A DNA stretch of 64,000 bases, taken from positions 46,559,095 to 46,623,094 of the forward strand of contig JAWZYU010000028.1 of assembly GCA_038380435.1 (NCBI GenBank), in the 5' to 3' direction. The translations under genes were made by a program, and so were the position numbers. Source of the DNA: Ryuthela nishihirai (lineage: Eukaryota > Arthropoda > Arachnida > Araneae > Heptathelidae). Shown here piece by piece: positions 1-64,000 of the stretch (position 1 is its first letter; each line of letters begins with the position of its first letter). Under the pieces are notes generated by a model. The model was not told the origin of the DNA and did no database searches. It saw nothing but the letters and a program-made list of their open reading frames with translations.

Positions 1-649
1 AATATTGAGCGTGTGCAGTTACCGTTCACAGCAAACTGGAGCGGTTGCAGTTAATGTTCACAGCACATTGGATCGTGTGAGCTCACAAAGACCTAGATCG
101 TGTGGGCTCACTCACGGAAATATTGAGCGTGTGCAGTTACCGTTCACAGCAAACTGGAGCGGTTGCGGTTAATGTTCACAGCACATTGGATCGTGTGTGC
201 TCACAAAGACATGGATCGTATGAGCTCACTCACGGAAATATTGAGCGTGTGCAGTTACCGTTCACAGCAAACTGGAGCGGTTGCGGTTAATGTTCACAGC
301 ACATTGGATCGTGTGGGCTCACTCACGGAAATATTGAGCGTGTGCAGTTACCGTTCACAGCAAACTGGAGCGGTTGCAGTTAATGTTCACAGCACATTGG
401 ATCGTGTGAGCTCACAAAGACCTAGATCGTGTGGGCTCACTCACGGAAATATTGAGCGTGTGCAGTTACCGTTCACAGCAAACTGGAGCGGTTGCGGTTA
501 ATGTTCACAGCACATTGGATCGTGTGAGCTCACAAAGACATGGATCGTATGAGCTCACTCACGGAAATATTGAGCGTGTGCAGTTACACGGCAGTTACCG
601 TTCACAGCAAACTGGAGCGATTGCGGTTAATGTTCACAGCACATTGGAT
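1..649. repeat. 118-bp tandem satellite, about 5.5 copies
   Basis: AATATTGAGCGTGTGCAG recurs at 1, 119, 237, 330, 448 and 566, giving a period of 118 bp with one unit shortened to 93 bp. Each unit contains GTTACCGTTCACAGCAAAC and CACATTGGATCGTGTG. Units differ by a few substitutions. The same sequence occurs inside the MITEs at 23263-23877 and 30871-31476, so this is MITE-borne satellite. The open frames across it are by-products of the repeat. Confidence 0.9.
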
Positions 650-2391
650 CGAGGCCGACGAGAAAGACAGGCCATGACACTGAGGCGATCCTCAGCCGTC
701 ACGTGATCAACTTAGTCCGGTAGCCGCAAACGTCACTCGATTCGTTCGCACAGAACCTTGTATCTCGTTTTTGCAATTTTATTTCGCTGTAATTTTTCCA
801 AGAAACCTAATTTTGTTTTTCTTTCTTCATTCCCCATTTAATCTAATTTGTGATAATTCTTAAAATACCAGCAGTTTCCTTAAAAAAAATTAAAGGCATA
901 ATATTATAGTGTTTAGAATAAAGAGCAAAATCAGAAAACCAAAGGTGTGTTTAAATGGGTATTTTGGGAAATGTATATACAAATATATATATTTTTAAAT
1001 TCTTTATGTTTTTTTTAAACATTTAACAACTGCAAGGCATTTATTCAGAATACACCACTGGTTTTCATTTACTTACCAGTTGCGGTATCCTTAATATTTA
1101 CTTATTGATTACATTTTTTTAATCTTTTGGAAAAGAAATCGCACGACCGAAATATAATTTAAAAAATATGCACTTTCAGCGGTCACTTATTAGATAAATT
1201 TCCATGGTATGCAAGCAGTAATCGAGATTTTACAGCGCAATAACTTTTTAAAATTATTAAGGAAAATTGTGACAGTAGATACGTTGCACGTTTGGTGTTT
1301 ATGGAATATTTACTAACAGCTATTCCACTTTATATAACTGCTGTCGCGTAAACAGGTTCAAATGGAAGCAATAACCTGTACATTAAACTTTAGTGATAAA
1401 TACTGTGAAAAGTATGAATACATTTTAGTAGTTCACATACTAATTTCTATCAATTTTTAACGAGCTAAGTTAAATATTTATATCTTCATAACTATTTAAA
1501 TACTGAACCTGATATTTCTAAAAACCCAGATTTGAGGTAGTTTACAGCAAATTATTTTCAGTGCAAACGTGGGCAAGATGTCCCTGAGGTAACATAATGC
1601 AAATACAGTGCGGAATGTACAGATTTGAATAAAACTTGTACTGTATTTAGAGTAATATTTTAGAATATGATACAGAAAATTACAAAACTCATAAAAAATT
1701 ACGATTTTTGGCATATTGATTTTAACAATACACTAGTGTATATTACAGCTTTGGAATATATTAAGTAAATATTTCACTACACTTTTTTGTTTCTTTTCAA
1801 CTCATAAAAGATGCCCAATGAAGATGTGACAAGAAATATATTAGATCATGTAATATCAGTTCATTATAAAACATTTATCTAGTAAATTGATTTTAGTGAA
1901 AATTATGTATCTCTTCCTGAATGACTCATACATAATCTACAACATGAAAGATATCCTAAAATTCATTAATTTTGCACTCACATAACACATCACAGCTTCT
2001 GAAAGAACATAATATACTACAAAAGTAATTTTCAGATACTAAATTTTGCCAACATTTTTAACACATAATTTTGTTTTAGATCACGCCATCTTTCAACACG
2101 TTAAAACTAGGCCTAAGAGAGCAATGCACTCAAAACACTTTTCAAGCACTAAATAATTACTTTTTTCAAACCACTAACTACAGGAAATATTTCATGCTAC
2201 AAATAATAATAATAAGGAGAAATGCTCACCTTTTTGGGGTAATCCAATGGTAGTTTGAAGACAAAACACGATGAACGAAGCAAGCGACTGAAGAATAAGC
2301 AGTTCGTTTCTATGACAATCGGACTGTAACCTCAGACTAAGTTGATCACGTGGTATTCCAGTGTCGTGGCCTGTCTTTCTCGTCGGCCTCG
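650..2391. mobile_element. Nested 1.74-kb TIR DNA transposon, non-autonomous, 9-bp TSD
   Basis: The ends are inverted repeats: CGAGGCCGACGAGAAAGACA at 650 is the reverse complement of the sequence ending at 2391. A second inverted match, CACGTGATCAACTTAGTC, lies just inside both ends. The satellite sequence ACATTGGAT occurs directly on both sides (641-649 and 2392-2400), a perfect 9-bp target duplication. The interior is AT-rich with no recognisable transposase. A 9-bp duplication suits Mutator-like elements and possibly Merlin; the family is not established. Confidence 0.85.
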
Positions 2392-2688
2392 ACATTGGAT
2401 CGTGTGAGCTCACAAAGACCTAGATCGTGTGGGCTCACTCACGGAAATACTGAGCGTGTGCAGTTACCGTTCACAGCAAACTGGAGCGTGTGCAGTAACT
2501 GCACACGCTCCAGTTTGCTGTGAACGGTAACTGGAGTTGCTGTACACGCTCCAGATATTTTTCCTGAATTCTGCAATCACGTGACAAGAAGGTTGCCAGA
2601 TCACTAATTTCTAAAAAAATCGTTGCCAGAAATTTTTTCTCAATTCTGTAATGAACCATAGTGTTCGGATATTTTTTGAGCGACTGTA

Positions 2689-3029
2689 CATGTTACGTAG
2701 CAAGTATTTCATTATACATGTTACAACTAAGCACAATGCTTATGATAAGCTTCATTTAAATACTAATATAGAGCAGCTTTGCAAAACAAAAAAAAATGTT
2801 GTGTAATAATGCCTGCATATATAAGCATTTATCGAGTCCAATTTTTTTATCTACAAGAGTAATTGTGACTCTCATATGGATATTAATAACAAAATTAATT
2901 TCATATATGCAATATAGGATCTACTTAATATGCGAAGAAACGTAATTACAGCTCACCAAAACAATTTGGAGACTCAAATCATTTTCAGCATATTAATATT
3001 GTATGTATTGAGCTTCATTCGGTTTTTAA
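2689..3029. other. Low-copy AT-rich interval
   Basis: AT-rich sequence between the MITE terminus and the next SINE. I see no coding potential, RNA gene or repeat in it. Confidence 0.5.
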
Positions 3030-3427
3030 GGGGCGGTGGGGGTGGTGTGGGGGCTTATTCAGTAGCGCGCCAGGCTCGTAATCTGTAGTTCCCAGGTTCG
3101 AGTCCCAGCTGCGTCAGCGTTGAGATTTATCTCCGCAAAATTCCCCGCCCTGCCCACGGTCAGTAAGGGACACCGATGGGCTTGGAAAGGCCGCCGTCCG
3201 TCGGATGGGACGTTAAGCCGTGGCCCCGTGTGCTGGAGAGCCATACCCTGTGCACGTCAAAGAACACACTGGATGGCCTTGACGGGAGGCTACCATCTGT
3301 CTCCCAACAGCTATTCCAGTGGGTCCCCTCCCCCAACCTTCTCTGAGCCTTCGGGGTCCATGTGACCTGGCCATTTAGACCATGGTGTGCAAAAAAAGTG
3401 CCGCTCAGAGGTAAAACAACCCAACCC
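3030..3427 (+). mobile_element. SINE-A, near full length
   Basis: The head has GTAGCGCGCCAGGCTCGTAAT, then the B-box GGTTCGAGTCC. The body includes GGGACGTTAAGCC, and the tail ends GTAAAACAACCCAACCC. The A-box region is damaged (GGCTTATTCAGTAGC instead of GGCTCAGTCGGTAGC), so Pol III activity is doubtful. This copy shows the single-tail length, about 400 bp. Confidence 0.9.
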
Positions 3428-4130
3428 GTTTAACACAGCCAACTTTTTCTTCCAAGCGGCAATTTTTTAACACTCAGAACTACTACAACTGAAATAAATC
3501 TACCCAGTTATAATAAATTCGTTCCTAAACACCCTCATCATATTAATATCCCAAGTTAGTGGCACAAATCTAATTCCCCACCCAACACAGACACTGAAAT
3601 ACGACTCATAACACTTTCTGAAATAAAATAAATAACGAGAGTCTCTTACAAAATACTTTCGCTAAAAGACCGTCTCTCTAGCGAAGATGCGAACCTCTTT
3701 CTTTACCCCCTTTCCAGAAATTCTCCCCTCTGACTCTTTACAGCTTCGTCTTCGGCTGCATTCTTGAGCGTCGTCGTTTCGCCGCCTTTCCACTAGACTT
3801 CCGAAATAACCAAAAAGGCCAAAAACCCATCATCTGGACTCCTCGTGAAATATTCAAACAAATGAGGATCCTCAGCTATCTCGCAAACCAAGCACAACAA
3901 CAGGATAGCCGAGAAAGCCTTCCCATGTAGCATGCGAGTATGCATGCATTCATGTATGTATGCATGCATGCACCCGATGCAGAGTGGTGGTGCAGCTACT
4001 ATTAATGACACAGAAGAGCACTCGAAATAACAGTGTAATTTAATGGAACACGGCGAAATTAATTGTAGGCAGGAATGTCCAGTTCCTGTGAGATAATTAG
4101 AGAAAGTCGAGATCTCGTGCTCTCTCGACT
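3428..4130. other. Low-copy interval
   Basis: No repeat family or gene recognised. A short alternation of TGCATG/ATGTATG lies around 3938-3972. Pyrimidine-rich DNA begins at about 4110. Confidence 0.4.
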
Positions 4131-6257
4131 CTCCTCTCTGCCCCGTTCTCTCTCTCTCTCATTTATTTATCCTATTCTTCCTCTCTATCTCTCATATTTA
4201 CCCTATTTCCGTCTCTCTTGAATATCTCTCCTCTTTTAGCGGCTACTTTTCTCTATTTTCTCTTCCTTTCTTCTTCCTCTTCTTTCTCCTCCTCCTTTTC
4301 TCCTCCTCCCTTTCTCCTTCTCTTCATATTTTTTCTTCTCCTTCTCTTCACATTTTTTCTTCTCTTTCTCTTCACTTTTCTCCTTCTCTTCTCACCACTT
4401 CTCTTCCTCCATCTCTCTCATTTGCATACCCTAATATTTCCTTTCCCTCGCCACTTCTATTTCTCTGTCTTTTTCTTTCTCCCTTCCTTTTCGCTACACA
4501 TCTAATCCCCTCTTTATACCTTCACTTCTTTTCCTCACTTTGCTTCTTTAATATTCATCTCTTTATTTCTTCAATACTTTTCTTCTTATCCCTCTTACTC
4601 TCTCCGCCTCTCTCATCTTCTCTTCTTCTTCACTCTCTCTTTTATTAACCATATTTTCCCTCTCTCATCTTCAAATTCTCCACATTTTTTCGTCTTTCCA
4701 TTTCTTTTCTCCGCCTCTCTCATCCTCTCTTCTTCTTCACTCTCTCTTTTATTAACCATATTTTCCCTCTCTCTTCTTCAAATTCTCCACATTGTTTCGT
4801 CTTTCCATTTCTTCCCCTTTTATATATTTCTTTTCACCACATCTCTCATCCTCTCTTCTTCTTCACTCTCTCTTTTATTAACCATATTTTCCCTCTCTCT
4901 TCTTCAAATTCTCCACATTGTTTCGTCTTTCCATTTCTTCCCCTTTTATATATTTCTTTTCACCACATCTCCCATCCTCTCTTCTTCTTCACTCTCTCTT
5001 TTATTAACCATATTTTCCCTCTCTCTTCTTCAAATTCTCCACATTTTTTCGTCTTTCCATTTCTTCCCCTTTTATATATTTCTTTTCACCACATCTCCCA
5101 TCCTCTCTTCTTCTTCACTCTCTCTTTTATTAACCATATTTTCCCTCTCTCTTCTTCAAATTCTCCACATTTTTTTCTTCTTTCCATTTCTTCCCCTTTT
5201 ATATATTTCTTTTCTCCACATCTCCCTCTTTATCTTTTGCTTATTTTCCCTTTCTCATTTTTCCTCTTTCTTCAACTTCCCCTCTTTTCTTCTTACCATA
5301 TTTCATCTTCTCAATCTTTACCCCCTCCACCTCTCTTATTTTTCTCTCTTTTGTCCTCCATTATTCTTATTCTCTCCTTCATCCTTATTATCTCCACCGC
5401 TTTCCATCTTTCCCTCCTTCTCTCTTCTTTCATCCTCTCACTCACTCATCCTCTATTTTCTTCCTTGTTCTTCCTCTCTCATTACTTCTCTATTCTTATT
5501 TCTTTCTCTCTTTCACCTTCTCTTCTCCTTAACTCTCTCTCTCCTTTATTTACCATATCTCCCTTCTCTTCTTTTTCTCTTCCCTTTCTCACCACTCCTT
5601 TTCTCCCTTATTTTTACTCTCCGTCGTCTATTCACGGAATTTCTACTCCTCCTTTTCTACTCTCATTTTTATTCACACTAGTTTTTTTTACTTACTTCTT
5701 CTACCCCTATCATTAGTTTCTTATTTATTCCCCTCCTCCTCCCCCATTTTCTTAATTTTGCATATCTTTTCCCCTCAGCTTTCTCTTATACATTTTTTTT
5801 AAATTTTCCTTGATTCCCCCTCCCCATCATACACACACCGTTACCATTTTTGCGCCCTTCCACCTTTTAATTTCTCTTTTTATATTTAGCCTTCATTTTT
5901 CTTCTTTTCACTCTTCTCTTCGCTTTCCCCCTCTTTTCTCTCTTTCCCATTTCCTTCCTTCACTTTTCCCTTCTCTTCATCCCCCCTTTCCATTCTATCA
6001 CTTTTTCCCCTTCTCTCTCTCTTGGTCTGCCTTTAATTCAATTTCTTTTCATTACATTTTTCTTCTTTACAATATTTTCACTTTTATCACCTTTTCCCCG
6101 TTTATATTCCTCTATATCTTCCCCCTTCCTATTTCACTTTCTCATTTTCTTCGTTAGTCTTCCATTTTATCTTTCCCTTGTCATCCTTCTCTTCTGCATT
6201 TCCTTCCATCCTAGTTTACATTCATTTCCTTCGTCTTTCCTCACCTATCTTGCTTTG
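4131..6257. repeat. 2.1-kb polypyrimidine (CT-rich) low-complexity block
   Basis: The + strand is overwhelmingly C and T in TTCTTC, CTCTCT and TCCTCC runs. Open frames here encode only Ser/Phe/Leu/Pro low-complexity strings and are not genes. Part of the block (4607-5233) is a regular tandem repeat. Such tracts can adopt triplex-prone mirror-repeat structures; this is known of polypurine/polypyrimidine DNA and not shown here. Confidence 0.85.
4607..5233. repeat. 126-bp tandem repeat within the pyrimidine block
   Basis: TTTATTAACCATATTTTCCC recurs at 4641, 4748, 4874, 5000 and 5126: three intervals of exactly 126 bp preceded by one of 107 bp. The short interval lacks the segment with CCCCTTTTATATATTTC that the later copies share. 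The units are nearly identical, which implies recent expansion. Confidence 0.9.
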
Positions 6258-6259
6258 TA

Positions 6260-6472
6260 CAGTCGCTCAAAAAAGTATCCGAACGCTATGGTTGCATACA
6301 AAATTCAGAAAAAAATCTGGCAACGATTTTTTTTAGAAATTAATGATCTGGCAACCTTCGTATACGGTACACGAAGGTTGCCAGATCATTAATTTCTAAA
6401 AAAATCGTTGCCAGTTGTTTTTTCTGAACTTTGTATACAACCATAGCGTTCGGATACTTTTTTGACCTACTG
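6260..6472. mobile_element. Tc1/mariner-type foldback MITE, 213 bp
   Basis: An almost complete palindrome: CAGTCGCTCAAAAAAGTATC at the left pairs with GATACTTTTTTGACCTACTG at the right, and the arms meet near CTTCGTATACGGTACACGAAG. TA occurs on both sides (6258-6259 and 6473-6474), the target duplication of the Tc1/mariner superfamily. It has no coding capacity. Confidence 0.92.
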
Positions 6473-6474
6473 TA

Positions 6475-7808
6475 CTGCCTTACGGACAAATCCCATCGAT
6501 GACTCCCTAATAGATAAGCAGAAGACACAACACCGCGACAATTACAGCTATCAACTTTGTTTCCTAATTCTTGACCGATTTCTTATCCCTCGGCAGATTG
6601 ACGCCGCCATTTTCTTTATTTTCAATCGACGAATACAATTCATCTTCAAACATCACCCTCAGGTAAAAGAAGGTGCGCATCAGAGACAAAAGTAATGCGC
6701 AAACCCGCTAGAAATCTGTTTAAAAAAAACCATCCAACAGCCAAACATTAAAGCTAAAAGAAACAAACTCTACTATAATCTGAAACTTCACTTCTAAAAA
6801 AAAAACATAAAATTAACATAATTCTCGTTCAGCCTTTTTTTAAGTAACCTTCAAGAAAATTTAAATAAGTTTACAAAGCAAAATTTCTCATCGCGGAGCC
6901 TCAAAAAGATAAAATCGCTCCAAAACCACAGGATGAGAACATAAACTAAAAATCAGACACACGTGGGCACTGGTCAAGACAACAATGTCCGACTGACGGA
7001 AAGAGGTTAAAAAAATAAAGAGTCACGGGTACTGGAAAGAAGGGGAGGGTAAGAAATCGCAGCTCGTGACAAGAATCCAGTCGCAAGTTTTCCGGGCAAA
7101 CTCCAGATGCTAGTGGAATCGAGAGTGTGAAATCAATAGGCCAAGTGAAGATGGTCTCTCGCGTTCCCGCTCTCTCACGCGGTGCTCCGGATCACATGAG
7201 TAATGGCGTCATTTCCGGTGTCATTTGTTCGTATTGGAAAACTCGCTGAATCCGTGAGCAGACGGATCCACATGTGTGTTGCGCAAAGCTTTCGAAACGG
7301 TTTTGTTTGTTGGCGCATGAGACGCTAGATTCGTTTCGCAACACCGGGAATTGAAAGTGATGAGACAATGGTCAAACAATCATCAAATGCGTTGCGTGCA
7401 TAACACTGGAGAGAGTGGGGCAATGTGTCTTGCTTTATGGACGGTTTTCTACCATCATCTACGGTGCGATCTTTTCCGAAAATGATCGCAACAAATAATC
7501 TCCAAACAGGTTTTCAGAGTCTCACTAACGTACAATGGCTTTGTAAACATACGAGTAGATAATGAAAAACCTTTTCTTTTTCCAAAGGAAAATAAGTTTT
7601 TATGAGGTAACATGATGTACTTCTATTTATCTACACTATTTGGTGTCCTGGGAATCGATATCTATCTTTCATCATCAGTAGTAGAAGTCACGATATATTT
7701 AGAAAAAAAAAGTACGGGGGGGGGGGGCGATAACTATTGTATTGAACCGAGGATCAGAATGCAGTTCGGGGAATTTTAAATTATTCCCATTCAATTTGTC
7801 TACAGGTT
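6475..7808. other. Low-copy intergenic interval
   Basis: No gene or known repeat recognised. Contents include A-rich runs near 6720-6830, moderately GC-rich DNA near 7140-7350 and a G homopolymer at about 7718-7727. None of the short open frames has a recognisable domain. Confidence 0.4.
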
Positions 7809-8028
7809 TGGGTTGGGTTGTTTTACCTCTGAGCGGCACTTTTTTTGCACACCATGGGCTAAATGGCAAGGTCACAAGGACCCCGAAAGCTCAGAGAAGG
7901 TTGGGGGAGGGGACCCACTGGAACAGCTGTTGGGAGACAGATGGTAGTCTCCCGTCAAGGCCATCCAGCTTGTTCTTTAACGTGGCTCTCATGCACACGG
8001 AGCCAAAGCTTAACGTCCCATCCAACGG
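7809..8028 (-). mobile_element. SINE-A, 5'-truncated
   Basis: Starts with GGGTTGGGTTG (reverse of the tail) and runs through the tail and part of the body to CATCCAACGG. The tRNA-like head is missing, and about 25 bp of body is deleted after TCTTTAACGTG. Confidence 0.88.
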
Positions 8029-8060
8029 ATAGTATCGCCAATCGATTTTTCCCTTTACAC

Positions 8061-8413
8061 AGAGGTGGGGGTTGTTCAGTGGGTAACGCGTCATGTTCGC
8101 AATCTGTAGTTCCCAGGTTCGAGTTCCACCTGGGCAAGAGTTAAGATTTACCTCCACTCCACCGTAGCTTCGGTTACATGCAAAGGGGACTCGGATGGTC
8201 TTGAAAAGTCCGCCCGCAGGATGGGAGAGCCATACCCTGTGCACTTTAAAGAACACTGAGTGGCCTTGACGGGAGGCTACCATCTGTCTCCCAACAGCTG
8301 TTCCAGTGGATTCTCTTCGCTCAACCAGCTCTGAGTCCTTGGGGTCCTTGTGACCTAGCCATTTATCCCAGTGTGAACAAAAAAAAATGTCGCTCACATG
8401 TAAAACAACCCAG
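8061..8413 (+). mobile_element. SINE-A, older diverged copy
   Basis: The head has GTTGTTCAGTGGGTAACGCG and an intact B-box GGTTCGAGTTCC. The body is diverged and shortened, and the tail ends GTAAAACAACCCAG. It lies head-on to the truncated copy at 7809-8028. Confidence 0.85.
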
Positions 8414-8420
8414 TTTCACA

Positions 8421-8738
8421 TAATGACCTAAATGGCCAGGTCACAAGGTCCCCAATAGCTCAGAAAAAGTTCGGAAAGGGGACTCATTGGATAGCTGTTA
8501 GGAAACAGATGGTAACCTTCCGTCAAGGTCATCCAATATTCTCTTTAACATGCACACGACTTTACGTCCCATCCGACGGACGGAGACACTTCGAAGTGCA
8601 TCAGTTTTCCTTTCTAACCAATGGCAGGGTGAGGTATTTCGGAGATAAATCTTAAAGCTGGCCCAGATGGGACTCGAACCTGAGAACTGCAGATTACAGG
8701 CCTGTCACGCTATCGGCTGAATGAATCTTCCCCTTTCA
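8421..8738 (-). mobile_element. SINE-A, old diverged copy
   Basis: Contains reverse-orientation tail (CTAAATGGCCAGGTCACAAGG), body (CGTCCCATCCGACGGACG) and head (GGGACTCGAACCTG, the B-box complement), with many substitutions. The terminal CAACCC tail is absent. Confidence 0.82.
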
Positions 8739-8822
8739 CAGAATGCGTTGCTGACATCATCACTTTATATCACGTACAGAATCAAAATGACGCAGTTAAA
8801 CTTTCTAAAATATGCCCTTAAA

Positions 8823-9373
8823 TTTGGGTTGTTTTACCTCTGAGCGGCATTTTTTGCACACCATGGTCTAAATGGAAAGGTCACATGGACCCCGAAGGTT
8901 CAGAGAAGGTTGGGGGAGGGGACCCACTGGTATAGCTGTTGAGAGACAGATTGTAGCCTCCCGTCAAGGCCATCCAGCGTGTTCTTTAACGTTGGGTTGT
9001 TTTACCTCTGAGCGGCATTTTTTGCACACCATGGTCTAAATGGAAAGGTCACATGGACCCCGAAGGTTCAGAGAAGGTTGGGGGAGGGGACCCACTGGAA
9101 TAGCTGTTGAGAGACAGATGGTAGCCTCCCGTCAAGGCCATCCAGCGTGTTCTTTAACGTGCACAGGGTATGGCTCTCCCGCACACGGGCCCACGACTTA
9201 ACGTCCCATCCGACGGACGTCGGCCTTTCCAAGCCCATCAGTGTCCCCTACTGACCGTGGGCAGGGCGGGGAATTTTGCGGAGATAAATCTCAACGCTGA
9301 CCCAGCTGGGACTCGAACTTGGAAACTACAGATTACGAGCCTGGCGCGCTACCGACTGAGCCATCCCCGCCCC
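8823..9373 (-). mobile_element. SINE-A with two tandem tails, TSD-bounded
   Basis: TTGGGTTG starts at 8824 and 8992, so the tail unit occurs twice (168 bp apart) before a complete body and tRNA-like head. TATGCCCTTAAA flanks the whole element at 8811-8822 and 9374-9385, a perfect 12-bp target duplication. Both tails share CATGGTCTAAATGGAAAGG, different from the family norm, so they derive from one another. Confidence 0.95.
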
Positions 9374-9385
9374 TATGCCCTTAAA

Positions 9386-10693
9386 AAGAAAAATATCTAA
9401 CAGCAACAAAAACGTAAAACTCTCTTTATGTGAACAGATCCGGTTGAAGCAAATCGTCAGAGTCCTCATCGGAAATCTTTCACAAGAGCTTTCACCGTTC
9501 TTGAGAATTCCACATAAATTTTCCCTTTAAGGTAATCCATTTAGATAGAGTTTGAATTTGCTCCGACAGCAATTTTAACCATCATCCACAATAACGCATT
9601 AAATCTCAATCTGCGATACCTTAAACACCTCGTGACACATCACCTGATACGACTAAACACTTTCTTTCCTTCATCTGAACAGGCAGGTAATACAACTGTA
9701 TTCATCGATTTAATATGATTGCCAACTGTAAGGTGCATGATGATCCAAACCCAACTCTCCGCTGTTACTCTTTCTACTCTGTAACATACTGGCTACGGAA
9801 AGCATTGTGCTCACTTTGCAGAGCCTGTCATTCGGCTCTATAATTACCTACTGTCGAGATGTCAACGCAGTGGTCCGATGAAACGTATTAGCGTCAACTC
9901 CAGGGAACTGCTAACGTCAAAATCTGATGTGATTTGATACCGGACTGCTTTCGCACAACTGACTCCCTGCGAGTCATTTTCGAGAGAGGTTGCGATGGAG
10001 TTTGCGTTTAATACTCATGTTACCAAGGTTTCGGTCCAAACTGCTTTCGGTATCGCCACACTTTCATTTGTCGAGGGTTTATATTAATTTCTCTGTAATG
10101 AGTGTTTCTCTCTCTATATATAAGTGTGTTGGGAGGTTTTACAGCTAAAGAACCATGGGACATCTTTGCAATTCAAACTGAACGTCAATGCGATAATAAG
10201 TAATGGTTTAGAGGACGTGGTAGAGTTAATGTGATGTGCTTGAATAATTGTGTTGTGGTGTGAATAAGTTTGGGAAGTGGAAACTTTCTTATACTCGTGA
10301 GATTTTCACTCTTCAACTGAAGGGAGTTTTCGCAAACTCTGTTTGAATCTTTGTCGTTCCGAAACTTTAGTTTTTGAATACTTTGCTGCAGAACGTCAAT
10401 CGTGGTAAATGTCGCAAGAGATATCAGACTTCTTCAACATTTTCAAGACAAAATTGAGAAATTAATGCCTTGGTTTTAACAATATTTCCTTAGAATAAAA
10501 TATTCTTGTTGTCATGAAATTGCCTCGAATGTTGACTTCTGCAATGTGTTTAAGTGAGTTCATTTTCGTGCGATTTAGCCGATTATTTTTCTGATATCTC
10601 AAATAAAATGGTGCTCGGAAATGGGTAAACCTTTTAGAATTTTCCATCATGTTGAGCACAGGCTGCGTAACCTGATGTTCCCGAGTTCGAATC
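9386..10693. other. Low-copy interval
   Basis: No gene or repeat family recognised. A (CT)n(TA)n stretch lies near 10108-10125. A tRNA-like fragment with GAGTTCGAATC (B-box-like) lies at about 10683-10693, with no recognisable A-box in front of it. Confidence 0.4.
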
Positions 10694-10704
10694 GCTACTG
10701 GAAT

Positions 10705-11480
10705 GGGGCGGGGGTGGCTCAGTCGGTAGCGCGTCAGGCTCGTAATCTGTAGTTCACAGATTCGAGTCACAGCTGGGTCAGCGTTGAGATTTATCTCCGC
10801 AAAATTCCCACGGTCAGTAGGGGACACCGATGGGCTTGGAAAGGCCGCCGTCCGTCTGATGGGACGTTAAGCCATTGCGCCGTGTGTGGGAGAGCCGTAA
10901 TCTGTGCACGTTAAAGAACACACTAGATGGCCTTGACGGGAGGCTACCATCTGTTTCCCAACAGCTGTTCCAGTGGATCCCCTCCCCCAACCTTCTCTGA
11001 CCCCTCGGGGTCCTTGTGACTTGGCCATTTTAGCTCATCGTGTGAAAAAAAGTACCACTCAGAGGTAAAACAACCCAACCCTATGAAGGAGAGCCATACC
11101 CTGTGCACGTTAAAGAACACACTAGATGGCCTTGACGGGAGGCTACCATCTGTTTCCCAACAGCTGTTCCAGTGGATCCCCTCCCCCAACCTTCTCTGAC
11201 CCCTCGGGGTCCTTGTGACTTGGCCATTTTAGCTCATCGTGTGAAAAAAGTACCACTCAGAGGTAAAACAACCCAACCCTATGAAGGAGAGCCATACCCT
11301 GTGCACGTTAAAGAACACGCTGGGATGGCATTGACGGGAGGCTACCATCTGTCTCCCAACAGCTGTTCCAGTGGATCCCCTCCCCCAACCTTCTCTGAGC
11401 CTTCGGGGTCCATGTAACCTGGCCATTTAGTCCATGGTGTGCAAAAAAGTGCCGCTCAGAGGTAAAACAACCCAACCCAA
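10705..11480 (+). mobile_element. SINE-A with three tails in a 198-bp format, TSD-bounded
   Basis: Head A-box TGGCTCAGTCGG and body are followed by three tails. AGAGCC recurs at 10891, 11090 and 11288 (spacings 199 and 198 bp), and the joint is CCCAACCCTATGAAGGAGAGCC. This differs from the common 169-bp joint, because each repeat keeps the body segment with CATACCCTGTGCAC. GCTACTGGAAT flanks the element at 10694-10704 and 11481-11491, an 11-bp target duplication. Confidence 0.94.
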
Positions 11481-11549
11481 GCTACTGGAATACCGGTGGA
11501 CTTCGAAATGCAGCCGGCTCTCTAAACTTGGATTTTAAGCAGTGGTTCT

Positions 11550-11725
11550 GAATACAGGTTGGATTGTTTTTCCTATGAGCCACTTTTTTGCACACAATGG
11601 GCTAAATAGTCAGGACACAAAGGACCTCGAGGGCTCAGAGACGATTGGGGGAGGGGATTTACTGGAAAGCTGTTAGGGAACGTATGGTAGTCTTCCGTCA
11701 ATACCATACAGCGTGGTCTTTAACG
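11550..11725 (-). mobile_element. SINE-A tail fragment, diverged
   Basis: A reverse-orientation tail from GGTTGGATTG to TCTTTAACG with many substitutions. It is interrupted at TA by a half MITE, and no body or head follows. Confidence 0.82.
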
Positions 11726-11727
11726 TA

Positions 11728-11838
11728 CAGTCGCTCAAAAAAGTATCCGAACATTATGGTTGATTACAGAATTCGGAAAAAATATCTCGCAACGATTTTT
11801 TTTAGAAATTAGTGATCTGGCGACCTTCATGTACTGTA
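11728..11838. mobile_element. Left half of a Tc1-type MITE
   Basis: CAGTCGCTCAAAAAAGTATC preceded by TA (11726-11727), continuing to GGCGACCTTCATGTAC, where the palindrome centre would be. The right arm is missing; LINE-derived DNA follows instead. Confidence 0.82.
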
Positions 11839-12416
11839 CGAGACCTCAATCGATGAAATTAATGATATTATTGATGATAAAAAAAAAGGATGTCAATCGA
11901 CGAAAATGTTGAAAAACACTTTATTAGAGAAAATACTTCAAAAAAAATTTTAAATAATTTTGTTAAATTTTTTGTAACAACTATTAGTGAGAAGCAAACA
12001 GAAATTACGTCGATGAATACTAGATCAGATAAGGTTTACGAATTATGTTACATGAACAATAATTCTATGCATTTTTCTCTAGCTAGTAACTTCCATGTTG
12101 CCAATATTATAGATTACTTAAAATATAAGTCATCTCCTGAATTTGACAATATTAAACCAAAACACATAATGGAAAGCAAATGGAATTTTTTGGCATGTAA
12201 TAACAATTATTATAAATAAAATTATTGAAAACTTGCAAATACCAATAGCTATGAAAATTGGAATTATTCGTCCGGTATATAAAAGTGGAAAAAAAAAGAG
12301 TTTTAATAATTATATATCATTCACTCCATTAACAATTTTTGATAAGATAATGTAAATATACTTTGGAGATCGCCTGCAATATTTTTTGAAAAAAAATAAA
12401 TTTTCTGTCAAGTCAG

Positions 12417-12809
12417 CAATTTGGGTTCCGTAAAGGTAGGGGAACTCAAAGCCTTTTGGAAGATCTTATTAATAATATAAATATTAATTTAAATATAGGA
12501 AAGAAATACGTTGCGGTATTTATGGACTTAAATAAAGCATTTGATTCCGTTGACATTGATATCTTGCTACAGAAATTATATTTACTTGGTATTAGAGGGA
12601 ATATTTTTAAATGGTTTAAAAGCTACTTATTACATAGAGAAATAGTTATGAAAATAAATGATAATTTTAGTGATAAATTTCAGATCAATTTTGGAGTTCC
12701 ACAAGGATCTATTCTCTGTCCTATGCTATTTCAAATATGCAAAAATAATTTGGCTAACATTAATTTCAATAGTAAATTATATGTGTATGCTGATGATGCA
12801 GTGTGCTAA
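12417..12809 (+). pseudogene. Reverse transcriptase palm domain, broken
   Basis: The frame opens with QFGFRKGRGTQ and carries the catalytic RT motifs in order: A, FMDLNKAFDSVD with its aspartates; B, GVPQGSILCP; C, YADD. A stop follows two residues after motif C, and the downstream protein continues in another frame (recognisable LEYAICNLQNDF near 12822). An intact LINE ORF2 of this type is about 800-1000 residues, so this is a fragment that cannot give a working enzyme. Upstream, GIIRPVYKSG and NNYISFTPL correspond to the conserved RT finger region but contain a stop. Confidence 0.88.
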
Positions 12810-12989
12810 TCAACTTCCACTCAGATTTAGAATACGCTATTTGCAATCTACAAAATGATTTTAATAAAGCAGATATATGGTTTGCTCTTAACAAACTGAG
12901 TGCAAACGAGAAAAAATTAGATTTCTGTGTATTGGTTTTCAACAACCTACAGTTAATAGAAAAATTACTAAGCATCGAATAAGTGTACT

Positions 12990-13406
12990 ATGTTGGATGG
13001 TTTATTACCTGGTATATGCAGTTGTTCTACAATAGAAGTAAACGAAATAATTTACCTAGGCTTGAAAATGAATTCGAAAATGAAATGGAATAAACATATT
13101 GATTGGATGTGTTCAAGACTACGATTTGTAGCATTTAAAATTAGGAAACTTAACTTGTTTGTTGATACACATCTAACTATTTTAGTATATAAAGCACTTT
13201 TTGAATCTATAATTAGATATGGAATAACAGTTTACGGGACAGCCTATGAAACAGAATTAAATAAAATTAAAAGAATACAAATTAGTCTACTAAAAGGATT
13301 GTGTAATTCAGAAGTTAAAAATCCCCTTACATCAAAAGTTGATATATTTAGTTTGTTCAAAATTTTACCTATTGAAAGTTTATGTGTTTGTTTGTGTTAT
13401 CAATAA
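12990..13406 (+). pseudogene. LINE C-terminal RT region, broken
   Basis: Contains EIIYLGLKMNSKMKWNKHID and ALFESIIRYGITVYGTAY, which match the conserved YLG..ID..L.W..HI and YG...WG blocks downstream of RT in Jockey/CR1-like elements. It belongs with the RT core just upstream but is displaced by frameshifts at about 12800-12990. No endonuclease domain is present. Confidence 0.8.
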
Positions 13407-13712
13407 ATTCTTTGATAATACCTATAAGCAAAATATTTGCCACAATACGTTTACTAGAAAAAAAGGCTAAGGCGATCTATATATCGTAGAAGTCTTAAAA
13501 TTCGACAGTAGAGTGTCAAAGGATATTATTACACTGACAGTAAGGGGTTTCTCACCTTTTTTATCAGGAGGGAGGTGAAATTAGCAAAAATTCACCTTTA
13601 TTCTTTAAAATGAAGAAAGTTGCAAGTCTTTTCATATTGTGTAAGCACTAATAAAATATTAATATTTGTTTGTTTGTTGTTTTTTTTCTAATCATGAATT
13701 AGTTCGAATTAA

Positions 13713-14057
13713 CTAATGATGAGGTTGGGCAAAGGAGTTTGCAACCTCATTTGAGCAGCATATTGTGCAGAGAGAGACTCCGTTAGTTTGGCCATGTTGC
13801 TCGTATGAATAATTATCAGTGTGCCTAAAGACCTCAGAAAGAAGGGGGGGCCTAAGATGCGGATGATTTTTTTCATCATGGCCAAACTGCGGTGGGCTGA
13901 CAATGTCAAACAGGACCTTATTAGAATTGGTGTGCAATGGCCAGATGCAGTAGATGTAGCTCAGGATAGACTTGCTTGGAGAACTAAATTGCACGGTCTG
14001 GTTGGACCTCCGTAGCCCATGGCTGCTTGAGGATGATGATGATGATGATGATGATGA
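13713..14057 (+). pseudogene. 3' end of a second LINE with (GAT)n tail
   Basis: Close to the 3' half of the copy at 31749-32346 from AACTAATGATGAG to the terminal GGACCTCCGTAG, then a (GAT)n run at 14031-14057. The frame encodes RWADNVKQDLIRIGVQWPDA and AQDRLAWRTKLHG near its end. Relative to the other copy it lacks about 24 bp (AGATTGGCGAATAGGG region) and has about 30 extra bases with ATTTTTTTCATCATGG near 13865-13890, so it is broken. A trinucleotide 3' tail is common in RTE-like and related LINEs. Confidence 0.85.
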
Positions 14058-14198
14058 AAATATTTAAAGAGAACCAAAGTCGTAAAATGAAACACCTTCC
14101 ATCTCTTTGAAAATCGCCTCTTACGACTATGGGTTGCTCATTTTCAAAGAGAAGGAAGGTGTTTCATTTTACGACTTTGGCTCTCTTTAAATATTTTA
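14057..14198. repeat. 142-bp inverted repeat (foldback)
   Basis: AAAATATTTAAAGAGA at the left end pairs with the right end TTTAAATATTTT, and AAGTCGTAAAATGAAACACC pairs with GGTGTTTCATTTTACGACTT. The loop is about 40 bp around CGCCTCTTACGACTATGGG. It directly abuts the (GAT)n LINE tail. It could be a small foldback element; no target duplication is visible. Confidence 0.75.
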
Positions 14199-14570
14199 AT
14201 TAAGACACTGGACAGAAAAATGGAACTGTCCCAACAGTAAATCACATTTAGAGCTCAATAACTTCCTCAATATGATTTTTAATGAAAAATGCGTGGAAAG
14301 GTAAATTAAAGATCTCAATTCAATCTATCTAAATCTCGATTTTAAACAATATTTGTTCAGTATTATGAACACAGGAATATTGAACAGGTTGCAAAAAAAA
14401 TGACCTCAAAATTCAAACACTAAAACTGGTTAAGGGATCAGATATCGTAGTTTACTCCAGTAGAGTATCGCATGCATTCCATTCGATACGATCTATTAGT
14501 CTGCTTTAATCACATTTTAGGGTCAGTTTTTTGTAACTTATTAAATATTCCATAACTTTTTAAATATTGA
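14199..14570. other. Low-copy AT-rich interval
   Basis: No gene or repeat recognised beyond short A/T runs. Confidence 0.4.
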
Positions 14571-14584
14571 ACAAATATTGTTCA

Positions 14585-15804
14585 GGGTTGGGTTGTTTCA
14601 CCTCTGAGTGACACTTATTTTGCCCACCATGAGCTAAATGGCCAGGTCACAAGGACCCCGAAGGCTCAAAAAATGTTCGGAGAAGGGGATCCACTGGAAC
14701 AGCTGTTTGGAGACAGATGGTAGCCTCCCGTCAAGGCCATCCAGCGTGTTCTTTAACGTTGGGTTGCTTTACCTCTGAGCGGCACTTTTTTGCACATCAT
14801 GGGCTAAATGGCCAGGTCACAAGGATCCCGAAGGCTCATAGAAGGTTGGGGGAGGGGACCCACTGGAACAGCTGTTAGGAGACAGATGGTAGCCTCCCGT
14901 CAAGGCCATCCAGCGTGTTCTTTAACGTTGGGTTGCTTTACCTCTGAGCGGCACTTTTTTGCACACCATGGGCTAAATGGCCAGGTCACATGGACCCCGA
15001 GGGCTCAGAGAAGGTTGGGGGAGGGGACCCACTGGAACAGCTGTTGGGAGACAGATGGTAGCCTCCCGTCAAGGCCATCCAGCGTGTTCTTTAACGTTGG
15101 GTTGCTTTACCTCTGAGCGGCACTTTTTTGCACACCATGGGCTAAATGGCCAGGTCACATGGACCCGTGGGCTCAGAGAAGGTTTGGGGAGGGGACCCAC
15201 TGAAACAGCTGTTGGGAGACAGATGGTAGCCTCCCGTCAAGGCCATCCAGCGTGTTCTTTAACGTTGGGTTGCTTTACCTCTGAGCGGCACTTTTTTGCA
15301 CATCATGGGCTAAATGACCAGGTCACAAGGATCCCGAAGGCTCATAGAAGGTTGGGGGAGGGGACCCACTGGAACAACTGTTAGGAGACAGATGGTAGCC
15401 TCCCGTCAAGGCCATCCAGCGTGTTCTTTAACGTTGGGTTGCTTTACCTCTGAGCGGCACTTTTTTGCACACCATGGGCTAAATGCCCAGGTCACGTGGA
15501 CCCCGAGGGCTCATAGAAGGTTGGGGGAGGGGACCCACTGGAACAGCTGTTAGGAGACAGATGGTAGCCTCCCGTCAATGCCATCCAGCGTGTTCTTTAA
15601 CTTTGGGTTGCTTTACCTCTGAGCGGCACTTTTTTGCACACCATGGGCTAAATGGCCAGATCACATGGACCCCGTGGGCTCAGAGAAGGTTTGGGGAGGG
15701 GACACACTGAAACAGCTGTTGGGAGACAGATGGTAGCCTCCCGTCAAGGCCATCCAGCGTGTTCTTTAACGTGCGCAGGGTATGGTTCTCCCGCACACGG
15801 GGCC
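14585..15804 (-). mobile_element. SINE-A with seven tandem 169-bp tails, TSD-bounded
   Basis: TTGGGTTG starts at 14588, 14759, 14928, 15097, 15265, 15434 and 15603 (periods 168-171). The last unit continues only to CACACGGGGCC, so the tRNA head is absent. ACAAATATTGTTCA flanks the whole array at 14571-14584 and 15805-15818, a perfect 14-bp target duplication. Six units share TTGGGTTGCTTTACC (C instead of T), a local variant, so the units were homogenised or copied from each other. Confidence 0.96.
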
Positions 15805-15977
15805 ACAAATATTGTTCAAAATCGAAATTTATATAAATTATAGATCTCAATTAAGTCTATCTTTAGACATATTTTTCATTAAAAATCATATTGAAGAAGT
15901 TGCTGATCTCCGAATGTGAGTTTTCTAATGTTTATTTTATTGATCCGAATCTGATTTTTCTATTGAGATAACGTGGA

Positions 15978-16363
15978 CTGTTTGGCTGTTTTACCTCTGA
16001 GCGTCACTTTTTTGCACACCATGGGCTAAATGGCCAGGTCACAAGGAACCCGAAGGCTCAGAGAAGGTTGGGGGAGGGGACCCACTGGAACAGCTGTTGG
16101 GAGACAGATGGTAGCCTCCCGTCAAGGCCATCCAGCGTGTTCTTAACGTGCACAGGGTATGGCTCTCCCGCACACGGGGCCACGGCTTAACGTCCCATCC
16201 GACGGACGGCGGCCTTTCCAAGCCCATCGGTGTCCCCTACTGACCGTGAGCAAGGCGGGGTGTTATGCGGAGATAAATCTCAATGCTGACCCAGCTGGGA
16301 CTCGAACCTGGGAACTGCAGATTACGAGCCTAGCATGCTACCGACTGAGCCACCCCCGCCCCC
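15978..16363 (-). mobile_element. SINE-A, full length, 12-bp TSD
   Basis: Single tail, body and head with B-box complement GGGACTCGAACC and A-box complement CCGACTGAGCCA. AGATAACGTGGA flanks it at 15966-15977 and 16364-16375. It serves as a one-tail reference copy of 386 bp. Confidence 0.95.
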
Positions 16364-16569
16364 AGATAACGTGGAATTCTTCCCATTTTTTCTATCCAGT
16401 ACATGTATGTAACATCGAAAAGTACTCAATACCACCAGTACGATTGGTCGGTAATGCAATCATACCACTTCAAGGGCATGAAAAATCTTAGTAGTCGGAT
16501 AAAAATTAAATTGAGCAACACGTCTGCGGCGGCCTACTGATGTATACAGTGAAAACCACTTACCGAAGA

Positions 16570-16955
16570 GGGGCAGGGGTTGGCTCAGTCGGTAGCGCGC
16601 CAGGTTCGTAATCTGTAGTTCCAAAGTTCGAGTCCCAGCTGGGTCAGCGTTGAGATTTAGCTCCGCAAAATTCCCCGCCCTGCCCACGGTCAGTAGGGGA
16701 CACCGATGGGCTTGGAAAGGCCGCCGTCCGTCGGATGGGACGTTAAGCCGTGGCCCCGTGTGTGGGAGAGCCATACCCTGTGCACGTCAAAGAACACACT
16801 GGATGGCCTTGACGGGAGGCTACTATCTGTCTCCCAACAGCTGTTCCAGTGGGTCCCCTCCCCCAACCTTCTCTGAGCCTTCGGGGTCCATGTGACCTGG
16901 CCATTTAGCCCATGGTGTGCAAAAAAGTGCCGCTCAGAGGTAAAACAACCCAACC
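16570..16955 (+). mobile_element. SINE-A, full length
   Basis: A-box TGGCTCAGTCGGTAGC, a B-box region altered to AGTTCGAGTCC, body, and a single tail ending ACAACCCAACC. The flanks share an imperfect ACTTACC(G/C)AA. The internal promoter looks nearly intact. Confidence 0.93.
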
Positions 16956-17384
16956 TACTTACCCAAAAAACACAAGAAAAATTGCCAATTCCTTATCTGG
17001 AAAGTCTAACCCTTCCTTATGCTAAACCCATCCGTTAAAAAAAGAAAGAAAAAAAATCATTTGTGTCAAATCCATCCGCAGAGTCAGCAAAATTTTTGCC
17101 TCCGCTCTTCTTCTCTTATCATATCACGTGACCATTCAATCACACCCTCCATCGAATGCTTTCCTGCAACACTGCATTCCATTTCGTCCTTCCAGACCAG
17201 CTCGGCAGCCTCTTAACGAAATGATACTTTCGTTTGTCACGAAGAGGAGGAAGCGGCCCCGACGACCGGTGCAGCAGAAGAGGTGATCAAAATTTAATGA
17301 CTTTGGTTAGTTCGACTCGTTGGCTCTTTTCCGAGCGCTCACGCAATCAAAGACTGTCTCCCGCCTTTTCCCATCTAGCGCACT
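16956..17384. other. Low-copy interval
   Basis: No gene or repeat recognised; an A-rich stretch lies at 17037-17058. Confidence 0.4.
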
Positions 17385-17530
17385 GATTCCAGAAGTGTGT
17401 GGCACTGTTGTTCCTTCCATCTGGACTGTGGCACCTGGAGATCTTCGCTGCAGGGTGGGAAACTCGCGCGCGAACACACTCCCCCCTGACCTTGTCGTTT
17501 CTCTGTTCGAAGTTTGTCTTCCGTACGAAT
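17385..17530. repeat. Unnamed dispersed repeat, copy 1
   Basis: Shares GTGGCACCTGGAGATCTT and the surrounding sequence (TCCTTCC-TCTGGA-TGTGG, CTGCAGGG-GGGAAAC, GTCTTCC) with 19353-19505 in the same orientation. Divergence is scattered along the length. Family unknown; it could be an uncharacterised transposon fragment or duplicated exon-like DNA. Confidence 0.65.
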
Positions 17531-17799
17531 CCTATTAAGAGTCCAAATCCCACTTGGACGGAGAAGGCCTTTGCGAGCGAAAGACCCAACGGCGGACTGT
17601 CCTTTATGAACGAGTCTCTACAAATGTAAACGAGCCGATGACCAACGTGGAAACTTCCGTAATGAAATATACACAAGCTCGCGACATGTGTTGAGACACT
17701 CTCATGTTATATGAATGCGAAATCTCATTTAAAGCACCCCTACCTTTGAAGATTTTTACTCTAAAATATCATTGCAATATGAAAATGCCCTACAGGTAA

Positions 17800-18215
17800 C
17801 ACGAAGATTCCACTGCAGATAATACATGAAGATTTTATACAAATAATATATGAACATTTTATTGAAAATAATATATGATGTTTCTGCTAATAATATGAAG
17901 ATGTCGCTGCATAAAGTACGATGATGTCACTGCTGATAATATTAAGATGTCTGCTGATATTGTGATGATATTACTGCAGATAAATGAAGTTATCACTGCA
18001 GATAACTTCATTTATCTGCAGTGATAACTTCATTTATCACCCCAGCTGATGTTATGATGTCACTGCAGATAATATGAAGATGCTACTATAGATAATATGA
18101 AGATGTCACTGCAGATGGTATGAAGGTTTCACTGCAGATGGTATGAAGGTTTCCCTGCAGATGGTATGAAGGTTCACTGCAGATAATATGAAGATGTCAC
18201 TATATATAATGTGAC
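17800..18215. repeat. Degenerate GATGTCACTGCAGATAATATGAA minisatellite
   Basis: Variants of TCACTGCAGATAATATGAAG recur with spacings of roughly 18-35 bp. Inside, 17983-18038 forms a near-perfect hairpin (AAATGAAGTTATCACTGCAG against CTGCAGTGATAACTTCATTT). It ends with a small hairpin around TATATAATGTGACATTATAT. Confidence 0.75.
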
Positions 18216-18519
18216 ATTATATGTAGTAAAAACTGAGCGGATACCAAAAGTCCTAAAAAATTTTGCTTACTTCCAAATAATAATCCAGTATAGATTCTTT
18301 CTCTCCGATTATTTGATGTGATTATCGATCTTTTCAAATTCATGACTTACAATATGTCGATAGACTTTCTTTTTCGGCATTACAGGTGATTGTCTGTTTT
18401 AAAAATCATGGAGATTCGAATTTGTTTTAACACCGGCAAAACATAAATCTCATTTAATAATTTATTCAAACCTTGTGAAAAAGCGCCCCTAAAATTATGC
18501 ATATATTGGTGTACAATGT
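18216..18519. other. Low-copy AT-rich interval
   Basis: Nothing recognised. Confidence 0.35.
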
Positions 18520-18533
18520 ACAAACGTTCCTGA

Positions 18534-18921
18534 TTTGTTGTTATTGTTTTACCTCTGAGCGGCACTTTTTTGCACACCATGGGCTAAATGGCCAGGTCAC
18601 ATGGACCCCGAAGGCTCAGAGAAGGTTGGGAGAGGGGACCCACTGGAACAGCTGTTGGGAGACAGATGGTAGCCTCCCGTCAAGGCCATCCAGCGTGTTC
18701 TTTAACGTGCACAGGGTATGTCTCTCCCGCACACGGGGCCACGGCTTAACGTCCCAACCGACGGACGGCGACCTTTCCAAGCCCATCGGTGTCCCCTACT
18801 GACCGTGGGCAGGGCGGGGAATTTTGCGGAGATAAATCTCAACGCTGACCCAGCTGGGACTCGAACCTGGGAACTACAGATTACGAGCCCGGCGCGTTAC
18901 CGACTGAGCCACCCCCGCCCC
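18534..18921 (-). mobile_element. SINE-A, full length, 14-bp TSD
   Basis: Single tail, body and head. ACAAACGTTCCTGA flanks it at 18520-18533 and 18922-18935. The tail end is TTTGTTGTTATTG rather than the usual GGGTTGGGTTG. Confidence 0.95.
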
Positions 18922-18944
18922 ACAAACGTTCCTGAAAAATGCAG

Positions 18945-19330
18945 GTTGGGTTGTTGTTTTACCTCTGAGTGGCACTTTTTTGCACACCATGGGCTAAATG
19001 ACCAGGTCACATGGACCCCGAAGGCTCAGAGAAGGTTGGAGGAGGGGACCCACTGGAACAACTGTTGGGAGACAGATGGTAGTCTCCAGTCAAGGCCATC
19101 CAGCGTGTTCTTTAACGTGCACAGGGTATGGCTATCCTTCCCCCCGGGCCACGGCTTAACGTCCCATCCGACGGACGGCGGCTTTTCCAAGCCCATCGGT
19201 GTCCCCTACTGACCGTGGGCAGGGCGGGGAATTTTGCGGAGATAAATCTCAACGCTGACCCAGCTGGGACTCGAACCTGGGAACTACAGATTACGAGCCT
19301 GGCGCGCTACCGACTGAGCCACCCCCGCCC
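18945..19330 (-). mobile_element. SINE-A, full length, 13-bp TSD
   Basis: Inserted only 9 bp beyond the right duplication of the preceding SINE. CTGAAAAATGCAG (18932-18944) and CTGAGAAATGCAG (19331-19343) flank it with one mismatch. Head A- and B-box complements are intact. Confidence 0.94.
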
Positions 19331-19352
19331 CTGAGAAATGCAGAGGTGAATT

Positions 19353-19505
19353 GGAATGCAGAATTGTGTGGTAGCGTTGCTCCTTCCTTCTGGATTGTGG
19401 CACCTGGAGATCTTAACTGCAGGGCGGGAAACCATGTAGCTCGCGAACAGACTTCCTCCCAGCCTTATCATTTCTCTGCTAAAACTTTTGTCTTCCAGAA
19501 TTGCA
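19353..19505. repeat. Unnamed dispersed repeat, copy 2
   Basis: Second copy of the 17385-17530 sequence, including GTGGCACCTGGAGATCTTAA and the segment ending in TTTTGTCTTCCAG. It begins just after the right target duplication of the neighbouring SINE, so the two SINEs landed next to it. Confidence 0.65.
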
Positions 19506-20342
19506 GAATTGAATTTGAGCACATATAGAAATTTCGGTACGAAAGGGGGGAATTGGTGAACAGGAAGAAACATTCCCATGAATAGCGTATTAAAACGGTA
19601 TGTAGTGAAGAAATCTGCCTGCGAATGGCAGAAATAAAATGCTTAGACTGCAGAAACCTTTGCATAGCGGGATTGAAATAGGTTAAAGTGCAGAAACCTC
19701 CTTATGAATAGCAGAAAGCTCTCTATGAAAGACCGAGACAAACCATCACAAAGTTTACAGAGATAAGGCAACGGGAAGGGGAATACAATTTGTCACGCAC
19801 TACAAATGGAAACGAGTTTGGCTTCACGTAGAGCATACAATAACTCAGATAAGACGTATTGTTCTCATACACTTGATTCATCTAACTGCGAAAATCCAGA
19901 AATGGGTTGCGTGTCATTGTTTACTTGCTGTTAAGTCTGCTGTTGGGGATCGACGCAGCTGGTGGCGTAGATGTTGCGTTAGATTCATATTTCAAGGTAC
20001 GAACACCAACGTTCAGATTTTCTAAGTCCTCGGTGATGACAAAAGAGGACAACAACATTTATAAGAATGTCGTCCTTTCGTACATTTGTTTGTTTATTTC
20101 GTTCTTCTGCAATGCCTCTAGGAATGGTTAGAGGCATCGCTGCCATTTCTGATAAACAATTTTTTCAGAGGCAAGTATATATCAAGTTGAAAGCAGAATT
20201 AAGTCCTTCTTTTCAAACAGATGGCCATGGCTTCAGGCGGAAAATATATTTAGGGGGTGGCTTTCGTATTGGAGGTGGAAAAAATATTATTTTGTGATAC
20301 TCGGGAAAGAAAAAATATAATTGTTCAATATTCTGAGGAATT
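19506..20342. other. Low-copy interval
   Basis: No gene supported. A short frame at about 19907-19996 looks hydrophobic at its start but opens with TTG, not ATG. GGTACGAAC at about 19995 is only a generic splice-donor match. Confidence 0.4.
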
Positions 20343-20726
20343 GTTGGGTTGTTTTACCTCTGAGCGGCACTTTTTAGCACACCATGGGCTAAATGGCCAC
20401 GTCACATGGACCCCGAAGGCTCAGAGAAGGTTGGGGGAGGGGACCCACTGGAACAGCTGTTGGGAGACAGATGGTAACCTCCCGTCAAGGCCATCCAGCG
20501 TGTTCTTTAACGTGCACAGGGTATGGCTCTCCCGCACACGGGGCCACGGCTTAACGTCCCATCCGACGGACGGCGGCCTTTCCAAGCCCATCGGTGTCCC
20601 CTACTGACCGTGGGCAGGGCGGGGAATTTTGCGGAGATAAATCTCAACGCTGACCCAGTTGGGACTCGAACCTGGGAACTACAGATTACGAGCTTGGAGC
20701 GCTACCGACTGAGCCACCCTCGCCCC
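20343..20726 (-). mobile_element. SINE-A, full length
   Basis: Tail from TTGGGTTG, body, and head ending CGACTGAGCCACCCTCGCCCC. It directly abuts an oppositely oriented tail fragment. No clear target duplication seen. Confidence 0.92.
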
Positions 20727-20867
20727 GTCCTTGACGAGAGTTTACCATTTGTCTCTTACTAGCTGTCCAGTGGGTCCCTTTTCCAATCTTCTTGGGATCC
20801 TTGTGACCTGGCCATTTAACTTATATGTGTGCAATATAATGCCGCTGAAAGGTAAAACAACCCAACC
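20727..20867 (+). mobile_element. SINE-A tail fragment, diverged
   Basis: Starts in the tail (GTCCTTGACGAGAGTTTACC) and runs to GGTAAAACAACCCAACC with many substitutions. Older than the copy it abuts. Confidence 0.85.
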
Positions 20868-21013
20868 GAAAAATATTTTGGCCAAATAATGACGCAAATT
20901 ATTTTCTTCTTTATTTGTGGTATGCAGCATTTTTCATCTCCATTGAGGTTATCAAAATTCTAAATTGTTACCATGGTACCCTTCTTAACTTCCCTCCTCC
21001 ATTTCTAACTCTG

Positions 21014-21558
21014 GGGCGGGGGTGGCTCAGTCGGTAGCGCGCCAGGCTCGTAACTGTAGTTCCCAGGTTCGAGTCCCAGCTGGGTCAGCGTTGAGATTTA
21101 CCTCCGCAAAATTCCCCACCCTGCCCAGGTCAGTAGGGGACACCGATGGGCTTGGAAAGGCCGCCGCCCGTCGGATGGGACGTTAAACCGTGGCCCCGTG
21201 TGCGGGAGAGCCATACCCTATGCACGTTAAAGAACACCCTGGATGGCCTTGACGGGAGGCTACCATCTGTCTCCCAACAGCTGTTCCAGTGGGTCCCCTC
21301 CCCCAACCTTCTCTGAGCCTTTGGGATCCTTGTGACCTGGCCATTTAGCCCATGGTGTGCAAAAAAGTGCCGCTCAGAGGTAAAACAACCGTACGTTAAA
21401 GAACACGCTGGATGGCTTTGACGGGAGGCTACCATCTGTCTCCCAACAGCTGTTCCAGTGGGTCCCCAACCTTCTCTGAGCCTTCGAGGTCCATGTGACC
21501 TGGCCATTTAGCCCATGGTGTGCAAAAAAGTGCCACTCAGAGGTAAAACAACCCAACC
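21014..21558 (+). mobile_element. SINE-A with two tails, 14-bp TSD
   Basis: Head (A-box TGGCTCAGTCGG; anticodon region one base short at CGTAACTG), body and two tails joined at ACAACCGTACGTTAAAGAAC. CATTTCTAACTCTG flanks the complete element at 21000-21013 and 21559-21572, a perfect 14-bp duplication. Confidence 0.95.
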
Positions 21559-21572
21559 CATTTCTAACTCTG

Positions 21573-22084
21573 TTTTATGAATTACTAGTAAATGCAATTT
21601 TATCGCCATTAATAAAATATTTAACACGTTGTTTTTCCTGTGTAGCATTTGTTCTTTCAGTTATGTTTTAAAACTTTCTTCTGTGATCATAAAATGATGA
21701 TAAAATGTCATCCAGTTCTCAGCTTACAAGAAAAAGCGCCCTTTAGCAACTGTGACTTCCTTTATTATGATTTTATTAACGTCATTAAAAACGTCGGACA
21801 CCTTATTCTACATAAAAGTGTCCGCCCATTGAGGAAATTTTAATTTTAAAATCCTTTTTACTCTGATCGTAAAGTGACAATTTGCACGTCAGTAATTTGC
21901 AAGGAAGCCATTCTGCTATATTAGCTCACATTTCCTTTTATAAATTTTTATCAAAAAAAATATTTTTTCCGTGTTTATTTTTCTGTTACATAAATGTTTT
22001 AGGAACGCGTCGGTTTTGGGAACACAATAGACTAAATTGCCAGATCATGTACTAAACAGGTGTTAAAGTTGGGATGTTTGCCTC
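21573..22084. other. Low-copy AT-rich interval
   Basis: Nothing recognised. The 195-bp open frame at 21649-21843 has no recognisable domain. Confidence 0.35.
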
Positions 22085-22497
22085 TTAGCAGAGCCAGGTT
22101 CGAGCCTCAGCTGGGTCAGCTTTGAGATTTATCTCCGCAAAACTCTTCGCTCTGCTCTCGGTCAGTAGGGGACACCGATGTTCTTGGAAAGGCCACTGTC
22201 CGTCGGATAGGACGTTAAGCCATGGCCCCATATGCGGAAGACCTTGTGCACGTTAAAGAACACGCTGCATAGCCTTGATTTGCTCAAAACTCTAATGGGA
22301 AAGCCTGAATAAGGGCATCCCATTTTTCTTATAACGTAGAGGAGGAGGAGGATAGCCTTGACAGGAACCTACCATCTGTCTCCCAACAGCTGTCCAGAGG
22401 GTCATCTCCCCCAACCCTCTCTGAGCCCTCGGGGTTTTTGTGACCTGCCCATTTAGCCTATTGGGTACAAAACAGTACCAGAAGTAAAAACAAACCA
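22085..22497 (+). mobile_element. SINE-A, old copy, interrupted
   Basis: Starts at the B-box (GGTTCGAGCCTC) and continues through body and tail to AGTAAAAACAAACC. It is split at 22279-22351 by a small insertion with a 10-bp duplication. Heavily diverged. Confidence 0.85.
22279..22351 (+). mobile_element. 73-bp insertion with GGA-repeat tail and 10-bp TSD
   Basis: ATAGCCTTGA, part of the host SINE, is present on both sides (22269-22278 and 22352-22361). The insert ends in AGGAGGAGGAGG, as expected for a 3' fragment of a LINE or SINE with a simple-repeat tail. The parent element is not identified. Confidence 0.75.
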
Positions 22498-23082
22498 ACT
22501 TTTTTCTTAACGTGTTTAAGACAAGGAATATACAAAGAAAATTCAAGCGCCATCAAAACGCCAGATTACCAGGGAAACCATTTTTCTGCGTAATCTTACT
22601 CAATAACAATTTTAGTCAACTTCGAAAGAAAATAACAACGTGGAAACTGTACATAAATCCTTTTTACACACACCTATCATTTCACCGGAGCATTGCGATA
22701 TTTTAAGGCTGGCGTCTCTGATAATCCCTTTTTTTCCTAATCACTTAAAAGTACAAACCGAAACAAAGCGCACGAGATTAATTGCACTTGACACTAACAA
22801 GCGAAAGGAACTGGGGTCAATTGACCGTAAAATGAAAGCGTTAGCATCTTTAAAACACGCCCTTATGCCTCGGCTCTCCATAGTTACGGAAGAAGAGCGC
22901 GGCATCTTCCATCTGAACGGATGAAATTTCAAACTTTTTTCCCCCGTTATTTCAATCTCATGCCTCGTCAGCTGGAAACCATGCTGGGATTTCATACGCT
23001 GGCTTTCTTTCCTTTAGCGCGGCAACAGAACTTGAAACTATTTGCCATAATTCGGTGTTCCTACGTGCTCATCGAAGCCTGG
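22498..23082. other. Low-copy interval
   Basis: No gene or repeat recognised. Confidence 0.35.
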
Positions 23083-23120
23083 ATCTATTTAAGCAATATT
23101 CGAATATTGCTTAAATAGAT
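23083..23120. repeat. 38-bp palindrome
   Basis: ATCTATTTAAGCAATATT and AATATTGCTTAAATAGAT are perfect inverted copies around CG. It sits immediately before a SINE relic; role unknown. Confidence 0.8.
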
Positions 23121-23127
23121 CGAAATA

Positions 23128-23259
23128 GTAATCTCCACAAAACTCCCTGCCCAGTGTCAGTAGGGGACACCGGTACCTTCTCCTGACCCTTCGGGGTCCT
23201 TGTGACCTGGCTATTTATCCCATTGTGTGCAAAAATATGCCGCTCAGAGGTAAAACAAG
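23128..23259 (+). mobile_element. SINE-A, internally deleted relic
   Basis: A body fragment (TCAGTAGGGGACACCGG) is joined directly to late tail (CTCCTGACCCTTCGGGGTCC) and ends GGTAAAACAAGG. The MITE begins 3 bases later. Confidence 0.82.
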
Positions 23260-23262
23260 GTA

Positions 23263-23877
23263 CAGTCGCTCAAAAAAGTATCCGAACACTATGGTTGATT
23301 ACAGAATTCAGAAAAAATATGTGTCAACGATTTTTTTAGAAATTAGTGATTTGGCAACCTTCGTGTTGTCACGTGACACGAAGGTTGCCAGATCACTAAT
23401 TTCTAAAAAAAATCGTTGCCAGATATTTTTTCTGAATTCTGTAATCAACCATAGTGTTTGGATATTTTTTAATATATATAATGCGTATGAATATATAATG
23501 CAATGAATATGGAGCGTGTGCAGTTACCGTTCACAGCAAACTGGAGCGGTTGCGGTTAATGTTCACAGCACATTGGATCGTGTGAGCTTACAAAGACCTA
23601 GATCGTGTGGGCTCACTCACGGAAATATCGAGCGTGTGCAGTTACCGTTCACAGCAAACTGGAGCGTGTACAGTTGCTATACACGCTCCAGTTTGCTGTG
23701 AACGGTAACTGGAGCGTGTACAGTTGCTGTACACGCTCCAGATATTTCTCCTGAATTCTGTAATCACGTGAACACGAAGGTTGCCAGATCACTAATTTCT
23801 AAAAAAAAATCGTTGCCAGATATTTTTTCTGAATTCTGTAATCAACCATAGTGTTCGGATATTTTTTTGAGCGACTG
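23263..23877. mobile_element. Tc1-type MITE containing a satellite segment
   Basis: Termini CAGTCGCTCAAAAAAGTATC and GAGCGACTG are flanked by TA (23261-23262, 23878-23879). It holds one nearly complete MITE palindrome (23263-23480), an AT spacer with two ATATATAATGC motifs, satellite DNA matching the 118-bp repeat (23514-23740, ending in nested inverted copies of CTGGAGCGTGTACAG), and a second right arm. It explains where the satellite at 1-649 belongs. Confidence 0.9.
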
Positions 23878-24025
23878 TACCCAACTCTGCCAATATGTAC
23901 ACATGCACTGACAATAAATATAGAATACACTGTGAATATGCATAGATGCTTTGGCAATAATACTCTATGAACGTGTACAGAATTTCTGAACATATATGAA
24001 TATGGTGAGACGCTCTGCCAATGGG

Positions 24026-24176
24026 TTGGGTTGGGTTGTTTTACCTCTGAGCGGCACTTTTTTGCACACCATGGGCTAAATGGCCAGGTCACATGGACCC
24101 CGAAGGCTCAGAGAAGGTTGGGGGAGGGGACCCACTGGAACAGCTGTTGGGAGACAGATGGTAGCCTCCCGTCAAG
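24026..24176 (-). mobile_element. SINE-A, tail-only insertion, 12-bp TSD
   Basis: Only 151 bp of tail is present, from TTGGGTTGGGTTG to CTCCCGTCAAG. TCTGCCAATGGG flanks it perfectly at 24014-24025 and 24177-24188. It is a 5'-truncated integration that marks the true 3' end of the SINE. Confidence 0.95.
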
Positions 24177-24491
24177 TCTGCCAATGGGCAACGATTCTTC
24201 CAGAACGCCGAAATGTTCCGTGGTTTATATAGATTATGTGCCAGTAATTACTATGCTCTGTCATTAGGTAAAGATCCACTGCCAGTAAATACAGATGCTT
24301 TGCCAATTAGTACAGATGCTCCGTGAATGCATTCAAATGCTCTGTCGATATATATACAGATACTTTATAACTATCTGCTTGATAAATTATATATTGTAGG
24401 AAAGGCTCTCAATGAAACTAATTGTCTCTAGTAATTAGAAACGAACGGTATGGCAACAAAACCGATCGCTGCCATCTTAGCTCAACTGGTA

Positions 24492-24783
24492 CAGTCGCTC
24501 AAAAAAGTATCCGAACACTATGGTTGATTACAGAATTCAGAAAAAATATCTGGCAACGATTTTTTTTTTTAAATTAGTGATCTGGCAAGGACCTTCGTGT
24601 CACGCGACACGAAGGTCCTTGACACTTCGTGACACGAAGGACAAAAAATTGTTTCCTGAATTCCTTCGTGTCACGTGACACGAAGGTTGCCAGATCACTA
24701 ATTTCTAAAAACAAAACGTTGCCAGATATTTTTCCTGAATTCTGTAATCAAACATGGTGTTCGGATACTTTTTTGAGCGACTG
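24492..24783. mobile_element. Tc1-type MITE with expanded palindromic core, 292 bp
   Basis: Termini CAGTCGCTC and GAGCGACTG are flanked by TA (24490-24491, 24784-24785). The centre carries three inverted CTTCGTGTCACG/CGTGACACGAAG blocks instead of one, so the core was duplicated within the element. Confidence 0.9.
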
Positions 24784-24785
24784 TA

Positions 24786-25106
24786 GAGCTGCTGATTTGT
24801 AACGAAGAGAACCCGTTCTCGCATTCAAAAGACGGTTGAATAAATCTCTCCCATTTTCCCCTGACCTGTGAACGCCAGATGTATTCTGATCTAGATCGAT
24901 AGATCCCAACAACTATCCAATAGCAGAAACCTCTACGTAATCCTTGTTAGCTGTGCGGTTGCGTGTGCTGGTAGAGGGAGATGTTGGAGATGCCGAGGGG
25001 AGAAGGAAGATCGGGATCTAACAGCACCAGACACGTTACCTGGGGATCGCGGGTTCGAGTGTCACATCCCCCAAAACTCAGCTTCTCTTGCCCAGAGCTC
25101 TACTTG
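24786..25106. other. Low-copy interval with a tRNA-like stretch
   Basis: GCGGGTTCGAGTGTCACATCC at about 25046-25068 resembles a tRNA T-arm and acceptor strand, but no A-box or cloverleaf partner is visible at the right distance. Not called as a tRNA. Confidence 0.35.
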
Positions 25107-25555
25107 GTTGGGTTGCTTTACCTCTAAGCGGCACTTTTTGCACACCATGCGCTAAATGGCCAGGTCACAAGGACCCCGAAGGCTCAGAGAATGTTGGGGG
25201 AGGGGACCCACTGGAACAGCTGTTGGGAGACAGATGGTAACCTCCCGTCAAGGCCATCCAGCGTGTTCTTTAACGTGCACAGGGTGTGGCTCTCCCACAC
25301 ACGGGGCCACCGACGGACGGAGGCTTTTCCAAGCCCATCGGTGTCCCCTACTGACCGTGGGCAGGGCGGGGAATTTTGCGGAGATAAATCTCAACGCTGA
25401 CCCAGCTGGGTCAGCGTTGAGATTTATCTCCGCAAAATTATTGATTTTGCGTTGAGATTTATCTCCGCAAAGCTGGGTCAGCGTTGAGATTTATCTCCGC
25501 AAAATACTACAGATTACGAGCCTGGTGCGCTACCGACTGAGCCACCCCCGCCCCA
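25107..25555 (-). mobile_element. SINE-A with inverted head duplications
   Basis: Tail and body are normal up to GGAGATAAATCTCAACGCTGACCCAGCTGG (complement). The head is then replaced by + strand copies of the same segment: AGCTGGGTCAGCGTTGAGAT at 25400, a partial copy at 25449, and another at 25471. Normal head resumes at ACTACAGATTACGAGCC. The result is a strong hairpin at 25376-25505. Confidence 0.9.
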
Positions 25556-25599
25556 CAAAAGAGTCCCAATGGCTCAGAACAAGAAACGAAAAGTGAATG

Positions 25600-25867
25600 C
25601 TGATAGCCCGTTTTCAGCGTTAAAGTAAAAAAATAATAATTCGTTTTTATAAATTCTGTGTTGTTTTCGTATATATATATTTTTTTTCTTTATGTAAAGT
25701 TGAGTGTCAGTGTTGCCAAAATGATGTATTTAAATAATTTGTAAATTAACCTACGTGAGCTAGATGCTCTTGGGTTAATAAAAGTATTACAAATATATGT
25801 TTTGTAACCTTATTATTATAATAAAAAATAACAAAACTGTAAAAAAAAATAATCTACTCGACATTTT
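25600..25867. other. AT-rich interval
   Basis: Nothing recognised apart from a TATATATAT run near 25671-25680. Confidence 0.35.
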
Positions 25868-25918
25868 CAAGGCGACAGATGGAAAGCTTCCATCAAAGCC
25901 ATCTAGAGCAGGCGTCGG

Positions 25919-26090
25919 CAACCTATGACCCGCGGATCACCAAGTGACCCATTTAATAATTTCAAGTGACCCACTTCAGTTCTGCAAATAAAGTATAAAA
26001 TTATACTTTATTTGCAGAATTCAAGTGGGTCACTTGAAGTTATTAAATGGGTCACTTTGTGACCCGCGGGTCATAGGTTGCCGACGCCTG
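25919..26090. mobile_element. hAT-type foldback MITE, 172 bp
   Basis: CAGGCGTCGGCAACCTATGA at the left pairs with TCATAGGTTGCCGACGCCTG at the right, and the arms stay complementary to the centre at TATAAAATTATA. Flanking 8-mers are ATCTAGAG and ATGTAGAG (one mismatch). TIRs starting CAGG with GTCGGCAACCT and an 8-bp duplication are typical of hAT elements. Confidence 0.9.
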
Positions 26091-26139
26091 ATGTAGAGTG
26101 TTCTTTAATATACACAGCAAATTGCAAGCATATTGCAAA

Positions 26140-26280
26140 AGTTTATGGGAGTTTTACTAGTATAGCATCATCTGCATACATAAAAATTTCTCCATTAAAT
26201 TTAACTTTAGATAAGTCATTTATATAAATTTGGAAAAGTAATGGTCCCAATATTGAGACTTGTGGAACCCCAACACGAAC
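26140..26280 (-). pseudogene. LINE reverse-transcriptase fragment
   Basis: Read on the minus strand, one uninterrupted frame gives GVPQVSILGPLLFQIYINDL followed by YADDAILVKL. These are RT motifs B (normally GVPQGS; here G to V) and C (YADD). Only this short stretch survives. It appears to have entered an older SINE. Confidence 0.85.
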
Positions 26281-26350
26281 TAGAAATGCGAGTTCTCCTG
26301 CACAAGGGACGATGTCTGATAACGTCCTATCCGATTCAGGGGGGCCTTAA

Positions 26351-26840
26351 CGAATCGGTGCAATAATTAAAATATATTTGTTTAATAATAATAATTTTTA
26401 TAATAAATATAATAACCACACAAAAGTTTTTTCATAATAAATATAATAACCATATAAATGTTTTGATTTATAATAAATGTGATAAACATACAAATGATGA
26501 ACAATTAAAATTACACTTATAGTTTTGCTGTTTAGTTAGTAAGTTGTATCTTTAGTAATTTCAGTTTTAATTATTGTAAAGGTTAATTTGAGGAAAATCT
26601 AAGAAAGAAACCACTTTATATACAATTAATTTGATGAGGAATTCTCGACAATTCAGATGCCTGATTCACCATTTTCGAGAATTTAAAATTGCCGACAAAT
26701 CCCAAACCCTACTACGTATCATAACACAATTCTTTGACAGATTCTCCCCGACGCTACATTGTAATCAACACAGCAAGTAAGCGTTAATAATGTAACGATC
26801 ATATGTAATAATATAATAAATCCTAAAGATTGATTAGTTT
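26351..26840. other. AT-rich interval
   Basis: A loosely repeated AATAAATATAATAACCATA motif lies at about 26380-26500. No gene recognised. Confidence 0.4.
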
Positions 26841-26851
26841 CTCCACAAATA

Positions 26852-27242
26852 AGGGGCGGGGGTGGCTCAGTCGGTAGCGCGCCAGGCTCGTAATCTGTAG
26901 TTCCCAGGTTCGAGTCCCAGCTGGGTCAGCGTTGAGATTTATCTCCGCAAATTTTCCTCGCCTTGCCCACAGTCAGTAGGGGACACCGATGGGTTTGGAA
27001 AGGCTGCCGTCCATCGGATGGGACGTTAAGCCGTGGCTCCGTGTGCGGGAGAGCCATACCCTGTGCACGTTAAAGAACACGCTGGATGGCCTTGACGGGA
27101 GGCTACCATCTGTCTCCCAACAGTCGTTCCAGTGGGTCCCCTCCCCCAATCTTCTCTGAGCCTTCGGGGTACTTGTGGCCTGGCCATTTAGCCCATGGTG
27201 TGCAAAAAAGTGCCGCTCAGAGGTAAAACAATCCAATCCAAA
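26852..27242 (+). mobile_element. SINE-A, full length, single tail
   Basis: Intact A-box TGGCTCAGTCGG and B-box GGTTCGAGTCC, one tail ending AACAATCCAATCC. CTCCACAAA flanks it at 26841-26849 and 27243-27251. Confidence 0.93.
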
Positions 27243-27267
27243 CTCCACAAAAAGGATAATATAATAA

Positions 27268-27535
27268 TCTCCTCACCCTGCCCTTGATGGGAAAAGAGAT
27301 ACAGATGGTCTTGAAAAAACCGCCATGATATCGTGGCTCGGTGTGGTGGAGATCCATACTCTCACGTTAAAGAACGCGCTGGATGGCTTGACGAGGCTCC
27401 AGTCTGTCTCCTAAAATCTGTCCAGTGTGTCCCCTTCCCCCAACCTTCTCTGAGCCCTCGGGGTCCTTGTGACCTGGCCATTTAGCTCATTTTGTGCAAA
27501 AAAAAGTGCTGCTCAGAGGTAAAAACAATTCAACC
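27268..27535 (+). mobile_element. SINE-A, old headless relic
   Basis: Body starts at CTCACCCTGCC and is shortened; the tail is recognisable from TGGATGGCTTGACG to GGTAAAAACAATTCAACC. Many indels. Confidence 0.82.
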
Positions 27536-28983
27536 AAACTATTAAAACATTTCCCAATTTCCTTAACTCTAAATTCATAATGAATAGCATTGGAAATCGA
27601 AATTTACATAGATTTGATTGAGGTCTTAAAATTATCTTCAGTCTGCATCTGAGTCGCTGTTGGCATTACTTGGAATTGTACCTAATCAAGTGACCTTTGA
27701 GTGTATGCATTAATCACACACGCTGATTAACACTTTCAGTAACAATTAGTGTTTCAATATCTATATGTACTTGATTATTTCCAAATCAAGTTGAACTGGG
27801 ACGTTCCTAAAGCCTCGATCCAACGAAACGAGATTTCCTACAAAACGGAATTGATAGTTAATATAAGATTGAAATCCAAACGGAAAAGTTCCATTTATCC
27901 AATAAATATAATTCACTCAAATTATACCTCTATCTTCGTTTGAAATCTTCGTATTTATCTTTGCCATTTTATTAATTATCTCTCTGCTTCAGAAGATGTC
28001 GAAACGAAATTACAAACACAACCGTTTATGAAGCGCTTTTGTGCGAAATTGCTGCCCGTCTCTGTCTCTTCCTCTCTCTCGATGGTAACCAGTTAACCTT
28101 AAATCCAACTCACCTAAAGCCGTTTGCAGGTTAATGTACAAGTTCCATAAGCCAATTTACATCTCTTATGATGTCTGCTTAGGAGGAGAAATCCCCCCCC
28201 CCCTCCCTCCTTCTCCGAAATGACCTCTTCTAGACCAGAGTTTAAATCTTTGCCCTTCAAATTATTGCACACCAAATTGTTAGCATTAGTGCGCAATTAG
28301 CTCGGTCAACGACAAAGGCCAAGGCTTTAGAGCGAATTTTAACCGAGCTTCGCTGTATGAATTATGTGAGGGAGACTTATAAGCAGGCCACATTTTCAGA
28401 TGAATAGTATCGCAGATTAGTTTTAGTCAGATGCAGTTTCTCCCCCCCCCCCTCCCTGTTTCTGGAGTGTGTATGCACCTCATACTAACGGACAGTCGGG
28501 GCAACATTCGTGATTACATCAGCTTTTGGCATTATATGCAATCGATGCATATGCAAACTGCAGCAGCAGCAGGAGTGCGTAGGCTTAGCTGCTAGCGAGC
28601 AATTGGTGGAATGGAGGAACGGAAAGGCGCAGAGGTGCCTCCTCGTTCCCATGCGACCGGGTAGGCCAAGTCACGTGACGAGCGCGCGCGCTAAGCGAGG
28701 AGTTAAAGTGCGCTTGAGGAGTACGCTCGGCTCGAAAATTAGCATCAAAATGTATCCCTAGATGACGCATTTAGACCATTTGGTTCGGTCGAAGTAGAGG
28801 CACTCATTGCGGGCTGCCAAAACTGTTACAGACTCCATGTAGACGTTGAGTTGTTCGTATAGGTTTTAAATGGTCACATTTTGCTTCTCGTCTATTGCAA
28901 CTGAAGGTTTAATTCGAAAGAGAATGAAAAGTGCGCGAAATAGTTCAGGAGAATTTTCTGCCAATAATGTTTCTTGGTTGATA
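27536..28983. other. Low-copy interval, partly CpG-rich
   Basis: The longest repeat-free stretch of the window. It holds C homopolymers at about 28193-28212 and 28441-28453, and a CpG-rich patch at 28610-28740 with palindromic TCACGTGA (28671-28678, an E-box core) and GCGCGCGCGC. This could be a promoter or CpG cluster, but no coding exon is recognised beside it. Confidence 0.4.
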
Positions 28984-29546
28984 GGGGCGGGGGTGGCTCA
29001 GTCGGTAGCGCGCCAGGCTCGTAATCTGTAGTTCCCAGGTTCGAGTCCCAACTGGGTCAGCGTTGAGATTTATCTCCGCAAAATTCCCCGCCCTGCCCAC
29101 GGTCAGTAGGGGACACCGATGGCCTTGGAAAGACCGCCGTCCGTCGGATGGGACATTAAGCGGTAGCCTCGTGTACGTGAGAGCCATACCCTGTGCACGT
29201 AAAGAACACGCTGGATGGCCTTGACGGGAGGCTACCATCTGTCTCCCAACAGCTGTTCCAGTGGGTCCCCTCCCCCAACCTTCTCTTAACCTTCGGGGTC
29301 CATGTGACCTGGCCATTTAGCCCATGGTGTGCAAAAAAGTGCCGCTCAGAGGTAAAACAACCCAACGTTAAAGAACACGCTGGATGGCCTTGACGGGAGG
29401 CTACCACCTGTCTCCCAACAGCTGTTCCAGCGTGTCCCCTCCCCCAACCTTCTCTGAGCCTTCGGGGTCCATGTGGCCTGGCCATTTAGCCCATGGTGTG
29501 CAAAAAAGTGCCACTCAGAGGTAAAACAACCCAACAACCCAACCTG
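28984..29546 (+). mobile_element. SINE-A with two tails
   Basis: Intact head boxes, a body with several substitutions, and two 169-bp-type tails joined at ACAACCCAACGTTAAAGAAC (29359-29373). It ends CCCAACAACCCAACC. No target duplication identified. Confidence 0.92.
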
Positions 29547-29547
29547 G

Positions 29548-29588
29548 ACCAGCTGGGACTCGAACCTGGGAACTGCAGATTACGATAG
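29548..29588 (-). mobile_element. SINE-A head fragment
   Basis: CAGCTGGGACTCGAACCTGG through GCAGATTACGA is the complement of the B-box half of the SINE head. It abuts the preceding copy in the opposite orientation. Confidence 0.8.
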
Positions 29589-30011
29589 CGGTGATTAAAC
29601 GATTTTAAAAAAAATCACGTTTGGAAACGAAATAATTAATGTTTCGAAATCGCCATTCAAATCGACTTGTGCAAAGGAATTAATTCCGGTTTAAGTTTTC
29701 GGAAAGCAGCGCTTGATTTGGTTTAACGTACGATGACCATCAGCCAAGTATAATTGACATCGGCACTGTTGCCATTAGTTCAAATCGGCGTAAAGGTATC
29801 CACTGCCGAGAAACACGAATTAACGATTTGCACACACAAGTTACAGATTATTGACTCGCGAGTTCCGGCGCCAGAACTCGGAAGCCACGTGTCACAAAAG
29901 GTGGATCCCGTCTCTCCCCGCACTTCACACCGCATCGTTCTTATTTTGATTGTCCCCAAAAACCTTGCTGCGGGACTGCGTTCCTGCCTCACGGCAATTC
30001 CCCGTCAAAGA
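29589..30011. other. Low-copy interval
   Basis: No gene or repeat recognised. Two overlapping open frames of 70-90 codons on opposite strands show no domain. Confidence 0.35.
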
Positions 30012-30737
30012 TGGGTTGGGTTGTTTTACCTCTGAGCGACACTTTTTTGCACACCATGGGCTAAATGGCCAGGTCACATGGACCCCGAAAGCTCAGAGAA
30101 GGTTGGGGGAGGTGACCCACTGGAACAGCTGTTGGGAGACAGATGGTAGCCTCCCGTCAAAGCCATCCAGTGTGTTCTTTAACGTTGGGTTGTTTTACCT
30201 CTGAGCGACACTTTTTTGCACACCATGGGCTAAATGGCCAGGTCACATGGACCCCGAAAGCTCAGAGAAAGTTGGGGGAGGTGACCCACTGGAACAGCTG
30301 TTGGGAGACAGATGGTAGCCTCCCGTCAAAGCCATCCAGTGTGTTCTTTAACGTTGGGTTGTTTTACCTCTGAGCGGCATTTTTTTGCACATCATGGGCT
30401 AAACGGCCAGGTCACATGGACCCCGATGGCTCAGAGAAGGTTGGGTGAGGGGACCCACTGGGACAGCTGTTGGGAGACAGATGGTAGCCTCCCGTCAAGG
30501 CCATCCAGCATGTTCTTTAACGTGCACAGAGTAAGGCTCTCCCGCACACGGGGCCACGGCTTAACGTCCCATCCGACGGACGGCGGCCTTTCCAAGACCA
30601 TCGGTGTCCCCTACTGACCGAGGGCAGGGCGGGAAATTTTTGCGGAGATAAATCTCAACGCTGACTCAGCTGGGACTCGAACCTGGGAACTACAGATTAC
30701 GAGTCTGGCGCGCTACCAACTGAGCCACCCCCGCCCC
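30012..30737 (-). mobile_element. SINE-A with three tandem tails
   Basis: TTGGGTTG starts at 30016, 30185 and 30354 (169 bp each), followed by complete body and head. The first two tails share GAGCGACAC, CCGAAAGCTC, GGTGACCC and TCAAAGCC; the third does not, so the second was copied from the first (or the reverse). Only a short shared CAAAGA is seen at the flanks. Confidence 0.94.
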
Positions 30738-30825
30738 AAAGAGTAATTCAAGATGGAATGTTTAACAAAACCGTTAATCATCATTTGATTTAACTAGTAG
30801 AATAATTTAAAATGTGAATAATATA

Positions 30826-31511
30826 CACAGTCGTATCACAATAATATGACCACCTACCATAATATAAGTACAGTCGCTCAAAAAAATATCCGAACACTAT
30901 GGTTGATTACAGAATTCAGAAAAAATATCTGGCAAGATTTTTTTAGAAATTAGTGATCTGGCAAACCTTCGTGCCACGTGACACGAAGGTTGCCAGATCA
31001 CTAACTTCTAAAAAAATCGTTGCCAGATATTTTTTCTGAATTCTGTAATCAACCATAGTGTTCGGATATTTTTTAATATATATAATGCGTATGAATATAT
31101 AATGCAATGAATATGGAGCGTGTGCAGTTACCGTTCACAGCAAACTGGAGCGGTTGCGGTTAATGTTCACAGCACATTGGATCGTGTGAGCTCACAAAGA
31201 CCTGGATCGTGTGGGCTCAATCACGGAAATATTGAGCGTGTGCAGTTACCGTTCACAGCAAACTGAAGCGTGTGCAGTAACTGCACACACTCCAGTTTGC
31301 TGTGAACGGTAACTGGAGCGTGTACAGTTGCTGTACACGCTGGAGATATTTTTTCTGAATTCTGTAATCACGTGACACGAAGGTTGCCAGATCACCAATT
31401 TCTAAAAAAATCGTGCCAGATACTTTTTCTGAATTCTGTAATCAACCATAATGTTCGGATATTTTTTGAGCGACTGTACGTAGGTGGTCATAATATTCTG
31501 ATACGACTGTG
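30826..31511. mobile_element. Second Tc1-type MITE family, hosting the satellite MITE
   Basis: CACAGTCGTATCACAATAAT at the left pairs with ATATTCTGATACGACTGTG at the right, with TA on both sides (30824-30825, 31512-31513). The inner arms GACCACCTAC and GTAGGTGGTC also pair. Without the nested element it would be about 79 bp. The TIR is typical of Tc1-like transposons. Confidence 0.9.
30871..31476. mobile_element. Tc1-type MITE with satellite segment, nested
   Basis: Same architecture as 23263-23877, including the AT spacer with ATATATAATGC and satellite DNA at 31115-31345. TA duplications at 30869-30870 and 31477-31478 lie inside the outer MITE. Its satellite contains GTTACCGTTCACAGCAAACT in direct and inverted copies. 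Confidence 0.92.
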
Positions 31512-31748
31512 TATGTACTCTGAACAAATCACTTTCTGAAATAAGAGTATTTATTTTGGATAATTGTAATCGTTCGATCAGTTCTGGTCGATTTGTAATG
31601 ATTCTTCTACAACGGTATTAGTAATAACCTATTTCAATTTTCATAATGCTTTAAAAATGAAATAAATATTGTTAAAAATCACAACATGGATAGATTTTAT
31701 TCAGCATATTAGTCATCAGTCATATATTTCCACAAATAGCTTATTTTC

Positions 31749-32346
31749 TTGGCCTTTTTGGAATACGATTATATTGAAGTTACTAACATAGAAAATAAAA
31801 AAATAGGGATTGTTTTATGGGACATGAAATGGAGAGTGTGGAGAAATAGACGTATACACCTAAAGACTAAAAATAGACTGTATAATAGTTTGGTTCTTTC
31901 TAGGGTTAGTTATGGTAGTGAAACTTGGACGCTGTGTAAACAAGATAACAGGAAACTAGATGCTTTTGATTCTAGATGCTTACGCAGTATCTTGGGCATT
32001 AGGTGGTTCAACTTTGTAACTAATGATGAGATTAGGCAAAGGAGTCTGCAACCTCCTTTAAGCAGCATATTGTGTAGAGAGAGACTCCGTTGGTTTTGCC
32101 ATGTTGCCCGTATGGATAATTATAGATTGGCGAATAGGGTTATGAACAGTGTGCCTAAAGGCCTCAGAAAGAAGGGGAGACCTAGGATGCGGTGGGCAGA
32201 CAATGTCAAACAGGACCTTGTTAGAATTGGTGTGCAGTGGCCAGATGCAGTAGATGTAGCTCAGGATAGACTTGCTTGGAGAACTAAATTGCACGGTCTC
32301 GTTGGACCTCCGTAGCCCATGGCTGCTTCAGGATGATGATGATATG
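31749..32346 (+). pseudogene. LINE 3' end (C-terminal ORF2 region) with GAT tail
   Basis: From about 31820 to the stop at 32313 the frame is open and typical of the C-terminal part of RTE/BovB-like or related ORF2 proteins: YGSETWTL, LDAFDSRCLRSILG, ERLRWFCHVARMD, GRPRMRWADNVKQDL and WRTKLHG. RT catalytic motifs are missing because the copy is 5'-truncated. A short (GAT)n tail follows the stop at about 32331. The fragment at 13713-14057 is a paralogue. Clade uncertain; the open frame suggests fairly recent insertion. Confidence 0.87.
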
Positions 32347-32395
32347 AACAGAAAAATCTTAAGATATCACATAGCAAGGGTGACAAGGAAGTTGA

Positions 32396-32700
32396 TTTGG
32401 GTTGTTTTACCTCTGGGGGACATTTTTCTTCGTATAAGGGACTAAATGGCCAAGTCACAAGGACCCCAAAAGTTCAGGAAAGATTACAGAAAGAGACAAT
32501 TAACGCCATCCAGCGTGTTTTTACCGTTCACAGGATATGGCTCTGCTGCCTATGGAGCCTCGGCTTAAAATCTTATCGGACGGACGGCGGTCTTTTGAAA
32601 CATACCATTCCCTCCTTTCTGACCTAGAGAGGAGGCCTGCAGAGAAATTCCCTACGCAGGCGCAGTAGGTATTCAAACAGGGTGCGAACCGACTGAAGCA
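32396..32700 (-). mobile_element. SINE-A, old diverged copy
   Basis: Recognisable TTTGGGTTGTTTTACCTCTG, CTAAATGGCCAAGTCACAAGG, CCATCCAGCGTG and CGGACGGACGGCGG. The head is too damaged to identify confidently. Confidence 0.8.
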
Positions 32701-32726
32701 AAATCTATTCCCAGTTTCAAATACAA

Positions 32727-33110
32727 CGGAGGTGGCTCAGCCGGTAGCGCGCCAGGCTCGTAATCTGTAGTTCCCAGGTTTGAGTCCCAGCTGGGTCAGC
32801 GTTGAGATTTATCTCCGCAAAACTCCCCGCCCTGCCCACGGTCAGTAGGGGACACCGATGGGCTTGGAAAGGCCGCCGTCCGTCGGATGGGACGTTAAGC
32901 CGTGGCCCCGTGTGCGGGAGAGCCATACCCTGAGCACGTTAAAGAACACGCTGGATGGCCATGACGGGAGATTACCATCTGTCTCCCAATAGCTGTTCCA
33001 GTGGGTCTCCTCCCCCAACCTTCTCTGAGCCTTCGGGGTCCATGTGACCTGGCCATTTAGCTCATGGTGCGCAAAAAAGTGCCGTTCAGAGGTAAAACAA
33101 CCAACCCAAC
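32727..33110 (+). mobile_element. SINE-A, full length, 10-bp TSD
   Basis: A-box TGGCTCAGCCGG and B-box GGTTTGAGTCC each carry one change. Single tail ending ACAACCAACCCAAC. TCAAATACAA flanks it at 32717-32726 and 33111-33120. Confidence 0.94.
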
Positions 33111-33120
33111 TCAAATACAA

Positions 33121-33917
33121 TGGAAAAATGCCTTCCTAATTCTTTAAATATCCGAGATTTTATTACCCAAAAAAGGCTCTGATAAAAAAATTGGTGCTCT
33201 GGAAAATACTGCAAACTAACCAGATACAAAACAATAAAGAAAGAAACAAAATAAAATGTTTTTTTTTTCAGAACTTAACCTAAGAATAAGTTTTTTCCGT
33301 TTCCTCTTCGCGAGTTTTTTTTTTTCTCCTCCAAAAGTCCTCTCCATCTTTCACCGTCGGAACTCTTCCCTCCCGACGCTAACAATTCACCCTCGAGACA
33401 CGCTCAGCGCGCGGGATAGAGCGCCACACACAAACAACAGAAAGAAAAACAATATGACAAATGACGTCAGCTCTCGGGGCATGAGGATGTTGGGTAATAT
33501 ATGGCGATGTCGGGTGGGTAGGGAAAGAAGACGGGCCGGGATGACCTGGCAGGTGTCTGAGCACTAGACTTTGGCGTCAGGTTGCTCCGATAGAACATAA
33601 AAAATCGCCTTTATGTCAGGAGATGTGCTGGGAAAAAGACTACTTCGGATACGAGAACAAACATGCTCGTTATTATTCATCGGGAAGTTCCGGAGATGCT
33701 TGGGAAGACTTATTTTGTTTTCGCGGTATTCTGGGATAAGATACTTTTATCGATTTTCTTTTTAACGTATGGTAAAATGCTGTTTTATGTGCATCAGTTA
33801 AGCTTTGCCTGCTGCACGAATATATGCCAACAATATATGCCACGAATATATTCTATATGCCAAGATGAAAAGGTTAGGAAAACTAAGAGTAGGGTTTTAA
33901 GGAGGAATAATCGCACA
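33121..33917. other. Low-copy interval
   Basis: No gene recognised. TGACGTCA (33472-33479, a CRE/ATF-type octamer) lies in a GC-richer patch at 33360-33560; on its own this is weak evidence for a promoter. Confidence 0.4.
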
Positions 33918-33929
33918 TCAGACAAATCA

Positions 33930-35331
33930 GGGGCGGGGGTGGTTTAGTCAGTAGCGCGACATGCTCGTAATCTGCAGTTCCCAGGTTCGAGTCCCAGCTG
34001 GGTCAGCGTTGAGATTTATCTCCGCAAAATTCCCCGCCCTGCTCGCGGGCAGTAGGGGACACCGAAGGGTTTGGAAAGGCCGCCGTCCATTTGATGGGAC
34101 GTTAAGCCGTGGCCCCGTGTGCGGGAGAGACATAACCTGTGCACGATAAAGAACACGCTGGATGGCCTTGACGGGAGGCTACCATCTGTCTCCCAACAGC
34201 TGTTCCAATGGGTCTCCTCCCCCAATCTTCTCTGAGACTTCGGAGTCCATGTGACATGGCCATTTAGCCCATGGTGTGCAAAAAAGTGCCGCTCAGAGGT
34301 AAAACAACCCAACGTTAAAGAACACGCTGGATGGCCTTGACGGGAGGCTACCATCTGTCTCCCAACAGCTGTTCCAGTGGGTCTCCTCCCCCAATCTTCT
34401 CTGAGCTTTCGGGGTCCTTGTGACCTGGCCATTTAGCCCATGGTGTGCAAAAAAGTGCCGCTCAGAGGTAAAACAACCCAACGTTAAAGAACACTCTGGA
34501 TGGCCTTGACGGGAGGCTACCATCTGTCTCCCAACAGTTGTTCCAGTGGGTCCCCTCTCCCAACCTTCTCTGAGCCTTCGGGGTCCATGTGACCTGGCCA
34601 TTTAGCCCATGGTGTGCAAAAAAGTGCCGCTCAGAGGTAAAACAACCCAACGTTAAAGAACACGCTGGATGGCCTTGACGGGAGCCTACCATCTGTCTCC
34701 CAACAGTTGTTCCAGTGGTTCCCCTCTCCCAACCTTCTCTGAGCCTTCGGGGTCCATGTGACCTGGCCATTTAGCCCATGGTGTGCAAAAAAGTGCCGCT
34801 CAGAGGTAAAACAACCCAACGTTAAAGAACACGCTGGATGGCCTTGACGGGAGGCTACCATCTGTCTCCCAACAGCTGTTCCAGTGGGTCTCCTCCCCCA
34901 ATCTTCTCTGAGCCTTCGGGGTCCATGTGACCTGGCCATTTAGCCCATGGTGTGCAAAAAAGTGCCGCTCAGAGGTAAAACAACTCAACGTTAAAGAACA
35001 CGCTGGATGGCCTTGACGGGAGGCTACCATCTGTCTCCTAAAAGTTGTTCCAGTGGGTCCCCTCCCCAACCTTCTCTGAGCATTCGGGGTCCTTGTGACC
35101 TGGCCATTTAGCCCATGGTGTGCAAAAAAAGTGCCTCTCAGAGGTAAAACAACCCAACGTTAAAGAACACGCTGGATGGCCTTGACGGGAGGCTACCATC
35201 TGTCTCCCAACAGCTGTTCCAGTGGGTCCCCTCCCCCAACTTTCTCTGAGCCTTCGGGGTCCATGTGACCTGGCCATTTAGCCCATGGTGTGCAAAAAGT
35301 GCCGCTCAGAGGTACAAAATACCAACCCAAC
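33930..35331 (+). mobile_element. SINE-A with seven tandem 169-bp tails, TSD-bounded
   Basis: Head (A-box changed to TGGTTTAGTCAG, B-box intact) and body, then seven tails. The joint CGTTAAAG occurs at 34313, 34482, 34651, 34820, 34989 and 35158: five successive intervals of exactly 169 bp. TCAGACAAATCA flanks the whole 1.4-kb structure at 33918-33929 and 35332-35343. Unit variants such as CTGTTCCAGTGGGTCTCCTC occur in some units only. Confidence 0.97.
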
Positions 35332-35343
35332 TCAGACAAATCA

Positions 35344-35551
35344 TAGCTCTTGTTGAACTGACGGAAGTATAGAGTAAAATATCCAAGTCACAAGGACCCC
35401 ATAGTCAGAATAGAGAAGATCTACTGGGTGAATCTTAGAAGTATATATATGGGAGCCTAGGATAGGTATCTGGTCACAAGAACATCAGAACTGAGAATAG
35501 AAATGAGAAAGGAGAGCAAATGCATAGCTGCTAAACACAGATAGGAATTTT
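35344..35551. other. Possible ancient SINE-A tail relics
   Basis: AAGTCACAAGGACCCCATAG (35386) and GGTCACAAGAACATCAGAAC (35472) resemble the tail but are heavily decayed. Confidence 0.4.
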
Positions 35552-35563
35552 CCCAAACGGCGA

Positions 35564-35950
35564 GGGGCGGGGGTGGTCAGTCGGTAGTGCGCCAGGCTCG
35601 TAATCTGTAGTTCCCAGGTTCGAGTCCCAGCTGGGTCAGCGTTGAGATTTATCTCCGCAAAATTCCCCGCCCTGCCCACGGTCAGTAGGGGGCACCGATG
35701 GGCTTGGAAAGGCCGCCGTCCGTCGAATGGGACGTTAAGCCGTGGCTCCGTGTGCGGGAGAGCCATACCCTGTGCACGTTAAAGAACACGCTGGGTGGCC
35801 TTGACGGGAGGCTACCATCTGTCTCCCAACAGCTGTTTCAGTGGGTCTCCTCCCCCAACCTTCTCTGAGCCTTCGGGGTCCATGTGACCTGGCCATTTAG
35901 CCCATGGTGTGCAAAAAAGTGCCGCTCAGAGGTAAAACAACCCAACCCAA
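35564..35950 (+). mobile_element. SINE-A, full length, 12-bp TSD
   Basis: Head lacks one base of the A-box (GGTGGTCAGTCGG); B-box GGTTCGAGTCC intact; single tail ending in three CCCAA repeats. CCCAAACGGCGA flanks it at 35552-35563 and 35951-35962. Confidence 0.94.
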
Positions 35951-36106
35951 CCCAAACGGCGAATTCAGAAAGATCCGCCCAACTCAGAGAACGATTAGAA
36001 AAGAAGACCGCTGAATAACTGTTACGGACAAATGGGAGTCTTTCGAACTGGAAAACTCAGAAAAATCCCAAAGGTGAGGATGGAGATAGAGAGATCAAGA
36101 GAGTTA

Positions 36107-36376
36107 GCTTGTTTTACCTCTGAGCAGCACTTTTTTACACATAATGGACTAAATGGCCAGGTCACAAAGACCCCGAGGGTTCAGAGAAGGTAAGAAGAGG
36201 GGACCCACTGGACAGCTGTTAGAAGACAGATGGCAGCCTCCCATCAAGGCCATCTGCATGTTTTTTAAAGTGCACAAGGTATCGTTCTCCCACATACTGC
36301 GCCACGGTTTAACGTCCCATTCGACGGACGGGGGACTTTACAAGCCCATCGGTGCTCTTATTGACTGTGGACAGGC
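36107..36376 (-). mobile_element. SINE-A, headless older copy
   Basis: Tail (TGTTTTACCTCTGAGCAGC) and body up to GACTGTGGACAGGCTGG, then an abrupt switch into the tail of another copy. Confidence 0.85.
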
Positions 36377-36712
36377 TGGACCCCGAAGGCTCAAAGAAAG
36401 TTGGGGGAGGGGTCCTATTGGAACAGCTGTTGGGAGACAGATGGTAGCCTCCCGTCAAGGCCATCCAGCGTGTTCTTTAACGTGCACAGGGTATGGCTCT
36501 CCAGCGGGGAGCCATACCCTGTGCACGGGGCCACGGCTTAACGTGACACCCGACGGACGGCGGCCTTTCCAAGCCTATCGATGTCCCCTACTGACCGTGG
36601 GCACAGCGGGGAGTTTTGAGGAGATAACTCTCAACGGTGACGCAGCTGGGACTCGAACCTGAGAACTACAAATTACGAGCCTGGAGCCCAACCAAATGAA
36701 GCACCCCTATCC
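36377..36712 (-). mobile_element. SINE-A, second part of a tandem, with internal hairpin
   Basis: Starts inside the tail at ACCCCGAAGGCTC and continues through body and a diverged head. GCACAGGGTATGGCTCTCC at 36484 is immediately followed by its inverted copy GGGAGCCATACCCTGTGC, a 43-bp hairpin not found in other copies. Confidence 0.85.
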
Positions 36713-37092
36713 CTCCTCCTATGTGTGATCAAACGTGATACTCAGAATCATAACAACATAGCCCACATCACTATTTTTTACAGCAGCCTATCACACGTTT
36801 TACGATACATTTTTCGTAACATTTACGATCATTTCCCGCCCAATCTTCCTGCTCTTTTCGTTCCCGCCGAAATTGTTTAGTCTCGAAATGTGGACGAACA
36901 TGTGTTTATCGTTGAGCCATGCTTTAAGTGGCAATCGTTTAAAAAAAAACTGTCAGAATGAATTTCAGCATCGCCTCGGTGGCCGTAAAACATCAGAATC
37001 AGCGATACGAAAAAATTCGTGAAGGCAATTTCGGGAAGAGGGGAATGTTGATGAGAAAAAACACCTGCGTCGACCAAAGGTTCTAACCGCAA
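36713..37092. other. Low-copy interval
   Basis: Nothing recognised. Confidence 0.35.
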
Positions 37093-37104
37093 TAAAAGAG
37101 GAGA

Positions 37105-37818
37105 TTGGGTTGGGTTGTTTTACCTCTAGCGGCACTTTTTTGCACATCATGGGCTAAATGGCCAGGTCACATGGACCCCGAAGGCTCAGAGAAGGTTGGG
37201 AGAGGGGACCCACTGGAACAGCTGTTGGGAGACAGATGGTAGCCTCCCGTCAAGGCCATCCAGCGTGTTCTTTAACGTTGGGTTGTTTTACCTCTGAGCG
37301 GCACTTTTTTGCACATCATGGGCTAAATGGCCAGGTCACATGGACCCCGAAGGCTCAGAGAAGGTTGGGGGAGGGGACCCACTGGAACAGCTGTTGGGAG
37401 ACAGATGGTAGCCTCCCGTCAAGGCCATCCAGCGTGTTCTTTAACGTTGGGTTGTTTTACCTCTGAGCGGCACTTTTTTGCACATCATGGGCTAAATGGC
37501 CAGGTCACATGGACCCCGAAGGCTCAGAGAAGGTTGGGGGAGGGGACCCACTGGAACAGCTGTTGGGAGACAGATGGTAGCCTCCCGTCAAGGCCATCCA
37601 GCGTGTTCTTTAACGTGCACAGGGTATGGTTCTCCCGCACACGGGGCCACGGCTTAACGTCCTATCCGACGGACGGCGGCCTTTCCAAGCCCATCGGTGT
37701 TCCCTACTGACCGTGGGCAGGGCGGGGAATTTTGCGGAGATAAATCTCAACGCTGACCCAGCTGGGACTCGAACCTGGGAACTACAGATTACGAGCCTGG
37801 CGCGCTACCGCCCGCCCC
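37105..37818 (-). mobile_element. SINE-A with three tandem tails, 12-bp TSD
   Basis: TTGGGTTG units begin at about 37109, 37278 and 37447, then body and head follow. The head lacks about 14 bases of the A-box region (GCTACCGCCCGCCCC). TAAAAGAGGAGA flanks the element at 37093-37104 and 37819-37830. The three tails are almost identical and share CACATCATGGGC. Confidence 0.96.
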
Positions 37819-38108
37819 TAAAAGAGGAGAAAATATAGAAGATTTAGAAACGACCCCCCAGTAAGTCCTAAAGATGTCTGTTAAAACGAGGGCCGGATCT
37901 ACGGTGGGGGAAGAAGAGAGTCATGACCCCCTTTCCAGAATGCCAGTGAGGGTAATAGAGTCAAAAAATGACTAAACTTATTTATATTTGATGCATTTTT
38001 TAAGAAATTTTTTAAAAGATCTGTTTGAAAATCAGTCTCTTGCCCCCCCCCCCGCCCCATTTTTACAATTTTGTGGCCCGATTGTGTTTTTCACCCCCTT
38101 CCTCTCGG

Positions 38109-38553
38109 AGTCACATGGACCCCAAGGGCTCAGAGAACGTTGAGGGAAGGCGATTCACAGAACAACTGTTACGAAACAGAATGGAAGCCTCTCATCTAGG
38201 CCATGCAGCACGCTCATCCATCATCTCATCCAGCATGCTCTTAACGTCCAGCATGCTCATCCATCATCTCATCCAGCATGCTCTTAACGTCCAGCATGCT
38301 CATCCATCATCTCATCCAGCATGCTCATCCATCATCTCATCCAGCATGCTCTTAACGTCCAGCATGCTCATCCATCATCTCATCCAGCATGCTCTTAACG
38401 TCCAGCATGATCATTCATCATCTCATCCAGCACGTTTTTAAAGTGCAAAGAGCGTCGCTTTCTTGCACACGGAGACACGGCTTAAATTCCTATCCGGTGG
38501 ACGGTAGCCTTTCGAAGCCCATTGGTATTCTCTTATTTATCAAAGGTAGGGTC
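38109..38553 (-). mobile_element. SINE-A relic with internal minisatellite
   Basis: Tail sequence (TCACATGGACCCCAAGGGCTC) runs to GCCATGCAGC, is expanded by a minisatellite at 38203-38430, and resumes with the body (TTTTTAAAGTGC...TGCACACGGAGACACGG). Confidence 0.82.
38203..38430. repeat. Minisatellite (43/25-bp units) grown inside a SINE
   Basis: CTTAACGT occurs at 38240, 38283, 38351 and 38394 (43, 68 and 43 bp apart), with subunits CCAGCATGCTCATCCATCAT. The seed is the SINE sequence around CCATCCAGCGTGTTCTTTAACG. Confidence 0.88.
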
Positions 38554-38571
38554 GAGGTTAACAGAGACATA

Positions 38572-38781
38572 CAGTGCTCAAAAAAATATCCGAACACTAT
38601 GGTTGATTACAGAATTCAGAAAAAATATCTGGCAACATTTTTTTTTAGAAATTAGTGATCTGGAAACCAGGTGACACGAAGGTTGCCAGATCACTAATTT
38701 CTAAAAAAAAAAATCGTTGCCAGATATTTTTTCTGAATTCTATAATCAACCATAGTGTTCGGATACTTTTTTGAGCGACTG
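38572..38781. mobile_element. Tc1-type MITE, 210 bp
   Basis: CAGTGCTCAAAAAAATATCC (two bases lost from CAGTCGCTC) pairs with GGATACTTTTTTGAGCGACTG. TA occurs at 38570-38571 and 38782-38783. Part of the left inner arm near CTGGAAACCAGG is shortened. Confidence 0.9.
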
Positions 38782-38812
38782 TACCTCAACTCCGGAAGAG
38801 TTGGGATTCAAG

Positions 38813-39110
38813 TTTGGGTTAAGTTGATTTACCTCTGAGCTCATTTTTTTTTTGCACGAAATACCACAAGGACCCCTAGAGCTTAGATAAATTTGGAGGA
38901 AGGGAATCTACTGGACAGTTATTAGGAAACACAAGAAAAGATTCCCGTTAAAACTATCCAGCGTGTTCTTGAACGTGCACATGGTATGGCTCTCTCGCAC
39001 ACGGTGTCACAGTTCAACATACCATTCGACGGACGGCGATCTTTCCAAGGCCATCAGTGTCACCTTATCTGATTGACAGGAGGTCGTGGTTTAGTACAGA
39101 TTAATCTAAG
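38813..39110 (-). mobile_element. SINE-A, old diverged copy
   Basis: Recognisable tail (ACCTCTGAGCTC), CTATCCAGCGTGTTCTTGAACG and CGACGGACGGCGATCTTTCC; head lost. Confidence 0.8.
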
Positions 39111-39120
39111 CACTAGAACA

Positions 39121-39509
39121 GTGGGTTGGGTTGGTTGTTTTACCTCTGAGCGGAATATTTTTGCCCACAAGGGGCTAAATGGCCAAGTCACAAGGACCCC
39201 AAAGGCTTGGATAAAGTTGGGGGAGGGAACCCACTGGAAGAGCTTTTGAAAGACAGATGGTAGCCTCCCATCAAGATCACCCAGCGTGTTCTTTAAAGCG
39301 CACAGGGTACGTCTCTCCCACACACAGAACCACGGCTTTACGTCCCAGCCGATGGACGTCGGTCTTCCCAAGACCATCGACATCCCCTACTGACCGTGGG
39401 CAGGGCGGGGTTTTGCAGAGATAAAACTCAACGCTGTCCCAGGTGGGACTCGAACCTGAGAACTGCAGATTACGAGCCTGGCACGCTCCCGCCTGAGCCA
39501 CCGCTTCCC
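39121..39509 (-). mobile_element. SINE-A, moderately diverged, full length
   Basis: Tail from GGGTTGGGTTGG, body, and head with GGGACTCGAACCTGAG and CGCCTGAGCCACCGC. About 5-10 percent off the common sequence by eye. Confidence 0.88.
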
Positions 39510-39518
39510 CTAGAAGAA

Positions 39519-39588
39519 TGGGGACTCGAACCTGGAAACTGCAGATTACGAGCCTGGTGCCCTGCTGACTGAGACCGCCACCACCCCT
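39519..39588 (-). mobile_element. Extra SINE-A head fragment
   Basis: A second reverse-orientation head (GGGGACTCGAACCTGGAAAC...CTGACTGAGACCGCC) follows the preceding copy at once. Confidence 0.78.
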
Positions 39589-40226
39589 CAATGAAAGGAA
39601 TCACCCTGTACATAAAACTATCATATTGGTTCATTCCGTTATTGATCCAATTGGACTGACTGACAGATAAGAACCATTTCATCTTATTGAGTCTTCGTCC
39701 CCCCCCCCACTTACCCCCTCCCTCTCCCTCCCTCCTACATCATCATCAACAAACATCAAGCCCTTCAAGAACCGCTCAGATCAAAGAAGTAACATAAAAG
39801 TAAAAGCGATTGCAAAGATAGAGAAAAGAGAAGAAAAAAAACTCAAGAAACGGGTCCCCTTAAAATGGAACGTCACAGAGATAGGAAAAAAGAAGTTATC
39901 GGCACCCACCATCGATCCTCCCTCCCCCCTCCCCCCACCTTTTTCAACTTCGATCAAACGTACTCGCACCCAGAGAGATGACGGATTCTTCGGCGACAGG
40001 TGTGCGCACAGCCACTGAATCGATCGCAAAAAAAAAGAGCGTTTGGTGTAGTGGTCGCTTCAGAAACATCGCAGAGTCCAGTTGTTTTTAGCTCTTTCCA
40101 TACGTATATATATATAAAGTGGAGATATAGGAAGTGCCTCACTTAGTTATAATGTAATACGGCGACATATCTTCTTAAACTTACCATCTTTCCAATTTCT
40201 CTACTTTGATATTCTATTTCACTCTT
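39589..40226. other. Low-copy interval with C-rich and TA runs
   Basis: C-rich runs near 39699-39735 and 39919-39937 and a TATATATATATA run near 40104. No gene recognised. Confidence 0.35.
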
Positions 40227-40620
40227 TTTTTGGGTTGGGTTGGGTTGTTTTACCTCTGAGCGGCACTTTTTTGCAAACCATGGGATAAATGGCCAGGTCA
40301 CATGGACCCCTAAGGCTCAGAGAAGGTTGGGGGAGGGAACCCACTGGAACAGCTGTTGGGAGACAGATGGTAGCCTCCCGTCAAGGCCATCCAGCGTGTT
40401 CTTTAACGTGCACAGGGTATGGCTCTCCCGCACATGGGGCCACGGCTTAACGTCCCATCCGACGGACGGCGGCCTTTCCAAGCCCATCGGTGTCCCCTAC
40501 TGACCGTGGGCAGGGCGGGGAGTTATACGGAGATAAATCTCGACGCTGACCCAGCTGGGACTCGAACCTGGGAACTACAGATTACGAGCCTGGCGCGCTA
40601 CCGACTGAGCCACCCCCGCC
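40227..40620 (-). mobile_element. SINE-A, full length
   Basis: Tail starts with three TGGGT repeats. Body and head are complete, including GACTCGAACCTGG and CCGACTGAGCCACC. Single tail. Confidence 0.93.
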
Positions 40621-40661
40621 CTCTCACAAAATTAAGAGAATTACGCATCGACTCTAGCGAT

Positions 40662-41007
40662 GGGTGGGGATGGTTCAGTCGGTAGCGCGCCAGGCTCGTA
40701 ATCTATAGTTCCCAGGTTCGAATCCCAGCTGGGTCAGCGTTAAGATTTATTTCTGCAAAACTCCGATGGACTTGAAAAGGCCGCCGTCCGTCAGATGGGA
40801 CGTTAAGCCGTGGTCCGTGCGCGGGAGAGCCATACCCTGTGCACGTTAAAGAACACGCTGGATGTCCTTGACAGGAGATTACCATTTGTCTCCTAACTGC
40901 TGCCTAATGGGTCTCCTCCAACCAATTATCTGAGTCCTCGGGGTCCTTGTGACCTGGCCGTTTAGTCTATTGTGTTCAAAAAAATGCCGCTGAGAGGTAA
41001 AGCAATC
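40662..41007 (+). mobile_element. SINE-A with body deletion
   Basis: Head GGTTCAGTCGGTAGC with B-box GGTTCGAATCCC; about 45 bp of body missing at AAAACTCCGATGG; tail ends GGTAAAGCAATC. Confidence 0.88.
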
Positions 41008-41092
41008 ACGATGAGTAAAACAAATTAACTATGAGACTTCCATTGATCTCATATTTAATTTTGTACAAAGTAAAACGTAACAAAATTAACCT

Positions 41093-41171
41093 AACAGCTT
41101 TCCAGTAGATCCCTTTGCTTAATCTTCTCTGAGCCCTTGGGGTCCTTGTGACCTGACCCTATAATCCACTG
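41093..41171 (+). mobile_element. SINE-A tail fragment
   Basis: AACAGCTTTCCAGTAGATCC through TTCTCTGAGCCCTTGGGGTC to CTATAATCCACTG: a decayed piece of the tail. Confidence 0.75.
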
Positions 41172-41192
41172 TTAAAATTTTCTAGCGAGATT

Positions 41193-41573
41193 TTGGGTTG
41201 GGTTTTTTTACCTCTGAGCGGCACTTTTTTGCACACCGTGGGCTAAATGGCCAGATCACATGAACCCCGAAGGCTAAGAGAAAGTTGGGGGAGGGGACCC
41301 ACTGGAACAGCTGTTGGGAGACAGATGGTAGCCTCCCGTCAAGGCCATCCAGCGTGTTCTTTAACTTGCACAGGGTATGGCTCTACCGCACACGGGGACA
41401 CGGCTTAACGTCCCATCCGACGGACGGCGGCCTTTCCAAGCCCATCGGTGTCCCCTACTGACCGTGGGCAGGGCGGGGAATTTTGCGGAGATAAATCTGA
41501 ACCAACTGGGACTCGAACCTGGGAACTACAGATTACGAGCTTGTCGCGATACTGATCGATCCACCCCCGCCCC
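41193..41573 (-). mobile_element. SINE-A, full length
   Basis: Tail, body and head; the head lost about 10 bp (AAATCTGAACCAACTGGG) and the A-box complement is degraded to ACTGATCGATCCACC. Confidence 0.9.
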
Positions 41574-41574
41574 T

Positions 41575-42224
41575 TTCTAGGGGGAAGACAATATCCCCCT
41601 AGATCTTGTCTGGGATAACGATAGGAAATGTGAATTTTAGGGGGACGGAAGAAAGAAATATAAGACCGAAACTAGTTAGGAAATAAACCATGGTTTCTTA
41701 GTTGGGCAGACAGAGTCAGAAAACAACAACTGCCATCATACGGAAGTTTGGAAACATAATGATACCTTTTACGGGGCTCATAGTTAAGGCGGAAGGTTTC
41801 GAAAAGGAGGACGGAGAGCAAAAGAAAAAGAAAAGAGGTCTAGAGAAGGTAGAAGTCAGCGGAGTTCGATGTATCTCAGATTAATGGTCTGTGAAATTGT
41901 TCAAAGGAGAACTCCAAAAGGAGGCTCCTTTTGTCAACAAGAGTCGTTCGTGAGCCAAGTACCGTGAGAACGAGAGAGAGCGTCAAGAGAAAGAAAAAGT
42001 ATCTCACGATCTTGTTTTTTTACGTCTTGTCGCAGAGCATCGTCGGAGTGGATCAAGAAAAAAACAATTATAGAGTCTCTGAAAAGTTTTTTTTTTCCAT
42101 TTGCCATTACCCACCTGAATTTAAATGCGTTTCTTCTGTATGGTGGAGGCTCTGCCACAGCTTGCAATTCAACAGTGGGGACTATTCGTCGGCATTTTTT
42201 GCCTTTTTTTTGCCTCTTTTTTTG
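41575..42224. other. Low-copy interval
   Basis: No gene supported. Two overlapping open frames on opposite strands near 41931-42401 run into the T-rich repeat and encode lysine- or phenylalanine-rich low complexity. Confidence 0.4.
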
Positions 42225-43560
42225 ATCATCGTCAAATTTGTTTTTTGTGTGTGTATGTTCATCACTATTTTTTTTTTCTTCTCTCAGATTTGTGAGGGTT
42301 TTTTTTCCTGATGTCAAATTTTTGTGTCTTTTTTTCTTGCCCAATATCAAATTTGTTTTGTTTTGTCCATTGTCAAATTTGTTTCTTCTGCTCATCGCCA
42401 AATTCGTTTTTTCTCCTCATAGTTAAATTTGTTTTTTCTCCTCATAGTTAAATTTGTCTTTTCTCCTTATAGTTAAATTTGTTTTTCTCCTCATACTTAA
42501 TTTTGTTTTTCTCATCGTTAAATTTCTTTTTCTCCTCATAGTTAAATATATATTTTCTCCTCATAGTTACATGTGTTTTTTTCTTCTCATAGTTAAATTT
42601 GTTTTTTCTCCTCATAGTTAAATTTGTTTTTTTCTTCTCATAGTTATTTTTTTTTCTCCTCATAGTTAAATTCGTTTTTCTCCTCATAGTAAATTTGTTT
42701 TTTCTCCTCATCGTTAAATTTCTTTTTCTCCTCATAGTTAAATTTGTTTTTCTCCTCATAGTTAAATTTATATTTTCTCCTCATAGTTAAATATGTTTTT
42801 TCTTCTCATAGTTAATTTTTTTTTCTCCTCATAGTAAATTTGTTTTTTCTCCTCGTAGTTAAATTTGTCTTTTCTCCACATAGTTAAATTTGTCTTTTCT
42901 CCTCATAGTTAAATATGTCTTTTCTCCTCATAGATAAATTTGCTTTTTCTTCTCAGAGTTAAATATGTTTTTTCTTCTTATAGTTAAATTTTTTCTCTCC
43001 TCATGGTTAAATTTGTTTTTCTCCTCATAATTAAATTTGTTTTTCTCCTCAGTTAAATTTGTCTTTTCTCCTCATAGTTTTTTCCCCTCATAGTTAAATT
43101 TGTTTTCCTCCTCAGAGTTAAATTCGTTTCTTCTGCTCATCCTTAAATTTGTTTTTCTCCTCATAGTTAAATTTGATTTTTTTCCTCATGGTAAAATATA
43201 TTTTTTCTTCTTACAGTTAAATTTGTTTCTTCTGCTCATCGTCAAATTTGTTTTTTCTCCTCATAGTTAAATTTTTTTTTCTCCTCATAGTTAAATTTGT
43301 TTTTCTCCTCAGAGTTAAATTTGTTTTTCTCCTCATAGTTAAATTCTTTTTTTCTCCTCATAGTTAAATTTGTTTTTCTCTTCCTAGTTATTTTTTTTCT
43401 CCTCATAGATAGTTTTTTTCTCTGCTTATCATCTAATCGGTTTCTTCTGCTCACGTCAATCTTTTTGCTCATCACCAAACTTGCTTTTTCTCCTCATCGT
43501 CAAATTCGTTTTTTCTGTTCATCGTCAATTTTTTTTCTTTCTTCTCATTGTAAATTTTTT
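42225..43560. repeat. T-rich minisatellite, about 25-bp unit
   Basis: Unit approximately TTTTTCTCCTCATAGTTAAATTTG, repeated roughly fifty times with 23-27-bp spacing because of T-run length changes. The edges (42225-42420 and 43430-43560) use the variant TCATCGTCAAATTTG. Frames on the minus strand encode only MRRKTNL-type repeats and are not genes. Confidence 0.92.
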
Positions 43561-43808
43561 TTACAACTACGAATATAATTGTTCGACGATAGTTGCGAAT
43601 TTTTAATTATTGTGCGATGACAACAGATCATTTTGTTCGTCGCTAAATCGAGCGACAATAGGCAGTGATTTACATTATATAGCAGGGCAACAATTGCGTG
43701 GCAAATACTTTATTATAAAGCAACAATATCAGCGTTTATCATGGAGCATTCGACACTAAATGAAGCATTTGGAAAAAGTGATTTCGAGTTTTGAGAAATA
43801 TTTCACTT
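43561..43808. other. Low-copy AT-rich interval
   Basis: TAGCAGGGCAACAATTGCGT at 43680-43699 recurs at 44536-44555, beside the palindrome. Otherwise nothing recognised. Confidence 0.4.
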
Positions 43809-43818
43809 CAGCATGAGG

Positions 43819-44206
43819 CTTGTGGGTTGTTTTACCTCTGAGCGGCACTTTTTTGCACACCATGGGCTAAATGGCCAGGTCACATGGACCCCGAAAGCTC
43901 AGAGAAGGTTGGGAGAGGGGACCCACTGGAACAGCTGTTGGGAGACAGATGGTAGCCTCTCGTCAAGACCATCCAGCGTGTTCTTTAACGTGCACAAGGT
44001 ATGGTTCTCCCTCTCACGGGGCCACGGCTTAACGTCCCATCCGACGGACGGCGGCCTTTCCAAGCCCATCGGTGTCCCCTACTGACCGTGGGCAAAGCGG
44101 GGAATTTCGCGGAGATAAATCTCAACGCTGACCCAGCTGGGACTCGAACACGGGAACTACAGATTACGAACCTGGCGTGCTACCGACTGAGCCACCCCCG
44201 CCCCAA
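43819..44206 (-). mobile_element. SINE-A, full length, 10-bp TSD
   Basis: Single tail, body and head with a changed B-box complement (GACTCGAACACGGG). CAGCATGAGG flanks it at 43809-43818 and 44207-44216. Confidence 0.94.
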
Positions 44207-44414
44207 CAGCATGAGGAAGGCGACATTTGATACAATGCGACAGATAATATTTCACTCCAATGAAACATACAAACTATACCACAACACTGAAAAATTTATT
44301 TGGATCAATGCAAGAATGGAAATACATGCTTCGAAACATTTCGCAACAACGGGAGATTCTTGTGGTCGTTACGGTTATTCTTGCGCGACAATGGAATAAA
44401 AAAAGAATATGAAT

Positions 44415-44533
44415 ACGAAACTGGCAATGCTAAGTCATTTTAATATTTCTTTGAAAATTTATGAATAGAATATTTATTCTATTCATAAATTTTCAAAGAA
44501 ATATTAAAATGACTTAGCATTGCCAGTTTCGTA
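44415..44533. repeat. Perfect 119-bp palindrome
   Basis: ACGAAACTGGCAATGCTAAG at the left end is the exact complement of CTTAGCATTGCCAGTTTCGT at the right, with uninterrupted pairing of about 59-bp arms to the centre GAATATTTATTC. No TIR motif or clear target duplication. Confidence 0.9.
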
Positions 44534-44571
44534 CATAGCAGGGCAACAATTGCGTAATAAATTTTGCGTTA

Positions 44572-44763
44572 AAATAAATAAATAAATACCCCCTCAAGCA
44601 GCTGCTTGTCACAGAGGTCTGATAGGAGACTGTCAGTTTATATGCCGCAGTAGAAGATCTGAGAGGATGGCAGGACCTCAGCAGAAAAACGACACAAACG
44701 TCCATACCTTATCCGGGGCTCGAACCCAGATCCTTCAGATTAGTTGCCAAGCGCGCTAACCAC
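44572..44763 (-). mobile_element. SINE-B (second tRNA-derived SINE family)
   Basis: Matches 48798-48978 in reverse: CCCCTCAAGCAGCTGCTTG, a body with AGGACCTCAGCAGAAAAACG, and a head with GGGGCTCGAACCCAG (B-box complement) and GCGCGCTAACCAC. The head is truncated before the A-box. Its 3' tail is an (ATTT)n run at 44572-44588. Confidence 0.85.
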
Positions 44764-44834
44764 ATACAATATAATATTGTTATGACGAGAAATGTAATAA
44801 ATAATTCTCCTAAAATAAATCCTAACCCAAGAAG

Positions 44835-45003
44835 TTGGGTTGTTTTACCTCTGACCAGCACTTTTTTACACACCATGGGCTAAATGACCAGGTCACAAGA
44901 CCGCGAAGGCTCAGAGAAGGTTGGAGGAGGGGACCCATTGGAACAACTGTTGGGAGACAGATGGTAGCCTCCCGTCAAGGCCATCCAGAGAGATTAACGT
45001 GAG
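44835..45003 (-). mobile_element. SINE-A tail unit facing the tail array
   Basis: One reverse-orientation tail from TTGGGTTG to ATTAACGTGAGCAG, slightly diverged. It joins head-on to the + strand array that begins at 45004. Confidence 0.85.
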
Positions 45004-46175
45004 CAGTGGGTCCCCTCCCCCAACCTTCTCTGAGCCTTCGGGGTCCATGTGACCTGGCCATTTAGCCCATGGTGTGCAAAAAGTGCCGCTCAGAGGTAAA
45101 ACAACCCAAAGTTAAAGAACACGCTGGATGGCCTTGACGGGAGGCTACCATCTGTCTCTCAACAACTGTTCCAGTGGGTCCCCTCCCCCAACCTTCTCTG
45201 AGCCTTCGGGGTCCATGTGACCTGGCCATTTAGCCCATGGTGTGCAAAAAAGTGCCTCTCAGAGGTAAAACAACCCAACCCTGGCCATTTAGCCCATGGT
45301 GTGCAAAAAAGTGCCGCTCAGAGGTAAAACAACCCAACGTTAAAGAACACGCTGGATGGCCTTGACGGGAGACTACCATCTGTCTCCCAACAGCTGTTCC
45401 AGTGGGTCCCCTCCCCCAACCTTCTCTGAGCCTTCGGGGTCCATGTGACCTGGCCATTTAGCCCATGGTGTGGAAAAAAGTGCCGCTCAGAGGTAAAACA
45501 ACCCAACCCTTGCCATTTAGCCCATGATGTGCAAAAAAGTGCCGCTCAGAGGTAAAACAACCCAACGTTAAAGAACACGCTGGATGGCCTTGACGGGAGG
45601 CTACCATCTGTCTCTCAACAGCTGTTCCAGTGGGTCCCCTCCCCCAACCTTCTCTGAGCCTTCGGGGTCCATGTGACCTGGCCATTTAGCCCATGGTGTG
45701 CAAAAAAGTGCCGCTCAAAGGTAAAACAACCCAACCCTGGCCATTTAGCCCATGATGTGCAAAAAAGTGCCGCTCAGAGGTAAAACAACCCAACGTTAAA
45801 GAACACGCTGGATGGCCTTGACGGGAGGCTACCATCTGTCTCTCAACAGCTGTTCCAGTGGGTCCCCTCCCCCAACCTTCTCTGAGCCTTCGGGGTCCAT
45901 GTGACCTGGCCATTTAGCCCATGGTGCACAAAAAAGTGCCGCTCAGAGATAAAACAACCCAACCCTGGGCATTTAGCCCATGGTGTGCAAAAAAGTGCCG
46001 CTCAGAGGTAAAAACAACCCAACGTTAAAGAACACACTGGATGGCCTTGACGGGAGGCTACCGTCTGTCTCCCAACAGCTGTTCCAGTGGATCCCCTCCC
46101 CAAACCTTCTCTTAGCCTTTGGGGTCCTTGTGACCTGGCCATTTAGCCCATGGTGTGCAAAAAATGTGCCGCTCA
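45004..46175 (+). mobile_element. Headless SINE-A tail array with 228-bp higher-order unit
   Basis: Only tails are present. CCAACGTTAAAG joints occur at about 45338, 45566, 45794 and 46023 (228, 228 and 229 bp). Each unit is one 169-bp tail plus a 59-bp partial tail (CCTGGCCATTTAGCCCATG to ACAACCCAAC). The first tail (45004-45109) is truncated and the last ends at GTGCCGCTCACC. No head, body or target duplication visible. Confidence 0.93.
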
Positions 46176-46808
46176 CCAAAATTTAAAATGACCGGAAAAC
46201 AAGAATCGAAGAAAAATGAGGAAAAAAATAACCGTAAGTTTCGTATTATTTCTAAAAAAAAAAGGGTTTTCTGTTTTTCACACGTAAATGGAGAAATAAT
46301 TTACTCGGAAGAGGAACATTTGACGGAAATATTCAATTGCATGTCGCCAGAATTGCAACGGGATATTCCAGAGAAGCATTAGGGCGAAGTCTGATGGAAT
46401 TTTCAAGCGCCTTTTCTCTTTGCTGAATATTTCATGATGTGCGTTCCGTTAATGACGTTAATGACATCACATAATTACGGCGCTTAATTAAGGAAATAAA
46501 TTGACGCGAGTTCTTCACTCTATTGGTTTGTTACTTTTTGTCTTTTATTATTCATCGTCTGCGTTATTCTACTCTTGGTAGAATATTCGGGAACAAGCGA
46601 AAATTGCCCGACTTGAAGTTGTGTCATTCGCTGAGAAAAAGAAAAAGAGATTTTTTTTTATTTTGTCCAAAAACAAAATTGTGTTTCTGTGTGAGCCGTT
46701 AGTAGTTTAGTAGGAATGGGTTGTTTTTAGGTTGTTTTACCTTTGATGTGCTAGCACGACTCACAAGCAATTTTCTGGTATTAATTTGGTATCCTTTCTT
46801 TGGTGGGC
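46176..46808. other. Low-copy interval
   Basis: No gene supported. A frame ending at 46382 is lysine- and glutamate-rich without a recognisable domain. GGTTGTTTTACCTTTGA at 46731 is a minimal SINE tail scrap. Confidence 0.4.
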
Positions 46809-47027
46809 ATGGCGGGGGTGGCTCAGTCGGTGGCGCGCCAGGCTCGTAACTGCAGTTACGAAGTTCGAGTCCCACGTGTATGTACCAACGTTGAAATTTA
46901 TCTCCGTAAAACTCCCCGCCCTGCCTCGATCAATAGGAAACATTGATGGCCTTGGAAAGGCTGCCGTCTGTCACATGGGACGTTAAGCCATGGCCCCTTG
47001 TGCGGGAGAGCCATACCCTGTTCACAA

Positions 47028-47205
47028 TTGGTGTTCGCAGAAAATTTTCCAGGGAGGGGGCAATGCTTGTAGACAAATAATTACATTAATAAATTTTTTT
47101 AGTTTTCTTTTCACAAGTAGATTAGAGAATTTTTTTACTCCATCCCAGGGGGGAAAGTGCCCGTTTGCCCCCCCCCCCCCCGGCGGACGTACATTCGCAC
47201 GTTAT
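47028..47205. other. Unidentified 178-bp insertion in SINE-A
   Basis: AATTGGTGTTCGCAGAAAAT to ATTCGCACG, with a run of 14 C at about 47169-47182. CATTCGCACGTTATTCGCACG at its right edge is a short tandem duplication. Family unknown. Confidence 0.6.
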
Positions 47206-47307
47206 TCGCACGTTAAAAAATAAGCTGGATGGCTTTCACTTGAGAATACCATCTACTAACATCTACCCAGTGGATTCCCTTATTCTGCTCTGACTCTTTA
47301 GGGTCTA

Positions 47308-47853
47308 TTGGGTTGTTTTACTTCTGAGCCGCACTTTTTTGCACACCATGGGTTAAATGGCCAGGTCACATGGACCCCGAAGGCTCAGAGAAGGTAGGGG
47401 ACCCACTGGAACAGCTGTTGGGAGACAGATGGTAGCCTCTCGTCAAGGCCATCCAGCGTGTTCTTTAACGTTGGGTTGTTTTACCTCTGAGCATCACTTT
47501 TTTGCACACCATGGGCTAAATGGCCAGATCACATGGACCCCGAAGGCTCAGAGAAGGTAGGGGGAGGGGACCCACTGGAACAGCTGTTGGGAGACAGATG
47601 GTAGCCTCCCGTCAAGGCCATCCAGCGTGTTCTTTAACCTGCACAGGGTATGGCTCTCACGCACACTGGGAAACGGCTTAACGTCCCATCCGACGGACGG
47701 CGGTCTTTCCAACCCCATCGGTGTCCCCTACTGACCGTGGGCAGGGCGGTGAATTTTGCGGAGATAAATCTCAACGCTCACCCAGCTGGGACTTGAACCT
47801 GGGAACTACAGATTACGAGCCTGACGTGCTAGCGACTGAGCCACCCCCGCCCC
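47308..47853 (-). mobile_element. SINE-A with two tails, 12-bp TSD, nested in older SINE-A
   Basis: TTGGGTTG at 47308 and 47471 (the first tail is 6 bp shorter at GAAGGTAGGGGACC), then body and head. CTTTAGGGTCTA, itself host SINE sequence, flanks it at 47296-47307 and 47854-47865. Confidence 0.95.
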
Positions 47854-48059
47854 CTTTAGGGTCTACGTGACTTGCCTATTTGGCCATTGCATAGAGAAAA
47901 ACTGCAGCTCAGAAGAATGGCTCAAAGATGGAACCCGTGAGACTCTAAACGATAATTCAATAATAAATGTATTCATGGCTGTCTTAGAATAGGTATATTA
48001 ATTACTTTGAGACTTAAGACAAATTGATTCACTTACTTGTGAGTAAATATCATAATATT

Positions 48060-48467
48060 TCGACCCCTGACTTGGGTCCTCATGCGAGGAAGTCGCGCTT
48101 TGTTGGAACTTTCTTTCTTTTGTAGTAGTGGTTGCCAGATTTTGGGTAAAAATATTCCTTGCACATCGTTTATGGCGCCATCTGTTTCCTTCCTCTGCTT
48201 TTCTTATGAATGTATTTTTTATTTATTTTTTAATTATTGTTGTTGTATTCCAGCCTATTTTATGATTAGTTTTTCTTACGTGTTTGTCCGGTCCTGTTTC
48301 ATTTTTTTTTTATTTCAACTTTGTTTTTTTGCTTCTAGGCCTCTCCCTGTTTCTCCAATGTATGGTTTTTTACATTCACATGATAGTTTACAAATTATTC
48401 CATTTCCTCTGCATATATTTTTTTCTTCCTGTTTGATGTTTGGAGTGTTCTTTTTTATTTCCATGTT
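48060..48467 (-). pseudogene. GIY-YIG endonuclease region of a Penelope-like element
   Basis: Minus strand, from 48467 downward, an open stretch reads GIICKLSCECKKPYIGETGR. It corresponds to the GIY block (degenerate, GII) and the YIG block (intact YIGETGR) of the GIY-YIG nuclease fold that Penelope-like elements carry C-terminal to RT. Frame breaks follow in an A-rich stretch near 48300, where the protein is no longer continuous. Downstream GIFLPKIWQP lies in another frame. Not functional as it stands. Confidence 0.82.
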
Positions 48468-48478
48468 CAGGCCTAGTG

Positions 48479-49015
48479 GTTGGGGCGGGGGTGGCTCAGT
48501 CGGTAGCGCGCCAGGCTCGTAATCTGTGGTTTCCAGGTTCGAGTCCCAGCTGGGTCAGCGTTGAGATTTATCTCCGCAAAAATTCCCCGCCCTGCCCACG
48601 GTCAGTAGGGGAACCAATGAGCTTGGAAAGACCGCCGTCCGTCGGATGGGACGTTAAGCCGTGGCCCCGTGTGCGGGAGAGCCATACCCTGTGCACGTTA
48701 AAGAACACGCTGGATGTCCTTGATGGGAGGCTACCATTTGTCTTCCAACAGCTGTTCCAGTGGGTCCCCTCCCCCAACCTTCGCTGAGCCTTCGCATGGC
48801 CGAGTGGTTAGCACGCTTGGCTACTGATCTAAGGGATCTGGGTTCGAGCCCCGGGTAAGGCATGGATGTCTGTGCTGTTTTTCTGCTGAGGTCCTGCCAT
48901 CCTCACAGACTTCCTACTTTGGCATATAAACTGACAGGCTCCTGTCAGACCTCTGTGGCAAGCAGCTGCTTGAGGGGTGCAAAAAAGTGCCGCTCAGAGG
49001 TAAAACAACCCAACC
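48479..49015 (+). mobile_element. SINE-A/SINE-B chimera, 11-bp TSD
   Basis: SINE-A head, body and tail run to GAGCCTTCG (about 48795). SINE-B follows (about 48796-48978), then only the last part of the SINE-A tail (GTGCAAAAAAGTGCCGCTCAG to CAACCCAACC). About 36 bp of SINE-A tail (GGGTCCATGTGACC...CCATGG) is missing where SINE-B sits. CAGGCCTAGTG flanks the whole unit at 48468-48478 and 49016-49026. Confidence 0.92.
48796..48978 (+). mobile_element. SINE-B, tRNA(Ser/Leu)-like head
   Basis: A-box TGGCCGAGTGGTTAGC and B-box GGTTCGAGCCCCGG, then a body with TTCTGCTGAGGTCCTGCCATC and a 3' part GCAAGCAGCTGCTTGAGGGG. The head style (GGCCGAGTGGTTAG) is that of serine/leucine-type tRNAs. The copy at 44572-44763 confirms it as a family. 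Confidence 0.87.
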
Positions 49016-49026
49016 CAGGCCTAGTG

Positions 49027-49440
49027 CTATTCCTATATTGCATTCATTGCTCACTCTTCGGATTTTTTGAAAAAGACCCTTATGGTAAGGCAGTATTTTA
49101 GTAAAAATATCAAGAATTTTTTGTAATTAATGATAGAAATCTTTTTTCATCTGTCATTTTTAGTGTGATATTTAAGAAGTTGATAATGTTTTTCTTTTCC
49201 TATTTCTATTGTAAAATTTAAGTCTTTTTCTAATGATTTGATTTTGTTTAGAAAAATTTTCCGGCAGATTTTTTGTCGGTTGTGCTGAAGATGCAGAGGA
49301 TGTCATCCATATACCTTTTGCAGAAATTTATTTCTGGCCGAGGAATTAAATTTTTCCTAATGATAAAGATTCTCAAGATATGGAAGTAATGTTGATCCCG
49401 TAGCTAGTCCATGATTTTCTCATTGTCCCTGACCCATTAG
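49027..49440 (-). pseudogene. Penelope-like reverse transcriptase region, broken
   Basis: Minus strand: GLATGSTLLPYLENLYH (the GL.MGSPLSP block) near 49380-49430; CKRYMDDILCIF near 49285-49325 with the catalytic Asp pair (KRYVDDI in most Penelope RTs); then FLNKIKSLEKDLNFTIEI near 49190-49245, matching the block after the catalytic motif. The three blocks lie in different frames, so the gene is dead. The fit to Penelope rather than LINE RT rests on RYMDDI and the adjoining GIY-YIG domain. Confidence 0.82.
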
Positions 49441-49467
49441 TCACAGATAAAAATAATTTCCTTTCAG

Positions 49468-50916
49468 GCTGGGTTGGGTTGTTTTACCTCTGAGCGGCAC
49501 TTTTTTGCACACCATGGGCTAAATGGCCAGGTCACATGGACCCCGAAGGCTCAGAGAAGGTTGGGAGAGGGGATCCACTGGAACAGCTGTTGGGAGACAG
49601 ATGGTAGCCTCCCGTCATGGCCATCCAGCGTGTTCTTTAACGTTGGGTTGTTTTACCTCTGAGCGGCACTTTTTTGCACACCATGGGCTAAATGGCCAGG
49701 TCATATGGACCCCAAAGCTCAGAGAAGGTTGAGAGAGTGGATCCACTGGAACAGCTGTTGGGAGACAGATGGTAACCTCCCGTCATGGCCATCCAGCGTG
49801 TTCTTTAACGTTGGGTTGTTTTACCTCTGAGCGACACTTTTTTGCACACCATGGGCTAAATGGCCAGGTCACATTGACCCCGAAGGCTCAGAGAAGGTTA
49901 GGGAAGGGGATCCACTGGAACAGCTGTTGGGAGACAGATGGTAGCCTTCCGTCATGGCCATCCAGCGTGTTCTTTAACGTTGAGTTGTTTTACCTCTGAG
50001 TGGCACTTTTTGCACACCATGGGCTAAATGGCCAGGTCATATGGACCCCGAAGGCTCAGAGAAGGTTGGGAGAGGGGATCCACTGGAACAGCTGTTGGGA
50101 GACAGATGGTAGCCTCCCGTCAAGGCCATCCAGCGTGTTCTTTAACGTTGAGTTGTTTTACCTCTGAGCGGCACTTTTTTGCACACCATGGGCTAAATGG
50201 CCAGGTCACATGGACCCCGAAGGCTCAGAGAAGGTTGGTAGAGGGGATCCACTGGAACAGCTGTTGGGAGACAGATGGTAGCCTCCCGTCATGGCCATCC
50301 AGCGTGTTCTTTAACGTTGGGTTGTTTTACCTCTGAGCGGCACTTTTTTGCACACCATGGGCTAAATGGCCAGGTCATATGGACCCCGAAGGCTCAGAGA
50401 AGGTTGGGAGAGGGGATCCACTGGAACAGCTGTTGGGAGACAGATGGTAGCCTCCCGTCATGGCCATCCAGCGTGTTCTTTAACGTTGGGTTGTTTTACC
50501 TCTGAGCGACACTTTTTTGCACACCATGGGCTAAATGGCCAAGTCACATGGACCCCGAAGGCTTAGAGAAGTTAGGAGAGGGGATCCACTGGAACAGCTG
50601 TTGGGAGACAGATGGTAGCCTCCCGTCATGGCCATCCAGCGTGTTCTTTAACGTTGGGTTGTTTTACCTCTGAGCGACACTTTTTTGCACACCATGGGCT
50701 AAATGGCCAGGTCACATGGACCCCGAAGGCTCAGAGAAGGTTGGGGGAGGGGACCCACTGGAACAGCTGTTGGGAGACAGATGGTAGCCTCCCGTCAAGG
50801 CCATCCAGCGTGTTCTTTAACGTGCACGGGGTATGGTTCTCACGCACACGGGGTCACGGCTTAACGTCCCATCCGATGGACGGCGGCCTTTACAAGCCCA
50901 TCGGTGTCCCCTACTG
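49468..50916 (-). mobile_element. SINE-A with eight tandem 169-bp tails, TSD-bounded
   Basis: Unit starts (TTGGGTTG or TTGAGTTG) at 49474, 49643, 49811, 49980, 50148, 50317, 50486 and 50654 (168-169 bp). The element is 5'-truncated in the body at CGGTGTCCCCTACTG. TTTCCTTTCAG flanks the whole array at 49457-49467 and 50917-50927. Most units share GGGGATCCACTGG and GTCATGGCCATCC, absent from other loci; the innermost unit keeps the family form. Confidence 0.97.
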
Positions 50917-50927
50917 TTTCCTTTCAG

Positions 50928-51184
50928 TGAAACGTCATTTGCTCCTCTTCATATATTCCAATATTATTAAAATAGAAAAAAAAAGACATCTTCTCTTCGA
51001 CCAAAAAAAACGGCATTTCCTTCTTTGAATTTCAAATAAATATAGAAAAACAAGACTCCATCCATAGACAAATAGAAATCTAAAACAAGACTCCATCCAA
51101 AACAAGACTCCATCCAAGACAAATAGAAAAACAAGACTCCTCCATTATGGTAAATATCCAGTTACTGCGAACAATCCACATGAA
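50928..51184. repeat. Short imperfect repeats of AACAAGACTCCATCC
   Basis: AACAAGACTCCATCC-type motifs with intervening ACAAATAGAAA recur at 51048-51146. The rest is A-rich low-copy DNA. Confidence 0.7.
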
Positions 51185-51397
51185 CAGTCGCTCAAAAAAT
51201 TATCCGAAAACTATGGTTGATTACAGAATTCAGAAAAAATATCTGTCAACGATTTTTTTAGAAATTAGTGATCTGGCAACCTTCGTGTCACGTGACACCC
51301 AGCTTGCCAGATCACTAATTTAAAAAAAATCGTTGCCAGATTTTTTTCCTGAATTCTGTAATCAACCATAGTTTTCGAATAATTTTTTGAGCGACTG
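51185..51397. mobile_element. Tc1-type MITE, 213 bp, flanks decayed
   Basis: CAGTCGCTCAAAAAATTATC pairs with GATAATTTTTTGAGCGACTG when read inward (one or two mismatches). The flanking dinucleotides are AA and CA rather than TA, so the target duplication has mutated. Confidence 0.88.
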
Positions 51398-51554
51398 CAT
51401 CATCACGAGAGAAAAAATATTAATCATCATTAATCATTGAATGTTAGAAAAATTGCTGAATTTAGACGTCAAAAGCATGAGAAAACACGTGGAATAAAAT
51501 AATAAGAAAATATCAGAACAAACAGAGGGGAAAAAATCATCCCTTTCGTTAAAA

Positions 51555-51951
51555 CAGTGTCTCGCAAACTGTGTGCCGCGAGAGATTTACAAATTGACAC
51601 TAGATATTCTAAAGATTTCATTTTGACTTGACTTGTGTTATCGACGTGCTTTAATAAAAATCTTTCAGATTTTTTCAACTGGAATCTTGTAAGTATTTAT
51701 CAAGCTTTTTCCAAATTCTGGTATTAATTTTTGATTATTTCAAGCCATAGAATGGACAAATATTTAAAACAAACACCGAGTTATGAATTAAAGAACGAGA
51801 GCAAATCTTCAAGTAAAACCAGGCTGATGACTTCAACAAAGCGCAAATATAATGACGATTATATAGAGTGTGCTTTTTATTTTTTTGGGTGTGCCGCGGA
51901 AAAAAAATTAGATTCAGTGTGCCGCAGAGTAAGAAAGTTTGCGAGACACTG
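51555..51951 (+). mobile_element. hAT deletion derivative, 397 bp, 8-bp TSD
   Basis: CAGTGTCTCGCAAACT at the left is inverted at the right as AGTTTGCGAGACACTG (one gap). CGTTAAAA flanks it perfectly at 51547-51554 and 51952-51959, the 8-bp duplication of hAT transposons. It keeps the first part of a transposase frame (51752-51893), so it is an internally deleted former autonomous element. Confidence 0.93.
51752..51893 (+). pseudogene. hAT transposase N-terminal remnant
   Basis: An ATG-initiated frame of about 47 codons begins MDKYLKQ and includes KRKYNDDYIECAFYFFG. Many hAT transposases of animals (ZBED/SCAND3-like) begin with a short M-[D/E]-[R/K]-[F/Y]-L segment and a KRKY..[D/E]Y..[Y/F]GF block just before the BED zinc finger. 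The frame then runs into the 3' terminal sequence; the zinc finger, catalytic DDE region and dimerisation domain are gone. Confidence 0.75.
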
Positions 51952-51967
51952 CGTTAAAACATTAATA

Positions 51968-52353
51968 GGTTGGGTTGTTTTACCTCTGAGCGGCACTTTT
52001 TTTGCACACCATGGGCTAAATGGCCAGGTCACATGGACCCCGAAGACTCAGAGAAGGTTGGGGGAGGGGACCCACTGGAACAGCTGTTGGGAGACAGATG
52101 GTAGCCTCCCGTCAAGGCCATCCAGCGTGTTCTTTAACGTGCACAGGGTATGGCTCTACCACACACGGGGCCACGGCTTAACGTCCTATCCGACGGAGGC
52201 GGCCTTTCCAAGCCCATCGGTGTCCCCTACTGACCGTGGGCAGGGCGGGGAATTTTGCGGAGATAAATCTCAACGCTGACCAAGCTGGGACTCGAACCTG
52301 GGAACTACAGATTACGAGCCTGGCGCGCTACCGACTAAGCCACCCCCGCCCCT
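51968..52353 (-). mobile_element. SINE-A, full length
   Basis: Single tail, body and head with GACTCGAACCTGG and CCGACTAAGCCACC. It landed 9 bp beyond the hAT element's duplication. The flanks share an imperfect TTAA(A/G)ACATT(T)AATA. Confidence 0.93.
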
Positions 52354-52368
52354 TAAGACATTTAATAA

Positions 52369-53211
52369 ATTTCTCTGTTAAATACTTTCAGCTGAAAATG
52401 AGCAAAACTGGCTAACCTCAGCGGTCAAAGGTCAGATCCACAATAATTCCGAATTCAGAGTACGAAATATCGATGCTGGAATAACGATCTCTGTATTTCA
52501 GCAGAAAGCTTTTCAAAGTCTCCAAACTAGAAGAAAAGAGATGTTCGAAAGATTCGGAAGTTTTGATATTGCATTCTTCTTCGTCATCCGTAAATCCGCG
52601 TGCTCAGTGTTGCTCTGGAGACGCCTTTATGCTTCCGGATGACCTTAACCTGCTTATTCCGTGCACAGAAGGTTTCATGTAGGTCACGAATCGAAATAAC
52701 CGAGCTCGGCATCAAATATTTAACGACAGGAAAGAAAATCTTTTTCCCTCTGTACTTGAAGAAGACAGTCCATCATTTCCGAAACAGTGGATAGAGAAAA
52801 GAAGATAAAAACCAGCGAGTTTTTTTCTTCTGTGGATTGAAAAGGGAGGAACGAGCCTTGCTGTGTTTTTATCATTTCAGGAACGAGATCAAATATTTAT
52901 CCCTCCGAAATTAAGTTTCCGGAGGGAACAACTTTCTAAGTTCTGGCAAACAACAGTGGAACTTGAAATTGAATAAATTATATTTGTCCATTGTTGTTTG
53001 TTGTTGCAATTATACTGAGAAACCAATTAAATCTTTGATTTGTTAAGCTGCTTGTAATAATTTATGTATGTATATACTCAGGCCCAGATAAAGGGGGGAT
53101 AGCAGAAAGGCCATTTGTCCAATGTTCCTGTATTAGGGGGATGCTGTGAGGCATATATTGTTGCTCCGGGAAACCATTTTGAATCCTTGCTTTCATGTAG
53201 ACTTGATGCAC
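52369..53211. other. Low-copy interval
   Basis: No gene or repeat recognised. A short inverted repeat TTTCCGGAGGGA/TCCCTCCGAAA lies around 52899-52929. Confidence 0.4.
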
Positions 53212-56200
53212 GTTTCTGACTCTTATATAGTCTTTACCTGAAGAAGTGTAGCGTCTGAAGGTTTATCTGAAGAAGGGTAGGGTGTTTATCTAAAGAAGGG
53301 TAGGGTGTTAATCTAAAGAAGGGTAGCGTGTTTATCTGAAGAAGGGTAGCGTTTCTGACACTTATATAGTTTTTATCTGAAGAAGGGTAGCATTTCTGAC
53401 TCTTATATAGTCTTCATCTGAAGAAGTGTAGCGTCTGAAGGTTTATCTGAAGAAGGGTAGCATGTTTATCTAAAGAAGGGTAGGGTGTTTATCTAAAAAA
53501 GGGTAGCGTTTATGACTCTTATATAGTCTTTCTCTGAAGACGGGTAGCGTTTCTCACTCTTATATAGTCTTTATCTGAAGAAAGGTAGCGTTTCTGACTC
53601 CTATGTAGTCTTTCTCTGAAGAAGGGTAGCGTTTCTGACTCTTATATAGTCTTTATCTGAAGAAGTGTAGCGTCTGAAGGTTTATCTCAAGAAGGGTAGC
53701 GTGTTTATCTAAAGAAGGGTAGCGTGTTTATCTGAAGAAGGGTAGCGTTTCTGACACTTATATAGTTTTTATCTGAAGAAGGGTAGCGTCTGAAGGTTTA
53801 TCTGAAGAAGGGTAGCGTGTTTATTTAAAGAAGGGTAGCGTGTTTATCTAAAGAATGGTAGCGTGTTTATCTGAAGAAGGGTAGCGTTTCTGACACTTAT
53901 ATAGTTTTTATCTGAAGAAAGGTAGCGTTTCTGACTCTTATATAGTTTTTATCTGAAGAAGTGTAGCGTCTGAAGGTTTATCTGAAGAAGGGTAGCATGT
54001 TTATCTAAAGAAGGGTAGGGTGTTAATCTAAAGAAGGGTAGCGTGTTTATCTGAAGAAGGGTAGCGTTTCTGACTCTTATATAGTCTTTCTCTGAAGACG
54101 GGTAGCGTTTCTGACTCTTATATAGTCTTTCTCTGAAGAAGGGTAGCATTTCTGACTCTTATATAGTCTTTATCTGAAGAAGGGTAGCGTCTGAAGGTTT
54201 ATCTGAAGAAGGGTAGCGTGTTTATCTAAAGAAGGGTAGCGTGTTTATCTAAAGAAGGGTAGCGTGCTTATCTAAAGAAGGGTAGCGTGTTTATCTGAAG
54301 AAGGGTAGCGTTTCTGACACTTATATAGTCTTTATCTGAAGAAAGGTAGCGTTTCTGACTCTTATATAGTCTTTATCTGAAGAAGGGTAGCGTTTCTGAC
54401 TCTTATATAGTCTTTATCTGAAGAAGTGTAGCGTCTGAAGGTTTATCTCAAGAAGGGTAGCGTTTCTGACACTTATATAGTCTTTATCTGAAGAAAGGTA
54501 GCGTTTCTGACTCTTATATAGTCTTTCTCTGAAGACGGGTAGCGTTTCTGACTCTTATATAGTCTTTCTCTGAAGAAGCGTAGCATTTCTGACTCTTATA
54601 TAGTCTTTATCTGAAGAAGGGTAGCGTCTGAAGGTTTATCTGAAGAAGGGTAGCGTGTTTATCTAAAGAAGGGTAGCGTGTTTATCTAAAGAAGGGTAGC
54701 GTGCTTATCTAAAGAAGGGTAGCGTGTTTATCTGAAGAAGGGTAGCGTTTCTAAAACTTATATAGTCTTTATCTGAAGAAAGGTAGCGTTTCTGACTCTT
54801 ATATAGTCTTTATCTGAAGAAGGGTAGCGTCTGAAGGTTTATCTGAAGAAGGGTAGCGTGTTTATCTAAAGAAGGGTAGCGTTTATGACTCTTATATAGT
54901 CTTTATCCGAAGAAGGGTAGCGTTTCTGACTCTTATATAGTCTTTATCTGAAGAAGGGTAGCGTTTCTGACTCTTATATAGTCTATCTGAAGAAGGGAGC
55001 GTCTGAAGGTTTATCTGAAGAGCGATAGCGTGTTTATCTGAAGAAGGATAGCATTTATGACTCTTATATAGTCTGTATCTGAACAAGGGTAGCGTTTCCG
55101 ACTCTTATATAGTCTTTATCTGAAGAAGAGTAACGTTTCTGACTCTTATGTAGCCTTTATCTGAAAAAGGGTAGCGTTTCTGACTCTTATATAGTCTTTA
55201 TCTGAAGAAGGGTAGCGTTTCTGACTCTTATATAGTCTTTATCTGAAGAAAGGTAGCGTTTCTGACTATTATATAGTTTATCTGAAGAAGGGTAGCGTCT
55301 GAAGGTTTATCTGAAGAAGGGTAGCGTTTCTGACTCTTATATAGTCTTTATCTGAAGAAGGGTAGCGTTTCTGACTCTTATATAGTCTTTATCTGAAGAA
55401 GGGTAGCGTTTCTGACTCTTTATAGTTTTTATCTGAAGAAGAGTAGCGTTTCTGACCCTTTATAGTCTTTATCTCAAGAAGGGTAGCGTTTCTGACTTTT
55501 ATATAGTCTTTATCTGAAGAAGGGTAGCGTTTCTGACTCTTTATAGTCTTTATCTGAAGAAGGGTAGCGTTTCTGACTCTTATATAGTCTTTATCTGAAG
55601 AAGGGTAGCGTTTCTGACTCTTTATAGTCTTTATCTGAAGAAGAGTAGCGTTTCTGACCCTTTATAGTCTTTATCTGAAGAAGGGTAGCGTTTCTGACTC
55701 TTATATAGTCTTTATCTGAAGAAGGGTAGCGTTTCTGACTCTTTATAGTCTTTATCTGAAGAAGGGTAGCGTTTCTGACTCTTATATAGTCTTTATCTGA
55801 AGAAGGGTAGCGTTTCTGACTCTTTATAGTCTTTATCTGAAGAAGGGTAGCGTTTCTGACTCTTTATAGTCTTTCTCTGAAGAAGAGTAGCGTTTCTGAC
55901 CCTTTATAGTCTTTATCTCAAGAAGGGTAGCGTTTCTGACTCTTATATAGTCTTTATCTGAAGAAGGGTAGCGTTTCTGACTCTTTATAGTCTTTATCTG
56001 AAGAAGAGTAGCGTTTCTGACCCTTTATAGTCTTTATCTGAAGAAGGGTAGCGTTTCTGACTCTTATATAGTCTTTATCTGAAGAAGGGTAGCGTTTCTG
56101 ACTCTTTATAGTCTTTATCTGAAGAAGGGTAGCGTTTCTGACTCTTATATAGTCTTTATCTGAAGAAGGGAGCGTTTCTGACTCTTATATAGTCTTTATC

Positions 56201-56880
56201 TGAAGAAGGGTAGCGTTTCTGACTCTTTATAGTCTTTATCTCAAGAAGGGTAGCGTTTCTGACTCTTATATAGTCTTTATCTGAAGAAGGGTAGCGTTTC
56301 TGACTCTTTATAGTCTTTATCTGAAGAAGGGTAGCGTTTCTGACTCTTATATAGTCTTTATCTGAAGAAGGGTAGCGTTTCTGACTCTTTATAGTCTTTA
56401 TCTGAAGAAGGGTAGCGTTTCTGACTCTTATATAGTCTTTATCTGAAGAAGGGTAGCGTTTCTGACTCTTTATAGTCTTTATCTGAAGAAGGGTAGCGTT
56501 TCTGACTCTTTATAGTCTTTTTCTGAAGAAGGGTAGCATTTCTGACTCTTTATAGTCTTTATCTGAAGAAGGGTAGCGTTTCTGACTCTTATATAGTCTT
56601 TATCTGAAGAAGGGTAGCGTTTCTGACTCTTTATAGTCTTTATCTGAAGAAGGGTAGCGTTTCTGACTCTTTATAGTCTTTTTCTGAAGAAGGGTAGCAT
56701 TTCTGACTCTTTATAGTCTTTATCTGAAGAAGGGTAGCGTTTCTGACTCTTATATAGTCTTTATCTGAAGAAGGGTAGCGTTTCTGACTCTTATATAGTC
56801 TTTCTCTGAAGAAGGGTAGCGTTTCTGACTCATATAACGGTATTCGCAATAATCTGACTCTTATAACGGTATTCGCAATT
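53212..56880. repeat. 3.7-kb satellite of 23/29/40/41-bp units
   Basis: The common unit is GTAGCGTTTCTGACTCTTAT plus ATAGTCTTTATCTGAAGAAGG (41 bp). A 40-bp form has CTCTTTATAG, and short forms are GTAGCGTGTTTATCTAAAGAAGG (23 bp) and GTAGCGTCTGAAGGTTTATC plus TGAAGAAGG (29 bp). The left two kilobases mix all forms; from about 55310 to 56810 only the 40/41-bp forms occur. The array ends with two GTATTCGCAAT copies at about 56831-56880. Minus-strand frames are translations of the repeat. Confidence 0.95.
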
Positions 56881-57106
56881 ATTTGTAATTCACTTTTTTC
56901 GAGAAAAATGTGAAAATAGTTTTGTTTATTTACAGAACACAAGTAATTTATATATAATAGTTTAAAACTCGCTAAATTTTCTTTTGGCGAAGTCTAGATT
57001 TTTTAAGTCAACATTAAGCCATGTGAGATTTTATGCAGCGAATTTTTGCCTGCGGTATCCAACCATCATATATTATGGTAAAATGCTTTTCATCCTTCTG
57101 AAAATC
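56881..57106. other. AT-rich interval
   Basis: Nothing recognised. Confidence 0.35.
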
Positions 57107-57633
57107 GGGGCGGGGTGGTTCAGATGGTAGCGCGCCAGGCTCGTAACCCAGGTTCGAGTCCCAGCTGAGTCAGCATTGAGATTTACCTCCGCAAAACTCC
57201 CCGCCCTGCCAACGGTCAGTAGGGGATACCAATGGGCTTGGAAAGACCGCTGGCGGATGGGACGTTAAGCCGTGGCCCCGTGTGCGGGAGAGCCATACCC
57301 TGTGCACGTTTAAGAACACTCTGGATGGCCTTGACTGGACGCTACCATCTGTCTCCCAACAGCTGTTCCAGTGGGTCTCCTCCCCCAACCTTCTCTGAGA
57401 CTTCGGGGTCCTTGTGACCTGGCCATTTAGTCCATGGTGTGCAAAAAAGTGCCGCTCAGAGGTAAAACAACCCAACGTTAATGAACACGCTGAATGGCCT
57501 TGACGGGAGGCTACCATCTGTCTCCCAACAGCTGTTCCAGTGGGTCCCCTCCCCCAACCTTCTCTGAGCCTTCGGGGTCCTTGTGACATGGCCATTTAGC
57601 CCATGGTGCGCAAAGAAGTAACCCTATCCAAAC
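57107..57633 (+). mobile_element. SINE-A with two tails
   Basis: The head lost about 18 bp of the anticodon region (GGCTCGTAACCCAGGTTCG); B-box GGTTCGAGTCC intact. Two tails are joined at ACAACCCAACGTTAATGAAC (57466-57485). The final tail is truncated at GCGCAAAGAAGTAACCC. Only a 7-bp shared TTCTGAA is seen at the flanks. Confidence 0.92.
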
Positions 57634-57980
57634 CTTTCTGAATTAGTTGCAATGTTGTCATGATTAATGCAATACAGTGTTATGAAAAAGAATTAATTAT
57701 AGAGAAAGATTGTAATTTTCAATGGCACGGAACATTTTCAAAGATAATAGCAAAGTCAGTAATCACCCACTCAAAGAGTAACTGAAATGTTTAAAAAGCA
57801 TAAAAAATAAGTCAATTTTTCATGTCAGATTACTTAGATCGTACTAACACTCTAAATAATGTATTCTTAATATCAGAATTCTACTCAAAAACACAACTTC
57901 GTTGCTAAAACTTCCAGTTTTCCGAACTGAAATTAGGTGAACAGGGTATTGTTCAGACCTGAAGTGCAACTAATTTAATT
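57634..57980. other. Low-copy AT-rich interval
   Basis: No gene recognised; the TGACCTAAA minisatellite fades in from about 57960. Confidence 0.35.
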
Positions 57981-60900
57981 CTTCAGGGTATGCAACAAAA
58001 CGTGAGACCTAAACTGCAGTGTCAGTTTTTTTTGGCGCAAATTATGACCTAAAATTAAATCATATGCATCTGTAATGTTACCTAAACTCTAGTTTATGAT
58101 ATACGCTCGAGATGTGACATAAAATTCAGGTCATCTTATGCACCAGAAATTTCACCAAAAATTTGCATATTCTAGACGAGAAGTATGACCAAAAATTCAG
58201 GTCGTCTTATACACCAGAAATGTGGTCAAAATTTAGGTTACATTCTAGACGAGAAGTGTGACCAAAAATTTAGGTCATTTTCTGGTGGATGAATGGTCAA
58301 AATTTAGGTCATGCTGTAGACGAGAAGTATGCTCAAAATTTAGTTCACTCTGTAGACGATAAGTGTGACCCCAAATTTAGGTCACTGTAAACGATACGTG
58401 TGGCCCAAAATTTAGCTCACATTTTTCTGGGTGTGAAGTGTGTCCTGAAATGTTGGTCACTTTTGTTGAAGACAAGTATGACCTAAACTTTTGGTCACGC
58501 TGTTTGAAGGTTTTTAGGCGGGATGGTTTTGACCCAAAATTTAGGTCGCGTTACATGCGAGAAATGTGACCTAAAATTTTGGTCGCGTTTGTAGAGGAGA
58601 ATTGCGACCCAAATTTAGGTCAAGTTGTAGACGAGAAGGGCGACCAAAAATTAGGTCATAATGTAGAAGTGTGTCCCAAAAGTTCATATTTCGATGTCGA
58701 CGAGTTTTTGACAAAATTTAGTCAGCCTAGACTAAGTCACATTTGTGTAACGATAGACGTGTAAAATTTAAAAGTAACGATAGACGTGAAACATTGTAGA
58801 CGGAGGGTGTGACCCAAAATTTAGGTCACATTTTCAAGATGAATAGTGTGACCTGAAACTTTAATCACTTTTGTAAACGAGAGTGTGGGCTACAATTTTG
58901 GTCACATTATAGACGAGAAGGATGGACGAAACTTTTTTACGTTGTTGACGATAAGGATAACAAAAATTTTTGGTCAGAGTGTAGACGAGAAGTGTGACCC
59001 AAAATTTAGTTCACATTTGGACGCCATTTTGGACCCAAAATTTGGGTCATACCAGCCGTGGCGGGGGATGGTGACCCAAATTTTGGGTCACAATTTGTAC
59101 ACGATAAGTGTGACTTAAATTTTAGGTCACGTTGTAGATTTAGAGTGTGTCCCAAAATTTAGGTCACGTTTTAAAGACATGTGATCTGACACTTTGGTGA
59201 CTTTTGTAGACGATAAGTGTGACCTAAATTTTTGGTCACGTATACGAGAAGGGTGACCAAAAATTAGGTCATAGAGTAGACAAGAAGTGTGATTCAAAAT
59301 TTAGTTCCCATCTGTATGACTTGTGTGATCCAAAATTTAGGACACGTCCCAGACGCGAAGGACCCAAAATTTAGGTCACGTTTTTGTAGATGAGAATGGT
59401 TATTTAAAATTTTCGTCATGTTGTAGACGAGAGTGTGACCTAAAATGTTGATCATGTAAATGAGAAGTGTGATCCATAATTTAGTTCACGTTTGGAGACT
59501 GGTGTGACCTAAAATTTCGGTCACCTTCAAACAAGAAATGTGGTCCAAATTTTGGGTCACTTTTTTATAGATGAGGAGTGTAACTCTAAATTTAAAGTCA
59601 TTTTCTAGACGAGGGTGTGACTCAAAATTTCGTCATTTACAGTCAAATTTAAGTCATTTATCAACCTAAACTTTTGGTCACATTTGTAGACGAGAAGTGT
59701 GACCAAAAATATAGGTCATGTTGTAGCCGGGTTGACCCAAATTTAGGTCGCACTACAGACCAGAAATGTGGCTTAAAATTTAGATTACACTGTATATGAG
59801 AAAGGTGACCAAAAATTAGGTCATAGTTTAGACAAGAAGTATTACCCAAAATTTAGCCCACTTCCTGACGATTTATGTGACCCAAAATTAAGGTCACATC
59901 CATGACCGGAGGGGTGGGGAGGGGGCAAATTTTGGTTGCATTTTTACGCCATAATTTGGGCCACGTTTTGGTTTACCAAAATTACCCAAAATTCAGGTCT
60001 CGTTTCGATGACAGTGTGTGACCTAAAATTTTGATCACTTTTGTAGACGAGAAGTTTGAGGTGACTCAAAATTTAGGTTATGTTGTAGATGAGAAGGGCG
60101 ACCAAAAAATTAGTCCATTGTATGGACAAGTGTGACCCAAAATTTAGTTCAAGTTTGGACGACTTCTGTGACCCAAAATTTAGGACATGTCTCAGGGTGG
60201 AGTGTGACTCAAAATTTAGGTCCCGTGTTTTTAGACAATAAGTGTGACCTAAATTTTTGTCACTTTGTAGACGGGAATGCGACTTAAAGCATTGTCATTT
60301 GTACATCATATTATTATTGTCATAAATTTAGGTCACTCTGTAGACGATAAGTGTGACCCCAAATTTAGGTCACTGTAAACGATATGTGTGGCCCAAAATT
60401 TAACTCACATTTTTCTGGGTGTGAAGTGTGTCCTGAAATGTTGGTCACTTTTGTAGAAGACAAGTATGACCTAAACTTTTGGCACGCTGTTTGAAGGTTT
60501 TTAGGCGGGATGGTTTTGACCCAAAATTTAGGTCGCGTTACATGCGAGAAATGTGACCTAAAATTTTGGTCGCGTTTGTAGAGGAGAATTGCGACCCAAA
60601 TTTAGGTCAAGTTGTAGACGAGAAGGGCGACCAAAAATTAGGTCATAATGTAGAAGTGTGACCCAAAAGTTCATATTCGGTCTTAAAGCTTTGTCATGTC
60701 GTAAACTAGATGGTGACCTAAAATTTAGGTCATGTTCCAAACCGGTGGTGTGAGCCAAAATTTTTGGTCGCATTTTTGAAGATTAAGAGTGTGACCTAAA
60801 ATTTTGGTTCCCATTGTAGACGAGAAGAGTGAGCAAAAAATTGTCATAATGTAGATGAGAAGTGTCTCAAAATTTATTTCATTTGTTGACTGTGACCTAA

Positions 60901-61438
60901 AATTTTGGTCACCTGCAATCAAGTGTGACCCAAAATTAGGTCACGTCCACACTCGAAGTGTGGCCCAAAATTTAGGACGAATCTTATTTGCGGACTAGAA
61001 GTTATGATCCAGACTTTAGGAAACGTTCTAGACGGGGGGAGCAAAATTTAGGTCACATTTTGTATACAAGAAATGCGAATTAAAAATTTAGTCGTGTTTG
61101 CGACCTAATTTTTAGGCCGCATCCGTATACGCGAAGTGCGACCTAAAATTTCGGTTGATCTGCGGACTAGAGTGTGATCTAAAATTTAGGCCATGTTCTA
61201 GACTATGATGTGACCTAAAATTTAAATCATTTTCTAACCGCCAAATGTGACCTAAAATTTAGTTCTCGCTACAGACGAGAAGTGTAGTCTAAAATTTAGG
61301 TGGTCATATACATCCGGAATGTGGCCTAAAATTTTGCCATGGTATGTATCCAAAATGTGTCCTAAATTTAGATCAGTATACGTAATTGAAATATGACGTA
61401 AACTTTTGATCACTATATGTATTCAAAATGTGTCCTGA
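57981..61438. repeat. Degenerate minisatellite with TGACC..AAATTT..GGTCA palindromes
   Basis: A loose unit of about 35-45 bp: GTGACCCAAAATTTAGGTCA followed by C-TTGTAGACGAGAAGT. Every unit centres on the inverted motif (A)GGTCA/TGACC(T) around AAATTT. Spacing and sequence vary, so it is old. One 345-bp block is duplicated almost intact (58346-58691 and 60334-60677). Confidence 0.88.
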
Positions 61439-61449
61439 ACTTTGAGTCG

Positions 61450-61840
61450 GGTTGGGTTGGGTTGTTTTACCTCTGAGCGGCACTTTTTTTCACACCATGG
61501 GCTAAATGGCCAGGTCACATGGACCCCGAAGGCTCAGAGAAGGTTGGGGGAGGGGACCCACTGGAACAGCTGTTGGGAGACAGATGGTAGTCTCCCGTCA
61601 AGGCCATCCAGCGTGTTCTTTAGCGTGCACAGGGTATGTCTCCTCCTGCACACGGGGCCACGGCGTAACGTCACATCAGACGGACGGCGGCCTTTCCAAG
61701 CCCATCGGTGTCCCCTACTGACCGTGGGCAGGGCGGGGAATTTTGCGGAGATAAATCTCAACGCTGACCCAGCTGGGACTCGAACCTGGGAACTACAGAT
61801 TATGAGCCTGGCGCGCTACCGACTGAGCCACCCCCGCCCC
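61450..61840 (-). mobile_element. SINE-A, full length, 11-bp TSD, inside the minisatellite
   Basis: Single tail, body and head. ACTTTGAGTCG, a minisatellite variant, flanks it at 61439-61449 and 61841-61851. It inserted after the array formed. Confidence 0.95.
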
Positions 61841-61851
61841 ACTTTGAGTCG

Positions 61852-62280
61852 CCATATCCATAATATTATCTAAGTTTTGGGTAATCGTATGTGTCAGAAA
61901 TCTGGCTTAAAATATATGTATATCATCGTATGTTCTCAAAAGGTAACAGAAATATTTGATAACCGTATGTATCCGAAACGACCTAAACTTTGGGTTAGCA
62001 TCAGCACCCAAATGTGACCTAAAATTTACATCGTATGGATCGGAAATGGCACCTGAGCTTGGGTCGCCGTATGTATCCAAATTGTGACCTGAAATTTAAG
62101 TCATCCAATGCATTCAAATGTGGCCTATTATTTAGTCATCGAATGCATTCAGAATGTGGCCAAATATTTAGGTAATCCAATGCATTCAAAACGTGACAAA
62201 AAGTTTAGGTCATTGTGTACAGCGGGTGAGTAGGCTCACCTGATGTGGGACAAAGTTTAAGTCATCGTATTCATCGGAAT
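61852..62280. repeat. Degenerate continuation of the minisatellite
   Basis: Variants such as GTGACCTGAAATTTAAGTCATC and ATGCATTCAAAATGTG lead into the regular 73-bp array. Units are here about 36 bp, half of the later unit. Confidence 0.8.
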
Positions 62281-63860
62281 TGTGACCTGAAGTTTAGGTC
62301 ATTGTATGCACCCGATGTGGGGACAAAGTTTAAGTCATCGCATTCATCCGAATTGTGACCTGAAGTTTGGGTCATTGTATGCACCCGATGTGGGGACAAA
62401 GTTTAAGTCATCGTATTCATCCGAATTGTGACCTGAAGTTTGGGTCATTGTATGCACCCGATGTGGGGACAAAGTTTAAGTCATCGTATTCATCCGAATT
62501 GTGACCTGAAGTTTAGGTCATTGTATGCACCCGATGTGGGGACAAAGTTTAAGTCATCGCATTCATCCGAATTGTGACCTGAAGTTTGGGTCATTGTATG
62601 CACCCGATGTGGGGACAAAGTTTAAGTCATCGTATTCATCCGAATTGTGACCTGAAGTTTGGGTCATTGTATGCACCCGATGTGGGGACAAAGTTTAAGT
62701 CATCGTATTCATCCGAATTGTGACCTGAAGTTTAGGTCATTGTATGCACCCGATGTGGGGACAAAGTTTAAGTCATCGTATTCATCCGAATTGTGACCTG
62801 AAGTTTGGGTCATTGTATGCACCCGATGTGGGGACAAAGTTTAAGTCATCGTATTCATCCGAATTGTGACCTGAAGTTTGGGTCATTGTATGCACCCGAT
62901 GTGGGACAAAGTTTAAGTCATCGTATTCATCCGAATTGTGACCTGAAGTTTAAGTCATTGTATGCACCCGATGTGGGGACAAAGTTTAAGTCATCGTATT
63001 CATCCGAATTGTGACCTGAAGTTTAGGTCATTGTATGCACCCGATGTGGGGACAAAGTTTAAGTCATCGTATTCATCCGAATTGTGACCTGAAGTTTAGG
63101 TCATTGCATGCACCCGATGTGGGACAAAGTTTAAGTCATCGTATTCATCCGAATTGTGACCTGAAGTTTAAGTCATTGTATGCACCCGATGTGGGGACAA
63201 AGTTTAAGTCATCGTATTCATCCGAATTGTGACCTGAAGTTTAGGTCATTGTATGCACCCGATGTGGGGACAAAGTTTAAGTCATCGTATTCATCCGAAT
63301 TGTGACCTGAAGTTTAGGTCATTGTATGCACCCGATGTGGGGACAAAGTTTAAGTCATCGTATTCATCCGAATTGTGACCTGAAGTTTAAGTCATTGTAT
63401 GCACCCGATGTGGGGACAAAGTTTAAGTCATCGTATTCATCCGAATTGTGACCTGAAGTTTAGGTCATTGCATGCACCCGATGTGGGACAAAGTTTAAGT
63501 CATCGTATTCATCCGAATTGTGACCTGAAGTTTAGGTCATTGTATGCACCCGATGTGGGACAAAGTTTAAGTCATCGTATTCATCCGAATTGTGACCTGA
63601 AGTTTAGGTCATTGTATGCACCCGATGTGGGGACAAAGTTTAAGTCATCGTATTCATCCGAATTGTGACCTGAAGTTTAGGTCATTGTATGCACCCGATG
63701 TGGGGACAAAGTTTAAGTCATCGTATTCATCCGAATTGTGACCTGAAGTTTAGGTCATTGCATGCACCCGATGTGGGACAAAGTTTAAGTCATCGTATTC
63801 ATCGGAATTGTGATCTGAAGTTTAGATGATCGTATTCACCCAAGACCTAACTTGAAATTA
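62281..63860. repeat. Homogeneous 73-bp satellite, about 21-22 copies
   Basis: GTGACCTGAAGTTT recurs at 62282, 62355, 62428, 62501 and onward every 73 bp (72 where GTGGGGAC is GTGGGAC). Each unit holds two related halves: TGACCTGAAGTTTAGGTCAT with TGTATGCACCCGATGTG, and GACAAAGTTTAAGTCATC with GTATTCATCCGAATT. Copies are nearly identical, in contrast with the decayed left flank. Confidence 0.95.
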
Positions 63861-64000
63861 AGATCACTGCATGCATCCCTTCCCACAAAATCATTTTAAC
63901 CTCCCACCCAGACAGCCTCGCCTAGGGGTTTATATAATTTATGAAGTACCCCCTATGCATCGGAAATCTGGTCTTCACAGATGATCTCTTTAATTAGCTT
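63861..64000. other. Right edge, low-copy
   Basis: Minisatellite fades out; nothing else recognised. Confidence 0.35.

Follow-up and report, generated by a model that had tools for sequence, protein, structure and literature searches.

SINE-derived satellites and the VNTRs of SVA elements are already known, and together with multimeric SINEs they are the closest described systems to the arrays reported here. Squamate SINE-derived satellites (sSat) consist of SINE parts repeated in tandem, and the accessible part of the report proposed DNA-level duplication by unequal recombination as their origin (PMC10702118); a word search of that text found neither the term TSD nor the term target site. 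In the limpet Patella caerulea, the accessible description of PcH-sat gave a 179-bp satellite with 118 bp matching the 3′ part of Nin-SINE (PMC11121367). SVA (SINE-VNTR-Alu) was described in the portion available as a hominid composite whose VNTR length varies between copies and subfamilies (PMC12593883), and dimeric and multimeric forms of B2, Dip, and Alu as SINE units joined head to tail, with insertion into the tail and dimeric templates both left open as the origin of the B2 multimers in the sections available (PMC8466645). Among the titles and abstracts searched, in which the subscription literature is thinly covered, none described a SINE whose multiplied tails enter together as one unit.

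The Ryuthela nishihirai sequence analyzed in our study, hereafter the window, was a 64-kb stretch (G000:C28:46559095-46623094) of an assembly of 3,110,830,574 bases (3.11 Gb) in 1,680 contigs. It was dense in a SINE consisting of a tRNA-like head of 213 nt and a 3′ tail of 169 nt, and in some copies the tail was multiplied. As in sSat, so far as the accessible text describes them, SINE parts stood in tandem, the unit at one end was longer and held the SINE terminus, both short and long loci occurred, longer arrays were more homogeneous, and sub-variants alternated (PMC10702118). By structure, then, these were sSat-like, being tandem arrays of SINE parts with a SINE terminus at one end; on local DNA duplication, which is also proposed for sSat, two-tail loci argued against it and long arrays for it. 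Unlike sSat as presented there, the R. nishihirai arrays were bounded by target-site duplications (TSDs), the unit was the 3′ tail, two-tail copies behaved as units at insertion, and one joint recurred at tens of thousands of sites. PcH-sat likewise contains the 3′ part of a SINE but differs, in a comparison by description only, in being pericentromeric, with neither pol III boxes nor head-bearing, TSD-bounded copies in the accessible description (PMC11121367). SVA resembles the present element as a non-autonomous element whose internal tandem repeat moves along with it, although SVA has a separate VNTR module, as far as described in the portion available, whereas here the repeated module was the 3′ tail (PMC12593883). 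For an SVA-like inherited repeat number, the divergence test given below fitted two tails at or near insertion, and no source-offspring pair was identified. The B2, Dip, and Alu multimers differ in that the sections available describe whole SINEs (PMC8466645), while here tails were repeated and exact whole-SINE head-to-tail junctions, with no more than nine bases between units and the exact head word required, numbered at least 72 in the genome.

Consensus sequences were derived from 63 heads and 160 tails. The head contained an A-box-like word, TGGCTCAGTCGG, at consensus position 11 and a B box, GGTTCGAGTCC, at position 55; ARAGORN called a tRNA-Thr on one head, and an Rfam scan gave no match, tRNA included, at the gathering score. 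Judged by its tRNA-like head with pol III boxes and by the flanking TSDs, the family would be classed as tRNA-derived. The tail terminus was AAAACAACCCA, followed by AACCC repeats whose number varied at the 3′ ends of inserted copies. By analogy with SINEs generally, the 3′ tail is likely the part recognized by a LINE, and the 3′ end expected of the partner LINE is AAAACAACCCAACCC. A LINE motif scan of sampled sequence found a single family with a GATGAT-repeat end and no match to the SINE tail, and the LINE fragments found were dropped as tail donors on account of those ends. There was also a likeness to Nin-SINE, which we take to be a lead only. The heads of multi-tail and single-tail copies, with the 10705 head scored as single-tail, showed no clear subfamily split; two of 24 head variants differed at P of 0.03 and 0.007, and a separate multi-tail head subfamily was rejected as unconvincing after multiple tests.

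Fifty-four SINE-related loci were located in the window, and 39 of them bore one or more tails that were 120 bp or longer. Two or more tails were joined head to tail at 12 of these 39, in agreement with the original prediction of at least a dozen loci carrying two to eight tails; as assembled, five loci had two tails, three had three, one had five, two had seven, and one had eight. Eight of the arrays were enclosed by direct repeats. On the minus strand, these were a head with two tails (8825-9373, within 8811..9385; 12-bp TSD at 8811-8822 and 9374-9385), a head with an internal deletion near its 5′ end and three tails (37093..37830; 12-bp TSD TCTCCTCTTTTA), a head with two tails (47309-47853, within 47296..47865; 12-bp TSD), and two 5′-truncated copies, one with about 32 nt of head and seven tails (14571..15818; 14-bp TSD TGAACAATATTTGT) and one with the head from about position 121 of 213 and eight tails (49457..50927; 11-bp TSD). 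On the plus strand were a head with three tails (10705-11474, within 10694..11491; 11-bp TSD), which had a different joint, AACCCTATGAAGGAGAGCC, a head with two tails (21013-21555, within 20999..21571; 14-15-bp TSD), and a head with seven tails (33930-35317, within 33918..35343; 12-bp TSD). A convincing TSD was looked for and not found at three further arrays, namely a head with two tails (28984..29533, plus strand), a head with three tails (30017..30737, minus strand; flank match of only 6 nt), and a headless tail array (45004..46175, plus strand) adjoined by an inverted tail at 44836-44988. The last array, a head with two tails (57107..57619, plus strand), had a 3′-truncated last tail and thus no 3′ end for the TSD test. 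Complete single-tail copies for comparison lay on the minus strand at 15984..16362, with its own 12-bp TSD and adjoining the array at 14571-15818, and at 61458..61840, with an 11-bp TSD. The predicted tail period of 169 bp was approximated by most arrays (163-169 bp) but not by those at 10705 (199 bp) and 45004 (228 bp), the latter because the 3′ third of the tail was present there in additional copies of 59 bp.

The array observation was confirmed, and on a scale far larger than the window. The exact tail-tail joint CCCAACGTTAAAG had 73,585 matches in the genome (36,732 + 36,853), compared with 66 for a reversed control. The joint expected to be shared by most arrays, CCCAA followed by CGTTAAAG, was present 26 times exactly in the window, against approximately 1.5 expected from the genome average, and CCCAACGTT was present in 53 of the 64 joints taken from the window and from loci L009-L038. 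By reading, the other 11 comprised seven near variants and four different junctions, two of them at 10705, where the shared joint did not hold. The 199-bp period at 10705 and the 228-bp array at 45004 illustrate that other joints do arise. The exact head-tail junction had 361,290 genome matches, and head, first tail, and joint in order had 16,399, a ratio of 4.5% that refers to exact matches and is uncorrected for mutated copies and different pattern lengths; two joints one tail apart occurred 31,661 times. When the joint was searched as a tail end, 0-28 bases, and a tail start, spacing was standard in 93 of the 100 matches listed (contig C1, many from the same arrays), and the remaining seven had four other lengths. 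A length of 30 or 35 nt at the joint, equivalent to one or two extra AACCC, was found in none of the 100 matches listed, all on C1. Because the AACCC number at the joint did not vary among the matches listed and exact whole-SINE tandems were few, the dominant joint pointed to inheritance from a multi-tail source and away from template jumping as a constant process.

Multi-tail copies were unevenly distributed. In contrast to the 12 of 39 loci in the window, none of 52 loci was multi-tail in 20 ten-kb stretches from 20 contigs (Fisher P=1.2e-5). On C1 (155 Mb), 60 of the 100 head-tail-joint matches listed, which reached 81.7 Mb, fell within 67.5-74.1 Mb, a count of raw places that is not relative to single-tail density. 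A run of more than 15 tails, headless in the stretch examined, lay at approximately C1:190-194 kb, and a reading of overlapping loci gave at least 24 tails there. The additional multi-tail stretches, all on C1, were obtained through the head-junction pattern (ten, L029-L038) or through other joints (17, L039-L055); the sample omitted five C1 joint places (2.54, 17.90, 19.42, 58.31, and 65.22 Mb), and the tail statistics omitted L002-L006, which belong to the satellite run, L007, and L008.

On the strand tested, each of the eight predicted TSD words (12, 11, 14, 14, 12, 12, 12, and 11 bp) had exactly two occurrences in the window, and every pair lay directly outside the head-to-last-tail structure. 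The TSDs therefore stood as described, but the enclosed structure was not complete at 14585, the copy with about 32 nt of head. TSD scores of at least 9 were obtained at 24 of the 37 multi-tail loci and at 41 of the 68 single-tail loci, compared with 0.7% and 0.6%, respectively, for mismatched flank pairs taken from different loci; loci whose 3′ end was truncated, whose identity was low, or whose flanks were short were omitted from these counts and from those of 5′ ends. The enclosure of an array by one TSD had been taken to favor its insertion as a complete unit. This reasoning does not suffice, as later growth in place leaves the same outer TSD, which therefore cannot separate insertion as a unit from growth in place. 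At 35 of 36 multi-tail loci, the array began with a head or part of a head, nine of the 36 having been picked by the head-junction pattern, and only the array at 45004, where no TSD was found, started inside an upstream tail. By our own arithmetic, approximately 5.5 such starts were expected if arrays were copied whole and approximately 2 if two tails enter; among single-tail copies, 4 of 69 started in or at the tail.

Tail divergence was more informative about the time of duplication. In 14 of the 15 two-tail loci (L036_146 was omitted, its second tail being only 68% like the consensus), tails diverged by 0.058 within loci and by 0.056 (0.054 on recount) between loci. Nine of the 14 had no private variant common to both tails, the array at 21013-21555 among them, compared with 2.4 expected from duplication in place at random times (P=1.5e-4), and the 14 loci together had 14 common variants, seven of them at 8825, compared with 56 expected. 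The variant counts omitted site 107, variant lists varied slightly between alignments, and 10705 was kept outside the multi-tail set for the divergence tests and the tail tree. Because two-tail loci were as divergent within as between and had few variants in common, the presence of both tails at or soon after insertion was supported for most of them. The median ratio of within-array to independent-tail divergence was 1.00 for two tails (14 loci), 0.92 for three or four (15 loci), and 0.79 for five or more (9 loci), a trend with tail number that was not significant (Spearman P=0.12), and as a rule between two and four tails were in place at insertion or shortly thereafter. At 8825, 37111, L031, L032, and L038, ratios of 0.13-0.46 showed later copying.

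Some arrays copy their tails locally, and genome-wide searches with the haplotypes of 8825 and 49475 fitted this. A 41-nt word carrying four of the differences common to the pair, three substitutions and a one-base deletion, occurred in both tails at 8825 and nowhere else in the genome, while a word with T26A and G70A was present in four tails at 49475 and in 19 others elsewhere, all isolated. In the array at 14571-15818, tails 1 and 4 were alike, as were tails 3 and 6, and a multi-unit pattern was also present at 49457-50927 (tails 2/6 and 3/7). A tree of individual tail units had been proposed as a check, and for 133 tails from 39 loci it yielded partial grouping by locus (76 changes, against a shuffled mean of 115 and 38 if grouping were complete) and no sorting by position (first tails, 29 vs. 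31.6 shuffled; last tails, 32 vs. 31.8). Because tail units did not sort by position, no marked source array could be traced. G70A was present in 5 of 38 last tails, 0 of 39 first tails, and 2 of 76 single-tail copies, an excess that is a possible sign of a marked source, with first and last tails on the tree no better separated than under shuffled labels. At site 107, single-tail copies with T had a mean divergence of 3.8% (n=14), compared with 2.6% for A (n=62), so that T107 was the more frequent among older copies. First and last tails of 38 arrays were A/A in 26, A/T in five, T/T in five, and T/A in two, and some arrays were entirely T107, others entirely A107, and others mixed. A single founder would thus need homogenization in the sources, or exchange between RNAs.

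These results suggested that the tail-tail joint probably arose in an active source, that multi-tail units were inserted whole, and that some arrays grew afterwards. The joint would have had a single origin, or very few, in an active SINE source. Multi-tail source loci would be transcribed through all of their tails, as the consensus carried no TTTT terminator when built with one to eight tails, and an RNA with a head and several tails would then be copied and inserted as a unit by target-primed reverse transcription through some LINE, leaving one TSD around the whole array. Reverse transcription could start at the 3′ end of any tail, or near-identical tails could recombine; either would change the number of tails in the offspring, down or up, and would explain the head and tail variants that single-tail and multi-tail copies have in common. 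Once inserted, some arrays would grow or homogenize in place through unequal exchange or conversion between tails. Several observations weigh against parts of this mechanism. Unshared variants would likewise be expected if a tail were duplicated in place immediately after insertion, arrays that start inside an upstream tail are rare, and the regional clustering of multi-tail copies is unexplained by insertion alone. The all-T107 and all-A107 arrays, with the source homogenization that they demand, count against a single founder, and TTTT in 3 of 23 real arrays counts against read-through transcription.

The insertion of a single tail with later local duplication by replication slippage or unequal exchange, as for SINE-derived satellites, would account for the word in the 8825 tails that is unique in 3.1 Gb, the concentration of the T26A and G70A word at 49475, the multi-unit patterns, the partial clustering of tails by locus, the long run near C1:190-194 kb, the regional clustering, and the rarity of arrays truncated inside a tail. 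As the origin of the arrays it is nevertheless unlikely, for two-tail loci have far too few common variants, and duplication at the same base at thousands of loci would require one breakpoint to recur although its homology is no more than about 2 nt; growth in place accounts better for long arrays than for the origin of the joint. Independent serial insertion of tails, or an artefact of assembly, is highly improbable, with only the repetitive nature of the sequence speaking for it. TSDs between tails, which would have meant serial insertion, had been predicted to be absent, and a comparison of 85 exact internal joints with each array's own 5′ flank found no TSD-like match, the longest being 6 nt, so serial insertions were dropped; the recurrence of one joint, the differences in variants between arrays, and the tens of thousands of copies argued against both forms of this explanation.

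Recurrent template jumping would place the joint at an RNA structure, with the reverse transcriptase pausing at a hairpin and then jumping onto a second SINE RNA, at its 3′ end, through AC microhomology. The folded consensus RNA had a predicted 10-bp hairpin (187-196 with 207-216) with the joint at its 3′ base, on the side that the enzyme would meet first, and the hairpin was kept in the folded two-tail RNA. About 5% of positions were equally near the 3′ base of a helix of at least 7 bp, a figure computed after the fit had been seen. For the seven pairs that were checkable, the standard pair was kept in 90-98% of heads, a figure of little weight given how young the copies are, and the predicted fold of the whole consensus RNA was only slightly more favorable than that of shuffled sequences, 6 of 100 of which did as well. 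The coincidence of hairpin and joint is therefore suggestive only, although the hairpin may explain how the founding joint formed. The occurrence of all-T107, all-A107, and mixed arrays also agrees with jumping. Against it, RNA 3′ ends vary in AACCC number whereas the joint was constant among the matches listed, and only 1 of 69 single-tail copies started near the joint (L010:1692), with a flank suggesting about 10 nt more of head. LINE enzymes usually jump templates at the RNA 5′ end, and the whole-SINE tandems that such jumps would leave are few. We regard recurrent jumping as distinctly unlikely. The original prediction had offered a founding multi-tail source or a preferred jump site, and the former was the better explanation, the jump site having the hairpin in its favor and the constant joint and scarce whole-SINE tandems against it; the prediction was right in its main choice, with growth in place also involved.

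If multi-tail units are inserted whole from an active source, the tail could be an inheritable module of variable number. All tails end in the same 3′ sequence, and an RNA with several of them would thus present several LINE start points; one source might then shed single-tail and multi-tail offspring and scatter two-unit seeds for satellites that would grow where they landed, a reading that we put forward tentatively. The origin of satellites is an open question, in which the initial duplication is commonly regarded as an infrequent accident of DNA. In R. nishihirai, a retrotransposon seems to deliver ready-joined tandem dimers to very many sites, judging from the 16,399 ordered matches of head, tail, and joint, and some of the delivered dimers then grow. 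With its thousands of arrays, each of at least two units and many flanked by the TSDs left at their birth, such a genome would allow the seeding and the growth of satellites to be measured separately.

Starts at SINE head position 101-104 were found in 4 of the 13 5'-truncated multi-tail copies (L039, L046, L048 and L052, all from C1, a 155-Mb contig of the same assembly), compared with 1 of 15 single-tail copies, and possibly mark a stop of the reverse transcriptase near the tRNA domain. At tail position 70, the variant G70A was carried by 5 of 38 last tails, none of 39 first tails and 2 of 76 single-tail copies; it may be the mark of a two-tail source.

In the window, positions 45004-46175 were occupied by an array of 169-bp tails alternating with a 59-bp segment that repeats the last third of the tail; an inverted tail adjoined this array, and no target-site duplication was found for it. 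More than 15 SINE tails lay in one run at ~190-194 kb of C1 (L002-L006), headless within the fetched stretch and with a handful of unit types recurring in it. This run is a tail satellite near the C1 end. Mid-contig, C1 67.5-74.1 Mb held 60 of the 100 multi-tail SINE places among the matches listed, with multi-tail places alone being counted, and this concentration perhaps surrounds the centromere.

Further long tandem arrays in the window had periods of 25 bp (42368-43562), about 41 bp (53261-56836) and 73 bp with a 218-bp higher order (62237-63841). By its motifs, the stretch at 31740-32312 was read as the C-terminal part of a reverse transcriptase of LINE type; its relatives in L011, L016 and L020 had terminal GATGAT repeats.

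One two-tailed copy on C1 (L008, ~1.58 Mb) matched the consensus at just 69-81% in its head and tails, yet retained the standard tail-tail joint exactly. Such divergence around an intact junction hints that the standard joint is old.
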